A stretch of 53,908 nt of DNA from Nitrospirae bacterium JdFR-81 (lineage in GTDB: Bacteria > Nitrospirota > Thermodesulfovibrionia > UBA6902). The notes under the pieces are model-generated. The model had not been told where the DNA came from. It saw only the letters and a list, made by a program, of their open reading frames with translations, and did no database searches. The stretch is from contig MTOQ01000083.1 of assembly GCA_002011735.1 (NCBI GenBank), positions 1-53,908 of the forward strand, in the 5' to 3' direction. The position numbers and the translations under genes were made by a program. Positions 1 through 53,908 of this stretch are shown one piece after another. The number at the start of each line of letters is the position of its first letter. The stretch's first letter is position 1.

Positions 1-115
1 AGAGTATAGAAAGGATAGTATATGCAGTAATAAGTCACTTAAATGATCAATGGAGGAGAAAACCCTTAAAAGAATTTACACAAAACTATTGACATTACCT
101 ATAAAACCCACATCC

Positions 116-145
116 TTTACATATCCTGATCCGAATCCTTATAAT
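116..145 (+). promoter_or_regulatory. Likely sigma70-type promoter of etfB-etfA-fabD
   Basis: A TTTACA -35-like hexamer at 116-121 is followed after 18 bases by a perfect TATAAT at 140-145. Transcription would start near 152, leaving a leader of about 34 bases before the etfB ATG. A second TTGACA lies at 89-94 but has no good -10 at the right distance. Bases 1-115 hold no gene that I can support. Confidence 0.55.
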
Positions 146-185
146 ATCAATTCAATTCGAGGCCTTCTCATTGTCGGAGTCTCTG

Positions 186-968
186 ATGGATATTATCGTC
201 TGCATAAAACAGGTGCCTGACACCTCTGAGGTGAAGATCAACCCAGAGACCAACACCCTCATAAGGGAAGGGGTTAAGAGTATTATCAACCCCTACGACC
301 TCCATGCACTGGAGGCAGGGGTGCAGATAAAAGAGGCCGTCGGTGGCAGGGTTACGGTCCTGAGCATGGGACCACCACAGGCTGAGGAGGCGCTCAGGGA
401 GGCGATATCAAGGGGTGCTGACGAGGCCGTTCTTTTGACCGACCGCGCCTTTGCAGGCTCTGATACACTCGCAACCTCTTACACACTTGCAAGGGCGATT
501 GATCATATAGGGGCAGACATCATCCTCTGTGGCAAGCAGGCGATTGATGGTGACACGGCCCAGGTAGGACCTGAGACAGCCGAGTTCCTGAACATCCCCC
601 ACATATCGTATGTCAGGAAGATCGAGGAGATAAGGGATGGATATATCAGGGTCGAGAGACTGATGGAAGAGGGTTATGATGTGGTCGAGTCCTCGACACC
701 TGTATTATTGACGGTTGTGAAGGAGTTGAATGAGCCAAGACTGCCTTCACTAAAGGGAAAGATGGCTGCAAAGAAGGCACAGATCAAGAGGCTTGGACCC
801 TCTGATATAGGGGCTGATGAGGCCCGCATAGGGCTGAGGGGCTCACCCACCCAGGTAAAGAATATATTTGCCCCTGAAGCAAAGACAGACCGCAGGATAT
901 TCACAGGCACGCCTGAGGAACAGGTCGATGCATTGATACAGGAGCTCAGGGGGATAAGATGTATATAA
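186..968 (+). CDS. etfB: Electron transfer flavoprotein beta subunit
   Basis: This is the small subunit of the heterodimeric electron transfer flavoprotein, which carries electrons between acyl-CoA-type dehydrogenases and other redox partners in the cytoplasm. The N-terminus MDIIVCIKQVPDT and the later stretch CGKQAIDGDTAQVGP are hallmarks of EtfB/FixA, and about 260 residues is the usual family length. I start at the ATG at 186 because a GGAG lies at 176-179 and the KQVPDT motif then sits where the family has it; an in-frame TTG at 171 would add only five residues. The stop overlaps the start of etfA by ten bases, so the two are translationally coupled. The acceptor or donor dehydrogenase is not in the window, so the pathway is unknown. 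Confidence 0.95.
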   Translation: MDIIVCIKQVPDTSEVKINPETNTLIREGVKSIINPYDLHALEAGVQIKEAVGGRVTVLSMGPPQAEEALREAISRGADEAVLLTDRAFAGSDTLATSYTLARAIDHIGADIILCGKQAIDGDTAQVGPETAEFLNIPHISYVRKIEEIRDGYIRVERLMEEGYDVVESSTPVLLTVVKELNEPRLPSLKGKMAAKKAQIKRLGPSDIGADEARIGLRGSPTQVKNIFAPEAKTDRRIFTGTPEEQVDALIQELRGIRCI

Positions 969-2164
969 GGGTCAACAGGGATAAATGCACAGGCTGTGAG
1001 GAATGCCTTAACTCGTGCCCTTATGACGCTATAGAGATCAGGGAAGGCAGGGCGTTTATAAACGAATACTGCCAGATGTGCAGGCTATGCCTCGATGTAT
1101 GCCCTGAGGGGGCCATAAAAGAGGTGATGGAGGAAGGGGAGAAGGCCGAGGCGATATCAAAGGATGATTACAGGGGCGTGATGGTCTTTGCAGAACAGAG
1201 GGACGGAATGCCTGTAAATGTCGCATACGAGCTGATAGGTGCAGGCAGGAGGCTTGCCGATGAACTGGGCACAGACCTCTCGGCCGTCCTCCTGGGCAGT
1301 GACGAGGCCTCAGCCATTGAGCTCATAAGATGGGGGGCCGACAGGGTCTATCTATGCACTGATCAGTCCCTGAGGGTGTTCAATGACGAGCTCTATACAC
1401 ACCTCTTATCAGAGCTGATAAGGGAACGCAAACCCGAGATAGTGCTTGCAGGAGCAACACCCATTGGAAGATCATTCATCCCAAGGGTGGCTGCCAGGCT
1501 GGGGACAGGCCTGACGGCCGACTGCACATCGCTCCAGATAGAGAAGGAGGACAGGGCACTCCTCCAGATAAGGCCCGCATTTGGCGGGAATATCATGGCC
1601 ACAATAATATGTCCTGATCACAGACCCCAGATGGCCACCGTTAGGCCACGGGTCATGAAGAGGGGAGAGTATAAAGAGGACAGGGAAGGAGAGGTGATAA
1701 ACATCGACCTGGACCACACCACTACCAGGACAAAGGTGATCGATACCGTTAAAGAGGTCTCTGATGTGATGGTGAACCTGCATGAGGCCGATGTCATCGT
1801 GGCAGGTGGAAGGGGAGTGGGCGGGCCTGAAGGATTCAAGGTGCTCCATGAGCTTGCAAGGGTCATGGGTGGTGCAGTTGGTGCATCAAGGGCCGCTGTG
1901 GACGAGGGATGGATACCATACAGCCATCAGATCGGCCAGACGGGCAAAACCGTATGTCCAAGGATATACATCGCCTGTGGAATCTCAGGTGCTGTCCAGC
2001 ACCTTGTGGGCATGCAATCATCTGACATCATCATAGCGATAAACAAAAATCCCGAGGCACCGATATTCAATGTAGCGACATATGGACTCGTTGGAGACCT
2101 CTTCGAGATAGTCCCCCTGCTTACAAGGAAGATAAAGGAATTAAAAGGCATTACAAAAGATTGA
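959..2164 (+). CDS. etfA: Electron transfer flavoprotein alpha subunit with N-terminal 2[4Fe-4S] ferredoxin domain
   Basis: This is the large, FAD-binding subunit of the electron transfer flavoprotein. Residues 1-55 form a ferredoxin module with two CxxCxxCxxxCP clusters (Cys10, 13, 16, 20 and Cys38, 41, 44, 48). The rest is EtfA: the N-terminal alpha/beta domain, then the FAD-binding C-terminal domain with the stretches GGRGVGGPEGF, SHQIGQTG and ACGISGAVQH. At 401 residues it is longer than plain EtfA because of the fusion. Such fusions are known in anaerobes, where the iron-sulfur clusters may route electrons to or from ferredoxin; bifurcation is possible but not shown here. The gene overlaps etfB and is followed ten bases later by fabD. 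Confidence 0.94.
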   Translation: MYIRVNRDKCTGCEECLNSCPYDAIEIREGRAFINEYCQMCRLCLDVCPEGAIKEVMEEGEKAEAISKDDYRGVMVFAEQRDGMPVNVAYELIGAGRRLADELGTDLSAVLLGSDEASAIELIRWGADRVYLCTDQSLRVFNDELYTHLLSELIRERKPEIVLAGATPIGRSFIPRVAARLGTGLTADCTSLQIEKEDRALLQIRPAFGGNIMATIICPDHRPQMATVRPRVMKRGEYKEDREGEVINIDLDHTTTRTKVIDTVKEVSDVMVNLHEADVIVAGGRGVGGPEGFKVLHELARVMGGAVGASRAAVDEGWIPYSHQIGQTGKTVCPRIYIACGISGAVQHLVGMQSSDIIIAINKNPEAPIFNVATYGLVGDLFEIVPLLTRKIKELKGITKD

Positions 2165-2174
2165 GAGGTGCAGG

Positions 2175-3104
2175 ATGAAGATCGCCCTTGTGTTTCCAGG
2201 GCAGGGTTCACAGTATGTAGGGATGGGGAAGGAGCTGTATGAGAATTTCCCAGAGATAAGGGAGGTATATAAAGAGGCCTCGGACATCCTCGGCTATGAT
2301 GTGGCCGAGCTGTGTTTCAATGGGCCAAAGGAGGAGCTTAACAGGACCTCCAGGACACAGCCCTCCATCCTGACCTTAAGCTACGCCATATTCAAACTCT
2401 TTACATCAAAGGCCCGCATAGAGCCGTTCTGTGCGGCAGGGCACAGCCTTGGTGAATATACCGCGCTTGTGGCTGCCAGGGTCATCTCATTTGGGGATGC
2501 CGTTACACTGACCGAAAAGAGGGGAATGTTTATGCAGGAGGCCGTGCCTGAGGGCGAGGGGCTCATGGCCGCTGTGCTGGGGCTCGAGAGGGAGGAGGTC
2601 GAGGAGATATGCGATTCCATAATCGGTGGTTATGTGGTCCCTGCCAACTATAACTGCCCTGGACAGATAGTGATTGCTGGAGAGAGGGTCGCCGTTGAGG
2701 AGGCCATGGAGATGGCAAGGGAGAAGGGTGCAAAGAGGGTGGTGGCACTCGCTGTCTCGGCACCCTCACACTGTAAGCTCATGTCAGGGGCATCCGAGAG
2801 ACTCTCCAAACTGCTTGATGGTATAAGCTTCAGCAGGCCTATCTTCCCCATCGTAAATAATGCCGATGCCCGATTCCTTGAGGATCCAGAGGAGATAAAG
2901 GCATCCCTCATAAAACAGCTCAACAGTCCGTTGCTATGGGAGGACTCTATAAGGGTGATGATTGAGAGGGATGTTAACACCTTTATTGAGTTAGGGCCTG
3001 GCAGGATACTCTCAGGTCTCATAAAGAGGATAAGGGAGGACATCCGCCTTTACAATATTGAGGATACAAAATCACTTGATGCAACACTGAACGGCCTCCA
3101 CTGA
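2175..3104 (+). CDS. fabD: Malonyl-CoA:ACP transacylase FabD
   Basis: FabD transfers malonyl from CoA to acyl carrier protein to feed fatty acid elongation. The oxyanion-loop motif GQGSQ lies at residues 9-13, the nucleophile motif GHSLGE places the active Ser at 91, and the catalytic His is in the stretch APSHCKLM near residue 198. The length of 309 residues is normal. The gene follows etfA by ten bases, with GAGAGGTG just before the ATG, and probably belongs to the same transcript; I see no functional reason for that linkage, and other fab genes are absent. Its stop is one base from the end of the convergent rsmE, and no terminator hairpin is visible between them. Confidence 0.95.
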   Translation: MKIALVFPGQGSQYVGMGKELYENFPEIREVYKEASDILGYDVAELCFNGPKEELNRTSRTQPSILTLSYAIFKLFTSKARIEPFCAAGHSLGEYTALVAARVISFGDAVTLTEKRGMFMQEAVPEGEGLMAAVLGLEREEVEEICDSIIGGYVVPANYNCPGQIVIAGERVAVEEAMEMAREKGAKRVVALAVSAPSHCKLMSGASERLSKLLDGISFSRPIFPIVNNADARFLEDPEEIKASLIKQLNSPLLWEDSIRVMIERDVNTFIELGPGRILSGLIKRIREDIRLYNIEDTKSLDATLNGLH

Positions 3105-3105
3105 A

Positions 3106-3825
3106 TCACCCCATGTCTCCAAGCTCATACTGGATGAGGCCCATGGCGGTTATAGCTGCGGTCTCTGCCCTTAATATGCGGGGGCCAAGGGAGGCGGTGA
3201 TAAACCCCTTCTTAATGGACTGATCAACCTCCTCGTCAGTAAACCCTCCCTCAGGGCCGATCAACAGGAATAGCTCTCCGTCCCCAAGCCTTCTCAATAT
3301 CTCCTTGAGACCCTTCTGCCTCTCTCCCTCATGAAAGATTATGCCCCTGTATCTCTCCTTCCTGTCTATGAATTCATTGAAATGCAATGGCTCCTCAACC
3401 ACAGGAATGGTCTCCCTGCCCGACTGCTGTGATGCCGACAGGGCGATCCTCCTCCACCTGTTAAGCCTTCCTGTATACCTTATCTGCGACCTCTCTGTTA
3501 TAAGGGGTATGAGCCTCTTGACGCCAAGCTCTGTGGTCTTCTGTATAATCATCTCCATCTTCTCACCCTTGGGGATCCCCTGGACTACTGTCACATCCAG
3601 TGAGGACTCGGCTGAATGCCTCTCCTCCCTTATCTTCTCAACCACGACCTCTTTTCTGTGCACACCCGTCACCCTGCATATGTACCTCTTCCCAGCCCCG
3701 TCAAATATCATGACCTCCTCTCCTATCCTTACCCTGAGGACATTACCGAGGTATCGTGCATCCTCGCCTGAGATCTTTACCTCTTTGCTAAGGAGGGCCT
3801 CGGGTGGAAGAAAGAGTCGAATCAT
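3106..3825 (-). CDS. rsmE: 16S rRNA (uracil-1498-N3)-methyltransferase RsmE
   Basis: RsmE methylates N3 of U1498 in 16S rRNA, using S-adenosylmethionine in a SPOUT-fold (knotted) domain. The N-terminal PUA-like part begins MIRLFLPPEAL and contains RYLGNVLRVRIGEE. The knot region shows GPEGGFTDEEV and LGPRILRAETAAITAM, both diagnostic of the family. The length of 239 residues is typical. The gene is the last of the hrcA-grpE-dnaK-dnaJ operon, 12 bases after dnaJ, a placement seen in several bacterial groups, so heat stress probably raises its transcription as well. Confidence 0.93.
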   Translation of the reverse strand: MIRLFLPPEALLSKEVKISGEDARYLGNVLRVRIGEEVMIFDGAGKRYICRVTGVHRKEVVVEKIREERHSAESSLDVTVVQGIPKGEKMEMIIQKTTELGVKRLIPLITERSQIRYTGRLNRWRRIALSASQQSGRETIPVVEEPLHFNEFIDRKERYRGIIFHEGERQKGLKEILRRLGDGELFLLIGPEGGFTDEEVDQSIKKGFITASLGPRILRAETAAITAMGLIQYELGDMG

Positions 3826-3837
3826 TCAACCATCGGG

Positions 3838-4953
3838 TTACTTTGCCTCTTTATGATTAAAGAGGTGCCTTATCTTGTCCATCCATGTCTCGGATGTGTT
3901 CTCCCCGCTTATCTCTGCAAACTCCTTGAGGAGCTCCCTCTGCCTTGGTGTCAGCTTCTTGGGCACATCAATATAAACGGTTATGTATTGGTCGCCCCTT
4001 CCATAACTGCCAAGCCTCGGCACCCCCTTGCCCTTTAGATGAAAGACCCTGCCAGAGGGCGTGCCTGCGGGAATGGTGATCTTGGCATTACCATCAATCG
4101 TCGGGACCTCTATCTCTGCACCAAGGGCTGCCTGGACGAATGAGATGGGAACCTCGCAGTGCAGGTCATTGCCCTTTCTCTTGAAGAATGGATGGGGCTT
4201 AACGGTTATCATTACATAAAGGTCTCCAGGAGGGCCACCATAACTGCCTGCTTCTCCCTCGCCTGTAACCTTGAGCCTTATGCCTGTATCCACCCCTGGT
4301 GGAACCTTTAATGTCACCACCCGCTTCTTCTTGACCCTTCCATGCCCCTTACATTCCTTACACGGATCGGTTATGATGCTTCCTGTCCCATTACACCGGC
4401 CACAGGTCCTTGATATAGAGAAGAAGCCCTGCTGGAGCCTTGTATGCCCTGCACCTTTACAGGTGGGACACACGACCGGCCCCCTGCCTGGCATCGAGCC
4501 TGTCCCTTCGCACACATGGCATGTCTCCCACCTCGGGATGGTCAGCCGCTTCTGTGTCCCGAATACCGCCTCTTCAAGGGTTATCTCAAGGTCATAACGG
4601 AGGTCCTGACCCTTTGTCGCCCTCCTCCTCCGCCTCCCTGTAAAGCCTCCGAAGAAATCACCAAAGATATCATCGAATATATCGCTGAAGTTAGAGGCGA
4701 AATCGCTGAAACCGCCAAACCCGAAGTCCGCCCCTACGCCCTCTGCTGTCCCGAACCTGTCGTAATTTGCGCGCTTCTCAGGATCACTCAGACAGGCATA
4801 GGCCTCATTGATCTCCTTGAACCTCTCCTCGGCAGTCTTGTCACCAGGGTTTCTGTCAGGGTGGTATTTAAGGGCGAGTTTGCGGTAGGCCCTCTTTATC
4901 TCCTCCTCGGTTGCATCACGGCTTATGCCCAGGATCTCGTAATAATCCTTCAT
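3838..4953 (-). CDS. dnaJ: Chaperone protein DnaJ (Hsp40)
   Basis: DnaJ delivers unfolded clients to DnaK and stimulates its ATPase. A J domain with the HPD motif occupies about residues 1-70, followed by a Gly/Phe-rich linker, four CxxCxGxG zinc repeats at about 145-215 ([32 protein letters not shown]) and the C-terminal client-binding domain. The length of 371 residues is normal. I start at the ATG at 4953; the GTG at 4956 would overlap the dnaK stop, and the family begins MKDYYE. Only two bases separate it from the dnaK stop codon, so translation is coupled. Confidence 0.96.
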
Positions 4954-4955
4954 CA

Positions 4956-6869
4956 CTACTTCTTATCCTGATCGCCCTCTTCAAACTCAGCCTCGACCAC
5001 CTCTTCCTTCTCGCCACCGGTCTGTCCACCGGATGTGCCTGCCTGTTGCTGGGCACCTGCCGCCTGAGATCTATACATCTCCTCTGCGATCTTGTGCGAT
5101 GCAGAGGTAAGTTCTGCAATGGCATTCCTTATCTCATTGATGTCATCACTTGTGTCCTTTGCCTTCCTGCATTTCTCAAGGGCATCGTTGATCCTCTTCT
5201 TCTCGTCCTCTGTGATCTTATCCCCATAATCCCTGAGGGTCTTCTCAACAGTGTATATGAGTGTATCCGCCTCGTTCTTAGCCTCGGCAAGCTGTCTCTT
5301 CCTCCTGTCCTCCTCTGCATGCGCCTCTGCCTCAGCGGTCATCCTCTTTATCTCCTCCTCGGTCAGGCCACTCGATGCGGTTATCCTGATCGACTGCTCC
5401 TTGCCTGTGGCCTTGTCCTTTGCAGAGACATGGAGTATGCCATTGGCATCGATGTCAAATGTCACCTCAATCTGTGGCACACCCCTCGGTGCCGGAGGTA
5501 TGCCTATAAGCTCAAAATGGCCAAGGAGTTTATTGTCTGCAGCCATCTCCCTCTCTCCCTGGTATACCTTGATCGTCACCGCAGGCTGGTTGTCTGTTGC
5601 AGTGGAGAATATCTGACTCTTCCTTACAGGTATGGTAGTGTTTCTCTCTATCAGCTTTGTGAATATACCACCAAGGGTCTCTATGCCAAGTGAGAGGGGC
5701 GTAACATCAAGGAGCAATACATCCTTGACCTCTCCCTTGAGCACACCTGCCTGGATTGCAGCGCCTGCTGCAACCACCTCATCAGGGTTGACACCCTTTG
5801 AGGGCTCTTTCCCGAAGAACTCCCTCACCACCTGCTGGACCCTCGGGGTCCGTGTCTGTCCTCCCACAAGTATCACCTCATTGATATCCTTCGGTGTGAG
5901 CCCTGCATCAGCGAGTGCCAGCTTGCACGGCCCTATGGTCTTCTCGATGTGCTCGGCAACAAGCTGTTCAAACTTTGCCCTTGTGAGCTTCATCACAAGG
6001 TGTTTTGGTCCGCTTGCATCAGCAGTGATGAACGGAAGGTTAATCTCTGTCTCTGTTGCAGAAGAGAGCTCTATCTTCGCCTTCTCAGCCGCCTCCTTCA
6101 GCCTCTGAAGGGCCATCTTGTCCTTGCTGAGATCTATGCCCTGCTCCTTCTTGAACTCATCAACAAGCCATGTCATGATGGAGTTATCGAAGTCGTCACC
6201 ACCAAGGTATGTATCACCATTTGTCGATTTTACCTCGATCACGCCCTCACCGATCTCAAGGATCGATATATCAAACGTCCCGCCACCAAGGTCATAGACC
6301 GCTATCTTCTCCTCCTTCTTCTTATCCAGCCCGTATGCCAGTGATGCAGCGGTGGGCTCGTTGATAATCCTCAGCACATTCAATCCTGCTATCCTGCCTG
6401 CATCCTTTGTTGCCTGGCGCTGGCTGTCATCAAAGTAGGCAGGGACGGTGATCACGGCATCGGTAACAGGCTCGCCCAGATAATCCTCTGCGGCCTGTTT
6501 GAGTTTCTGGAGGATCATCGCTGATATCTCCTGAGGGGAGTATACCTTTCCATGACACTCAACATGGGCATCCCCGTTTGGTGCCCTGACTATCTTATAG
6601 GGGAGCTTCTTCCTGGCTATCTCCACCTCTGGTGAATCGTATTTCCTCCCCATCAGCCTCTTTATTGAGAAGATGGTGTTCTCAGGGTTTGTTATGGCCT
6701 GTCTCTTTGCCACCTGTCCGACAAGCCTCTCCCCCTTATCAGTGAAGGCAACAACAGATGGGGTGGTCCTTGAGCCCTCCTGATTGGGGATGATCACAGG
6801 CTCTCCACCCTGCATAACCGCGATAACCGAGTTTGTTGTTCCGAGATCTATACCTACAACCCTTCCCAT
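4956..6869 (-). CDS. dnaK: Molecular chaperone DnaK (Hsp70)
   Basis: DnaK is the ATP-driven Hsp70 chaperone. The nucleotide-binding domain starts with [10 protein letters not shown] at residues 6-15 and contains [11 protein letters not shown] and the [11 protein letters not shown] segment. The substrate-binding domain follows the linker [13 protein letters not shown], and the acidic C-terminus ending [10 protein letters not shown] is the usual tail. The length of 637 residues is standard. A strong Shine-Dalgarno sequence (AAGGAGGAG) precedes the ATG, and the grpE stop is five bases upstream. It is the third gene of the CIRCE-controlled operon. Confidence 0.97.
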
Positions 6870-6874
6870 ACTAT

Positions 6875-7486
6875 CTACTCCTCCTTATCCTCTGATTTTT
6901 CTTCTTTAACCGCCGGCCTTTTGGATACACCGACCAGGGCTGCCCTGATGACCCTGTCCCTGAGCTTATAACCCTTCCTGAACTCCTTCACCACTATGTT
7001 CTCCTCCACCTCATCGGTCTCCACCTGCGACATTGCATGGTGCAGATAAGGGTCAAAGGGCTTCCCCTGAGCATCTATACTGACGAGACCATGCCTCTCA
7101 AGTATAGTCTTGAGCTCCTTCAAAGTCAACTCAACCCCTTCTGCAAGTGCAGAAGAAGTCTTATCATCCGATGAATGCTGGAGTGCAAGCTCGAGGTTAT
7201 CGATCACTGTCAGCAACTCCTTCATCAACCCCTCATTGGAATAGTTTATCAGCTCCTCCTTCTTCTTCGCCTCAAACTTTTTATAATTCTCAAACTCTGC
7301 ATAAAGCCTGAGGTATTTCTCGTTCAACTCTGCAAGAGACCTCTTCAGCTCCTCAACCTCGTCCTTCTCCTCTGCCGGTTTGTGGGCTATCTCCTCCCTG
7401 CGTTCATGGCCCAACTCCTGTGGCCTCTCCTCCTTTACTGTCTCCTCCGCAGCCTCCTGGTGATTCTCCTTCCTCTCCTCTGTCAT
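6875..7486 (-). CDS. grpE: Nucleotide exchange factor GrpE
   Basis: GrpE releases ADP from DnaK and dimerises through a long coiled coil. The protein begins with about 45 highly charged Glu-rich residues, then a coiled-coil segment ([26 protein letters not shown]), then the beta domain with [17 protein letters not shown] and [18 protein letters not shown], which is the family signature. The length of 203 residues is normal. An AAGGAGAGGTG ribosome site precedes the ATG, and the gene sits 12 bases after hrcA. Confidence 0.95.
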
Positions 7487-7498
7487 ATCACCTCTCCT

Positions 7499-8527
7499 TT
7501 ACCCCTCCATCAGGACACGGGTAAGTGTATTTGCCGTCTGCTCTACTATCGGTATAAGCTTCTTATAATTCATCCTTGTGGGACCCAGTATCCCTATAGT
7601 CCCTCTGGCATTTACCCTGTCGGTATATGTGGAGGCCACCAGACTCATCTCCTTCATCTGGGGGATTATATCCTCCAGCCCGACCAGCACCTGCAGGCCT
7701 TCTGATGCCCTGATCTGGTCAAGGAGCTTCAGCATCAGGTGTTTGTCCTCGATCGCCCTGAGTATGTCCTTGATTCTTTTTATATCCACAAAGTCCGGTA
7801 GATTACTTGTACCTGTAAGGCCACCAAGAAGGTCCTCGTCCTCCCTGCTTATTATATCCTTAAAGGTCAAGAGGGCATTTGTTATCAACCTGTCACAGAC
7901 GATCCTCTCCTTTGATATCTGGGACATTATACTGTCCCTTATCTCCTGCAGGGTGGCCCCGCTGAACCTGTTATTCAGATAACTGGTTATCCTTTCAAGC
8001 TGTCTGTGTGAACGCACCCCCTTTAAGGCAACGAACTTGTTCTTGATTATCCCATCCTCATAGATAAGGATACAGAGTGTCTTCTTTCTGTCGTATTTTA
8101 TGAACCTGACATGTTTCAGCCTTATATCCTCCATGCGTGGAGGCGTCACGATACCGATGTATTTTGTGGCCAGCGAGAGCTCCCTTGAGGTCTCCACTAT
8201 CATCTTGCTTATATCCTGCTCAATACTCCGCAGTTTCTTATACAGGCTATCAAGGAGATCCTTGCTTGCAGCGTGCTCCTTCAGGAGCACCTCAACATAG
8301 TAACGATACCCCTTCTCAGTGGGTATCCTCCCAGCCGAGGTATGGGGCTGGGTCACATAACCAAGCTCCTCAAGCTCGGCCATCGTATTTCTAATGGTGG
8401 CCGGTGAGAGGTTGAAAGAGAACCTCTTCGTAACCTTGAATGACCCAACAGGACTGTTAGATACCGTATGGGTCTGAATTATCGCAAACAATACCTTTTC
8501 GCTTCTCTCATCAAGTCTCATGGTCAT
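7499..8527 (-). CDS. hrcA: Heat-inducible transcription repressor HrcA
   Basis: HrcA represses its own heat-shock operon by binding the CIRCE operator. The N-terminal winged helix covers about residues 1-90, with SPVGSFKVTKRF and the recognition-helix region SPATIRNTMAELEELGYVTQPHTSAGRIPTEKGYRYYV. The remainder is the GAF-like and dimerisation domain, and the C-terminus contains GTIGILGPTRMNYKKLIPIVE, typical of HrcA. The length of 342 residues is normal. The start may be the ATG at 8527 or at 8521; both lie just after the operator and neither has a strong ribosome site, which may keep repressor production low. Confidence 0.95.
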   Translation of the reverse strand: MTMRLDERSEKVLFAIIQTHTVSNSPVGSFKVTKRFSFNLSPATIRNTMAELEELGYVTQPHTSAGRIPTEKGYRYYVEVLLKEHAASKDLLDSLYKKLRSIEQDISKMIVETSRELSLATKYIGIVTPPRMEDIRLKHVRFIKYDRKKTLCILIYEDGIIKNKFVALKGVRSHRQLERITSYLNNRFSGATLQEIRDSIMSQISKERIVCDRLITNALLTFKDIISREDEDLLGGLTGTSNLPDFVDIKRIKDILRAIEDKHLMLKLLDQIRASEGLQVLVGLEDIIPQMKEMSLVASTYTDRVNARGTIGILGPTRMNYKKLIPIVEQTANTLTRVLMEG

Positions 8528-8534
8528 AATAGAA

Positions 8535-8561
8535 TTAGCACTCTCAGGGTTAGAGTGCTAT
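8535..8561 (-). promoter_or_regulatory. CIRCE operator (HrcA binding site)
   Basis: The inverted repeat TTAGCACTC-N9-GAGTGCTAT matches the CIRCE consensus (TTAGCACTC-N9-GAGTGCTAA) at every arm position but the last. It lies between the -10 of the hrcA promoter and the hrcA start codon, covering the expected transcription start, which is the classic repression arrangement. Confidence 0.96.
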
Positions 8562-8562
8562 T

Positions 8563-8592
8563 AATATACCAATAAATATGAACCCATGTCAA
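8563..8592 (-). promoter_or_regulatory. Promoter of hrcA-grpE-dnaK-dnaJ-rsmE
   Basis: On the minus strand, a perfect TTGACA (8592-8587) is followed after 18 bases by TATATT (8568-8563), one base from consensus. The CIRCE element begins two bases downstream of the -10. This looks like a vegetative sigma70/sigmaA promoter controlled by HrcA rather than by a heat-shock sigma factor. Confidence 0.85.
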
Positions 8593-8818
8593 CACCCCAC
8601 CACACCCCTGACCCCCAACAAAACGCTGAAAAATCAATGACTTATGTAAACATAAAGGGATGCTATTGTTATCCACTGAGACCCTAACTTAGATAATACC
8701 CGTTGTTTAACCTCCTCAGCTTGACTGCCGAACATTAATTATAGCGGTGGACTCGTATATGGTATAATTTAAAACCAAGGCTTTTATCAGAAACAAAAAT
8801 GTAATAAGCATATAAAAA
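8593..8818. other. Intergenic divide between the heat-shock operon and the polysaccharide region
   Basis: These 226 bases separate two divergently transcribed units. No reading frame here is convincing. The sequence becomes clearly A+T rich towards the right, and the only signal I can support is the extended -10 element at 8760-8768. Confidence 0.5.
8760..8768 (+). promoter_or_regulatory. Extended -10 promoter element upstream of the SGNH gene
   Basis: TGGTATAAT at 8760-8768 matches the extended -10 pattern TGnTATAAT. No good -35 is present at the usual spacing, which extended -10 promoters tolerate. Transcription would begin near 8775, about 44 bases before the GTG start at 8819. Confidence 0.45.
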
Positions 8819-10156
8819 GTGTCAAAGGAAAAGCTTGCAAATATAGTAATTATAATATTTATTGTAACTTCTCTCTTCCCTATACTGTATGGTGTCATTG
8901 TTTATGACAAGCTCCTCTGGTTTGGGTGGAGTGGTTTACTATTCTTTTTTGGTCTTCCTGCCATAATATTGATATTCTTATTGCTACTGCTCAAACTGAA
9001 GGGAGAACGTAAAGTCAATATCGTTTTATTCCTGACCTCCACTGTATTCTCTGCTTATATAATAGAAGGGTTTTTAACCATCACAACGCCTTCTGAGCAG
9101 AATGTTCGCATAGATGCAAGGTCATATCTTGATGTTGTATTCCAGCTCAGGAATAACGGCAAACCTGCAACACTAAATATTGTACCAGCCTCTTTTCTTG
9201 GCTCCAAAAAATTACTTAACGGTAATGAGCGTATTATGCCCTTGGGAGGAGTAGCAGATTCTATTATAGTATTCTGTAATGTCAAAGGAGAATGGGTCAT
9301 ATATGAGAGTGATGAACATGGCTTCAGAAATCCACATGGACTCTATAAAACAGGAGAAGTTCAAATTATAGGGATAGGGGATTCCTTCACCCATGGGATG
9401 TGTGTAAAAACAGGAAAGGATATGCTCAGTGTAATAAGGAGATCATATCCAGAGACAATAAACCTGGGCATGCTCGCTAATGGGCCCCTGATTGAATTAG
9501 CCTCTCTCAGAGAATATGGAAGGCCCCTCAAACCCAAGATCGTCATCTGGTTTTATTATGAAGGCAATGACTTGGATGATTTAAACAGGGAAAAGGGAGA
9601 CAGTCTCCTGATGCAATATTTAAACCATGACTTCTCCCAAAATCTGTTTGAGAGACGATCAGAAATCCAGTCATTGCTGATCCAAGATGTAGAACAGAGG
9701 ATACAGAAAATGAAGGCCTCAGCCCATAAAGCAAGAACACGGGGCTTCAGAGAGTATATGTGGTATTTACGTGGACATCCTGTATTCAAGTTTATCACCT
9801 TCAACCACATATTGAGCAGGTTGGGGCTGTTCCCGACCTATGAGGGCGGTGATAAGCCAGCAGACCTTGTATTATTCCGGAAGATTCTACATACAGCACT
9901 GGAGGATGTCAGATCATGGGGAGGCAAATTCTATTTTATTTATCTCTGTGGTAAAAACCGTTTTTCTCGTATCGGCCGTCCCAACCCCTACAGAGAAAAG
10001 GTAATAGAGATAGTCAGCTCACTGAATATCCCCTTAATCGATACGTGTGAGATACTGAACAAGCAAGCCGATCCTGCCTCACTGTATGAAGGAGGACATT
10101 ATACAGAAGAGGGATATGCACTTATAGCAGATAATATTCTCCACGCCTTACGGTAA
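8819..10156 (+). CDS. Membrane-anchored SGNH/GDSL-family hydrolase-like protein
   Basis: Residues 1-95 contain about three hydrophobic segments, so the protein is anchored in the membrane. An SGNH-type catalytic domain follows: GDSFTHG gives the nucleophile Ser189 in block I, YEGND matches the block III Asn, and EGGHYTEEGY near the C-terminus supplies the His of block V, with Glu where Asp is usual three residues earlier. SGNH proteins in polysaccharide loci often add or remove O-acetyl groups (AlgJ/AlgX type); that role is inferred here from context. The start is GTG with no obvious ribosome site. The gene stands alone between the heat-shock operon and a convergent membrane protein. Confidence 0.75.
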   Translation: MSKEKLANIVIIIFIVTSLFPILYGVIVYDKLLWFGWSGLLFFFGLPAIILIFLLLLLKLKGERKVNIVLFLTSTVFSAYIIEGFLTITTPSEQNVRIDARSYLDVVFQLRNNGKPATLNIVPASFLGSKKLLNGNERIMPLGGVADSIIVFCNVKGEWVIYESDEHGFRNPHGLYKTGEVQIIGIGDSFTHGMCVKTGKDMLSVIRRSYPETINLGMLANGPLIELASLREYGRPLKPKIVIWFYYEGNDLDDLNREKGDSLLMQYLNHDFSQNLFERRSEIQSLLIQDVEQRIQKMKASAHKARTRGFREYMWYLRGHPVFKFITFNHILSRLGLFPTYEGGDKPADLVLFRKILHTALEDVRSWGGKFYFIYLCGKNRFSRIGRPNPYREKVIEIVSSLNIPLIDTCEILNKQADPASLYEGGHYTEEGYALIADNILHALR

Positions 10157-10167
10157 ATCTGTATTGC

Positions 10168-11838
10168 CTATTTATGTATATAATATAAAACGGCACTTTC
10201 ACGATCTCTCTCTACCTTATAGATTATATCTTTCTTAAACTCCTGATTCTCCACAAATTCCTTTTCGTAATTATTCATGGCGAATAAATATGACCCCTCA
10301 ACTTCAGGATGCTCATAAAACCACTGGAGATTGTAAACGTGTATGTTCTTTTTGCCCACTATATTCCGCAACCATCTCTCCATAAAATCTCCCTTCATGG
10401 TCTTCTGCAAATGCGCCCTTTCAAGGTCACTGAGATGTAACCAAGCCTGATAATCAGAGCTGAGTCCCATCTCGTCATAATCAATTACAATTATCGTAAT
10501 TTCTTCTTTATTTAGATTTGCAGAGATAAACTCGATCACATCCCTGAAATTCTCCCTGGTTTCTGAAACAACTCTGAGCACTTCCAGTTTATCCTTTACC
10601 TTAGAGGTAAAACCATATACCACAAGACCTGCAATAATGAATAAAATAACCAACAGCGCCCTTGAAACACTGGATGGTAACCTGCGCAACTCGCTGTTTA
10701 AATCAGACATGATCTCGCTAATAGCAACTCCCACAACAATAGCAACGCCAAAGGATGCATCTGTAAGATAAGTCCGTGACATAAACTCTATCATTATAAA
10801 ACCAGATAAAGCAACAGCAAACCATATGATAGCAAATGAGACCCTAAATCTCTTTAATATCAGTGGTACAAAACCGATGAACAAGGCTAATAATGCCACA
10901 TCATGAAATGGCCTCAGAATCAAGGATATGAGCAGTGCTAAGATTACTGGCACATAGAAGCCCCTTACGGCATCCTTACCACCTTTTCGGTTGAAGAGAT
11001 CCTTTAAGATGAGATAAAAAGTGGAGATCCAAATCAGGATACCAAAATATGATAATAGGTGGTCTGCATAGAAATTCCATCTCTCATGGATAAAGATGAT
11101 CCTTTCCATCAATCCTGATGAGGGCCTAAAACTGAAGGGACTTATTATAACGCCTGTAATGCCGAATAGCCACATCAAGAGGATCACGATAATACTCCCT
11201 TTGCGCCTCTCTGAGGGCAAATCTCTCCACTCGGTAAAAAGATAGGTAGAAATCGTGGCAGGAATAATTATTAAAGGGGCCTCTTTTGACATGGACGCAA
11301 ATAGATAAAACACTATTCCCCAGATAAAGCTGCATCTGCCCTTAATGGCCAGTATAAGAAGAAATAGGGAAAGGTTTAAAAAGAACATCTCAATGATAAA
11401 AGTGATGAAAGAGATAGAGAAAGGCACATAGGCAATCCAGAAGAATAATAAGGAATAAGCCAGGAGCGAGAAGATCGCAACCCTTCTGTCATATACTATC
11501 TCGACCAGTTTAAAGAAGACAACAAAGGAGAAGCCATACAACAGTAGATTGAAGATATAATATGGAAATGGATTTACGCCAAAAAGATGGAATTGTATCC
11601 ACTGGACAAAATGCACCATGGGCCGATAGTGGTTGAACACAAGATTCTCAGGGTTAAAGAATCTAAATGGACTGTTGTCATTGGCAACCACTTCAAAGTG
11701 GCGTGTGTCGCCATGGCCGAAGTAGGTGGGGAAGCGAGTGCTTATAATCAAAGAGAGGATAACGATACACAGAGATAGATATGATATAAAATTTTTTGTG
11801 ATGTGTATCTTGATATGTTCCAGACGGTCTGTTATCAT
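10168..11838 (-). CDS. Multi-span membrane protein, GT-C glycosyltransferase-like
   Basis: This 556-residue protein has roughly ten or more hydrophobic segments and a soluble C-terminal tail of about 130 residues. After the first helix comes a loop with the acidic motif GHGDTRHF and, further on, NHYRPMVHFVQWIQFHLFG, an arrangement common in PMT/ArnT-like GT-C glycosyltransferases that take sugars from polyprenyl phosphates on the outer side of the membrane. The family assignment is tentative and the substrate unknown. The gene converges on the SGNH gene with an 11-base gap and no terminator hairpin. Confidence 0.6.
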   Translation of the reverse strand: MITDRLEHIKIHITKNFISYLSLCIVILSLIISTRFPTYFGHGDTRHFEVVANDNSPFRFFNPENLVFNHYRPMVHFVQWIQFHLFGVNPFPYYIFNLLLYGFSFVVFFKLVEIVYDRRVAIFSLLAYSLLFFWIAYVPFSISFITFIIEMFFLNLSLFLLILAIKGRCSFIWGIVFYLFASMSKEAPLIIIPATISTYLFTEWRDLPSERRKGSIIVILLMWLFGITGVIISPFSFRPSSGLMERIIFIHERWNFYADHLLSYFGILIWISTFYLILKDLFNRKGGKDAVRGFYVPVILALLISLILRPFHDVALLALFIGFVPLILKRFRVSFAIIWFAVALSGFIMIEFMSRTYLTDASFGVAIVVGVAISEIMSDLNSELRRLPSSVSRALLVILFIIAGLVVYGFTSKVKDKLEVLRVVSETRENFRDVIEFISANLNKEEITIIVIDYDEMGLSSDYQAWLHLSDLERAHLQKTMKGDFMERWLRNIVGKKNIHVYNLQWFYEHPEVEGSYLFAMNNYEKEFVENQEFKKDIIYKVERDRESAVLYYIHK

Positions 11839-12049
11839 TAAACTATCTTTTAATTATTCCACCTCGTCTGGTAAATTTAGCAGTATAGATACCACTTACA
11901 AGGGCCAGATATTGTGGGCATAATTATTAACACAAAAAATTTTTATTATAACAGGATCTCAACTCTTGGTGATCTGCCGGTAAAGAGAGATCATGTTAAT
12001 TATAATTTATATTATTCGGCATAGTCAAATAAAAAGAACAATTTAAATC

Positions 12050-12907
12050 ATGAAATGCAGGTTGTGTTTTACACCACTAAAAAAGATCCAGGCAGAGAAA
12101 GAGGAGCTTTCGGTTGAAGATTTTTATATTACCAAAAAATCTTCGAAGAGAGTGTCATTAATCATATGCAGAAACTGTGGACTTGTTCAGGCAAATGGGC
12201 TTATCCCCCCAGAGAAACTGCTTGAATGTTATCAGAGAGTCGAAGATCTGGAGGTGGAGAAGGAATTTTTGGGAAGAAAATTAGCCTTTCGCAGAGACAT
12301 CCTGAAATGCCTCGCTATAATTAATAAAAGGATAAACAGTATCCTGGAGGTGGGTGCATTTACAGGCATAGCCGCTGAGGCGATCGGTGAAGTATTACCA
12401 AAGGCAGACTATCTTGGAATCGAACCAAGTTCATGGGCATGTGGGGTAGCCCAGAAGCGCGGCAAGAATGTCATCCAAGGCAAGATAGGCGATCCCATAG
12501 ACAGGATTTTTGATTTAATCTTCGCCTGGGATGTCATCGAACACCTGGAATATCCACACGATTTTTTTAAGTGGTGTAATGACTTAACAACACAAGGTTC
12601 TTATCTTTTCATAAATACACCCAATTGGGAATCGGGGTTACATAGGGTGTTTGGCAAGAAATGGTGGTTTATAGAGCCGATGCACAGGACATATTTTACT
12701 CCCAAAACATTAACATTAATTGCCGAACAACACCAATGGAAGATGATAAAGATCTGGCGTCATATGAAGATCGTATCCATGCCTTATCTGATCCACCGTG
12801 CAGTAAAGGAATATCTCAATTTAGATATAAATATCCTGAGGCGGTTACCGCATGTAAAAGTCTCGTTATATATAGGGCAAATGAGTGTATTGCTCAAACG
12901 AGCATAA
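12050..12907 (+). CDS. SAM-dependent methyltransferase with N-terminal Cys4 zinc-binding domain
   Basis: The N-terminus carries two CxxC pairs (Cys3/6 and Cys40/43) of the type seen in sugar C-methyltransferases such as the NovU/TylC3 group. A Rossmann methyltransferase domain follows, with motif I ILEVGAFTGIAAEAIG, the acidic residue in GIEPSS, and motif IV FDLIFAWDVIEHL. The later segment TPNWESGLHRVFGKKWWFIEPMHRTYF is usual in Methyltransf_23 members from polysaccharide clusters. It probably methylates a nucleotide sugar or the growing glycan. It opens an eleven-gene plus-strand run; upstream, 11839-12049 is A+T rich with TATAAT-like words but no promoter that I can place firmly. Confidence 0.8.
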   Translation: MKCRLCFTPLKKIQAEKEELSVEDFYITKKSSKRVSLIICRNCGLVQANGLIPPEKLLECYQRVEDLEVEKEFLGRKLAFRRDILKCLAIINKRINSILEVGAFTGIAAEAIGEVLPKADYLGIEPSSWACGVAQKRGKNVIQGKIGDPIDRIFDLIFAWDVIEHLEYPHDFFKWCNDLTTQGSYLFINTPNWESGLHRVFGKKWWFIEPMHRTYFTPKTLTLIAEQHQWKMIKIWRHMKIVSMPYLIHRAVKEYLNLDINILRRLPHVKVSLYIGQMSVLLKRA

Positions 12908-12923
12908 AAGGAAGGAGCAAGGA

Positions 12924-14018
12924 ATGATCCCAGTTTCTGAACCAAGACTCGATGGTAAGGAGCTTGAGTATGTAAAGGATTGTGTAAAAAGTAACTGGAT
13001 CTCCTCTGTAGGTGAATATGTTACAAGATTCGAGAAGATGTTTGCACGGTTCTGTGGCACCTCTTACGCATTGGCAACATGCAACGGAACCACAGCACTA
13101 CACCTGGCAATGGTCTCACTTGGTATAGGCGAAGGAGATGAAGTTATCATCCCTGACTTAACCTTCGTTGCATCTGCCAATGCCATCACATATTGTGGAG
13201 CCAGACCCGTCTTTGTAGACGTAGACCCCACAACCTGGACCATTGATCCATCCAAGATCGAACAAAAAATCTCGAAAAGGACAAAGGCAATAATGGTTGT
13301 CCATTTATATGGTCATCCCTGTGACATGGACAAGATAATGAGGATAGCCCGTAAATATAGGCTCAAGGTCATTGAGGATGCTGCAGAGGCACACGGTGCT
13401 GAATATAAAGGGAAGAGAGTTGGAGGTATTGGTGATATAGGTGCATTCAGTTTTTATGGAAACAAGATTATTACAACCGGCGAAGGTGGAATGGTTACCA
13501 CAAACAAAAGATACCTCTATGAGAAGATGAGACTCCTTAGGGATCATGCAATGAGCAAAAAAAAGAGATACTGGCATACAATGGTAGGCTATAATTACAG
13601 GATGACCAATCTACAGGCCGCAATAGGTGTGGCACAGATGGAGCAGATAGATAAATTTATCGAGATCAAACGCAGAAATGCTGAGTTATACAATACCCTC
13701 CTCAAGGATGTAAAAGGTATCACCCTGCCAGCGGAAGCCAAGGGTTGCAAACATGTCTACTGGATGTATAGTATCCTTATAGAGAAGGACTTCGGTATTT
13801 CAAGGGATAGAGTAATAGCAAAACTGAAGGAGCATGGAATTGATACACGGCCATTCTTTCATCCCGTGCACAGACTTCCCATGTATAGAGATAATGGTTC
13901 TTATCCGGTGTCTGATAATCTCTCTTGTAAAGGTATAAATCTACCATCCGCAACAACACTTGGAAGGGCCGAGATAAAAAGGATATGTAAAGTCATTAAA
14001 AAGATAAGCAGGGCATGA
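12924..14018 (+). CDS. DegT/DnrJ/EryC1/StrS sugar aminotransferase, GDP-perosamine synthase-like
   Basis: This PLP-dependent enzyme transfers an amino group, probably from glutamate, to a 4-keto-6-deoxy nucleotide sugar. The internal aldimine Lys181 lies in SFYGNKIITTGEGG, and EDAAEAHGA (Asp152) binds the cofactor ring. The opening MIPVSEPRLDG and the segment KRYWHTMVGYNYRMTN closely resemble V. cholerae RfbE perosamine synthase as I remember it. I start at the ATG at 12924 because AAGGAG lies at 12912-12917 and the family begins there; an upstream in-frame GTG at 12885 would overlap the methyltransferase. The next gene, a GNAT acetyltransferase, could acetylate the product. No GDP-mannose dehydratase is in the window, so the substrate is uncertain. 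Confidence 0.88.
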   Translation: MIPVSEPRLDGKELEYVKDCVKSNWISSVGEYVTRFEKMFARFCGTSYALATCNGTTALHLAMVSLGIGEGDEVIIPDLTFVASANAITYCGARPVFVDVDPTTWTIDPSKIEQKISKRTKAIMVVHLYGHPCDMDKIMRIARKYRLKVIEDAAEAHGAEYKGKRVGGIGDIGAFSFYGNKIITTGEGGMVTTNKRYLYEKMRLLRDHAMSKKKRYWHTMVGYNYRMTNLQAAIGVAQMEQIDKFIEIKRRNAELYNTLLKDVKGITLPAEAKGCKHVYWMYSILIEKDFGISRDRVIAKLKEHGIDTRPFFHPVHRLPMYRDNGSYPVSDNLSCKGINLPSATTLGRAEIKRICKVIKKISRA

Positions 14019-14608
14019 TTAGAAGGATGATTCAGTCTGATTCGGTTCATGTTGCCAGTATCCATTATGAGGTACTGGCAGGTGATTTTTTACCAAGCCT
14101 TGGCAGGTCCTTTTTAAGATCTCTATATGAATGTATATTTGACCTGGATAAAGGTTTTGGATTTGTGTCCGAAGAAGATCAAATGGTAATAGGAGCTATA
14201 GTAGCAGTTGAAGATATGGACCACTTTTACAGAGACATATTTTTAAAATGTTTCTGGACACTAACATCCAAGGTCATCCCCCCCATTTTAAAGAGACCAT
14301 TGCTTATTAAACAATTACTGGAGACCTTATTGTCTTCACATACACGAAATGAGGGAAAAGATGTTAAGGCTGAACTTTTGTTTTTAGGCGTATTCAAGCC
14401 CTATCAGCGCCGTGGAATAGGAAGAGGATTGTTAGAGGAGTTGAATAAAGAATTTAGCCTTCGTGGTATTAAAAGGTATGTTGTGAGGGTATATGCAGAC
14501 AATAAAGGGGCGAATAATTTTTATCAGAAGTCTGGTTTTAAATTGCAAAACTCATATACTATGTATGGGCGAAAGTGGAACCTATATCATTACCATATAG
14601 ACATATAA
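14015..14608 (+). CDS. GNAT-family N-acetyltransferase
   Basis: The protein has the GNAT fold signature: the acetyl-CoA pyrophosphate-binding loop QRRGIGRG at residues 131-138 after the beta strand LLFLGV, and the C-terminal NKGANNFYQKSGF. The length of 197 residues is typical. It overlaps the upstream aminotransferase by four bases (ATGA), so the two are coupled. By analogy with the WecE/WecD pair, it may acetylate the 4-amino group of the sugar made by its neighbour; this is inference from context. Confidence 0.8.
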   Translation: MIRRMIQSDSVHVASIHYEVLAGDFLPSLGRSFLRSLYECIFDLDKGFGFVSEEDQMVIGAIVAVEDMDHFYRDIFLKCFWTLTSKVIPPILKRPLLIKQLLETLLSSHTRNEGKDVKAELLFLGVFKPYQRRGIGRGLLEELNKEFSLRGIKRYVVRVYADNKGANNFYQKSGFKLQNSYTMYGRKWNLYHYHIDI

Positions 14609-14610
14609 AA

Positions 14611-15318
14611 GTGCGATCATCCATTATATTACCAACATACAAAGAGAGAGAAAATATTGTTGAATTAATCAACACAATAATCAGGATATTGAGAGACGAA
14701 GATGTGGCATTTGAGATCGTGGTGGTTGATGACAATAGCCCTGATGGGACAGCAGAGGCAGTGAGAAAGGAATTCGGTACCGACAAGCGTGTCAGGCTAT
14801 TTGTGAGAAATGATGAGCGAGGACTCGCAACCGCGATAAGATACGGAATAGAGAGATCAAAAGGTGATATTGTAGTAGTAATGGACACAGACTTTAATCA
14901 TGACCCGCGAATGATACCCCAAATGATCGAGCTTCTAAAATATTACGACATGGTTATAGGTTCTCGATTTGTGCTTGGTGGAGGCATGGAGGACCGCTTT
15001 CGATATTATTGTAGTGCCATATATACGATATGGCTCAGATTCTTTCTTGGTATACATATAAAGGACAAGTTAAGTGGTTACTTCTCCATAAAAAGGGAGG
15101 CCCTAAACAGCCTGGATATGGATTCTATATTTCAGGGATATGGCGATTATTTTATGAGACTATTGCTAAAGGCACAAAAAAGAGGGTTCAGAATGTTAGA
15201 GGTTCCGACATTTTATAGATTGCGTAAGGCAGGGCATAGTAAGACAAACTTTATAGAGGTGTTATATAAATATACTATATCAGCTATAAGGATATTCTTC
15301 TCCAAAGATAGATGGTAG
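14611..15318 (+). CDS. GT2 glycosyltransferase, dolichyl/polyprenyl-phosphate sugar synthase-like (DPM1 type)
   Basis: This family moves a sugar from a nucleotide donor to polyprenyl phosphate on the cytoplasmic face. The protein has the GT2 opening SIILPTYKERENI, DDNSPDGTAEAV, and the DxD-type motif VVMDTDFNHDPRMIP, then LSGYFSIKREA and the C-terminal FYRLRKAGHSK. At about 236 residues with no C-terminal membrane helices it resembles short DPM1 proteins. I start at the GTG at 14611, just after the upstream stop, because the family opens a few residues before SIILPTY; a GTG at 14575 is possible. The product could feed the GT-C protein encoded next. Confidence 0.85.
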   Translation: MRSSIILPTYKERENIVELINTIIRILRDEDVAFEIVVVDDNSPDGTAEAVRKEFGTDKRVRLFVRNDERGLATAIRYGIERSKGDIVVVMDTDFNHDPRMIPQMIELLKYYDMVIGSRFVLGGGMEDRFRYYCSAIYTIWLRFFLGIHIKDKLSGYFSIKREALNSLDMDSIFQGYGDYFMRLLLKAQKRGFRMLEVPTFYRLRKAGHSKTNFIEVLYKYTISAIRIFFSKDRW

Positions 15319-15349
15319 ACTCTTCTTTTAACTGTCTTTGTTAATTATT

Positions 15350-16879
15350 ATGTCGAAAGATAAGATATTTATACTACTTGGTATAATTGTCATGGGGGCA
15401 TGTCTGCGATTTTATGGATTGGACAGACAGCCCCTATGGTTTGATGAGGTATTTGAGACAACTTCTTTCCAGCGTCAGTTTCTCCATGACAGGACCATGA
15501 TAACACCAAGCACACCACCGCTCAATTCTTTCTTTGTTTATCCAATTACAAGGATATTCCCAGATAATGACCTTGCCCTCAGAATGATCCCTTTTACCTT
15601 TGGTGTAATAAGTATACCACTGTTATTCCTGTTAGGCAGAAGAGTGATTAACGAAAGAGCCGGCCTTATAGCCTCTTACCTGCTCGCTATATCCCCGTTT
15701 CATATATGGTATTCCCAGGAAGTGCGGATGTATGCATTACAATGGATGTTGGCGCTTATATCGCTGATCTTCTTCTTCAGGGCACTTCAGGAACGGAATT
15801 ATATCAATTATATCGGATATATCGTAAGCACGGTCTTGGGATTATACACTTTACAACTCGCGATATTCCTGCTGGTCATCCAGGGTGTGTATCTCCTGCT
15901 ATTCTTCAGACACCACAGGGCAAGACTATCGGTATGGATATTTGTTTTTACTATGGTAGTCCTCCTTTATTCACCGTGGATAATCTATCAGTTACTCTAT
16001 TTAACAGACAGAGGCACTTCGTTTCCAAAAGAAACAAATCTATTAACTTTCATTCCTTATACTTTCTTCAGTTATTTTGCAGGCTACAGCATTGGACCAT
16101 CTTTGAGAGAACTACACTTAAATCCTTCGATCAAAACCATAAAACCCTACATACCTATAATCACCCTTTTGATGTTGTTATATAGTTTAATATTTTTATA
16201 TGGCATATCTCGATTAACGAAGGATGTGCCCAAATTGATATTCATTTTATTGCTCTCCACTGTCCCTATCGTCGGTCTCTTAACCCTCATCAAGGTTGTC
16301 CCCAAGATGTCCTATAATGTTCGCTATACAGGGATAGCCCTTTTTGGGTTCATCCTTGGGATTTCAGAAGGCATAGAATCTCTTATCCAAAAAAAAGAGG
16401 GGAAACATAATAAGCTCATAGCAATGACCATTCTTTGCATGATGACAGGTCTCAGTGGCTATTCCTACTGGAATTATCAGTTTAATCCAGAATATCATAA
16501 AGAGGATGTGCGAACTGCCGCTTCATACATTGAAGAAAACAGGGAGGAAGGAGACGAGATACTGGTGATTACAAGCACCTGCGCAATAACCCTCAATCGT
16601 TATCTGGATAAGGATCATCGCAGTATCGGCTATCCTCCACTCGATACAAACAACAGAGACGAGGTGATCAGAAAATTAAGGAGGATAATAGAAGGCAAGA
16701 AACGTCTATGGCTGGTGTTATGCAGGGAATGGTATGAGAAGAATTTAACGAATTATACAAAGCAATGGCTTGATACAAATTACAGGGAGATCAAGGAACT
16801 ACATAGGGATACTGACGAAATCGCCAATTTACAGATATTCTGTTATGATCTTACGAGAGAGAAGAAGACACAGGAATAA
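15350..16879 (+). CDS. GT39/ArnT-like membrane glycosyltransferase (GT-C fold)
   Basis: Around ten or more hydrophobic helices follow a first external loop carrying the conserved acidic pair in LWFDEVFET (Asp32, Glu33), which in PMT/ArnT enzymes sits at the catalytic site. The segment LLAISPFHIWYSQEVRMYAL is also characteristic of the PMT_2 family. A soluble domain of about 100 residues ends the protein. Such enzymes transfer a sugar from a polyprenyl-phosphate donor on the periplasmic side. The gene follows a DPM1-like synthase, a natural donor source. I use the ATG at 15350; a TTG at 15338 would add four residues. Confidence 0.8.
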   Translation: MSKDKIFILLGIIVMGACLRFYGLDRQPLWFDEVFETTSFQRQFLHDRTMITPSTPPLNSFFVYPITRIFPDNDLALRMIPFTFGVISIPLLFLLGRRVINERAGLIASYLLAISPFHIWYSQEVRMYALQWMLALISLIFFFRALQERNYINYIGYIVSTVLGLYTLQLAIFLLVIQGVYLLLFFRHHRARLSVWIFVFTMVVLLYSPWIIYQLLYLTDRGTSFPKETNLLTFIPYTFFSYFAGYSIGPSLRELHLNPSIKTIKPYIPIITLLMLLYSLIFLYGISRLTKDVPKLIFILLLSTVPIVGLLTLIKVVPKMSYNVRYTGIALFGFILGISEGIESLIQKKEGKHNKLIAMTILCMMTGLSGYSYWNYQFNPEYHKEDVRTAASYIEENREEGDEILVITSTCAITLNRYLDKDHRSIGYPPLDTNNRDEVIRKLRRIIEGKKRLWLVLCREWYEKNLTNYTKQWLDTNYREIKELHRDTDEIANLQIFCYDLTREKKTQE

Positions 16880-16885
16880 AGATAG

Positions 16886-17863
16886 ATGATGAACGCACCA
16901 CTTATCTCTGTTATCATCCCGGTTTATAATGCAGCACGGACCCTGAGAGAATGTCTTAAATCTATCTTTGCATCTACCTATCAACACTTTGAAGTCCTGA
17001 TAGTGGACGACCTATCAACAGACGAATCGATAAAGATTGCAAGTGAGTTCCCTTGCAGGATAATCAGTGTAATGAGAAAGAGTGGTCCGGCTGCGGCCAG
17101 AAACCTGGGAGCCTACAATGCAAGGGGCAAAATACTCTTTTTTACTGACTCTGATATAATTATTAAAAGAGACACCATTCAGAAAATCATAGAAGCCATG
17201 GAAGGCAAGGTTGCGGTAACAGGTATGTATTCAAGGAAACCTTATCTAAAAAAGTTCTTTTCTCTTTATCACAATTACTATGCCCACAGGAGCCAGAAGG
17301 AGACAAGCAGTTATACCTTTATGTTTCATACCAGCTGTGGTGCAATCCTTAAAGAGGTCTTTGAAAGGATAGGTGGTTTTAACGAAAACATGAAAAATCC
17401 CACTGTAGAGGATGTGGAGTTTGGCTATAGGCTAATGGAAAATGGATATAGGGTATATCTCGATAAAACTATCCAGGTAACCCATTTTACCAATTATACC
17501 TTCTCAAAACTTATAAAGAGTTATTTCTATAAGAGTAGAGACTGGGCAGAACTGTTATTCTCAAGAACAGAGCGGCTCTTTAAGAACGAAGGATGGGCAA
17601 ACTTTAGAAATGTCTTTATCCTCCTTAGTGCTCTCTCTATTATTCCACTTATCCCACTGTCTTTTTATAATAATCTCTTTCTTTTCTTCCTAATCTCTTT
17701 TGGTCTCTTCTTTATATATCAGAACACTGAGTTTTATAAACTTATTCTTGAGGAAAATCCAATACTTTTAATCCCAGGAATAATCTTTAATTATTTCGTT
17801 AACTTGGTGTTATTTTTTGGCATATGTGCCGGACTCTTAACCGCTCTGAAAAGAAGGTTATAA
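16886..17863 (+). CDS. GT2 family glycosyltransferase with C-terminal membrane segments
   Basis: The GT-A domain starts with SVIIPVYNAARTLRECL and has VDDLSTDES and the DxD motif FTDSDIIIK, then the acceptor-loop ED in NPTVEDVEFGYRLMENGY. About two hydrophobic segments lie in the last 80 residues, which would hold the enzyme at the inner membrane. It probably adds one sugar to a lipid-linked intermediate. Its stop is directly adjacent to the start of the radical SAM gene, with no base between them. Confidence 0.85.
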   Translation: MMNAPLISVIIPVYNAARTLRECLKSIFASTYQHFEVLIVDDLSTDESIKIASEFPCRIISVMRKSGPAAARNLGAYNARGKILFFTDSDIIIKRDTIQKIIEAMEGKVAVTGMYSRKPYLKKFFSLYHNYYAHRSQKETSSYTFMFHTSCGAILKEVFERIGGFNENMKNPTVEDVEFGYRLMENGYRVYLDKTIQVTHFTNYTFSKLIKSYFYKSRDWAELLFSRTERLFKNEGWANFRNVFILLSALSIIPLIPLSFYNNLFLFFLISFGLFFIYQNTEFYKLILEENPILLIPGIIFNYFVNLVLFFGICAGLLTALKRRL

Positions 17864-19009
17864 ATGGACTTTGAAGGTAAGATTAAATTTCTGACTAAGG
17901 TTATAGGGCACGGCAAAAGAGTTTTCTATAAAAAGGGAGCTTTACCTATATATCTCATCCATTTTGTAACGGAGCGGTGTAATGCAAGATGTTTACACTG
18001 TCTTGGAAGCTTCACATCAACAACAAAGAACGATGAACTTACCATTGATGAGATAGAAAGGGTATCGCGCACACTTGGCCCTATATTCTTTCTCCTTCCC
18101 ACAGGGGGAGAGCCTTTCCTTAGAAAAGATCTGCCAGAGATAATCCGCATCTATTACATGAATAATGCCCTCAGGAAGGTTGGTATGCCAACCAACGGCT
18201 CTCTGACAGAAACAGCAGTAAAAGGTGTCAGGAAGATCCTTGAGATAGGTAAGGACCTTCACCTCGGGGTTGATATCTCTATAGATGGCATAGGAGAAGA
18301 CCACGACAGGATAAGAAATTTTCCTGGCCTATTCGAAAAGGCTGTAACAACATATAGAGAACTGAAAAGACTCGAAAGAGAGTATGACAACTTCAATGTA
18401 TGCATTGAGATAACAATATCACATTTTAATCAGGATAAATTGATGGATATATATAGTTACTTCCTGAATGAACTGAAGATTGACAACCTTATCATAAGGA
18501 TTGTACGAGGATCGCCGAGAGACCCGAGGGCAAAGGACGTGGATATTGATAAATTTGAAAAATTTTCAAAAAGGGTTGAAGATGATATCATCACCAAAAG
18601 ACTCCCTGGATATTCCAATTTCCCCCTGAGTAATTTTGTGATTGCAAGGGACATAATAGGAAGGAGACTTACTATCAAGCTCCTTCGTGAGAGAAAATAT
18701 CAGATCCCCTGTTATGCAGGGAATCTCACCGGTGTATTGAGAAGTAACGGAGATGTGTATCCATGTGAGCTTTTAGAAGAAAAATTTGGGAATCTTAGAG
18801 AAGTAAACTATAATTTTAAAGAGCTGTGGCTCTCAGAAAAGGCCGAACATATAAGAAGACAGATTATAAAGACCAAATGTTTCTGCACCCATGAATGTTT
18901 TATTACAAACAACATCCTATTTAATCCATTAATGTTTCCAGCGGTGATTAAGGAATGGATGAGACTAAGACTGCGAAGAAACAACTTAGAGAGGATTACA
19001 GAGGCTTAA
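17864..19009 (+). CDS. Radical SAM/SPASM-domain enzyme (1 of 3)
   Basis: The radical SAM cluster motif CNARCLHC gives Cys39, Cys43 and Cys46, the three ligands of the SAM-binding [4Fe-4S] cluster. The GGEP motif in LLPTGGEPFLRKDLPEI binds SAM. The C-terminal part has the SPASM pattern: a Cys in CYAGN, NGDVYPCELLEEKFGNL, and CFCTHEC, for auxiliary iron-sulfur clusters. At 381 residues it matches SPASM enzymes such as PqqE or anSME in layout, yet no precursor peptide is nearby. Its neighbours are glycosyltransferases, so a sugar or lipid carrier is a likelier substrate (inference). The last 55 bases overlap the next gene if that gene starts at 18955. Confidence 0.85.
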   Translation: MDFEGKIKFLTKVIGHGKRVFYKKGALPIYLIHFVTERCNARCLHCLGSFTSTTKNDELTIDEIERVSRTLGPIFFLLPTGGEPFLRKDLPEIIRIYYMNNALRKVGMPTNGSLTETAVKGVRKILEIGKDLHLGVDISIDGIGEDHDRIRNFPGLFEKAVTTYRELKRLEREYDNFNVCIEITISHFNQDKLMDIYSYFLNELKIDNLIIRIVRGSPRDPRAKDVDIDKFEKFSKRVEDDIITKRLPGYSNFPLSNFVIARDIIGRRLTIKLLRERKYQIPCYAGNLTGVLRSNGDVYPCELLEEKFGNLREVNYNFKELWLSEKAEHIRRQIIKTKCFCTHECFITNNILFNPLMFPAVIKEWMRLRLRRNNLERITEA

Positions 19010-19710
19010 AGACATTGGTTTCCCTTGTTGTCCCTACATACAATGAAAGAGAAAATATAAAACCACTGGCTGATAGTATCTCTTCCCTGTGTGAAAGTAA
19101 CTCCCTCCCGCTTGAACTCATCATTGTGGATGACGATTCCCCTGACGGAACCGGTATCGTGGCGAAATCGCTCAATCATAATATACCCATCAAGGTAATC
19201 ATCAGAAGATGGCGTAGGGGTCTATCCTCTGCAGTGGTTGAAGGCTTTGAGATTGCCGAGGGAGAGATATTTGGGATAATGGATGCAGACCTCAGCCATG
19301 ATTACAGGATAATCCCAGAAATGGTAAAGGCGATAACCCAAGAGGGGTATGACATTGCCCTGGGAAGCCGTTATATCCCTGGAGGAGGGTTCGACAAAAA
19401 CTGGCCATTTAAGAGGAGGCTGCTCTCCTATATAGGGACAAAATTTGCCAAAAAACTGATTCCAGTCAATGACCCATTGAGTGGCTTCATGTTATTCAGG
19501 AAAGACATCCTTACAGGGGTAAAACTGAATACCTATGGATTCAAGATAGCTTTAGAGATACTTGTCAGAACAAGGAATACAAATATCAAGGAGATACCCT
19601 ATGTATTTGTAAATCGTGAAAGGGGCAAAAGCAAGATAGGCCTAAGAACGATGCTTGGCTATTTCTTTCAGCTGTGTGAATTGTATATCTTTAAATATAC
19701 AGGTAAATAA
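18955..19710 (+). CDS. GT2 glycosyltransferase, polyprenyl-phosphate sugar synthase-like (DPM1 type)
   Basis: The motifs LVVPTYNERENI, DDDSPDGTGIVA, IMDADLSHDYRIIPEM, and LSGFMLFRKDI with the C-terminal NRERGKSKIG define a DPM1-like enzyme that charges polyprenyl phosphate with a sugar. It has no C-terminal membrane helices. Start choice: the ATG at 18955 lies inside the radical SAM gene and gives a 20-residue charged leader; a TTG at 19015, with GAGG about ten bases upstream, would fit the family better. Either way it is tightly coupled to both flanking radical SAM genes and is probably a donor source for GT-C enzymes downstream. Confidence 0.85.
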   Translation: MDETKTAKKQLREDYRGLKTLVSLVVPTYNERENIKPLADSISSLCESNSLPLELIIVDDDSPDGTGIVAKSLNHNIPIKVIIRRWRRGLSSAVVEGFEIAEGEIFGIMDADLSHDYRIIPEMVKAITQEGYDIALGSRYIPGGGFDKNWPFKRRLLSYIGTKFAKKLIPVNDPLSGFMLFRKDILTGVKLNTYGFKIALEILVRTRNTNIKEIPYVFVNRERGKSKIGLRTMLGYFFQLCELYIFKYTGK

Positions 19711-19716
19711 ATAAAG

Positions 19717-20790
19717 ATGTCAGCTAAAAGTTATCTCCAGTTATTTAAGGGTGCATTAAAGGCGAGGCTATTCGCCAGGCCATATAAGCTTAACCTCGCC
19801 GTAACATATAGATGCAACTCCAGATGTCTGACATGTCAGATATGGAGAGAATATAAGGCCAATCCAGATATACAAAAAGGGGAACTCAGCCTTGAAGAGT
19901 TCTCCAAGATATTCGAGAGTATTTCTAACGAAATTAGATGGATAAGCCTGACAGGTGGAGAACCATTTCTCAGGGAGGATTTAATCCAGATAGTAACCAC
20001 TGCGTGTAAAAAATTCCACAACCTCGCTTTAATAAGCATTCCCACAAACGGGTTACTACATGAGAGGGTCTTGAGATTTATAGAACATTTAAAAAATAGC
20101 ATGATTGATGGACCTGATATATCCATCTCGTTCAGCATCGATGGACCAAGGGAAATACATGATAGGATCAGGGGTATAAAAGGGGCCTTTGATGCGGTCT
20201 GGAAGACCTATCTTGAATCAAGAAGGATTGCCAATAACCATAACAGATTACATCTTCATATTGAAACTACTATCTCCTCCTTTAATATCTTAGAGATAAA
20301 ACCATTCATTGAGAAAATAAAAAAAGAAGGGCACAGTTTAATAGTTACCATAGCGCACGATGCTTATCTGTATAAGAATACAGGGAATAAGGGTATAACC
20401 ATCAATCTTAAAGACAAAAATACAGAGGAATTCTTTTACTATCTGCAGAAGCGATATTGCTGGTATAAACCTTCACAGCTTATTAACAGGGCCTATATAA
20501 AAAGGATACCAATTTACTTAAAAAATAGTGAAAAACAGGTACTTCCTTGTGCAGCACTGAAAAGTTCATTCGCCATAAATCCCTATGGAGACGTGTTACC
20601 ATGCCTTATGTGGGATAGGGTCTTGGGAAATCTTAGAGAGCATGATCTCGATACAAACAGTATCCTCCGCTCCAGTGAGGCAAAGGAGACACGAAGATGG
20701 ATAGCACAATCCCGTTGCCCCAATTGCTGGACACCGTGCGAGGCAGTCCAGACTTTAATACAACATGCTCCTTTGTCTCTTATCGCGTGA
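19717..20790 (+). CDS. Radical SAM/SPASM-domain enzyme (2 of 3)
   Basis: CNSRCLTC supplies the cluster ligands Cys33, Cys37 and Cys40, and SLTGGEPFLREDLIQI is the SAM-binding strand. The C-terminus carries a SPASM-type set of cysteines: LPCAALKSSFAINPYGDVLPC, then CPNCWTPC. The protein is 357 residues. It follows a DPM1-like gene by six bases and precedes a GT-C gene by about 40 bases, so it sits inside a glycan-building unit rather than a peptide-maturation locus. The reaction is unknown; oxidation, epimerisation or C-C bond chemistry on a glycan precursor is conceivable, but nothing in the sequence decides this. Confidence 0.85.
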   Translation: MSAKSYLQLFKGALKARLFARPYKLNLAVTYRCNSRCLTCQIWREYKANPDIQKGELSLEEFSKIFESISNEIRWISLTGGEPFLREDLIQIVTTACKKFHNLALISIPTNGLLHERVLRFIEHLKNSMIDGPDISISFSIDGPREIHDRIRGIKGAFDAVWKTYLESRRIANNHNRLHLHIETTISSFNILEIKPFIEKIKKEGHSLIVTIAHDAYLYKNTGNKGITINLKDKNTEEFFYYLQKRYCWYKPSQLINRAYIKRIPIYLKNSEKQVLPCAALKSSFAINPYGDVLPCLMWDRVLGNLREHDLDTNSILRSSEAKETRRWIAQSRCPNCWTPCEAVQTLIQHAPLSLIA

Positions 20791-20833
20791 GCTTTATGCC
20801 CTGTTTATTTTGAATCTATAATCTCGATTGGAG

Positions 20834-22303
20834 ATGCAAGTGTCTGGAAGGTTTTGGGATAACAAAAAAACTGTCATATCATTGACCATAATCCTTATAT
20901 TAGGCTCCATATTGAGATTTTATGGTCTTGATATTCAATCATTCTGGTATGACGAACTCTTTACCTGGAAGATGAGCAATCAGGATAGTATGAGAGAGGT
21001 CATTAACACCGTTCGTCATCATGATGGGCTTCCACCTCTACACCAGTTAATTACATATTTCATTTTAAGATATGTTGGAGATTCCGAATCAATATTAAGA
21101 TTCCCTTCTGCCATCTTTGGCGTTTTATCGATCCTGGCCATATTTCTCATAGGTGTCCGTCTCTATTCATATAGAGAAGGTCTGATAGCATCTGCTTTTA
21201 TGGCTGTATTATGGACACCTATCTCCTTCAGTCAGGAATTACGCGCATACTCCATGTTGCTTTTATTCACCATGCTATCAACCTATTACTGGCTATCAAT
21301 ACTATGGGCCTTTAATAACAACACCAGTCCATCTCGCTATTCAATCCTCTGCTACATTATATCATCCACTGTATCATCCTATTTACATTATTTTGGTCTT
21401 TACCTCATCCTCCTTCAGGGCTTATTTATAAGCATAGTTTTTATTAGAAAGCAGCGAGTGTGGTCTTATATCTTCTTAATCTATTTTTTGATCTTCCTTA
21501 TCTACCTACCTTGGCTGCCAGGAATGATGGATCAGATAAGCGGATCCGCCTATAGATGGATACCAAAGCCAGAATTGTTCAGATTTATAAAAAACCACCT
21601 GCTATTTCTATTTAATAAATCAAAGATATTAGCCTTAATAGTCCTTCCCATGTATCTCTTTATCTTCGTCCACATCTTTTATAACATCTTAAGAGCCAAA
21701 AAATACAATAATATGAGAGAACTTCTGCTCTCTTCTGATATGTTGCTCATTCTATGGCTTGTGACACCATTTATAGGAATGTTCATAAAATCCAAATTAT
21801 CAACACCTATCCTGACAAATCGTAATCTTCTTATTTCCCTCCCTGCTGCCTATCTCTTGCTTTCTCGTGCTGTTACGCAATTACCCATCAAGCAGAAAAC
21901 CCAGACAGTCATCGCCTCTGCTATTATCACCATATTCATCTTTCATACTATCTTTATAAAAAATTATTACACTACACCTATGAAAACACAATACCGTGAG
22001 GCAGTTGAATTTGTTTTGAGACACGATCATAAGTATAAAGGATCAATTATAACCGCTAATACGGATATGATTGACTATTATTTTAAGTTAATGGGCTCAC
22101 GTAGAAGGGTTGAATTATCAGGAGATTATTCGACTATCATCAAAGCAATAAAGAGATTAAGACCTAAATACATATGGTATATATGTGGACACTGGTACTG
22201 TCCTGATGAAGAATATCTCGAGATGCTGAACAGGGATTACACACTAATTGATCATAAAGACTTCTTTACAGCAGGAGTGTGGCTTTATAGGATTAGATCT
22301 TGA
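20834..22303 (+). CDS. GT39/ArnT-like membrane glycosyltransferase (GT-C fold)
   Basis: The protein has about ten or more hydrophobic segments. The first external loop contains SFWYDELFTWK with the acidic pair Asp40/Glu41, the PMT-family catalytic position, and HHDGLPPLHQLITYF with the usual PPL motif after it. It resembles the product of 15350 in layout. It presumably uses a polyprenyl-phosphate sugar, perhaps the product of the DPM1-like enzyme two genes upstream. I use the ATG at 20834; an in-frame TTG at 20828 is an alternative. Confidence 0.78.
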   Translation: MQVSGRFWDNKKTVISLTIILILGSILRFYGLDIQSFWYDELFTWKMSNQDSMREVINTVRHHDGLPPLHQLITYFILRYVGDSESILRFPSAIFGVLSILAIFLIGVRLYSYREGLIASAFMAVLWTPISFSQELRAYSMLLLFTMLSTYYWLSILWAFNNNTSPSRYSILCYIISSTVSSYLHYFGLYLILLQGLFISIVFIRKQRVWSYIFLIYFLIFLIYLPWLPGMMDQISGSAYRWIPKPELFRFIKNHLLFLFNKSKILALIVLPMYLFIFVHIFYNILRAKKYNNMRELLLSSDMLLILWLVTPFIGMFIKSKLSTPILTNRNLLISLPAAYLLLSRAVTQLPIKQKTQTVIASAIITIFIFHTIFIKNYYTTPMKTQYREAVEFVLRHDHKYKGSIITANTDMIDYYFKLMGSRRRVELSGDYSTIIKAIKRLRPKYIWYICGHWYCPDEEYLEMLNRDYTLIDHKDFFTAGVWLYRIRS

Positions 22304-22323
22304 ATATTATTATGAGTCTCTAA

Positions 22324-24198
22324 ATGAGAACAGAGGCTGTTGATTACAGGATATTCTTTTACCTTCTTTGGTATATAACTTATATCCTCTATCCATCATG
22401 GGCCCTGCCTATCTCTACATTAGGCAGGTTCCTTGTTTTTTCAGGGCTGACCATATACTTTCTGATATCTGGTTTCTTATTAACACGATTTTTATCAGCA
22501 GCCTCAAAAGGGTTATGGATAAAAACACCCCTACCGAAACCAACAAAACAGACATGGAATGACATCAGGCTTATTGTTATATGCGCAATAGCATTAGGCC
22601 TCCACATTTATCCGTTAAAATTCCCTGTTATGATCTTAGGTGATGAGCCTGCACACCTCTTGGGAGGGCTCGGTATCTATATGTTTATAGATAAGGGATG
22701 GCAGAATATCTTTGGCTATCCTGTACAGTCCATATCATGGATAGTAGGGGTTACCCTTCTGATTATGGTCATACATCCTAAAGGAGGAAGGATATTTAAG
22801 GATCTTTTAAGACGATCATCTGTGACTACAGCATCGCCTTTCTTCATCTTTATAACAATCCCTCTTCTTGTTGCCTACTTCTTTCTACTCCGTGACCTTC
22901 CTTATCATCAATTACTCGTCAGATATCCACCGGTATCAAAGATCCTTTACCTTCTATCATACCTTCTTGGAGGCATCACACCAGCTGGCCCGAGAATTAT
23001 CCAAACAGCATTTTATATTACGGGAGCGATATATCTCTATCGGATCATCATCCTATTCAGGGATAGAGATGTAGCGTTGCTTGGTGCATCCATCTATCTG
23101 TTCTCTCCCCTTGTGTTTTATTTTGCAAGCCTTGCAGAACTCGCCTGTGGTGTGGTCTTCTTTATAATAATCATTTCATTCTATTTTCTCAGATCCTTAA
23201 AGAATAATAGCTTAAGGGACATCATTATTACCTCACTCCTGCTGAGCACGGGTTTTCTCTATAAGAGGGATATCATGTTGATGATATTTATATGTATTGC
23301 ATATCTTCTATACAGAAAACCCGAAGAGGCCAGAACATATCTTCCAATGCTCGTGTTATCCATAGTTCCGGTTGTTCCCTGGCTCATCATTGGTGGATTT
23401 TTCTCGCTCAGGAACTACGAGTTCACCCCTTCACACCTCGCATCCCTGGACATATTATCTTCATATTTCCTCATGATCCCTCTTCAATCATCCTGGGTGA
23501 TATTTATTATATTCACTGCCTCGATATTTTATTTTCTCTTCGGCAAAAAAGACGATCTTCGATTATTCCTTTTACTTGTATTTGTTTCATACTATATTTT
23601 ATATGTGGCAGACGCCACGGTAAGGATACATCGATTCTCAATGGCATTTTACCCCACGATCTCTGTATTCATTGCTATTTTTATAAAAGACGCTGCACTA
23701 ACAATAAGATGGAGGCATTCTTTCAAATTCATCTTCCTTGTTTTACTATCTTACCTAATCACCATAAGCACCATCCATAATGTACCACCCATGGAAAAAA
23801 CATTTGTCACATATAAAGATATCAATTCAAGATATTTCCCTGTTGACAAGGCAATGGAGTGGGTCAGAGATAATGTCAGAGAAGGAGAAAAGATTTTAAT
23901 ATTACGAGTTGCCTCTTCCATATTCTACAGGGACAAATACGGGATCGACAAAGACAAGATAATCGACTTCTGGTATGACCTCAGTAAATTTTCAACACCC
24001 GAAAAATTGAGGTTATTTTGTAAGGAAAATAATATATCTTATATCATGTTCTCCTATGGAGAGGCATATCCTGTGGATAAGAGGGCAAAGATAATAGAAT
24101 ATTTGAAGGAAAATCCTGAAAAGGACTTCACAGAGATAACCACATATAATATGGACGACAATTATATACACATCTACAGAATCAACGATCTTTCTTGA
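22324..24198 (+). CDS. Large multi-span membrane protein, GT-C glycosyltransferase-like
   Basis: At 624 residues this is the largest GT-C-like protein in the window. About twelve hydrophobic segments precede a soluble domain of about 140 residues that starts near EKTFVTYKDINSRYF. The acidic motif MILGDEPAHLLGGLG (Asp107, Glu108) after the third or fourth helix fits the catalytic loop of PMT-like enzymes. The assignment rests on topology and this motif only. It closes the first plus-strand run; 24199-24257, before the convergent GT4 gene, shows no terminator hairpin. Confidence 0.62.
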   Translation: MRTEAVDYRIFFYLLWYITYILYPSWALPISTLGRFLVFSGLTIYFLISGFLLTRFLSAASKGLWIKTPLPKPTKQTWNDIRLIVICAIALGLHIYPLKFPVMILGDEPAHLLGGLGIYMFIDKGWQNIFGYPVQSISWIVGVTLLIMVIHPKGGRIFKDLLRRSSVTTASPFFIFITIPLLVAYFFLLRDLPYHQLLVRYPPVSKILYLLSYLLGGITPAGPRIIQTAFYITGAIYLYRIIILFRDRDVALLGASIYLFSPLVFYFASLAELACGVVFFIIIISFYFLRSLKNNSLRDIIITSLLLSTGFLYKRDIMLMIFICIAYLLYRKPEEARTYLPMLVLSIVPVVPWLIIGGFFSLRNYEFTPSHLASLDILSSYFLMIPLQSSWVIFIIFTASIFYFLFGKKDDLRLFLLLVFVSYYILYVADATVRIHRFSMAFYPTISVFIAIFIKDAALTIRWRHSFKFIFLVLLSYLITISTIHNVPPMEKTFVTYKDINSRYFPVDKAMEWVRDNVREGEKILILRVASSIFYRDKYGIDKDKIIDFWYDLSKFSTPEKLRLFCKENNISYIMFSYGEAYPVDKRAKIIEYLKENPEKDFTEITTYNMDDNYIHIYRINDLS

Positions 24199-24257
24199 AG
24201 ATAAATTATTATGGTCCTTTTCAAGGGTTCAGCCTTTGATCACTGAGAACCATGCTC

Positions 24258-25364
24258 TTACAAAGCGGTGACCTCTCTATATACCCTTAAGGTTTCATCC
24301 GCTATCTTTTCCCAGCTATATTCCTCCAAGAGATACCTTATTTGTCTCCTCTTATCAACCTCATCCCACCTGCTGTTAATAAACTGTTTTATTTTTTCTA
24401 CAAGTGCCTCTACGTTGCCTGCTTTAAAAAATCTCTCCCTGCTCAATCTTATACACCTGTTTGCCTGGATATCACTGGCAATGCAAGAGAGACCATAGCT
24501 CATCGCCTCAAGAAGCGCAATTGGTAACCCTTCATAGAAGGAAGGCAGCACGAATAATCCTGCATGTGAATATAATTCATTTAATGGTTGTCCTGTCTGA
24601 AATCCTGTCAGTACAATATCTTTATTCCTTATAGCCTTTTCTTTAAGCTCCATACTATATCTATCCTCATGGTCAGCATCACCAACTATCACAAGCTTCC
24701 AGTCCGCAATCTTTAATCTGTTGAAGGCCTCGATTAAATAATCAAAACCCTTCTCAGGGACAAATCTCCCAACGGCAAGGATATATCTGCCCTTTGTAAG
24801 ACCAAATCTTTTGAGTGCCTCATCACTTTTTGCAGGGATTGGTATATCCACACCATTAGGAATCACAACTGCCTCTATACCATACTTCCTCTTTAATTCT
24901 TCGGCTATATTTACTGCAATGGCTATTACCTTATTAGCGAATTTAACCCCCATCGCTTCACAGAACATAAGGAATATCTTTGCTGGCAGGGGCCATTTCT
25001 TCCTCTTATAATCTGGTCCATGATGGGTCATAACGACCTTCATGCCCATCATTCTCGCAAGAGGGGTAAGAAGTGAGGGGCCTATGGCATGGATGTGCAG
25101 AATATGGGGGTCTAACCTTCTTGCCCTTAAGACACATCTAAATGTATGAACTATTGCCTCAAGATATTTATTTTTAGGGCAACCAACGGTTATTAATTTA
25201 ATACCATTATAATCTTCTACATCAGATTTTATATATGGCCTCCGTGTAAAAACGGAGATATCACATCCGAGTGGAATAAGATGGGTATATAATCTCTCAC
25301 AATGTTTCTCAACACCCCCCTGAACCCTTGGAAATCCACGCAGCCCCGTAACCGCTATCCTCAT
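24258..25364 (-). CDS. GT4 family glycosyltransferase
   Basis: This is a GT-B fold retaining glycosyltransferase. The N-terminal domain starts MRIAVTGLRGFPRVQGGVEK with the glycine-rich loop, and the C-terminal domain holds the donor-binding stretch AVGRFVPEKGFDYLIEAF and the EX7E motif in PSFYEGLPIALLEAMSYG. The length of 368 residues is normal. I start at the ATG at 25364, with AGAAG just upstream, since the family begins at MRIAVTG; upstream in-frame starts add a 14-residue tail that does not fit. It stands alone on the minus strand between two plus-strand runs, divergent from the 25586 gene. Confidence 0.88.
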   Translation of the reverse strand: MRIAVTGLRGFPRVQGGVEKHCERLYTHLIPLGCDISVFTRRPYIKSDVEDYNGIKLITVGCPKNKYLEAIVHTFRCVLRARRLDPHILHIHAIGPSLLTPLARMMGMKVVMTHHGPDYKRKKWPLPAKIFLMFCEAMGVKFANKVIAIAVNIAEELKRKYGIEAVVIPNGVDIPIPAKSDEALKRFGLTKGRYILAVGRFVPEKGFDYLIEAFNRLKIADWKLVIVGDADHEDRYSMELKEKAIRNKDIVLTGFQTGQPLNELYSHAGLFVLPSFYEGLPIALLEAMSYGLSCIASDIQANRCIRLSRERFFKAGNVEALVEKIKQFINSRWDEVDKRRQIRYLLEEYSWEKIADETLRVYREVTAL

Positions 25365-25483
25365 ATCTTCTAAGATACAGGAGAATCCTTGCATATGTAA
25401 ATACATTCATCCCTGTCTACGGAAATACATTCTCCGATAATCCCATCCTTGCATAAATGGCCTTTGTCCCCTAAATAATGAGG

Positions 25484-25520
25484 AGGATTATAAAAGGAGA
25501 TCATGATATGATATAATCCT
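25484..25520. promoter_or_regulatory. Inverted repeat overlapping an extended -10 element
   Basis: AGGATTATA (25484-25492) and TATAATCCT (25512-25520) form a perfect 9-base inverted repeat with a 19-base spacer. The right arm contains the -10 of the likely promoter for the 25586 run, so a protein bound here would block or modulate transcription. It lies in the 221-base divergent space between a GT4 gene and an aminotransferase gene. Confidence 0.5.
25509..25517 (+). promoter_or_regulatory. Extended -10 promoter element of the 25586-32528 run
   Basis: TGATATAAT at 25509-25517 fits TGnTATAAT. No -35 hexamer is recognisable. Transcription would start near 25524, about 60 bases before the ATG at 25586. 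The same element type occurs at 8760. Confidence 0.5.
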
Positions 25521-25540
25521 TTTAGTTTTAATTAAAAGGA
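25517..25540 (+). repeat. Inverted repeat at the start of the predicted leader
   Basis: TCCTTTT (25517-25523) pairs with AAAAGGA (25534-25540) across a 10-base loop. The right arm also repeats the AAAAGGAGA word found at 25493-25500, so this short region holds overlapping inverted and direct repeats. It is A+T rich and has no run of T after it, so it is not a standard terminator. Confidence 0.4.
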
Positions 25541-25585
25541 GAGAAGGGGAGTAGTACAAATCGTATAAAACCAGGGCTCTCTAAA

Positions 25586-26776
25586 ATGGCCAGAAAACCT
25601 GCGGTTCTTGGTGGGAAACCTGCTTTTAACAACAAGATATATATAACCCGTCCTGTCGTTCCCACGATGAACGAATTACGCCCTTTCTTAAGCGATCTCC
25701 TAAGAAGAAAATGGCTCACAAATGATGGTCCCTATATCCAGAGATTTGAAAGAGAGTTGAGGGCATACCTTGAGGCCCCCTATTGTGCGACATTCTGTAA
25801 TGGCACCCTTGCCCTGCAACTTACCATTCAGGGCATGAAACTTTCTGGAGAGGTAATCACCACACCATTTACCTTCCCAGCAACTCCACATGTTCTTTAC
25901 TGGAATAATATTACCCCTGTATTCTGTGATATTGATCCTGAGACATACAATATTGATCATCGCCATATTGAATCACTCATATCCCCCCGAACCTCTGGGA
26001 TCCTGGCAGTCCACATATTTGGCAACCCCTGTAACACAGAAGAATTGGAGAAGATTGCCCGATCCCATGGGCTGAAGGTAATATATGATGCTGCACATGC
26101 ATTTGGGGTCAGATTGAATGGTAAATCCATTGCAAGCTATGGGGATGCATCTATGTTCAGCTTTCATGCAACCAAGATATTCAACACCATGGAAGGAGGT
26201 GCGGTGGCATGCTCTGATGGGCATCTGTATCAGAAATTACGCGATCTGAGAAACTTTGGTATTAGAGGTGAAGAGGAGATCGTAGATACCGGGATCAATG
26301 CAAAGATGAACGAGTTACAGGCCATCTTTGGCCTGATTAATTTAAAGAAGATAGACGAGACGATAAAAAAGCGAAAAAATCTCTTCACCAGATATCTCAT
26401 GAACTTAAGAAAAATACCTGGTATCAAATTCCAAAAAATCACCGATAAGACCTCTTATAATTATGCATATCTTGTGATAGAGATATTACATGAGGAATTC
26501 GGTTTAACAAGAGATGAGACTTTTATATGTTTACGAGAAGAGGGCATCATTGTCAGGAAATATTTCTATCCCCTTTGCAGTGATTATCCATGTTATAGGG
26601 GCCTCCCTTCTGCAAAGAGAGAGTTGTTGCCCAATGCAAATATGGTCTCCTCAAGGGTCCTATCCCTCCCCCTTTATTGTGAGATGAAGGAAAAAGACGT
26701 GGACAGGATTGTAGAAGTAATCTTTTCAATCCATTACCATGCCGGCAAGATCAAGAAAAAACTCCATCAGGTATAG
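25586..26776 (+). CDS. DegT/DnrJ/EryC1/StrS sugar aminotransferase, VioA-like
   Basis: This PLP-dependent enzyme probably makes a 4-amino-4,6-dideoxy sugar nucleotide. The PLP Lys197 lies in FSFHATKIFNTMEGGA, and IYDAAHAFG holds the ring-binding Asp168. The phrases RKWLTNDGPY, GEVITTPFTFPATPH and HIFGNPC follow E. coli VioA (dTDP-4-amino-4,6-dideoxyglucose synthase) closely from memory, and differ from the perosamine-synthase-like protein at 12924. The length of 396 residues includes an extra N-terminal segment of about 20 residues. No dTDP-glucose genes (rmlA, rmlB) lie in the window, so the donor must come from elsewhere. It is the first gene of a six-gene run. Confidence 0.88.
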   Translation: MARKPAVLGGKPAFNNKIYITRPVVPTMNELRPFLSDLLRRKWLTNDGPYIQRFERELRAYLEAPYCATFCNGTLALQLTIQGMKLSGEVITTPFTFPATPHVLYWNNITPVFCDIDPETYNIDHRHIESLISPRTSGILAVHIFGNPCNTEELEKIARSHGLKVIYDAAHAFGVRLNGKSIASYGDASMFSFHATKIFNTMEGGAVACSDGHLYQKLRDLRNFGIRGEEEIVDTGINAKMNELQAIFGLINLKKIDETIKKRKNLFTRYLMNLRKIPGIKFQKITDKTSYNYAYLVIEILHEEFGLTRDETFICLREEGIIVRKYFYPLCSDYPCYRGLPSAKRELLPNANMVSSRVLSLPLYCEMKEKDVDRIVEVIFSIHYHAGKIKKKLHQV

Positions 26777-26778
26777 CG

Positions 26779-28203
26779 ATGTCACTATTACCTGAAAAAC
26801 CCTTAATACTCGGTGCCGGACCTGCTGGTCTCTGTGTCGGATGGAACCTTGCCCTGATGGGGTTGCCGGTAACGATCCTGGAAAAGAGCGATGAAATCGG
26901 CGGACTATCTCTCACATTCCATGATGATGGTTATCTATTGGATCTTGGACCACATAACATCCACACCATCTATCCTGACATCCTGTCTTTTCTTAACAGG
27001 GTCCTTGGAGACGATCTGCGTCAACATAATCCAAGGGTAAAGATATTCTTCAGAAAACGACTCGTCTCATATCCTTTAAAAGGGATCTATGTCTTTAAGT
27101 CATTGCCTGTTACAACGATTATCCCTGCAGGACTCAGTTTCCTATGGGCAAGGGCCATGATGTTTCTACGCGATCCTAAAAAGGACGACTCTTTTGAGGA
27201 CTGGATAAAGAATAGATTTGGCAGGATCCTTTATAATTATTATTTTGGTCCGTATGCAGAGAAGGCCTGGAAGGTAAGACCCTCTGAAATATCCAATTAT
27301 GTTGCAGAGAAAAGGGTCCCTATCTTGAGTCTGAGGGACTATATCCGTGGACTCTTTAAAAAACAACCCAGGCATTTTCACAGTGAAGACTTATCCCAAA
27401 TAAAGCACTATTATCCCAAAAAGGGGGTAGGACAGATAACGGATTTTTTGTGCAGGGGTATTATAGAGAATAATGGCATAATCGAGAATAATACCAGTAT
27501 AGTTGCGGTAAATGGCCGAGGGAACAGAATCGAATCTGTAACATACGAGAAGGGGGGGACTATCAAGACAGTAAAAACCGACTTTTTATTTAATACGATC
27601 CCGATAAATGATTTCATTAACCTGCTAAAGACAGATGTTCCACACGGGGTAAGAAGAGCCGCCAGTGAGCTGGATTATTGCTCAGAGGTCCTGCTCTACA
27701 TTAAGACATCCCGACAGAATATATTTGAAACACCCCTTACTTATTTTGCCGACCCAGATATAAAATTCAATAGGGTATATGAAGTAGGCGCATTTAGCAA
27801 AGAGTGTGTACCACCAGGAAAATCGGCTTTATGCATTGAATATACATGTAATATTGGAGATGAAATATGGACAGCCCGGGCAGAGGAATTATTTAAGGAT
27901 GCAATGGATATATTTGAACATTATGGAATGTTGCATCACAAAGAAGTGGAGGGTTATCTTATTAGAAGAATAACCCATGCCTATCCACGGTTTAGAATTG
28001 GGTTTGAAGCAAGGCTTAAAAAGATACTCGACTATTTATCCACACTCGAAAATGTGATAACCCTCGGGAGACAGGGTCTTTTCTGCTATGCCAATGTTGA
28101 CGATGTTCTCTATATGGGATTCAGGGCAACAGAGATGTTAAGTACGATCAGATTAAAGGGTATTAACTATTCAGAGCTATTTCCAAGATATGTATTTTTT
28201 TAG
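26779..28203 (+). CDS. FAD-dependent oxidoreductase, amine oxidase/UDP-galactopyranose mutase-like
   Basis: The N-terminal dinucleotide-binding motif LGAGPAGLCVGWNLALMG (residues 11-28) is followed by LEKSDEIGGLSLTF and LLDLGPHNIHTIYP, the arrangement of the amine-oxidase/protoporphyrinogen-oxidase/UDP-galactopyranose mutase superfamily. The C-terminus has ENVITLGRQGLFCYANVDDVLYMG, an FAD-contacting stretch seen in relatives from polysaccharide loci. At 474 residues it is longer than typical bacterial Glf (about 370-390). A role in sugar ring or oxidation-state chemistry fits the locus but is inferred. It starts two bases after the aminotransferase stop. Confidence 0.75.
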   Translation: MSLLPEKPLILGAGPAGLCVGWNLALMGLPVTILEKSDEIGGLSLTFHDDGYLLDLGPHNIHTIYPDILSFLNRVLGDDLRQHNPRVKIFFRKRLVSYPLKGIYVFKSLPVTTIIPAGLSFLWARAMMFLRDPKKDDSFEDWIKNRFGRILYNYYFGPYAEKAWKVRPSEISNYVAEKRVPILSLRDYIRGLFKKQPRHFHSEDLSQIKHYYPKKGVGQITDFLCRGIIENNGIIENNTSIVAVNGRGNRIESVTYEKGGTIKTVKTDFLFNTIPINDFINLLKTDVPHGVRRAASELDYCSEVLLYIKTSRQNIFETPLTYFADPDIKFNRVYEVGAFSKECVPPGKSALCIEYTCNIGDEIWTARAEELFKDAMDIFEHYGMLHHKEVEGYLIRRITHAYPRFRIGFEARLKKILDYLSTLENVITLGRQGLFCYANVDDVLYMGFRATEMLSTIRLKGINYSELFPRYVFF

Positions 28204-28245
28204 ACCCGAATTACAAAGAATGGAAATCAAGAAGAAATTATCGGA

Positions 28246-29571
28246 ATGTCTCTATTGTCAACCATGATACGCATACACAGGAGAAGGTTTGAATCGGCAA
28301 AGAGAACTCTCGTCTTCCCTGGTGGAACAGAGATAGGATTGGAGATATACAAATCTCTTGTCAATTGCAAAGAGGTAATCCTCTATTCTGCAGGAAGCGA
28401 TGTTCCAAACCACGCACCCTATGTCTTTAAAAGACATCTCTTTGTCCCTGACATTTACAGTGGTGATTGGCTTGCTGTGCTTAACAGGATAATTGCTGAA
28501 CATAAGATAGAGTACATCTTCCCGGCACACGATGATGTAATTATAGCGCTCGCCCAAAACGAGGAGAAGGTAAACGCTAAGATTGTATCCTCTCCCCTTG
28601 CAACGTGTCAGATCTGCAGGTCAAAATTGAAGACATATGAAAGGTTCAAACATCTATTGCCTGTCCCAAAGACTTTTAAGAACATCTCAGATATTGAATC
28701 TTTCCCTGTATTTGTAAAGCCTGACAGAGGACAGGGTTCCATCAACACTTATAAGGCAGTAGATAAAGATACACTCAGGGCATTTCTCAAGATTATCCCT
28801 GACCCGATAATCATGGAATATCTGCCAGGGAAAGAATATACCATTGACTGTTTCAGTCATCGTAAATATGGATTGCTCTTTTGTAGTGGTAGAGAGAGGA
28901 TAAGCATAAAGAGCGGAATCTCAATGGCCAGCAAACCTGTTGAAAACAACATATTTTATGAATATGCGAATATTATCTCCAATGAGCTGGAACTGTATGG
29001 CGCATGGTTCTTCCAGCTTAAAGCAGACGGCTCAGGCAAACTAAAATTACTGGAAATAGCCCCAAGAATAAGCGGGACAATGGCAACACATCGAGTCCTT
29101 GGTGTCAACTTTCCCCTACTCAGTATATATGAAAAAGAAGGATTTGACATAGAGATAATGATTAACTCATATGAGGTCGAGATAAATCGCTCCCTTCAAA
29201 ATAGATATAAACACAACATCAAATATAAGAATGTCTATGTGGACCTTGATGATACCCTTATATTAAACAACAGAATTAATACCCAATTAATCAAATTCTT
29301 GTATCAATGCCTGAATAATGGCCACAGGATAATCCTGATTACCAGAACCGTCAATGATATAAAAACCGTGTTGGATAAGTTCAGGATAAATGGCCTGTTT
29401 GATGAAATCATCTGTCTGAAAAAGGGTGAATCAAAGGCAGATTACATTAAACCAGAGGATTCTATATTCATTGATGATAGTTTCAGTGAACGGAAAGAGG
29501 TATTTGAAAGGCTTGGTATTCCGACCTTTGATTGCAGTATGATTGAATTACTTATTGATGACAGGGCATAG
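28246..29571 (+). CDS. ATP-grasp ligase fused to a HAD-superfamily phosphatase domain
   Basis: Residues 1-310 form an ATP-grasp enzyme: a Rossmann-like pre-domain (TLVFPGGTEIGLEI, then FPAHDDVIIALAQNE), the nucleotide-binding region VFVKPDRGQGSINTYKA, IIMEYLPGKEYTIDC, and the Mg-binding LEIAPRISGTMATHR. Residues from about 328 form a HAD domain with motif I VDLDDTLI (Asp333, Asp335), motif II ILITRT, and motif IV SIFIDDSFSERKEV. ATP-grasp enzymes join a carboxylate to an amine through an acyl phosphate, and HAD domains usually remove phosphate. The fusion suggests ligation and dephosphorylation of one glycan precursor, for instance adding an amino acid to an amino sugar; that is inference. 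Confidence 0.82.
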   Translation: MSLLSTMIRIHRRRFESAKRTLVFPGGTEIGLEIYKSLVNCKEVILYSAGSDVPNHAPYVFKRHLFVPDIYSGDWLAVLNRIIAEHKIEYIFPAHDDVIIALAQNEEKVNAKIVSSPLATCQICRSKLKTYERFKHLLPVPKTFKNISDIESFPVFVKPDRGQGSINTYKAVDKDTLRAFLKIIPDPIIMEYLPGKEYTIDCFSHRKYGLLFCSGRERISIKSGISMASKPVENNIFYEYANIISNELELYGAWFFQLKADGSGKLKLLEIAPRISGTMATHRVLGVNFPLLSIYEKEGFDIEIMINSYEVEINRSLQNRYKHNIKYKNVYVDLDDTLILNNRINTQLIKFLYQCLNNGHRIILITRTVNDIKTVLDKFRINGLFDEIICLKKGESKADYIKPEDSIFIDDSFSERKEVFERLGIPTFDCSMIELLIDDRA

Positions 29572-29573
29572 AG

Positions 29574-30119
29574 ATGACGAACGATGGGATCAGAGTGAGT
29601 CAATTTGATGAGGAATGCTATCTCAGAATTAGAGAAAACATCAGAAGGTTTCTCAAAGAGAGTGCCATAAAATATGACAAAGAGGGGATCCTGATCCTTG
29701 ATATAGCCCCTCAAATCCATGAGGGTGGAAAGACGTATTTTAAAAAAGCCAAGATTGAAACACTTGATATAGATCCTGACTCAAATGCAACATACATAGC
29801 GGATATCACACAGTATAACAGTTTTATAGAAGATGAAAGGTATGACATCGTTATCTGCACAGAGGTTCTTGAACATACATTGAATCCCTTTGCTGCTGTT
29901 AAAGAGATCCATAGGCTATTAAAGCCATCAGGGATTCTGCTTTTAACCGTACCTTTTAATTTCAGAATACACGGGCCGCTCCCAGATTGCTGGCGGTTTA
30001 CAGAACATGGACTCAGGGAGTTGTTAAAAAAATTTACAAACATTAAAATTGAAACATTAGAAACACCAGGGCGTGCATTGATGCCCCTACACTATACAGT
30101 CGAAGCTTTTAAAGCCTGA
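29574..30119 (+). CDS. Small class I methyltransferase-like protein with degenerate motif I
   Basis: The C-terminal part is clearly of the Methyltransf_11 type: FTEHGL and ICTEVLEHTLNPFAAVKEIHRLLKPSG, followed by LTVPFNFRIHGP. Upstream, TLDIDPDS provides the acidic SAM-ribose position. Motif I, however, reads LILDIAPQIHEGG instead of the usual glycine-rich loop. At 181 residues it is small. It may bind SAM in an altered way or have lost activity. It sits two bases after the ATP-grasp-HAD gene and two bases before the next methyltransferase gene, so it is co-expressed with both. Confidence 0.7.
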   Translation: MTNDGIRVSQFDEECYLRIRENIRRFLKESAIKYDKEGILILDIAPQIHEGGKTYFKKAKIETLDIDPDSNATYIADITQYNSFIEDERYDIVICTEVLEHTLNPFAAVKEIHRLLKPSGILLLTVPFNFRIHGPLPDCWRFTEHGLRELLKKFTNIKIETLETPGRALMPLHYTVEAFKA

Positions 30120-30121
30120 CC

Positions 30122-31063
30122 TTGAAGATAAAAACCTACTTGGATAACGAGGCAATCAATAAAGAGATAGAGCTTACCGGCAGAGTTGATGTCGTCTGTA
30201 ATCTGTGCCGGTCCAATGAAGCAGAGATAGTAGCCCGGGAAAATGGGTTTAATATATGTAGATGTTTGAGATGTGGATTGGTCTATGTTAATCCTCAGCC
30301 AACCCCTCAGGAGTTAGACAATTATTATCGGCGATATTATCCTGAAATCAATGAAAAAACGATAGTTCAATGGTATCAGAAAAAGAGCTTTAATCAGGTG
30401 ATCAATATCTTGAAAGAGTATCACCCTAATGGAGGAGACCTGCTGGATGTTGGATGTGGTCTTGGACTATTCCTTGAGGAAATAAGACGAACCCAGGATC
30501 ACTGGAGTTTAGCCGGATTGGACCTGGACAAAAGGGCAATTTCATATGCTACCCGCAGGCATAAGAACATCCAATTTATACACGGTAATATCCTTGATAT
30601 CTCCTTAATCCAGGATGGGTCTTATGATGTAATAACACTCCTTGCATGTCTCGAACATCTACATGATCCCATGAGGGTATTAGAAAGGGCTTACCAGATA
30701 TTAAGACCAGGTGGAACCGTTATCGTCAGGGTCCCTTACATCACACCCTGGCTTTACATAAAAAAATATATACCATTCTTACCTGTAAGATTTCAGGCAC
30801 CCATGCATCTATTCGATTTTTCACCTCGTGTACTTGAAAAGTGTCTGAATAAATCTGGTTACGAGAATATACGAATACTGATAGCTGCTCCAGATATGTA
30901 TCCAAACGTTTTAATCACGGCCATGATCAAGATCATCAAAAGTGTCTCGATATTAATTAATATCATTAGCAGGGGAAAGTATATCCTTCCCCTAAGTGGA
31001 GGACTGGTGGGGATTGGACAAAAGAAGGAGGATCATGAATATCCAGAAGCACAAACTGAGTAA
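30122..31063 (+). CDS. SAM-dependent methyltransferase with N-terminal Cys4 zinc-binding domain
   Basis: Two CxxC pairs (Cys26/29 and Cys48/51, in CNLC and CLRC) form the zinc site of this methyltransferase class, followed by the segment GLVYVNPQPTPQELDNYYRRYY typical of it. The Rossmann domain shows motif I LLDVGCGLGLFLEE, the acidic GLDLDKRAIS, and VITLLACLEHLHDP, then LRPGGTVIVRVP. The start is a TTG at 30122; no ATG or GTG lies early in the frame. The last 29 bases overlap the next gene. It is comparable to the protein at 12050, and both probably methylate sugars or capped glycan ends. Confidence 0.82.
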   Translation: MKIKTYLDNEAINKEIELTGRVDVVCNLCRSNEAEIVARENGFNICRCLRCGLVYVNPQPTPQELDNYYRRYYPEINEKTIVQWYQKKSFNQVINILKEYHPNGGDLLDVGCGLGLFLEEIRRTQDHWSLAGLDLDKRAISYATRRHKNIQFIHGNILDISLIQDGSYDVITLLACLEHLHDPMRVLERAYQILRPGGTVIVRVPYITPWLYIKKYIPFLPVRFQAPMHLFDFSPRVLEKCLNKSGYENIRILIAAPDMYPNVLITAMIKIIKSVSILINIISRGKYILPLSGGLVGIGQKKEDHEYPEAQTE

Positions 31064-32528
31064 ATTTTATATATACAGCACCATTGCTCTCTTGATGATA
31101 TTAACGGGATATTACTATCATAGATTCTTAAAATACTATGATAAAGATTTCACCCCTGAATTCAATCTTTCTGCCCTTGTAATCTTCGTTATATCAGGAG
31201 TTGCAATGATATTTGTCCTTCGCATATTCAAGGCACAAACCAAGATCCTCCCTTTATCGTCCTTTTTTATCCTTACCATAATCCTCTCCCATGACTTTAT
31301 CGTTCCATATGTCTGTGCAGACTGTAAGATGAACATCCTTGTGGGAGAAAGATTTAGGGAGCAAGGACTTGCACAATTCCTGAGAAATTATCATAAACCC
31401 ACCTTATACAAGATCAAGAAGTCTCCGATACTTCATGAAAAATTTTTATTGTATGATGATATCCTTGGCTTCAATTATAAAAAATTGATGGAGGATATCG
31501 AGGATGAGCCTCCTGACATTATCCTTTCAGAAGATACAAAAGAATCAAGAAGTATCAACTGGAGGATAGGCAAACATTCACCATTCTGGTTTATCGTCAT
31601 CGGTTTGATAGAACCATTCACAGGAGACGACTATTTCTCCAAGATAATAATACCTGCAAATTTGGTCGCTATCCTTTACCTGATATCTCTTTATCTTTTT
31701 CTTGGACTCTTTTATAAAAGAGACGAGTATAAGGACAGGATTTCTATTTTATCTCTAATCCTTCTAATGCCTTCCTTTTTAACCAATGCATCACAGATTA
31801 CAAATGATCTGGCACTCGGGTTTTTTCTAACATGGGTATTCTACCTTTTATTTAAAAATAATGAAGCAAGGATCCACATATATGATGCAGCAACAGGTCT
31901 TCTATATTCTTTGGCGGTTTTGTGTAAATTCACCTCGTTAACCATGATACCGATCATTGTGGTACTATACCTGATCAGATTTAAGTCACGGGCTATTACA
32001 AAGCTGGGGCTGTTCTTCTTATGTTTCTGCAGTCTTCCGGCACTTTTGTATAAGGAATTTGGTTATAACATCATCCTGAATGTTATAACAGGAAGTGTGG
32101 AGGAGTACACATTAAAGGCCATAAAGGCGGGAACGATATTTAACCCTCGCACTTTCGGATGGTATATCCTCTATGAACAATACCACTTCGGCATCCCGCT
32201 GGTTACCCTGCTGCTCACACATATGCATAAAATCAGATATTACGTAACGCGCCAGGAGATATTGATATCGTATATGTTTATTGCCTCCTTCTGGATATTA
32301 CCTCTCTTCCTCTGGGGTTCTGGTGTATCACGCCACCTGCTCGGATTCTTACCTTTAATGATACCTCTGCTGGCCCACATCTACAGGAATTGTAGAGAAA
32401 AGGATAGAATGTTAATATCCACTGTCATATTCCTGCTCCTAAATAATTTACTGGTACTCATACATGAAGGCATCATAATGGCAGGTTTTTATCACGATAA
32501 TTTCCACACCTCATATTGGATCTATTAG
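31035..32528 (+). CDS. Multi-span membrane protein, GT-C glycosyltransferase-like
   Basis: About ten or more hydrophobic segments run through 497 residues. A long first external loop (about residues 70-190) contains ADCKMNILVGERFREQGL and later NWRIGKHSPFWFIVIG, and the stretch MPSFLTNASQITNDLALGF matches a pattern common in PMT-like glycosyltransferases. The ATG at 31035 is chosen because a strong AAGGAGG lies at 31025-31031; an upstream in-frame ATG at 30996 has no such site. It ends the second plus-strand run, converging on the minus-strand operon with 14 bases between. Confidence 0.65.
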   Translation: MNIQKHKLSKFYIYSTIALLMILTGYYYHRFLKYYDKDFTPEFNLSALVIFVISGVAMIFVLRIFKAQTKILPLSSFFILTIILSHDFIVPYVCADCKMNILVGERFREQGLAQFLRNYHKPTLYKIKKSPILHEKFLLYDDILGFNYKKLMEDIEDEPPDIILSEDTKESRSINWRIGKHSPFWFIVIGLIEPFTGDDYFSKIIIPANLVAILYLISLYLFLGLFYKRDEYKDRISILSLILLMPSFLTNASQITNDLALGFFLTWVFYLLFKNNEARIHIYDAATGLLYSLAVLCKFTSLTMIPIIVVLYLIRFKSRAITKLGLFFLCFCSLPALLYKEFGYNIILNVITGSVEEYTLKAIKAGTIFNPRTFGWYILYEQYHFGIPLVTLLLTHMHKIRYYVTRQEILISYMFIASFWILPLFLWGSGVSRHLLGFLPLMIPLLAHIYRNCREKDRMLISTVIFLLLNNLLVLIHEGIIMAGFYHDNFHTSYWIY

Positions 32529-32542
32529 TTCCCTCTTTATCG

Positions 32543-33484
32543 TTAAGAATCATCCTGTTTTTCTTCATCACTTAAATTCTGGAGTTGATAATCCAATTCT
32601 TGAAAATGTCGTGATATGGTGTGAAGAACCAAGCCAAAGAATATTATAAGCACACCACACAGGATCAACCCCACTGATAAAATGGTTGAAGGGATACGAT
32701 GGATATAGCCGGTTAAAAGGAACTCCCGCATAACCATAATACCAGGGATGAGACCAATAGCTATAAATGTTAATCCCACTAAGCCAAATGCTGTGAACGG
32801 TTTATAATCCCTTAATAAGGCAAAGATGGTGTTAAATATTAACAGCCCATCCTTAAATATCCTGATCTTCGATCTGCTTCCTTCAGGTCTTGGCACAAGA
32901 TCCACTGGCACCTCAAGGATTCGATAACCCCTCTCTATACTCTTCACAGTGAGCTCTGTCTCGATCTCAAAGCCACGACTGAGAAGGGGTAAGTACTTTA
33001 CAATGCGCCTATTAAATGCCCTGTAACCTGACAGGAGATCCGTAATATTCACCCTGAATATAGTATTAAGTAAAAAGAGGAATATCTTGTTTCCCACCAA
33101 ACTCAAAGGTTTGAATTCGCTCCTTGACATGCTATGAAGACGGGAGCCAACCACCATATCAGCCTCATCATCGATAATTGGTTTTATAAGCTCATGAACT
33201 CTATCCGCAGGATATGTCCCGTCTCCATCCACCATCACATATATATCTGCATTAATCTCCCTGAACATTGTCCTGACAACATTCCCCTTTCCCTGTCTCT
33301 TTTCATACCTCACTATTGCCCCTGCCCTCTCTGCTTCAATTGCCGTGTTATCCGTAGAATTATTATCATAAACATATATAGCAGCATTTGGGAGCTGCGC
33401 CTTGAAATCGGAGACCACCTTGGCTATAGTCTTCCCTTCATTGTAACATGGTATGAGTACTGCTATTTTATATTCTTTATCCAT
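32543..33484 (-). CDS. GT2 polyprenyl-phosphate sugar synthase-like with C-terminal membrane helices (GtrB/DPM type)
   Basis: The GT-A domain has AVLIPCYNEGKTIAKVV, YDNNSTDNTAIEA and VMVDGDGTYPADRVHELI with the DxD motif, then MVVGSRLHSM, LSGYRAFNRRIVKYLP and EVPVDLVPRPEGSRSK. Two hydrophobic hairpin helices at about residues 225-285 anchor it, as in GtrB. It probably loads a sugar onto polyprenyl phosphate at the inner face of the membrane. It is the last gene of the long minus-strand run, 36 bases after a GT-C gene that could use its product. Confidence 0.87.
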   Translation of the reverse strand: MDKEYKIAVLIPCYNEGKTIAKVVSDFKAQLPNAAIYVYDNNSTDNTAIEAERAGAIVRYEKRQGKGNVVRTMFREINADIYVMVDGDGTYPADRVHELIKPIIDDEADMVVGSRLHSMSRSEFKPLSLVGNKIFLFLLNTIFRVNITDLLSGYRAFNRRIVKYLPLLSRGFEIETELTVKSIERGYRILEVPVDLVPRPEGSRSKIRIFKDGLLIFNTIFALLRDYKPFTAFGLVGLTFIAIGLIPGIMVMREFLLTGYIHRIPSTILSVGLILCGVLIIFFGLVLHTISRHFQELDYQLQNLSDEEKQDDS

Positions 33485-33520
33485 ATCCGAACCTTCTCTT
33501 CATTCTTCTTATATCTTCCT

Positions 33521-34714
33521 TTACCGTTGTTGTATCTCGATCCTGAGTATCCGTGTCAGTGTAAAGGCTATCCAGAAAAGAAATATCGGGACAATGGGCC
33601 AGAAATATCTGTTTAAGGCAAACAGGAGTGAATTACCTCCAAATGAAATCAAGGCAAATACAATGAAGGTGTACAGCTCGTATGGAATTTTGCTTCTTCC
33701 TACATATGTAGGATATATGCACAACACAGAAAGGACCACAATAAACATATTAGGAACAATGTAAAAATATGTGGATGTCTTCTGTATATCATAAGAGAAT
33801 GGATAATTAAACAGATATCGACCAATGTTAGCCAACCAGTTTCTGAGATATACTGCAGGTTTATTAATAATATTAATAATCGCCCTTCTTTTAAGCTCCT
33901 CATCTATCTGAACAGCTGTAAGACCCTCCATACCCTTAAATATCTCTTTTTTATGTCTTTTAAATACACTCCAATCACCCAGTCCACCCTCAAAATCAGT
34001 AGTCATCAGGTACAAATTAATTCCCCCCGATGTCCCCCAGTAGAAGACCTTACCTGTAAGATTATAGGTATAAAAGAGATAAGGGGTACAAAGGAGAAGC
34101 GCAAACAGGTAGACTAACACGGTCCTTTTAAAAGCCTCCCTCTTTTTCCATAGATATAAAAATATATATATCACCAGGCTACTCAATATTACATAACCAA
34201 AGAATATCTTTGTCAATGCAAGATATCCAAGAAAGATAGATGCTATTAAAATCTGCAGGCCGGGCCTCTTATCTCCACGATATATCCTGCAAAAATGGAA
34301 TAAGAACCCGCATATCAGAAAAATAGCAAGCTGTTCGGTTAGCAGGCGATGAATGTATCGGAGAAGGGGGAAATATAGTCCTAACACATATGAAAACAAT
34401 AGCGCAGACCGTTCTGACATATAAAGGCGGAGCGTATAATAAAAGTAAATGATTGCCAGGAACAAAAATACAGCATTCAGAAGTTTTGCTGTTAACCATG
34501 GTAGCTTTAATAAAGCAAAGGGCAGTAATACAATGGGATAGCCAGGGCCACTCCATAAACTTATCTTTCCTTCTGGTGAATAAAAACCATGGGAGAGATT
34601 GTTGGCAAACTGTACATAACGGGCTTCATCACTTTCAAACCTGTCAACAGATGCTATCAGGATAATAGAAATATAAAGACCCAATAATGGAAGAAACCTT
34701 AGTCTCTCCTTCAC
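33521..34714 (-). CDS. GT-C membrane glycosyltransferase-like protein
   Basis: About nine hydrophobic segments; the first external loop carries DRFESDEARYVQFANNL with Asp29/Glu30 at the PMT-type catalytic position, and SGPGYPIVLLPF follows, as in PMT_2 proteins. The length of 397 residues is short for the family, mainly through a reduced C-terminal soluble domain. The GTG start overlaps the radical SAM stop as TAGTG, which implies translational coupling. With the GT2 gene after it, it forms a donor-synthase and transferase pair. Confidence 0.72.
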   Translation of the reverse strand: MKERLRFLPLLGLYISIILIASVDRFESDEARYVQFANNLSHGFYSPEGKISLWSGPGYPIVLLPFALLKLPWLTAKLLNAVFLFLAIIYFYYTLRLYMSERSALLFSYVLGLYFPLLRYIHRLLTEQLAIFLICGFLFHFCRIYRGDKRPGLQILIASIFLGYLALTKIFFGYVILSSLVIYIFLYLWKKREAFKRTVLVYLFALLLCTPYLFYTYNLTGKVFYWGTSGGINLYLMTTDFEGGLGDWSVFKRHKKEIFKGMEGLTAVQIDEELKRRAIINIINKPAVYLRNWLANIGRYLFNYPFSYDIQKTSTYFYIVPNMFIVVLSVLCIYPTYVGRSKIPYELYTFIVFALISFGGNSLLFALNRYFWPIVPIFLFWIAFTLTRILRIEIQQR

Positions 34715-35781
34715 TATCTCTGATGCTCTTTCTCCTTAAAAAGATTGGATTGTAGTATTTCTTTATATCCCCGCGTGGGTAGACACAGGGACGGAGGCCT
34801 GTGGAATAAGACACGCAATTTATTCTTCAAGACCCACATAGCAGGCCTGTAAAGATACTTCTTCATTGCAGGAACAGCACTCCCAACCATCCAGCATTGT
34901 CTCTGACAATTTTTAACTGCGTTCCTCACCATCTCGGCACTCTCACTGCTCCATATCTCTTCAAAAGACATAACCTTGATGTTTCCCATCGATAACTTCT
35001 CTTCCATCCCATTACAGGCAAGGACATCACCCCACGGATCTATGAAGCATGACTCTGTACCCATTTCGCACCTTAAAAATCTTTCTCCGCCATAGATGTA
35101 GTTCATCAGTCCATAATTAAAATATGCCCTGAACCACTTCTTTATAGACCTTGATCTTAGGAGTTCTGTAACAAGCTTAGAAAATTCTTCACATACGGTG
35201 TCCTTATCCTGAATCCTGTTATCCCACTTGTGGAAATAATGAGAGTTATGTACCGTTGCTGTTGCAAACTCATAATCAAGGGCATTTGAAAGCTCATAAA
35301 GGGGCAAGAGATCCTTACAATTTATATCCTGTACCGTCATGGCAAAACCTATATCCTTTATTCCCATTCTTCTCAGGGTAAGGAGTGTCCTCAGGCCTCT
35401 ATCGAACCCGTTAGGTATACCCCTTATCATATCGTTTGTCTTCTGAAGCCCTTCTATACTGATCCTTATCCCTGTATCAGGGAATCTCTCACAGAGTTTT
35501 ACAATCCTCTCTGTAAAATAACCGTTTGTACTGATAACTATTCGCTTTGTCTTCCTTCTTACAACCTCTATGATATCCTCTATATCCCTTCTTACAAATG
35601 GTTCACCACCTGTGATATTCACAAATCTGAGACCCGAGGGGATCTTCTCCAGGTCTTCAACTGTTATCTCCTCGCTTGCCCTTGAAGGATTCTGCCAGAC
35701 ATTGCACATATTGCATCTGGCATTGCACCTGTAAGTGACAATTATACATATCTCTTTTGGCTTTAACATATGCCTATTCAT
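34714..35781 (-). CDS. Radical SAM/SPASM-domain enzyme (3 of 3)
   Basis: CNARCNMC provides Cys19, Cys23 and Cys26 for the SAM-cleaving cluster, and NITGGEPFVRRDI is the SAM-binding strand. The C-terminal region has cysteines in LRCEMGTESCFIDPWGDVLAC and NCQRQC, a SPASM-like auxiliary-cluster pattern, followed by a basic tail of about 50 residues. It is coupled to the downstream GT-C gene by a one-base overlap and follows the O-antigen ligase-like genes after 23 bases. No small peptide gene is nearby. The substrate is unknown; its constant association with glycan assembly suggests a sugar or lipid-linked intermediate. Confidence 0.85.
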   Translation of the reverse strand: MNRHMLKPKEICIIVTYRCNARCNMCNVWQNPSRASEEITVEDLEKIPSGLRFVNITGGEPFVRRDIEDIIEVVRRKTKRIVISTNGYFTERIVKLCERFPDTGIRISIEGLQKTNDMIRGIPNGFDRGLRTLLTLRRMGIKDIGFAMTVQDINCKDLLPLYELSNALDYEFATATVHNSHYFHKWDNRIQDKDTVCEEFSKLVTELLRSRSIKKWFRAYFNYGLMNYIYGGERFLRCEMGTESCFIDPWGDVLACNGMEEKLSMGNIKVMSFEEIWSSESAEMVRNAVKNCQRQCWMVGSAVPAMKKYLYRPAMWVLKNKLRVLFHRPPSLCLPTRGYKEILQSNLFKEKEHQR

Positions 35782-35804
35782 TATTTTTAGTTTAATAAAT
35801 ATGT

Positions 35805-37145
35805 CTACTTTTTACTACTTCCCAGACAGATACCTAAAAAAGCACAGTAAGGATAAAGGAGCGCTGGATTGTTAAGATTACCACCGAATGTATAAAAAAG
35901 GATTACCACTGTATATACACCAAGTGCCTTCGGGATTCCATGCCCTGATGCATCACTCCGTTCTTTTATTAATAAAAGCACAAATATCGTTATTATTAGT
36001 TCTGCAAAGGCCATCCCTCCGATAATACCCATCTCCGCAAGCAACTGGGGCCACAATTGATCCAGGCTACGAATCTCCCTGTATACTTCGTAAAAATTAT
36101 ATTCTTCATATATCGGGGAATTATACTTATATGCTACATCACCTCCAAACATCCCAGGACCTGCGCCAAGTAATGGATAATCCTTCCAGACCTGGTTTGA
36201 TATAAACATTGCATACTCCCTGAAAGATAGTTTATTTTGGCGCACAAGATAGGAACCTCTCTTCTGCATCTCTGCTTCTGAGATAGTATCTGTTTTCAAG
36301 GATACAACCAGTAATGTTAATGAAATCAATATAATAGACAATATAATACGCCATTTCATTTTATCAAAAGTTCTTGCAAGCATTACAAACAGCAATCCCG
36401 TGTATGCAACCCTTGAAATACTCAATAATACTCCCAATGTCAAAAATGCAATGACGAAAGGGTCCTTTTTATTGTAGGCAAATAAGTATATGCTTAATAC
36501 AAACAGGCAGAATAACCCGAAAAGGTTATAGTGGGAAAGCATCGAGGGCGTCCTATAAAGATAGAATCTCCAGTTACCAATCTCTTCTATATCAGGAATT
36601 CCAAACTTATTGAAAAGATAGCTGATGAGGTAGGTATCAGGAATAACAGGGTCCATATCAAGGATATATCTTGAATAAAGTGCCCAGACCTCCTGTAAGA
36701 GCGCAATAAATATAAGAAGGATAGATATTATTAAAAAGATTTTGTATAACCTCTTCATATCATCTCTTTTATCAAAAAAAGCGGCATATATAAAGATAAG
36801 AAGAAAGAATTTTATATAGCTGAATATTCCAAGAAGCGTTATCTTTAAGGGGTTACCATTAATAAATCCAGAGGCCATCCCTGTTGAAATCAACCCAATA
36901 ATCGGAATTGAAAGGACAAAGTAAAGTCGATATTGGTCCCTGCGATTTAATAATTTTATGAATGCAATCGGCAGAAACACAACAACGGTTAATTCATCAA
37001 TACGATTTAAGAATGTGGACAGATCAAGATTATTTAAGGCCGTGGAGACCTGGACAAATCTATACTGGAACAATATATATATCAATACTGCTGTTAACCA
37101 TATTCTGATAAGTTTATTTATAATAATGTCGGCTCTCAGAACCAA
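35805..37145 (-). CDS. O-antigen ligase/polymerase-family membrane protein (Wzy/WaaL type), paralogue B
   Basis: About eleven hydrophobic segments and, before the last ones, the large periplasmic loop with LLGAGPGMFGGDVAYKYNS and SLDQLWPQLLAEMGIIGG, the signature of the Wzy_C/O-antigen ligase family. These enzymes polymerise repeat units or attach chains to an acceptor. The start is a TTG at 37145, inside the end of the upstream paralogue, with GGGGAT seven bases before it; the 32-base overlap suggests coupling. It is clearly a tandem paralogue of the gene at 37114. Confidence 0.83.
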   Translation of the reverse strand: MVLRADIIINKLIRIWLTAVLIYILFQYRFVQVSTALNNLDLSTFLNRIDELTVVVFLPIAFIKLLNRRDQYRLYFVLSIPIIGLISTGMASGFINGNPLKITLLGIFSYIKFFLLIFIYAAFFDKRDDMKRLYKIFLIISILLIFIALLQEVWALYSRYILDMDPVIPDTYLISYLFNKFGIPDIEEIGNWRFYLYRTPSMLSHYNLFGLFCLFVLSIYLFAYNKKDPFVIAFLTLGVLLSISRVAYTGLLFVMLARTFDKMKWRIILSIILISLTLLVVSLKTDTISEAEMQKRGSYLVRQNKLSFREYAMFISNQVWKDYPLLGAGPGMFGGDVAYKYNSPIYEEYNFYEVYREIRSLDQLWPQLLAEMGIIGGMAFAELIITIFVLLLIKERSDASGHGIPKALGVYTVVILFYTFGGNLNNPALLYPYCAFLGICLGSSKK

Positions 37146-38406
37146 TTGCCATCCCCGCTATAGCAGAATAGGTGAATAATATAGATGTGATATTTAGACC
37201 CGTGTATAATGAATAAATAAAAATAATCAATGTAATTATCACAAGACCGGTAAACAAACCACTGATCTCCTCAGAAGATGACCATATCTTCAGTATCAAC
37301 AGAACAACAGTCAATGAAATAAACAACGAGGCAAAGGCCAATGTCCCCACGATTCCACATTCAGCCAAGATTTGGGGCCAGAACTGATCAATACTGCCAA
37401 AATTTCTTGCATAATCAATAAACTCTTCAGACAGGCCATATTTTTTATAGAGTGTGGAGTTATATCTCAATGAGACCTTCCCACCATATGTCCCTGGCCC
37501 AGCACCTAAGAAAAAATGATCTCTCCAGATGATAAGTGCAGTATCTCTCGTTGCGTTCCTAAATCTTATTAATTCTTCATTCCCGTAAAGCAATAATTGT
37601 TTTTCAAGATTGAGGTGTTTAAGGAGATTAACATCTTCAATTGAGAAGATCGCTATCATTATGATAATCAGCGGGATAAGAATCCAAATAAACCACCTCC
37701 TCTTTTGTAACTGTGACACCCCTAAAATCATCAATCCGGTATAAGCAATCCTTGATACACTGGTCAGTATCCCTGATATGAGCGACAGAGAAAACAGGTA
37801 TCTTGGTTTATCAGAGATACTCAAATAGATCGTAAGTATAACCAGACAATATAACCCGAATACATTGGGGTTATGCATGAGTGATGTCGTCCTGTATACA
37901 CCAAGCCTCCATGACTGATCATCCAGATTCGAATAGACACGAAGGACATATCTGCCTGATAATGCCCATAATTCCTGAGAGATTGCGATAAAACCAAGTG
38001 CAACTGCTACCATCAGGAGTATGTTAAACAGCTTCTTGAAATCCTTTATATCGCGTATAAAGGATGCATAAATAAAGAGGACAAGGAAGTTCTTTACATA
38101 ATCAAAAATCCCAAGTGATGTTATGAATATCGAATTTCCATTACTCAGACCGGAGACAAGCCCTGATATAGAAAATATAATAATGGGAGACAGTAATATC
38201 ATGAATAAACGATCAGGGAATTCCCTCTTCCTGTAAAACTTCAGTACCGCAAGTGGTATAAAAATGATAACCGTTATCTCGTCAAGATAACTTATAAAAT
38301 TTCCAGCCTCCCTGCTAACTGGAAGCAGTATCTTAACAATCTTCCTCTGGAAAGGAAGGAATATAAGGATAATGAAAAGCCAGTATCTTATGATAAGTTC
38401 TATCAT
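37114..38406 (-). CDS. O-antigen ligase/polymerase-family membrane protein (Wzy/WaaL type), paralogue A
   Basis: The topology matches its downstream neighbour: about eleven hydrophobic segments, the loop FLGAGPGTYGGKVSLRYNS, and SIDQFWPQILAECGIVG. Both also share a segment of the type SRxAYTGLM at the middle of the chain. The four-base overlap with the GT4 gene upstream and the 32-base overlap with paralogue B tie the three together. One copy could act as chain polymerase and the other as ligase, or each could serve a different repeat unit; the sequence alone does not say which. Confidence 0.83.
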   Translation of the reverse strand: MIELIIRYWLFIILIFLPFQRKIVKILLPVSREAGNFISYLDEITVIIFIPLAVLKFYRKREFPDRLFMILLSPIIIFSISGLVSGLSNGNSIFITSLGIFDYVKNFLVLFIYASFIRDIKDFKKLFNILLMVAVALGFIAISQELWALSGRYVLRVYSNLDDQSWRLGVYRTTSLMHNPNVFGLYCLVILTIYLSISDKPRYLFSLSLISGILTSVSRIAYTGLMILGVSQLQKRRWFIWILIPLIIIMIAIFSIEDVNLLKHLNLEKQLLLYGNEELIRFRNATRDTALIIWRDHFFLGAGPGTYGGKVSLRYNSTLYKKYGLSEEFIDYARNFGSIDQFWPQILAECGIVGTLAFASLFISLTVVLLILKIWSSSEEISGLFTGLVIITLIIFIYSLYTGLNITSILFTYSAIAGMAIGSESRHYYK

Positions 38407-39644
38407 CGTCCTTGCCCAGAAAGTAATTTATTATATAAAGATATCAGTCTCTCATAATACCTCTCAGCATTTAATACATCGTATACAAATCTCCTCGCAT
38501 TTTCACCCATTTCGGTGGCTATATCAGGATTCCTCAACAAATACTCAATAGTAGCGATTAAATCATCTCTGTCCCCCATCTCAAACAACAGACCCCTCTC
38601 GGTATCACTTATCAACTCTGGTAATCCCCCTATATTTGAACCTACTACAGCCTTGCCACAGGCAAACGCCTCTATTACAGCAAAGGGATAGTTTTCATAC
38701 CATTCAGAGGGCACAACAACAAACCTGCTTCCTTTTATATAATTCAGGACTTCATCATGACTCAGGTGTCCAAGAAATTCAATCCTGTCAATCTTGCGCG
38801 ATCTCACACGCTCAATCATCTCCTCCCTCATGGGACCCTCTCCGATTATCTTCAATTTAATCTCCGTATTTAACGACATCACTGTATCGATCAATGTCCT
38901 TACCCCCTTCTCCTGGGAAATCCTGCCAATGTAAAGAAAGTAATTATCAGATTGGAAACCATTGACCAGAGAGGGAGCATCTATAAAATGATATAGACAC
39001 ACAATCCTCTTCTCTTCAAATCCGTATTCAATCAACTTCTCCTTCAGAAACCTGCTTGGAGCTATAAATACATCCACAAGCTCATTAACCCTTGTGAGTC
39101 TGTGTATCGTGGTCTCTACCCCTGCCATGAGGCTTGCAAGAAAAGAGTTCTTCTTGCACCTAACCAGTGGTGGCCAGAAATACTTCCTCTTCTTACACCT
39201 CTCACATATCCTCCCATTTGCAAGAAATGAGGTGTTTGGACAGATGAGTGTATAGTCATGCAATGTCCACACAATCGGAATCTTACATTTTTTTAATGGA
39301 TAAAAGATAGAAGGGGTTATATGGTGGTGTATATTGTTTATATGGGCTATATCAGGCCTTACATCTCTTATGAGATCCCTTATCTTTCTCTCTGCCTCTC
39401 TGGAATACACGGTCCGACTCAATACCTTGAGTCCGGAGACGAGACTTATATTCCTCATCTCCTCTTCATAATCTATGTAACTGACAAAATACCTCGAATA
39501 TTCTGAGGCAAAGTTCTTTGGATGATGCATAGAGAACACAATAACCTCATGCCCCTTCTGCTCAAGCAAACGTTTAAGGGCGAACATATAGGTACAGTCC
39601 CCTCCACGGTTATAATAGAAATTGTTAATTAGCAAAATCCTCAT
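38403..39644 (-). CDS. GT4 family glycosyltransferase, tandem paralogue A
   Basis: The N-terminal GT-B domain begins MRILLINNFYYNRGGDCTYMF and contains IPIVWTLHDYTLICPN. A cysteine-rich insert (CERCKKRKYFW and RCKKNS) spans about residues 140-170, as in several capsule GT4 enzymes. The C-terminal donor domain has YIGRISQEKGVRTLID and the EX7E region PSEWYENYPFAVIEAFACG. It transfers a sugar to a lipid-linked chain in the cytoplasm. The gene overlaps the end of paralogue B by 20 bases. Part of it is almost identical to paralogue B at the DNA level, while the rest is much more divergent. Confidence 0.88.
   Translation of the reverse strand: MRILLINNFYYNRGGDCTYMFALKRLLEQKGHEVIVFSMHHPKNFASEYSRYFVSYIDYEEEMRNISLVSGLKVLSRTVYSREAERKIRDLIRDVRPDIAHINNIHHHITPSIFYPLKKCKIPIVWTLHDYTLICPNTSFLANGRICERCKKRKYFWPPLVRCKKNSFLASLMAGVETTIHRLTRVNELVDVFIAPSRFLKEKLIEYGFEEKRIVCLYHFIDAPSLVNGFQSDNYFLYIGRISQEKGVRTLIDTVMSLNTEIKLKIIGEGPMREEMIERVRSRKIDRIEFLGHLSHDEVLNYIKGSRFVVVPSEWYENYPFAVIEAFACGKAVVGSNIGGLPELISDTERGLLFEMGDRDDLIATIEYLLRNPDIATEMGENARRFVYDVLNAERYYERLISLYNKLLSGQGR
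39061..39249. repeat. Near-identical block shared by GT4 paralogues, copy A
   Basis: These 189 bases align without gaps to 40295-40483 with four mismatches by eye. They encode the cysteine-rich insert and following helix of the GT4 protein. Flanking sequence diverges sharply, as expected for a gene-conversion tract. Confidence 0.85.
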
Positions 39645-40878
39645 CTTTATTTTTTAACAGCTCCTCATAAATCTTTATTAATCTCTCATAATACACATCC
39701 CCATTGAGCTGATTTTTTATAAATTCCCTTGCATCTCTGCCCATTGTCCTTGCCTTGTTTGGATGTTTCATAAAAAATCTTATCTTGAGACTGAGGTTTT
39801 CTACATCACCAGGTGGAAAGAGTAGGCCTGTTTGCCAGTTCCTTACTATCTCTGGTATGCCACCAATCCTTGAGGCAATTACTGGTTTACCACATGCAAA
39901 TGCCTCAATGATCGAATACGGAAAGTTTTCATAGCATTCTGACGGAAGCACAAGAAACCTTGCCCTTTTGAGAAATTTTATAACCTCATCGTGACTTTTA
40001 TGCCCTAAAAATTCGATTCTCGCCCTGTGATCTCTATCTTGGACATAAGCCAACATCTCTTCCTTCAAAGGGCCTTCACCAATAATCCTGAGTCTTCCCG
40101 TATCTGCCATGAGGGCAGCATCTATAAGGGTCCTTATCCCCTTCTCAAAAGATATCCTACCAATATATAGATAATAATCATCCTCCTTAACACCATCCTC
40201 TGAGATCTCAATATTAGAAAAGTTATTTAGTGAGACAATCCTTTCTGGATCAAAACCATATTCTATTAACTTATTTTTTAAAAACTCGCTCGGTGCTATA
40301 AATACATCCACAAGCTCATTAACCCTCATGAGTCTGTGTATCGTGGTCTCTATCCCTGCCATGAGGCTTGCAAGAAAAGAGTTCTTCTTGCACCTAACCA
40401 GTGGTGGCCAGAAATACTTCCTCTTCTTACACCTCTCACATATCCTCCCATTTGCAAGAAACGAGGTGTTTGGACAGATGAGTACAAAATCATGCAGTGT
40501 CCAGACAATGGGAATCTTATTTCTTTTTAGTGGATAGAATATAGAAGGGGTTATATGATGATGGATGTTCTGGAGATGGGCTATATCCGGTTGTTCATCC
40601 TCTATCAATCTCTCCATCTTTCTCATAGCTTCAAGTGAAAACACAGCCCTGCTCAGGACCTCGAAGCCTGTTGAGATGCTTATCTTCTTAACGGCTTGAT
40701 CATAGTTTATGTAGTTGACAAAGTATCTTGAATAAGGAGAGTCAAAATTGAGCGGGTGATGCATAGAAAAAACGATAACTTTGTGCCCCTTCTCCTCCAA
40801 GAGCCTCTTGAGTGAGAACATATATGTACAGTCACCACCACGGTTATAATAGAAATTACTGACTATCAGGATCTTCAT
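39625..40878 (-). CDS. GT4 family glycosyltransferase, tandem paralogue B
   Basis: It opens MKILIVSNFYYNRGGDCTYMF and carries the same cysteine-rich insert as paralogue A. The donor domain has YIGRISFEKGIRTLID and PSECYENFPYSIIEAFACG. Outside the conserved block I judge the two proteins to share about half their residues. It follows the membrane phosphatase-fold gene by 32 bases. As tandem enzymes they may add two related sugars in sequence. Confidence 0.88.
   Translation of the reverse strand: MKILIVSNFYYNRGGDCTYMFSLKRLLEEKGHKVIVFSMHHPLNFDSPYSRYFVNYINYDQAVKKISISTGFEVLSRAVFSLEAMRKMERLIEDEQPDIAHLQNIHHHITPSIFYPLKRNKIPIVWTLHDFVLICPNTSFLANGRICERCKKRKYFWPPLVRCKKNSFLASLMAGIETTIHRLMRVNELVDVFIAPSEFLKNKLIEYGFDPERIVSLNNFSNIEISEDGVKEDDYYLYIGRISFEKGIRTLIDAALMADTGRLRIIGEGPLKEEMLAYVQDRDHRARIEFLGHKSHDEVIKFLKRARFLVLPSECYENFPYSIIEAFACGKPVIASRIGGIPEIVRNWQTGLLFPPGDVENLSLKIRFFMKHPNKARTMGRDAREFIKNQLNGDVYYERLIKIYEELLKNKDEDFAN
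40295..40483. repeat. Near-identical block shared by GT4 paralogues, copy B
   Basis: This is the partner of 39061-39249, at a constant offset of 1234 bases, with four mismatches in 189 bases. It is a direct repeat within tandem genes on the same strand. Confidence 0.85.
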
Positions 40879-40910
40879 AATATTAAAAAGAATCCATGGG
40901 ATTCAGGGGC

Positions 40911-42890
40911 TTATCCTTTATAGCCCAGAATCTTTTCATTTGCCTTTTTCAGATTTAATTTAATAAGAGATAAAAGGCGTCTGGAGATATCAGGCTCTTC
41001 ATTAAATATATTATGCAATTCATCAGGGTCTTCTTTAAGATTAAACAGCAAGGATTCATCTCTATCAAGGTAATGAATTAACTTATACTCCCCTTCCCAT
41101 ACAGCGAAAGTCCCTTTAGTAATCTCGTGCCCACGAGTGGCCTGTCCCTCAAGGGACATAGAGAAGATGGGCACAGGAGGCAACCGTCTGCCTCGCATTA
41201 GAGGAACCAATGAACGACCCTCCATCCATGGTGGTATAGGTATACCTGCCAGATCCAGTATAGTAGCAGGAATGTCTATCTGTTCTACCAGATCATCTAT
41301 AATTCTTCCCCTCATCTGGTTAGGCTCTTTTATGATAAGCGGTATATGAGTCATCTGCTCGTATAGATAAGGCCCTGCATGCCCTATAAAGGCATGAGAG
41401 AAACTTTCTCCGTGATCTGCGGATAAGATGATCACCGTGTTCTTCAATCTGTCCCTCTTTGCGAGCTCCTTTATGAAACTCTCAAACTGCTCATCACAGT
41501 ATCTTATAAATTCATCGTATCGCGACATCAATGTGTCTGCAATAGGCCGTATATCCTCAGGAAACTTTTTGTATTTAAATCTATAATCAAAGGTACTATG
41601 CCATGCCCTCCTCTGAGTCTTAAATGTGGTAAGTCTTGGTGAAGAATCAAACAATCCCTTGTATGGCTGTGGAGGTAAATAAGGATAATGGGGTGGATAG
41701 ATATGTAGCCAGGCAAAAAACGGTTCAGGGGGATTACCATCAAGAACATTTAAAAATCTGTTGAAGACCTTCTCTGGAGGATATGTGGTCTTAGATATAT
41801 CCCCTGATATTCCACGTGTTAACCTATCGAGTATAAAGTCCTCTTTTATAATCCAGTCGTGTAACCGGATCTTGTAACCAAATATACGCATGAGCAGGTT
41901 ATCAATAATCCCTATCAACGACGTTGGGGAGGTCAATTCACTCGGAAGAGGCGCAACATCAAAACTGTTATGAATATCTAATAGTTTAACCGAAGCAAGG
42001 CCATTCTGGATGAACGCCATATTATAATAACCGTTTTTCTTTAATAGTAATGGCAGGTTCTCCACCTCACTCTTTAATGGCTTAACACCATATTCAACAT
42101 GATATGTCTGGTGAGTCCACAGCCTTTTGCCTGTCATAAGACTGGTCACTGTTGGTGTGGTGATATTGCTTTCAGAATATGCCCTCATAAATAATGAGGC
42201 ACTCTTTGCCCACTCCTTTATAAAAGGAGTGGTTGGTCTGCTGTATCCATAAACGGACATATTCTGAGCTGTCAGGGCATCAAAGGTTATCAGGATAAAA
42301 TTTGGACGCCCTCCATCCATCCTGGGCGAATAGAATGTTTCCTCTGACGATGTATAACCTGTGTCTTTTATCCATGTGTGATAGACAACGATAGGGATAG
42401 AGAGAACAAACCATAGGGTGGATAACCATACTAAAGGCGTGATACGATCCTGTATGATATCAATCAATCGTTTCGATTTGTTACGAAGGAACCATGTTGT
42501 GAGTGTGGCTACAAGCAGGATTAGCAACAACACCATCTGTTTTAATTGAACAGTCACCTGTGTATGTGGCCAGTTCAGTCTTTTAACTGCCCATATACCA
42601 CCACTCAAGAATACAAATATCGCTGTAAATATAATCAAATCCTCCAATTTTATCTTTATTCTCAATTTGAAAGATATCCACTCAAAAAACCTGAGCACCA
42701 GGAAAACCATAAGTCCTGTAAAAAAGGCTATTAAGCTCCACAGGGTCATCGCCAGTGCCACACTCGGTATAAAATCAGAGAATGAGGCATAATATCTGAA
42801 GCCATCCCATCTGTAAAAGGCGTCTCCCAAGAGGTAGAGTGAAAATACCACAAAGACCAAACGAAATACTCTCCAGAAAGAAAATTCCAT
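40911..42890 (-). CDS. Membrane alkaline-phosphatase-superfamily enzyme with catalytic Thr (sulfatase fold), paralogue 1
   Basis: Five hydrophobic helices (about residues 8-170) anchor a large external domain of the sulfatase/alkaline-phosphatase fold. The metal Asp204 is in ITFDALTAQNMSVYGY, SADHGES gives the later Asp-His pair, and GHAGP a further His. At the catalytic position, the sulfatase pattern C/S-x-P-S-R is replaced by TTPTV, so Thr244 sits where the formylglycine precursor would be and the Arg is absent. Threonine nucleophiles are known in LtaS and phosphoethanolamine transferases, so a phosphotransferase or phosphodiesterase acting on the glycan is likelier than a sulfatase. It is the most diverged of three paralogues. 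Confidence 0.82.
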   Translation of the reverse strand: MEFSFWRVFRLVFVVFSLYLLGDAFYRWDGFRYYASFSDFIPSVALAMTLWSLIAFFTGLMVFLVLRFFEWISFKLRIKIKLEDLIIFTAIFVFLSGGIWAVKRLNWPHTQVTVQLKQMVLLLILLVATLTTWFLRNKSKRLIDIIQDRITPLVWLSTLWFVLSIPIVVYHTWIKDTGYTSSEETFYSPRMDGGRPNFILITFDALTAQNMSVYGYSRPTTPFIKEWAKSASLFMRAYSESNITTPTVTSLMTGKRLWTHQTYHVEYGVKPLKSEVENLPLLLKKNGYYNMAFIQNGLASVKLLDIHNSFDVAPLPSELTSPTSLIGIIDNLLMRIFGYKIRLHDWIIKEDFILDRLTRGISGDISKTTYPPEKVFNRFLNVLDGNPPEPFFAWLHIYPPHYPYLPPQPYKGLFDSSPRLTTFKTQRRAWHSTFDYRFKYKKFPEDIRPIADTLMSRYDEFIRYCDEQFESFIKELAKRDRLKNTVIILSADHGESFSHAFIGHAGPYLYEQMTHIPLIIKEPNQMRGRIIDDLVEQIDIPATILDLAGIPIPPWMEGRSLVPLMRGRRLPPVPIFSMSLEGQATRGHEITKGTFAVWEGEYKLIHYLDRDESLLFNLKEDPDELHNIFNEEPDISRRLLSLIKLNLKKANEKILGYKG

Positions 42891-42915
42891 AATTCTCTCC
42901 TCTCCCTATTATTTC

Positions 42916-44955
42916 CTATTCCTCTATGCCAATCCGTTCATTGACTGTTTTAAGATTTTCCTTAATCAATTCAAGAAGGTGCCGACCTATATCAGGCTTA
43001 TCATCAAAGATGTTATTTACATTATAAGGGTCTTTCTTTAAATTAAAAAGCATCACTTCTCCGTTCTCTGTATTGTAAGCCAGCTTATAGTCCCCTTCCC
43101 AAACAACAAAGATTCCCTTGGTAATCTTTTGTCCTCGAGCAGGATTCCGCAACAAAGACATGGAAAATGCAGGTCTTGATGGAAGGTCTCCGCCCCGGAG
43201 TAGAGGAACAAGGGAACGACCCTCCATCCATGAAGGTATGGGTATACCTGCCAAATCCAGTATAGTGGCAGGAATGTCTATCTGTTCTACTAGATCATTT
43301 ATTACTCGTCCCTGTGTCTGACCAGGTTCTTTTATGATAAGCGGGATACGAGTTATCTCCTCACTTAGGCCTCCTCCATACAGCCACTTACAACATCTTT
43401 GTGTAGCATGGCATCGCGCTATGTTCTCTCTAAATTCTCCTCCATGTCCTACATGATACGGTCTGAACGCTTCTCCATGGTCTGAAGAGATAATAATAAC
43501 GGTATCTTCTAATTTATTCCGCCTTTTTAACTGAGAAATAAAATGTTCAAATTCTTTATCACAATATCTTATAAACTCATCATATCGCGCCTCAAGGATA
43601 CTAATGATTTTTTGTATTTCTTGTAGAGAAATTTGGCCATGACAATACATGAATATTTTTTTGTCCCTTTCTCGCCATTGGCTCTTTCTTGAATTAAGTG
43701 TTGATGAAGAATTGAACAATCCCATATATGGCTTGGGGGGCAGATAGGGTCCATGGGGAGGGAGCAGATGAATCCATGCAAAAAAGGGTTCGGGAGGATT
43801 ACTGTCAATGATCTCAAGAAATCTGTTGAAAGCCTTCTCAGGCGGAACCGTTGTTGTGTAAACATCCCGAGACAATACCTCGAGATATTCCCCGAGAATG
43901 AAATCCTCCTTCACAATCCAGTTATATAATCGAATCTTCTCCCCGAACAATATATACATGTACTTTTCCACAATCTTTCGCAATGTGACCGGATTACTAA
44001 ATTCTACAGCAAGAGGGGCAACATCAAAACTATCAGCAATCCCTAATGCATCAACTGAGGCAAGGATGTTTGCAATAAATGCCATGTTATAATAACCATT
44101 ATTCTTCAGGACATACGCCAGATTCTCTGTGCTACCTTTAACAGGCCTTCGTGCATCATCAAGATGATATCTCTGATGTGTCCATACCCTCTTGCCTGTC
44201 ATAAGACTTGTGGTTGTCGGGATTGTATAGCCACTCTCAGCCTCAACCCATTTGAATACCGAGGCATTCTTTGCCCATTCACTGATAAAGGGTGTGGTGT
44301 CTCTATGATAACCATATACAGACATATTCCGTGCGCTCAGGGCATCAAATGTAATAAGGATGATATTGGGCCTCTCCTCTCCCTTCCCCAAGGACACGGA
44401 AATCGCATGAGATTTCTTCTCCACCGGCTGTTTTAACCAGGTATGATAGGCAACAAGAGGTACCGAAATCATTACAAAAACACCAAAAAGCCACACAAGA
44501 GGAGTTATTCGCTCCTCAATAAAATCACTCAGCCGCCTGGCCTTGCTTCTGAAAATCCAGGTAAGGAATATAGAAGCAAAAAATACATATAATAGTATTG
44601 ATCGCACAAATGAAACCTCAGGCCGGTATAACTGCTTAACACCATAAACCACGCCTGTAGATAACAGCAGTACAAATGGAAACATCACAAGATACTCGAA
44701 CTTAAACCTTAATCCTACAGGCTTGCACAGGATCTCAAGTATCCTCAAACTCACAAACACCACCAAGGCTATAAAAGCAGCCACCAGAGTCCACAGGATA
44801 CTCACCAGTGCCACGCTCGGGATAAAATCAACAAATGACGCATAATACCTGAAGCCATCCCATCTGTAAAAGGCATCCCTCAAGAGGTAGAGAGAGAATA
44901 CCACAAAGATCAAACGGAATATCCTCCAGAAAGAAAATTCACTTGAGGACATCAA
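42916..44955 (-). CDS. Membrane alkaline-phosphatase-superfamily enzyme with catalytic Thr, paralogue 2
   Basis: The layout matches its neighbours: five N-terminal helices beginning with FSFWRIFRLIFVVFSLYLL, then the external domain with ITFDALSARNMSVYGY (Asp204) and TIPTTTSLMTGK (Thr244 at the sulfatase Cys/Ser site, no Arg). Between the HVGHGG metal ligand and the conserved segment TRIPLIIKEP it carries an insertion of about 20 residues with three cysteines (ARCHATQRCC) that the other two copies lack. The length is 679 residues. The start overlaps the stop of the phosphodiesterase gene by four bases. Confidence 0.82.
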   Translation of the reverse strand: MMSSSEFSFWRIFRLIFVVFSLYLLRDAFYRWDGFRYYASFVDFIPSVALVSILWTLVAAFIALVVFVSLRILEILCKPVGLRFKFEYLVMFPFVLLLSTGVVYGVKQLYRPEVSFVRSILLYVFFASIFLTWIFRSKARRLSDFIEERITPLVWLFGVFVMISVPLVAYHTWLKQPVEKKSHAISVSLGKGEERPNIILITFDALSARNMSVYGYHRDTTPFISEWAKNASVFKWVEAESGYTIPTTTSLMTGKRVWTHQRYHLDDARRPVKGSTENLAYVLKNNGYYNMAFIANILASVDALGIADSFDVAPLAVEFSNPVTLRKIVEKYMYILFGEKIRLYNWIVKEDFILGEYLEVLSRDVYTTTVPPEKAFNRFLEIIDSNPPEPFFAWIHLLPPHGPYLPPKPYMGLFNSSSTLNSRKSQWRERDKKIFMYCHGQISLQEIQKIISILEARYDEFIRYCDKEFEHFISQLKRRNKLEDTVIIISSDHGEAFRPYHVGHGGEFRENIARCHATQRCCKWLYGGGLSEEITRIPLIIKEPGQTQGRVINDLVEQIDIPATILDLAGIPIPSWMEGRSLVPLLRGGDLPSRPAFSMSLLRNPARGQKITKGIFVVWEGDYKLAYNTENGEVMLFNLKKDPYNVNNIFDDKPDIGRHLLELIKENLKTVNERIGIEE
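44282..44352. repeat. Near-identical block shared by AP-superfamily paralogues 2 and 3, copy in paralogue 2
   Basis: These 71 bases match 47681-47751 at 70 positions by eye, third codon positions included. They encode the start of the catalytic domain around the metal Asp204, extending to the PFI-EWA helix. Confidence 0.75.
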
Positions 44956-46373
44956 TCATCACCTATATGCAGGATTTTTAAAATATAGTCCCTTATAGAC
45001 AGGATATTCAAGGGAATATCTACAAAATTAAAATCTTTTGACCTATTAACCACCATAAATACAGCCTCCCTCTTGTGGCCTCCTGAGATCTTTTTGTGCG
45101 TGTAATTCTCTGTAATGGGTTTTGTATAGAAATCCCTGCCAACTCCATAGTCCTCGTCAAGTTCAAAGAGGACATCAGGCAGCTTATCCTCGTTCCTACC
45201 ACTGTACACCTCCTCCCTTAACCTCGCCCATTTTATGATTCTCTGACCATACTCATTATTTATTTGATACAATGTAGTTATTATTTCCTTCTTCAGCCTC
45301 TCCAGCTCTCCATAACCGTCAATACTTATATCTATACCCCCATAGGGATTCGCACCACAGAGATTTGCAAGGCTTACGGTTGACCGCTCCGTATCTATAA
45401 GATATGTTGATCTCTTTAACGCCTTTCTATGAGGCATAAGCCTCGCGATACGGTATATCCAGTCTTCAAGGTTGTATCGAGAGAGGGTTCTGATTGTCAA
45501 GACCTTTGTCCTCTCTATAATCCCCTTGATGCCACCTGCCGTATTAATATAGCCCTTTTTCCTTAATATCTCATTCAAGTTAAGACTCTTGGTACATCTC
45601 CTCCTGTGACCATGATCACTGATTACTAAAAGAATCGAATCATCATAAAGATTATTAATAAATTCACCGATGATCCTGTCAAATAATATATAAAATCTTT
45701 TTATTACATCCTTAAATTCATTTTCTCCAGGATAATACCTGTCATCCTCGTCCGTGTATCTCCATAAAAAGTGCTTTATCCTATCAAGGGTAAGAAATGT
45801 AAGAAAGAATAGGTCAGGTTTTTCATCCAAGTATATCTTGAGTCCCACCTCGCCAAGCCATCTGGTGATCTTCTCTGTACGTTTAACAAAATCCTTGAGT
45901 TCATCTCTCCTTGGGAAATCCACCATGCCACCCAAGGGTGGAAGTGTATATCTCTTAAGAATATCACGGGGATATGCTGTGGTCTCTCCACCCTCAAAAA
46001 CAGGGCCAGAGATCATTATCCCATTAACCTCCCAGGCTGGGTATGCAATAAACGGATTGATAATACAGACCTTCCTGTCCTTCCTTCCCGCGATATCCCA
46101 GAATGTCCTCCCTTGAAGATAAGATGATCTGTCTTTATCATCCGCCCTTTTACCAGAGAGATAATCTATGCTTTCAACAAGACCGTGTTCGGCAGGATTT
46201 TCCCCTGTGTATATACTTGCCCATGCACATATAGAATCAGGAGGAAAGGTCGACTCGATCGTTATCTCTGAAACATCATCATATAATCTCTTCAGATTCA
46301 GCAAAGAATCCCGAAATCTGTCGAGGACAAGAGGGTCAAATCCATCAATACCTATAATTACAACCTTTGGCAT
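44952..46373 (-). CDS. Soluble type I phosphodiesterase/nucleotide pyrophosphatase-like enzyme (alkaline phosphatase superfamily)
   Basis: The protein begins directly with MPKVVIIGIDGFDP (metal Asp10) and has no signal peptide or membrane helix, so it should be cytoplasmic. The nucleophile region FPPDSICAWASIYTG has Ser47 where Thr is usual in this family. ENPAEHG follows it, LVISDHGHRR gives the Asp-His pair and ISGGHKREAVF the last His. The length is 473 residues. It lies between two membrane members of the same superfamily and overlaps the next gene by four bases. It may hydrolyse or transfer a phosphodiester on a cytoplasmic precursor; the substrate is unknown. Confidence 0.8.
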   Translation of the reverse strand: MPKVVIIGIDGFDPLVLDRFRDSLLNLKRLYDDVSEITIESTFPPDSICAWASIYTGENPAEHGLVESIDYLSGKRADDKDRSSYLQGRTFWDIAGRKDRKVCIINPFIAYPAWEVNGIMISGPVFEGGETTAYPRDILKRYTLPPLGGMVDFPRRDELKDFVKRTEKITRWLGEVGLKIYLDEKPDLFFLTFLTLDRIKHFLWRYTDEDDRYYPGENEFKDVIKRFYILFDRIIGEFINNLYDDSILLVISDHGHRRRCTKSLNLNEILRKKGYINTAGGIKGIIERTKVLTIRTLSRYNLEDWIYRIARLMPHRKALKRSTYLIDTERSTVSLANLCGANPYGGIDISIDGYGELERLKKEIITTLYQINNEYGQRIIKWARLREEVYSGRNEDKLPDVLFELDEDYGVGRDFYTKPITENYTHKKISGGHKREAVFMVVNRSKDFNFVDIPLNILSIRDYILKILHIGDD

Positions 46374-46389
46374 TTAAAAAATGGCCAGT

Positions 46390-48354
46390 TTACTCCTTCC
46401 CAATCTTTTCATTAACCCTTTTGAGATTTATTTTTATCAGATCAAGTAGACTCCATGCTATATCAGGCTCTTTGTCAAGGACATATTCTACATTGTGAGG
46501 GCCTCTTTGCAGCCTAAAGAGTAATGGCCTTTTATCCTCCAAATCATAAACCAGTTTATAATCCCCCTTCCATACAACAATGGTTCCCCTGCTGATCTTC
46601 TGTCCCCGTGCAGGATTCTTCAACAGGGACATAGAAAAGGCAGGTCTTGGAGGAAGAGTCCCCCCCCTAATTAATGGCACCAGTGATCGCCCCTCCATCC
46701 ATGAAGGTATAGGTATGCCCGCGAGGTCAAGTATAGTAGCAGGAATATCTATCTGTTCTACCAGATCATCTATCACCCTCCCTTCTGTCTGATCAGGTTC
46801 TTTGATGATAAGCGGAATGCGTGTCTCCTCTTCGCTAAGCCCTTTATGCCCCACATGGTGCGGTTTGAACTCCTCTCCATGATCTGAGGAGAGTATAATA
46901 ACGGTATTCTCCAGCTTCCCCTTTTTCTCTAACCGGGCAATGAAATCTTCAAACCCTTTATCGCAGTATCTTATAAACTCGTCATATCGTGCCTCCAGCA
47001 ACTCAACGATCTTTTTTACCTCATTCATATAGGCTCTATTCTTTCTGTATCTCTCTAACCTTTGCCCTATCCGTGTATGGTCATTTAATGATCTGAGCTC
47101 CTGTGAAGAGTCAAAGATTCCGATAAATGGCTCAGGAGGCATGTAAGGGGCATGGGGTGGATAGAGGTGGATCCATACAAAAAATGGCTCTGGCGGATTG
47201 CCATCCAGCACCTCCAAAAAGGTATCAAACGCCTTTTCAACGGGAAAGAGTGTCTTATATTCACCGCCGGAGACTATACGGAATGCTTCTTCCAGAATAA
47301 AGTCCTCCTTTACAATCCAGTTATATAACCGAATCTTGGAACCAAAAAGGTCCAGCAACAGGTTGTCAACCACTCCAATAAATGAGACAGGGACACTGAG
47401 TTCACTGGCAACAGGAGCAACATCAAAGCTCTCATCAATCCCCAGTGCATCAACAGAGGCGAGGACATTGGTGATAAATGCCATATTATAATAACCGTGC
47501 TTCTTTAACAAATATGCAATGTTTTCTGTCCTGCTCCTTACGGGCTTACGTGCATCATCTAAGTGATATCTCTGGTGTGTCCACACCCTCTTGCCTGTCA
47601 TGAGGCTGGCTGTCGTAGGAATTGTATAGCCACTCTCGGCCTCAACCCATTTAAACAGTGAAGCAGTCTTCGCCCACTTCCTGATAAAGGGTGTGGTGTC
47701 TCTATGGTAACCATATACAGACATATTCCGTGCGCTCAGGGCATCAAATGTTATCAGGATGATATTCGGTCTCTCACCCTCATCCCCTGAAGGACCTGAA
47801 GCCACAGGAGATCCTCTGTCAGTCGTCTGCTTTAACCATGTATGATATATAACAATTGGGAAAGAGAGGATGGCAAACACACCAAAAAGCCATACAAGAG
47901 GGGTTATCCTGTCTTGGATAAAATCACTCAGCCAACCGGCCCTGGCCCTGAAGAGCCATGTAAGAAAGACAGAGGCAAGAAATACATATAACAATATCAC
48001 CCGCATGAATGGTGCATCAGGCCAATACAGCCGTTTAAAGACAAAAACCATGCCTATTAATAGGACAAATAAAAGCGAAAACATAACAAAATATCCAAAT
48101 CTAACCCTTAACCCTAAAGGTTTGCAGAGGCCCTCGAACGCCTTCAGAATCACAAATATCACCATGGCTGTAAAGACCGCTACAAAGCTCCACAGGATGG
48201 TTACCAGCGCCACACTTGGAATAAATTCAGTGAATGACGCATAATACCTGAAGCCATCCCATCTATAAAATGCATCGCCCAATAGATAAAGAGAAAAAGA
48301 CACAAAGACCAGACGGAAAATCCGCCAATAAGAGATCTTCTCAGACGATATCAT
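46390..48354 (-). CDS. Membrane alkaline-phosphatase-superfamily enzyme with catalytic Thr, paralogue 3
   Basis: Five N-terminal helices lead to an external catalytic domain with ITFDALSARNMSVYGY (Asp204), TIPTTASLMTGK (Thr244 at the sulfatase Cys/Ser position), SSDHGEEF and HVGHKG. It is closest to paralogue 2 but lacks its Cys-rich insertion. I start at the ATG at 48354, which aligns with paralogue 2 and has GAGG upstream; an in-frame start at 48378 would add eight residues inside the kinase gene. Even from 48354 it overlaps the kinase stop by 14 bases. Confidence 0.82.
   Translation of the reverse strand: MISSEKISYWRIFRLVFVSFSLYLLGDAFYRWDGFRYYASFTEFIPSVALVTILWSFVAVFTAMVIFVILKAFEGLCKPLGLRVRFGYFVMFSLLFVLLIGMVFVFKRLYWPDAPFMRVILLYVFLASVFLTWLFRARAGWLSDFIQDRITPLVWLFGVFAILSFPIVIYHTWLKQTTDRGSPVASGPSGDEGERPNIILITFDALSARNMSVYGYHRDTTPFIRKWAKTASLFKWVEAESGYTIPTTASLMTGKRVWTHQRYHLDDARKPVRSRTENIAYLLKKHGYYNMAFITNVLASVDALGIDESFDVAPVASELSVPVSFIGVVDNLLLDLFGSKIRLYNWIVKEDFILEEAFRIVSGGEYKTLFPVEKAFDTFLEVLDGNPPEPFFVWIHLYPPHAPYMPPEPFIGIFDSSQELRSLNDHTRIGQRLERYRKNRAYMNEVKKIVELLEARYDEFIRYCDKGFEDFIARLEKKGKLENTVIILSSDHGEEFKPHHVGHKGLSEEETRIPLIIKEPDQTEGRVIDDLVEQIDIPATILDLAGIPIPSWMEGRSLVPLIRGGTLPPRPAFSMSLLKNPARGQKISRGTIVVWKGDYKLVYDLEDKRPLLFRLQRGPHNVEYVLDKEPDIAWSLLDLIKINLKRVNEKIGKE
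47681..47751. repeat. Near-identical block shared by AP-superfamily paralogues 2 and 3, copy in paralogue 3
   Basis: This is the partner of 44282-44352, 71 bases with a single mismatch. Flanking sequence on both sides shows many more differences, so the block stands out. Confidence 0.75.
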
Positions 48355-49054
48355 TGCCCAATGCCTCTCTCTGCTCATCTATTTTTAGCCTTTTATGGAC
48401 AATCCCTTCTACCTGTCTGGCAATGTCATCAATTGATAGGGTGCCATCCAGCATGTACCAGTTGTATCTTTCCATTAGTGCCAGATACAGCCTTCTTCTC
48501 TCTGCGAGATACTCGATGTCAACAGTATCTCTCTTTCTTTCAAGGGCAACTGCTTCTGGACAGTCAATATATATAACCATGTCAGGTATGGGAAAGAGAA
48601 CCCTTACCCACCACGAGCTGAGACTTGCTGTTAACCACCTCTCACCGCGCCTGCCCAGATTTACAGCCTGATCAATGAATGAATCATAAAGGAGTCTGTC
48701 ACTAATGATTATCCCGGCCTTTATTGATCTGAATCTCACCCTGAAAAGGACCTGCAAGGCATAATCAATAAAAAACATGGAAAGCCATAACGCCCTGATA
48801 ATGGCATTATCCAGCATCTTCTCCTTCCTCCTCTGTAATGACCTGTAGCCCTGGGCATCTTCCCCTTCTGTCGTCTGTTGTTTCTTGCCCTTCCATCTCC
48901 TCACAAGAGGCCTCACAATCAATGGTTCCCATCTGCACCAGATATAGGAGACCTTAAGGCCCTTCTGTTTCAACGCCTCAACAAGTAGCCTTGCCTGCGT
49001 GGTCTTACCCGAGCCATCAATACCTGTAAAGGTGATGATGCATCGCTTCTTCAT
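48341..49054 (-). CDS. Thymidylate-kinase-like P-loop kinase
   Basis: The Walker A motif GIDGSGKTT lies at residues 11-19 and the DR-type motif IISDRLLYDSFID in the middle; the C-terminal VIYIDCPEAVALERKR is the expected strand plus LID region. These place it in the dTMP kinase family. At 237 residues it is longer than standard Tmk because of a basic insert around RRWKGKKQQTTEGEDAQ. Its position among glycosyltransferases suggests either a displaced Tmk for dTTP (and dTDP-sugar) supply or a relative acting on another substrate. It is 15 bases after a GT4 gene. Confidence 0.78.
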   Translation of the reverse strand: MKKRCIITFTGIDGSGKTTQARLLVEALKQKGLKVSYIWCRWEPLIVRPLVRRWKGKKQQTTEGEDAQGYRSLQRRKEKMLDNAIIRALWLSMFFIDYALQVLFRVRFRSIKAGIIISDRLLYDSFIDQAVNLGRRGERWLTASLSSWWVRVLFPIPDMVIYIDCPEAVALERKRDTVDIEYLAERRRLYLALMERYNWYMLDGTLSIDDIARQVEGIVHKRLKIDEQREALGNDIV

Positions 49055-49069
49055 ATTTTCCCTTCTTCT

Positions 49070-50113
49070 TTATTTTTCAAACACCGTATCGATCAACTCT
49101 TCGATAAGCCTCCCCCAAGTAAAACCTGCAACCTTCTGCCTGTTAATACCACCATTCAAGTTATCATGGGCTACAATCCTGAGGAGTTCATCATCGGTAT
49201 CAAAGTATCTAAATCCCTCATCCTCTTTAAAATATTCTTCTATACCCCCAAACCTTGTCGTTACTATCGGAAGACCGCAGGCCATGGCCTCAAGGATCGA
49301 GAGGGGAAGATTGATAGATGCTATCTCCTCTTTTACAGGAAAGACATAGATATCCGAAAGCCTGTATATCTCCGAGATATCAGGTATGTATCTATTAAAT
49401 ATGATAATCCCCTCCTCCCTAAGATTTTTATTCAATGCCTCGTATTTTGGTGTTGATGTGCTATCTACTATCAAAACCTGGATGCCTCTGAGTCTCTGTA
49501 TACCGATTAGTGCAGAGACATTCCTTGTGGGCCTTACATGACCCACATGGAGCACCACCTTCTTATCCAGAGAAACTCCATACCTTTTGCGGAGCAAGGC
49601 CTTTTCATCCCTTGTTGCAGTAGAGAACCTGTCAGCATCAATAGCCGGAGGAAGCTCACGGCTGTTTATCCCCCTTAATGACCAATCCCTGAATCCCCCA
49701 AAAAGCAAGACTATATCTGGCATCAAGAACCTCTTTATTATGAGCCTCTGTAGAGGCGTATAATCACGCCTGATGGTGGCAAAAATGGCCACTCTTGCCC
49801 CTCTGCCAAATAGTTTCAATATCCTCCCCCTCAGGAAACTATTAAATGTTATGGAGGTCTCAGGCAGGTAGAGTATCACGTCAGGTGAGTGTTCCTTTAT
49901 CAGCCTCTTTAACTCCGCAACAAGGAAAAGCCTGTTCATATCGACCCTTTTTATATCAAGATTATCGACTTTGTTATCAGAGTGTGTAACGGTGACAAGA
50001 TCCACCTTTTTCGCGAGATTTTTATGAAGTGAATACGCAACGTTCCTCATACCTTCATCAAAAGGCATTGACAGGACTTCTGTAACAAAAAGCATCTTTC
50101 TTGTTTTATCCAT
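49070..50113 (-). CDS. GT4-like glycosyltransferase
   Basis: The N-terminal domain starts MDKTRKMLFVTEVLSMPFDEGMRN. The C-terminal donor domain has VVLHVGHVRPTRNVSALIGI and the EX7E region INLPLSILEAMACGLPIVTTRFGG. I start at the ATG at 50113, with GAAGG seven bases upstream; an in-frame start at 50140 lies further inside the preceding gene. The gene overlaps the end of that GT4 gene by eight bases. The N-terminal acceptor domain is divergent, so the sugar cannot be guessed. Confidence 0.82.
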   Translation of the reverse strand: MDKTRKMLFVTEVLSMPFDEGMRNVAYSLHKNLAKKVDLVTVTHSDNKVDNLDIKRVDMNRLFLVAELKRLIKEHSPDVILYLPETSITFNSFLRGRILKLFGRGARVAIFATIRRDYTPLQRLIIKRFLMPDIVLLFGGFRDWSLRGINSRELPPAIDADRFSTATRDEKALLRKRYGVSLDKKVVLHVGHVRPTRNVSALIGIQRLRGIQVLIVDSTSTPKYEALNKNLREEGIIIFNRYIPDISEIYRLSDIYVFPVKEEIASINLPLSILEAMACGLPIVTTRFGGIEEYFKEDEGFRYFDTDDELLRIVAHDNLNGGINRQKVAGFTWGRLIEELIDTVFEK

Positions 50114-51239
50114 CTTGTGCCCTTCCCATAATTTCCTCATAAATCCTCTCTGTCTCCCTTGCCGCCCTCTCTATGGAAAACTTGCCTTTCACATCCGTAG
50201 AAGCATTTAATTTTATCTTATTTATTAACTCATTATCATTGAATATCTCAACTATTTCTTTAGCTATATCCCCAGGCTCTGTGGTATTGAATAATATACC
50301 ATTTTCCCTGTGTTTGATGATCTCTGGCACGGCACCATCATTAATAGCAAAAACAGGCACTCCTGCCGCCATCGCCTCTGTTATCACCACCCCGAACCCT
50401 TCTCCCTTCGAGGTAAAAATCAAACCATCGAGGGATCTGAGGATCTGGGGAATGTCCCTCCTGTAACCCAGGAATGTGAAGCTATCGCCAAGATCATTTT
50501 TCAACACCATCTCTTTACACCTCTCCAATTCTGGACCATCACCCACCATAACAAAATGGTAATCTTCCCCAGTCTTGATGATCTCTATGGCGATTTTTAC
50601 GAATAATATGGGCCTTTTAAAATACTCCATCCTTCCTATAAACCCTATAATCCTCACTCCTCTACTCTTGATATTCTGTAATTCTATAGAGGGCTTTACA
50701 TCTGGACTGAATCTTGTGGTGTCAACCCCATTATAAACCACCTCAACCCTCTCTGCGTGAGAATAACCGAAGTTATTAATTAGACTCTCTTTAACAGCCT
50801 TTGATATGGTCAGGACTTTAGAAAAAAGGCCTGAATATAGGCCATAAAATATCTTGATCTTTGTTGAAGACCTCACATCGCCTGGACTGATGTGATGGGT
50901 AAAGATCTTTGGTGTGGTGAAGGCAGAGATGGCAAGAACCCCGGTTGAAAGAATATTCCGTGTATGTGAGTGGATAATATCAAACCTGTTCCTGATCAGG
51001 TAGAGACCGAATCTAAGGGCACCTAATATATCACGACCGTTTCTGATACCTATATAATCAACCTTGAATCCCTTATATTTGCTGATCTCATCAAATATCT
51101 CCCCCTTCTCTTTAAGAAAACAGAGAACAATCTCGTATCTATTATGGTTTAACTTCTTTACGAGATTGATAATATATTCCTCTGTTCCCCCGATCCTGCC
51201 TGACCATAGTATATGTAAGACCTTTAATCTCTTATTCAC
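50106..51239 (-). CDS. GT4 family glycosyltransferase
   Basis: Residues near the start, LKVLHILWSGRIGGTEEYIINL, carry the GT4 glycine loop. The donor domain shows IGFIGRMEYFKRPILFVKIA, VGDGPELERCKEMV, and the EX7E motif region SKGEGFGVVITEAMAAGVPV. The length of 377 residues is standard. The GTG start overlaps the upstream stop (GTGA), indicating coupling. It probably adds a hexose-type sugar to a lipid-linked chain in the cytoplasm. Confidence 0.88.
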   Translation of the reverse strand: MNKRLKVLHILWSGRIGGTEEYIINLVKKLNHNRYEIVLCFLKEKGEIFDEISKYKGFKVDYIGIRNGRDILGALRFGLYLIRNRFDIIHSHTRNILSTGVLAISAFTTPKIFTHHISPGDVRSSTKIKIFYGLYSGLFSKVLTISKAVKESLINNFGYSHAERVEVVYNGVDTTRFSPDVKPSIELQNIKSRGVRIIGFIGRMEYFKRPILFVKIAIEIIKTGEDYHFVMVGDGPELERCKEMVLKNDLGDSFTFLGYRRDIPQILRSLDGLIFTSKGEGFGVVITEAMAAGVPVFAINDGAVPEIIKHRENGILFNTTEPGDIAKEIVEIFNDNELINKIKLNASTDVKGKFSIERAARETERIYEEIMGRAQDG

Positions 51240-52471
51240 AAATCCTCAACCAAATTAAAGACCTTCTCAAACAGACTATCCCAGGAATACTTCTTAATTA
51301 TTCGGCAGTCTATCCTCCTTTTGAACTCATCCTTTTCTTTTAAGACATTATTGAGCTTCCTGTTAAAATCCTCGTAATCAGACGAAAAAAGTATGCAAGG
51401 AGCAACCTCCTCTTTTTCCAAGGATTCCATCCTTACCGAAACAACAGGCTTACCCATAGCAAGATACTCAAAGACCTTCAGAGGGCTGACGCTCCTTGAG
51501 ACATCATCCACTCTAAAGGGATTTATACAGACATCAAATCTGCTCACATAGGCAGGAACATCCTCCTTCCTTTTCTTCCCAAGCCAGTAGACATTTCTAT
51601 GCCTCTCTATTCTCATCCACTCACCTCTGAAGTTCTCCTCACAGTGACCGATGAAAACAAATGATTTATCGGGATTTCCACTGATAATATATTCAAGCAG
51701 GTTAGGATCCAAAAAAGAAAACAGCGTTCCTACAAAACCAATAATCGGGGGTCTTATCTGTCGTATGTCATCCGGAATATCCTTGACGTCCCCCGAAAAA
51801 AGGCCTGGATCAAACCCATTGGGTATCAACGATATCCTCTTCGAAATACCTTTATATTTTTCAAATAAAGTCAAAGCAGTTACAATAACCAGGTCACTCT
51901 TCATTATGATATCCTCGGTGCACTTCTTTATATAATTAAACTTATTCCTATCCTTATGATATGCGGCTATATCATCCGTTATATCATAAACGAGCTTCTT
52001 ATATGGAAAAAGGTCAATCCCAAGGGCATACTCAGGGCGATAATTCCATAAGATATATTCTTTAAAGCCGAGTTTCTTTAAGACCCTGCTCAATATAAAA
52101 GAGAAGTATAGATAATTCAACCTGCTAATAAAAGGCCTTGACCAGAAAGGCATGGCACGAGGAGGCTTTATAATAAACAGGTTTTCGTCTCTTCTGTCGA
52201 TAAAAGTGCTAAAGGGCCTATTGGTCTGGTACGAAATCTTGAATTTATCAGGTCTTCTTACTATTGAAAATGTAGGTTCTATATAAGCCACTTTGTATCC
52301 TCTCTTGACAAACCTTGACATGAAGTGTTGTTTACGAAACCACGGGTCATCCCAGTAATGTGTGGATATACATACAATCTGCTTATTTACTGTATTCTCC
52401 TTGTCCTGGATAATGGATGATCTATGCGTCTGTGTTTGTTGTTTACTTCTCAAGGCCCAGGATATCTCCAT
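51236..52471 (-). CDS. GT-B fold glycosyltransferase (GT1/GT4-like)
   Basis: The conserved part starts at VCISTHYWDDPWFRKQHFMSRF, typical of a glycosyltransferase subgroup found in exopolysaccharide loci. It continues with YDITDDIAAYH, SLIPNGFDPGLF, IGFVGTLFSF and the donor region SRSVSPLKVFEYLAMGKPVVS. The first 27 residues from the ATG at 52471 are not family-like and lie partly in the upstream gene. A TTG at 52453 is a shorter choice. An AAGGAG occurs 5-6 bases before codon 28, but no standard start codon follows it. Confidence 0.83.
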   Translation of the reverse strand: MEISWALRSKQQTQTHRSSIIQDKENTVNKQIVCISTHYWDDPWFRKQHFMSRFVKRGYKVAYIEPTFSIVRRPDKFKISYQTNRPFSTFIDRRDENLFIIKPPRAMPFWSRPFISRLNYLYFSFILSRVLKKLGFKEYILWNYRPEYALGIDLFPYKKLVYDITDDIAAYHKDRNKFNYIKKCTEDIIMKSDLVIVTALTLFEKYKGISKRISLIPNGFDPGLFSGDVKDIPDDIRQIRPPIIGFVGTLFSFLDPNLLEYIISGNPDKSFVFIGHCEENFRGEWMRIERHRNVYWLGKKRKEDVPAYVSRFDVCINPFRVDDVSRSVSPLKVFEYLAMGKPVVSVRMESLEKEEVAPCILFSSDYEDFNRKLNNVLKEKDEFKRRIDCRIIKKYSWDSLFEKVFNLVEDL

Positions 52472-53675
52472 TGTTCATTATATAATTGTAGATGAGGTCC
52501 GCAACGAGACGATGGCCTTCGGGGTTTAAGTGACCATTATAGGGAAAAAAGAAAGGGGACATCGTAGCACCGCGGGAGTGCATTGCAGCCTCAAACCCTG
52601 GAAGAAGATCAATCACCGGTATGCTGTTGGCTTTGCAAAAGGCCTTGAGCAATCTCTGAGGTTTATTATAGTCATTCAAGAATTTCTTTACCTCTGGCAT
52701 ATTAAGAAAAGACTTCAATAACCTCTGCTTCCCTTTAGAATACTGGAGGGTGGAGGGCATCAGGATCATGACAAATCTTCCGCCATTCTCTTCTACCCTC
52801 TGTTTGAGCCTTTTAAGGAGCGCCTTTGTTAAAAGCCATCCATATGAACTCCTATCGGTGTACCAGCCATTGACAGTGTCAGGCATCCTTGGGGTCTTTA
52901 TATGGATACCATATGACTTCAGGAATACAACAATATCCGGATGATTTATAGCCAGATAAAATAGCTTGGTGTAGATGAGTTTGTAAAGACGCAGATCTTT
53001 AATGAACCTTGATAAGGACCAATCTCTATAACCTCCTCTGTTTGAGATCTTTTTATTATTATGAGTCTTTGACATCCTTGGTAATTGAACCAGTTTAAGG
53101 GTATTATCCACTATCTCAAAACACGGCCATATCCCTAAATTCCTCATAAATGAATCGAGGCACTGATTATCGAGGATATCATTAGTGGAGAAAACGAGGA
53201 ATACGACATCAGGTCTAAGGCCCCTCTCGATCAGTTCCTCATAGAAAAGCAACTCCTGGGCCGTGCCGTATCCCTGTCTGCCAGCATTAATGATCTCTAT
53301 ATCCTGATGGAGTGTAGATGAGAGTCTTCTCTCTAACAGTTCGACAAATGTCTTCTCCTTTTCAACCTCATGGGCAAATGTATACGAATCACCTAATGTC
53401 AGAATAATCATTTTATCATCTTTTGAAAGATCTATCTCATCATCTCGCAATCCCCAGGAATTAATCCTCACCTTTGTCTTATATTCCAAGACATCATTAA
53501 ATGCATAATACTCTATATTAGGGATCAATTCCCATCCAAGGATAGGATGTTTATTGTATATTTTGGGTTGCTTAGAGGGAAGGGGGGCGATGATTCTCAG
53601 AGTTATCTCTGATAATGTTATAACCACTACAAGACCAGATAGAACCAGTATAAACCTCTCGATAATCTTTTTCAC
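52443..53675 (-). CDS. SGNH/GDSL-family hydrolase-like protein with N-terminal membrane anchor
   Basis: A hydrophobic segment at about residues 8-30 serves as signal anchor, so the domain is probably periplasmic. The SGNH blocks are LGDSYTF (nucleophile Ser97), AGRQGYGT (Gly), FSTND (Asn) and PYNGHLNPEGH (His382). The Asp that normally precedes this His is not in place; Asn380 is nearest. Relatives in polysaccharide loci act as O-acetyltransferases or esterases, which is the inferred role. The GTG start overlaps the upstream stop by four bases, and the end overlaps the next glycosyltransferase gene by 29 bases. Confidence 0.8.
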   Translation of the reverse strand: MKKIIERFILVLSGLVVVITLSEITLRIIAPLPSKQPKIYNKHPILGWELIPNIEYYAFNDVLEYKTKVRINSWGLRDDEIDLSKDDKMIILTLGDSYTFAHEVEKEKTFVELLERRLSSTLHQDIEIINAGRQGYGTAQELLFYEELIERGLRPDVVFLVFSTNDILDNQCLDSFMRNLGIWPCFEIVDNTLKLVQLPRMSKTHNNKKISNRGGYRDWSLSRFIKDLRLYKLIYTKLFYLAINHPDIVVFLKSYGIHIKTPRMPDTVNGWYTDRSSYGWLLTKALLKRLKQRVEENGGRFVMILMPSTLQYSKGKQRLLKSFLNMPEVKKFLNDYNKPQRLLKAFCKANSIPVIDLLPGFEAAMHSRGATMSPFFFPYNGHLNPEGHRLVADLIYNYIMNNGDILGLEK

Positions 53676-53908
53676 GCCCTTTTAACCTCCCTCTCCCTTG
53701 CCATCAGCCCTGCGACCATCCCTGCCAGAAACCATGGCTCCATCTTATTGGTGCCCGTTCCTCCCACCGTGAGCCTCACAGCCTGAATGATTAAAAACAA
53801 AAAGGCAAAAAGGGCCAGCCTGGCATCATCATCAAAACTCATCCCCCTGCCCTTAAATATCCTGTAAGCATAATACATGCTCCCAAACAGTATAACCATA
53901 AAAAAGAA
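53672..53908 (-). CDS. Integral membrane protein, C-terminal fragment (possibly O-antigen ligase family)
   Basis: The reading frame is open to the right edge, so this is the last 78 residues of a longer gene. Two hydrophobic segments, FFFMVILFGSMYYAYRIF and ARLALFAFLFLIIQAVRLTVGG, precede the C-terminal TGTNKMEPWFLAGMVAGLM. This end resembles the last helices of O-antigen ligase-family proteins, but the diagnostic loop is outside the window. It overlaps the SGNH gene by four bases, showing that the long minus-strand operon continues beyond the window. Confidence 0.6.
   Translation of the reverse strand, partial: FFFMVILFGSMYYAYRIFKGRGMSFDDDARLALFAFLFLIIQAVRLTVGGTGTNKMEPWFLAGMVAGLMAREREVKRA

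Follow-up and report, generated by a model that had tools for sequence, protein, structure and literature searches.

Candidate sugar-modifying radical SAM enzymes in a bacterial glycan island: three putative families, each with its own glycosyltransferase partner

The analysed window, 53,908 nucleotides in all, is one contig of a 2.05-Mb draft genome. From about 8.8 kb (8500) to 53908 it is AT-richer, the GC content falling from approximately 51% to 39% and remaining low throughout. The drop lies just past hrcA-grpE-dnaK-dnaJ. The low-GC region 8500-53908 is a glycan island, perhaps acquired from elsewhere, and contains genes for glycosyltransferases, GT-C proteins, Wzy-like proteins and DegT aminotransferases. 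The stretch 35805-40878 holds two tandem duplications, one of a Wzy-like gene (35805 and 37114) and one of a GT4 gene (38403 and 39625). Gene calling followed a plain longest-ORF rule.

Three genes of the island had been described in an initial annotation as radical SAM/SPASM genes: rSAM_A (17864-19009, plus strand, 381 aa), rSAM_B (19717-20790, plus strand, 357 aa) and rSAM_C (34714-35781, minus strand, 355 aa), below A, B and C. Indeed, all three are intact ORFs with both the Radical_SAM (PF04055) and the SPASM (PF13186) domain above the Pfam cut-off. All contain the CX3CX2C motif, which along with PF04055 identifies them as members of the radical SAM superfamily. The Pfam matches and the cysteine map describe A as a radical SAM protein with a shortened SPASM/twitch domain, B as radical SAM/SPASM-like, and C as a radical SAM protein with a four-cysteine twitch-like domain.

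The CX3CX2C motif is at C39 in A, C33 in B and C19 in C. It is followed by cysteines 283, 301, 339, 341 and 345 in A, by 278, 296, 334, 337 and 341 in B, and by C238, C256, C292 and C296 in C. The cysteines are invariant across 41 A-family homologues and 32 C-family sequences. Family C has exactly four invariant auxiliary cysteines and no other invariant cysteine, and A and B have a fifth conserved cysteine beyond the four. The AuxII set, CX2CX5CX3C plus a final cysteine, is absent from the cysteine maps of A, B and C, where the corresponding region is shortened to CXCX3C, CX2CX3C and CX3C, respectively. CX2CX5CX3C-like sets with the last cysteine are present in the reference proteins ScmE, ScmF, CbpB, MftC and an AhbD-like protein. 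Judged by the AuxII cysteines, A, B and C fall outside the SPASM enzymes with two auxiliary clusters. Their truncated SPASM domains assign them to the twitch class, with a single predicted auxiliary cluster, for which C has four candidate cysteine ligands.

All three proteins score far below the cut-offs of every curated NCBIfam family. The best scores are 84.6 bits for A (AhbD, cut-off 500), 71.6 for B (PTO1314, cut-off 306) and 80.5 for C (WgkB, cut-off 650). The method itself works, since SPASM proteins encoded elsewhere in the genome pass their own cut-offs (ScmF 612, ScmE 647, CbpB 494); the AhbD-like protein, with 429 against 500, is under its cut-off. In a tree of 50 rows, A, B, C and their relatives are split from the peptide, heme and mycofactocin enzymes (95/93). 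C belongs to a clade of 13 rows (100/98) spanning Nitrospirota, Omnitrophota, Thermodesulfobacteriota and Bacillota. The clade of A has 16 rows (100/99) and includes a Parabacteroides gene; the branches are long, which makes finer placement unsure. Going by sequence, the enzymes represent three uncharacterised families, each of which has its own glycosyltransferase partner in relatives.

The partner of A is a GT2 gene with C-terminal transmembrane (TM) segments (16886-17863, plus strand), which lies directly upstream with a gap of 0. Genes of the GT2_16886 type directly adjoin A on the same strand in 41 of 46 relatives, in most cases separated from it or overlapping it by a few bases. Here and below, neighbours in relatives were identified by the best BLAST match to window proteins, and the compared loci are mutually related and form a non-random sample. 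Downstream, A overlaps by 55 bases a DPM1-like GT2 gene (18955-19710, plus strand) situated between A and B, which is not conserved beside A. Of 120 relatives, 76 have a homologue of A; the A model gave only weak matches in 18 named genomes belonging to other phyla. The source genome contains a second GT2-A pair on contig C9, with Ppx/GppA and a menaquinone gene in its surroundings. Usually, A is found away from glycan islands, for example adjoining a trigger factor gene or a menaquinone gene, and thus its product may be a glycolipid or other small glycoside rather than a surface polymer. The pairing with the glycosyltransferase is kept in these differing surroundings (41 of 46 loci). In five to seven genomes (including loci L153, L154, L164 and L172) the GT2-rSAM_A pair is followed on the same strand by GlmU-GlmS-type genes, which suggests a link to UDP-GlcNAc. 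Single loci have A in a same-strand run with RmlB/RmlD-type (dTDP-sugar-type) genes (L156) or near a GT9-HAD protein (L138), and the A-like gene of Parabacteroides adjoins a GT28/UGT-type gene.

In nine of ten Nitrospirota relatives of B, a GT9 gene is located directly upstream. No GT9 gene was found near rSAM_B in the window, where B is preceded by GT2 18955 (gap 6) and followed, after 37-43 bases, by a GT-C gene of the PMT_2 type (20828-22303, plus strand). Among the ten relatives, DPM1-like GT2 genes occur nearby in five and GT-C-like genes in seven. The GT-C-like proteins include PMT_2 proteins (L119, L307) and polytopic proteins with TPR tails (L304, L308). A second radical SAM gene follows B in several relatives. 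Loci L123, L304, L305 and L308 contain tandem radical SAM genes, mostly after GT9 and beside TPR-tailed polytopic proteins; in these B-type clusters, a run includes additional radical SAM genes.

Family C is the most widely documented, with at least 571 confirmed relatives in at least six phyla; among the matches listed these are Nitrospirota, Omnitrophota, Auribacterota, Planctomycetota (Scalindua), Thermodesulfobacteriota and Bacillota. A relative at 57% is encoded on a Bacteroidota plasmid. The named relatives at 70-74% among the matches listed are mostly labelled Nitrospirae, which makes it most likely that the source genome, too, belongs to Nitrospirota. The family occurs in gut Lachnospiraceae and in culturable anaerobes (Butyrivibrio hungatei, Eubacterium coprostanoligenes, Desulfosporosinus). 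We compared 97 usable loci, consisting of named loci (the best 80 of at least 571), two plasmid loci and Nitrospirota loci, a few of them duplicates; the 80 named loci are the most similar ones, a non-random set in which Lachnospiraceae predominate.

Two types of GT4 accompany C. Homologues of a GT4 gene with a weak DUF1972 match (24258-25406, minus strand) lie at most five genes from C in 77 of the 97 loci (about 80%), and in the window this gene is 9 kb from rSAM_C. Homologues of the GT4 gene at 38403-39644 and its tandem copy at 39625-40878 (both minus strand) occur within the same distance of C in up to 63 loci (about 65%). Other GT4 genes of the island are rarely the best match near C (50106 three times, 49070 twice, 51236 never in the 97 loci). 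The GT4 proteins of Lachnospiraceae are 33-38% identical to those of the window, and orthology at this distance is unsure. The order GT4_49070, kinase, AlkP44952, GT4_38403, rSAM_C, GT4_24258 is collinear in L108 and in the Scalindua locus L186; the window order GT4_49070, kinase, AlkP44952, GT4_39625, GT4_38403, rSAM_C matches both. The kinase is a thymidylate kinase-like protein (48341-49054, minus strand). AlkP44952 is a PF01663 phosphodiesterase-fold protein (44952-46373, minus strand), encoded upstream of the GT4 pair and rSAM_C and collinear also in L104. The kinase-like, GT4 and phosphodiesterase-fold genes, whose order is kept in L108 and L186, possibly form a sugar-phosphorylating module.

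The initial annotation had placed each of the three enzymes directly beside a DPM1-like GT2 and GT-C proteins. This is correct for B, but A touches no GT-C gene and C does not touch GT2 32543. Moreover, A and B share GT2 18955, and A also touches the membrane-anchored GT2 16886, not named before. A further GT2/GT-C pair, reported at 14611/15350, was confirmed with starts at 14575 and 15338: a DPM1-like GT2 (14575-15318, plus strand; Pfam, NCBIfam) and a PMT_2-type GT-C protein (15338-16879, plus strand; Pfam, TM segments). The AglJ/DPM1-like GT2 at 32543-33484 (minus strand) has two C-terminal TM segments and scores 254 bits against the AglJ model TIGR04182 (cut-off 325); it and GT2 14575 and 18955 all have polyprenyl-phosphate sugar synthase-like scores. 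The polytopic protein downstream of rSAM_C (33521-34714, minus strand, overlap 1) has no Pfam or NCBIfam match. It resembles GT-C proteins by topology only, with about ten TM segments and an acidic motif, and adjoins C in this window alone.

Among the other explanations, the one that survives best is that all three enzymes modify a polyprenyl-phosphate sugar, the product of a DPM1-like GT2, ahead of its transfer by a GT-C protein; even so, we regard it as unlikely. There are nine such GT2 and GT-C genes among the 36 genes of the island. In permutations, both kinds fall within two genes of each radical SAM gene with P = 0.002 by a criterion chosen post hoc, and each radical SAM gene has at least one such neighbour with P = 0.08. 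The relatives, for which co-occurrence was checked, agree in the case of B, where both kinds are frequent, yet the tightest partner even of B is GT9. DPM1-like GT2 genes are near C in only 2 of 97 loci and near A in 1 of 46, and homologues of GTC33521 are near C in 2 of 97. These counts rule out DPM1-like GT2 and GT-C as universal partners for A and C. The partners are family-specific (the GT2_16886 type, GT9, two GT4 types), and thus the single shared system of SPASM enzyme, DPM1-like GT2 and GT-C proposed before gains partial support only, through B; that a lipid-linked sugar is modified prior to GT-C transfer is a possibility only, best for B.

SPASM enzymes are best known for peptide modification, so the three enzymes might act on ribosomal peptides or surface proteins in a RiPP-like manner, with the precursor encoded elsewhere. 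The genome does have genuine peptide systems, ScmE/ScmF and CbpB. The ScmE and ScmF genes, above the cut-off, belong to a SynChlorMet cassette (contig C39, locus L133:9467-11751) and are a genuine peptide-type SPASM pair. The fold is undecided between substrates: ranked by E-value, the first Foldseek match of the C model (pLDDT 90) is the peptide maturase SkfB, with the sugar enzyme BlsE sixth, whereas by TM-score BlsE is at the top (0.64/0.69; others at most 0.59 by query length). The A model has pLDDT 70 and a poor C-terminus, and its fold search is supportive only. On the other hand, NCBIfam peptide-maturase scores do not exceed 81 bits against cut-offs of at least 250. As stated in the initial annotation, no precursor peptide is apparent: clustering of small ORFs around relatives of A and C gave nothing recurrent. 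In A, B and C there is no room for a leader-binding domain N-terminal to CX3CX2C, and the AuxII set is missing. Finally, the partners across many phyla are glycosyltransferases. A peptide substrate is therefore improbable. The earlier preference for glycan synthesis over a known peptide modification thus holds, as relatives adjoin glycosyltransferases and the tree places the enzymes outside the peptide and tetrapyrrole families included in it; neither of the contrary signs named with it, peptide-gene neighbours and placement in a peptide-modifying family, was observed. Another SPASM-containing protein of this genome (contig C18, locus L136:4906-7323, 805 aa) has a radical SAM/SPASM part followed by an ArsM-like methyltransferase part.

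We give equally little credence to the idea that the three enzymes serve the synthesis of a cofactor or lipid core (heme d1, hopanoid, tetraether) and lie near glycosyltransferases by chance. The best NCBIfam match of A is AhbD and its paralogue adjoins a menaquinone gene. However, this match amounts to 84.6 of the required 500 bits, a genuine AhbD-like protein encoded in the genome reaches 429, and A retains its glycosyltransferase partner in differing surroundings. A hopanoid role for A was rejected, as squalene-hopene cyclase (PF13249) was not found in the genome and is rare in the relatives, where A is common.

It is very improbable that C matures sulfatase-fold proteins in the manner of anSME, itself a SPASM enzyme and a fold neighbour of the C model: three sulfatase-fold membrane proteins are encoded upstream in the same run (40911-48378), but in the two active-site stretches found (TTPTVTSLMTG, TIPTTASLMTG) Thr takes the place of the Cys/Ser of the formylglycine motif, and the neighbourhood of C does not conserve the three proteins (AlkP40911 in 1 of 97 loci). 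The three are paralogous, have about five N-terminal TM segments and surround the PF01663 gene. With Thr at the nucleophile position in both motifs found, they are candidate phospho-transferases.

We consider it probable that A, B and C represent twitch-type radical SAM sister families that modify a sugar in surface polysaccharide or glycolipid synthesis, each together with a dedicated glycosyltransferase. Radical chemistry in glycan synthesis gains support from the fact that unrelated glycosyltransferase classes (GT2, GT4, GT9 and, once, GT28) adjoin these enzymes. A would act in step with the membrane-anchored GT2, B with GT9, and C with both GT4 types. SAM would be cleaved by the [4Fe-4S] cluster at CX3CX2C, and the resulting 5'-deoxyadenosyl radical would abstract a hydrogen atom from one of the sugar carbons; the role of the auxiliary cluster would be to take up or tune the electron. 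Our best guess for C, by analogy, is a BtrN-like oxidation or a BlsE-like oxidative decarboxylation, favoured by the presence of four invariant auxiliary cysteines and no others. In A and B, the fifth conserved cysteine leaves room for a cysteine hydrogen donor, and hence epimerisation is possible. The substrate could be a nucleotide sugar or the lipid-linked acceptor of the partner glycosyltransferase. We lean weakly towards a lipid-linked glycan, as C has a strongly basic tail and the GT2 partner of A is membrane-anchored.

A broader interpretation, which we offer tentatively and would rate somewhat below even, is that radical SAM chemistry is a general sugar-tailoring tool in bacterial surface-glycan pathways, with several twitch-type families each serving its own glycosyltransferase class. 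Radical-derived sugars, oxidised, epimerised or decarboxylated, would then be formed on lipid-linked glycan after its assembly, across many phyla and also in gut Lachnospiraceae. To our knowledge, the sugar-acting radical SAM enzymes described so far serve antibiotics and cofactors. If the three families do act on surface glycans, many unusual sugars on bacterial surfaces, in gut bacteria too, originate from radical chemistry that is widespread, and such sugars are unpredictable from nucleotide-sugar genes. Family C is open to testing, being common in culturable anaerobes.

We know of no radical SAM enzyme in glycan systems that combine a polyprenyl-phosphate-sugar synthase with a GT-C protein. 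Such systems, e.g. three-component ones (PMC11127046), have the DPM1-like GT2/GT-C pairing seen at 14575/15338 and 32543/33521. In open-licence papers on radical SAM enzymes with glycosyltransferases or surface polysaccharides, nothing was found on these enzymes beyond a survey of a 36-kb plasmid of Brachyspira hyodysenteriae, where several radical SAM genes are interleaved with glycosyltransferase and rhamnose genes and were guessed to act in LOS synthesis or glycosylation (PMC4267127). The likeness to A, B and C is one of gene arrangement, and the function of those genes is likewise a guess.

MftC, ScmE/ScmF and CbpB share the superfamily and the domain order with A, B and C. However, they have full AuxI and AuxII cysteines and lie on the opposite side of the tree, and MftC, unlike A, B and C, has precursor and chaperone genes alongside. 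BlsE, a cytosylglucuronate decarboxylase (TIGR04466; PDB 7vob), is a radical SAM enzyme that decarboxylates sugar carbon C5 (PMC3715490). It has the CX3CXMC motif in common with C, but C, with 46 bits against the cut-off of 400, is not a member of the TIGR04466 family; moreover, BlsE acts on a free nucleoside in antibiotic synthesis, without a glycosyltransferase module. The twitch-type butirosin dehydrogenase BtrN (PDB 4m7t) has no link to surface glycans; among the fold matches listed it appears for A only, as a weak one (TM 0.42/0.61). With a truncated SPASM domain and a single, four-cysteine auxiliary cluster, it catalyses the two-electron oxidation of an aminocyclitol (PMC9012708), and its cysteine layout resembles that of C.
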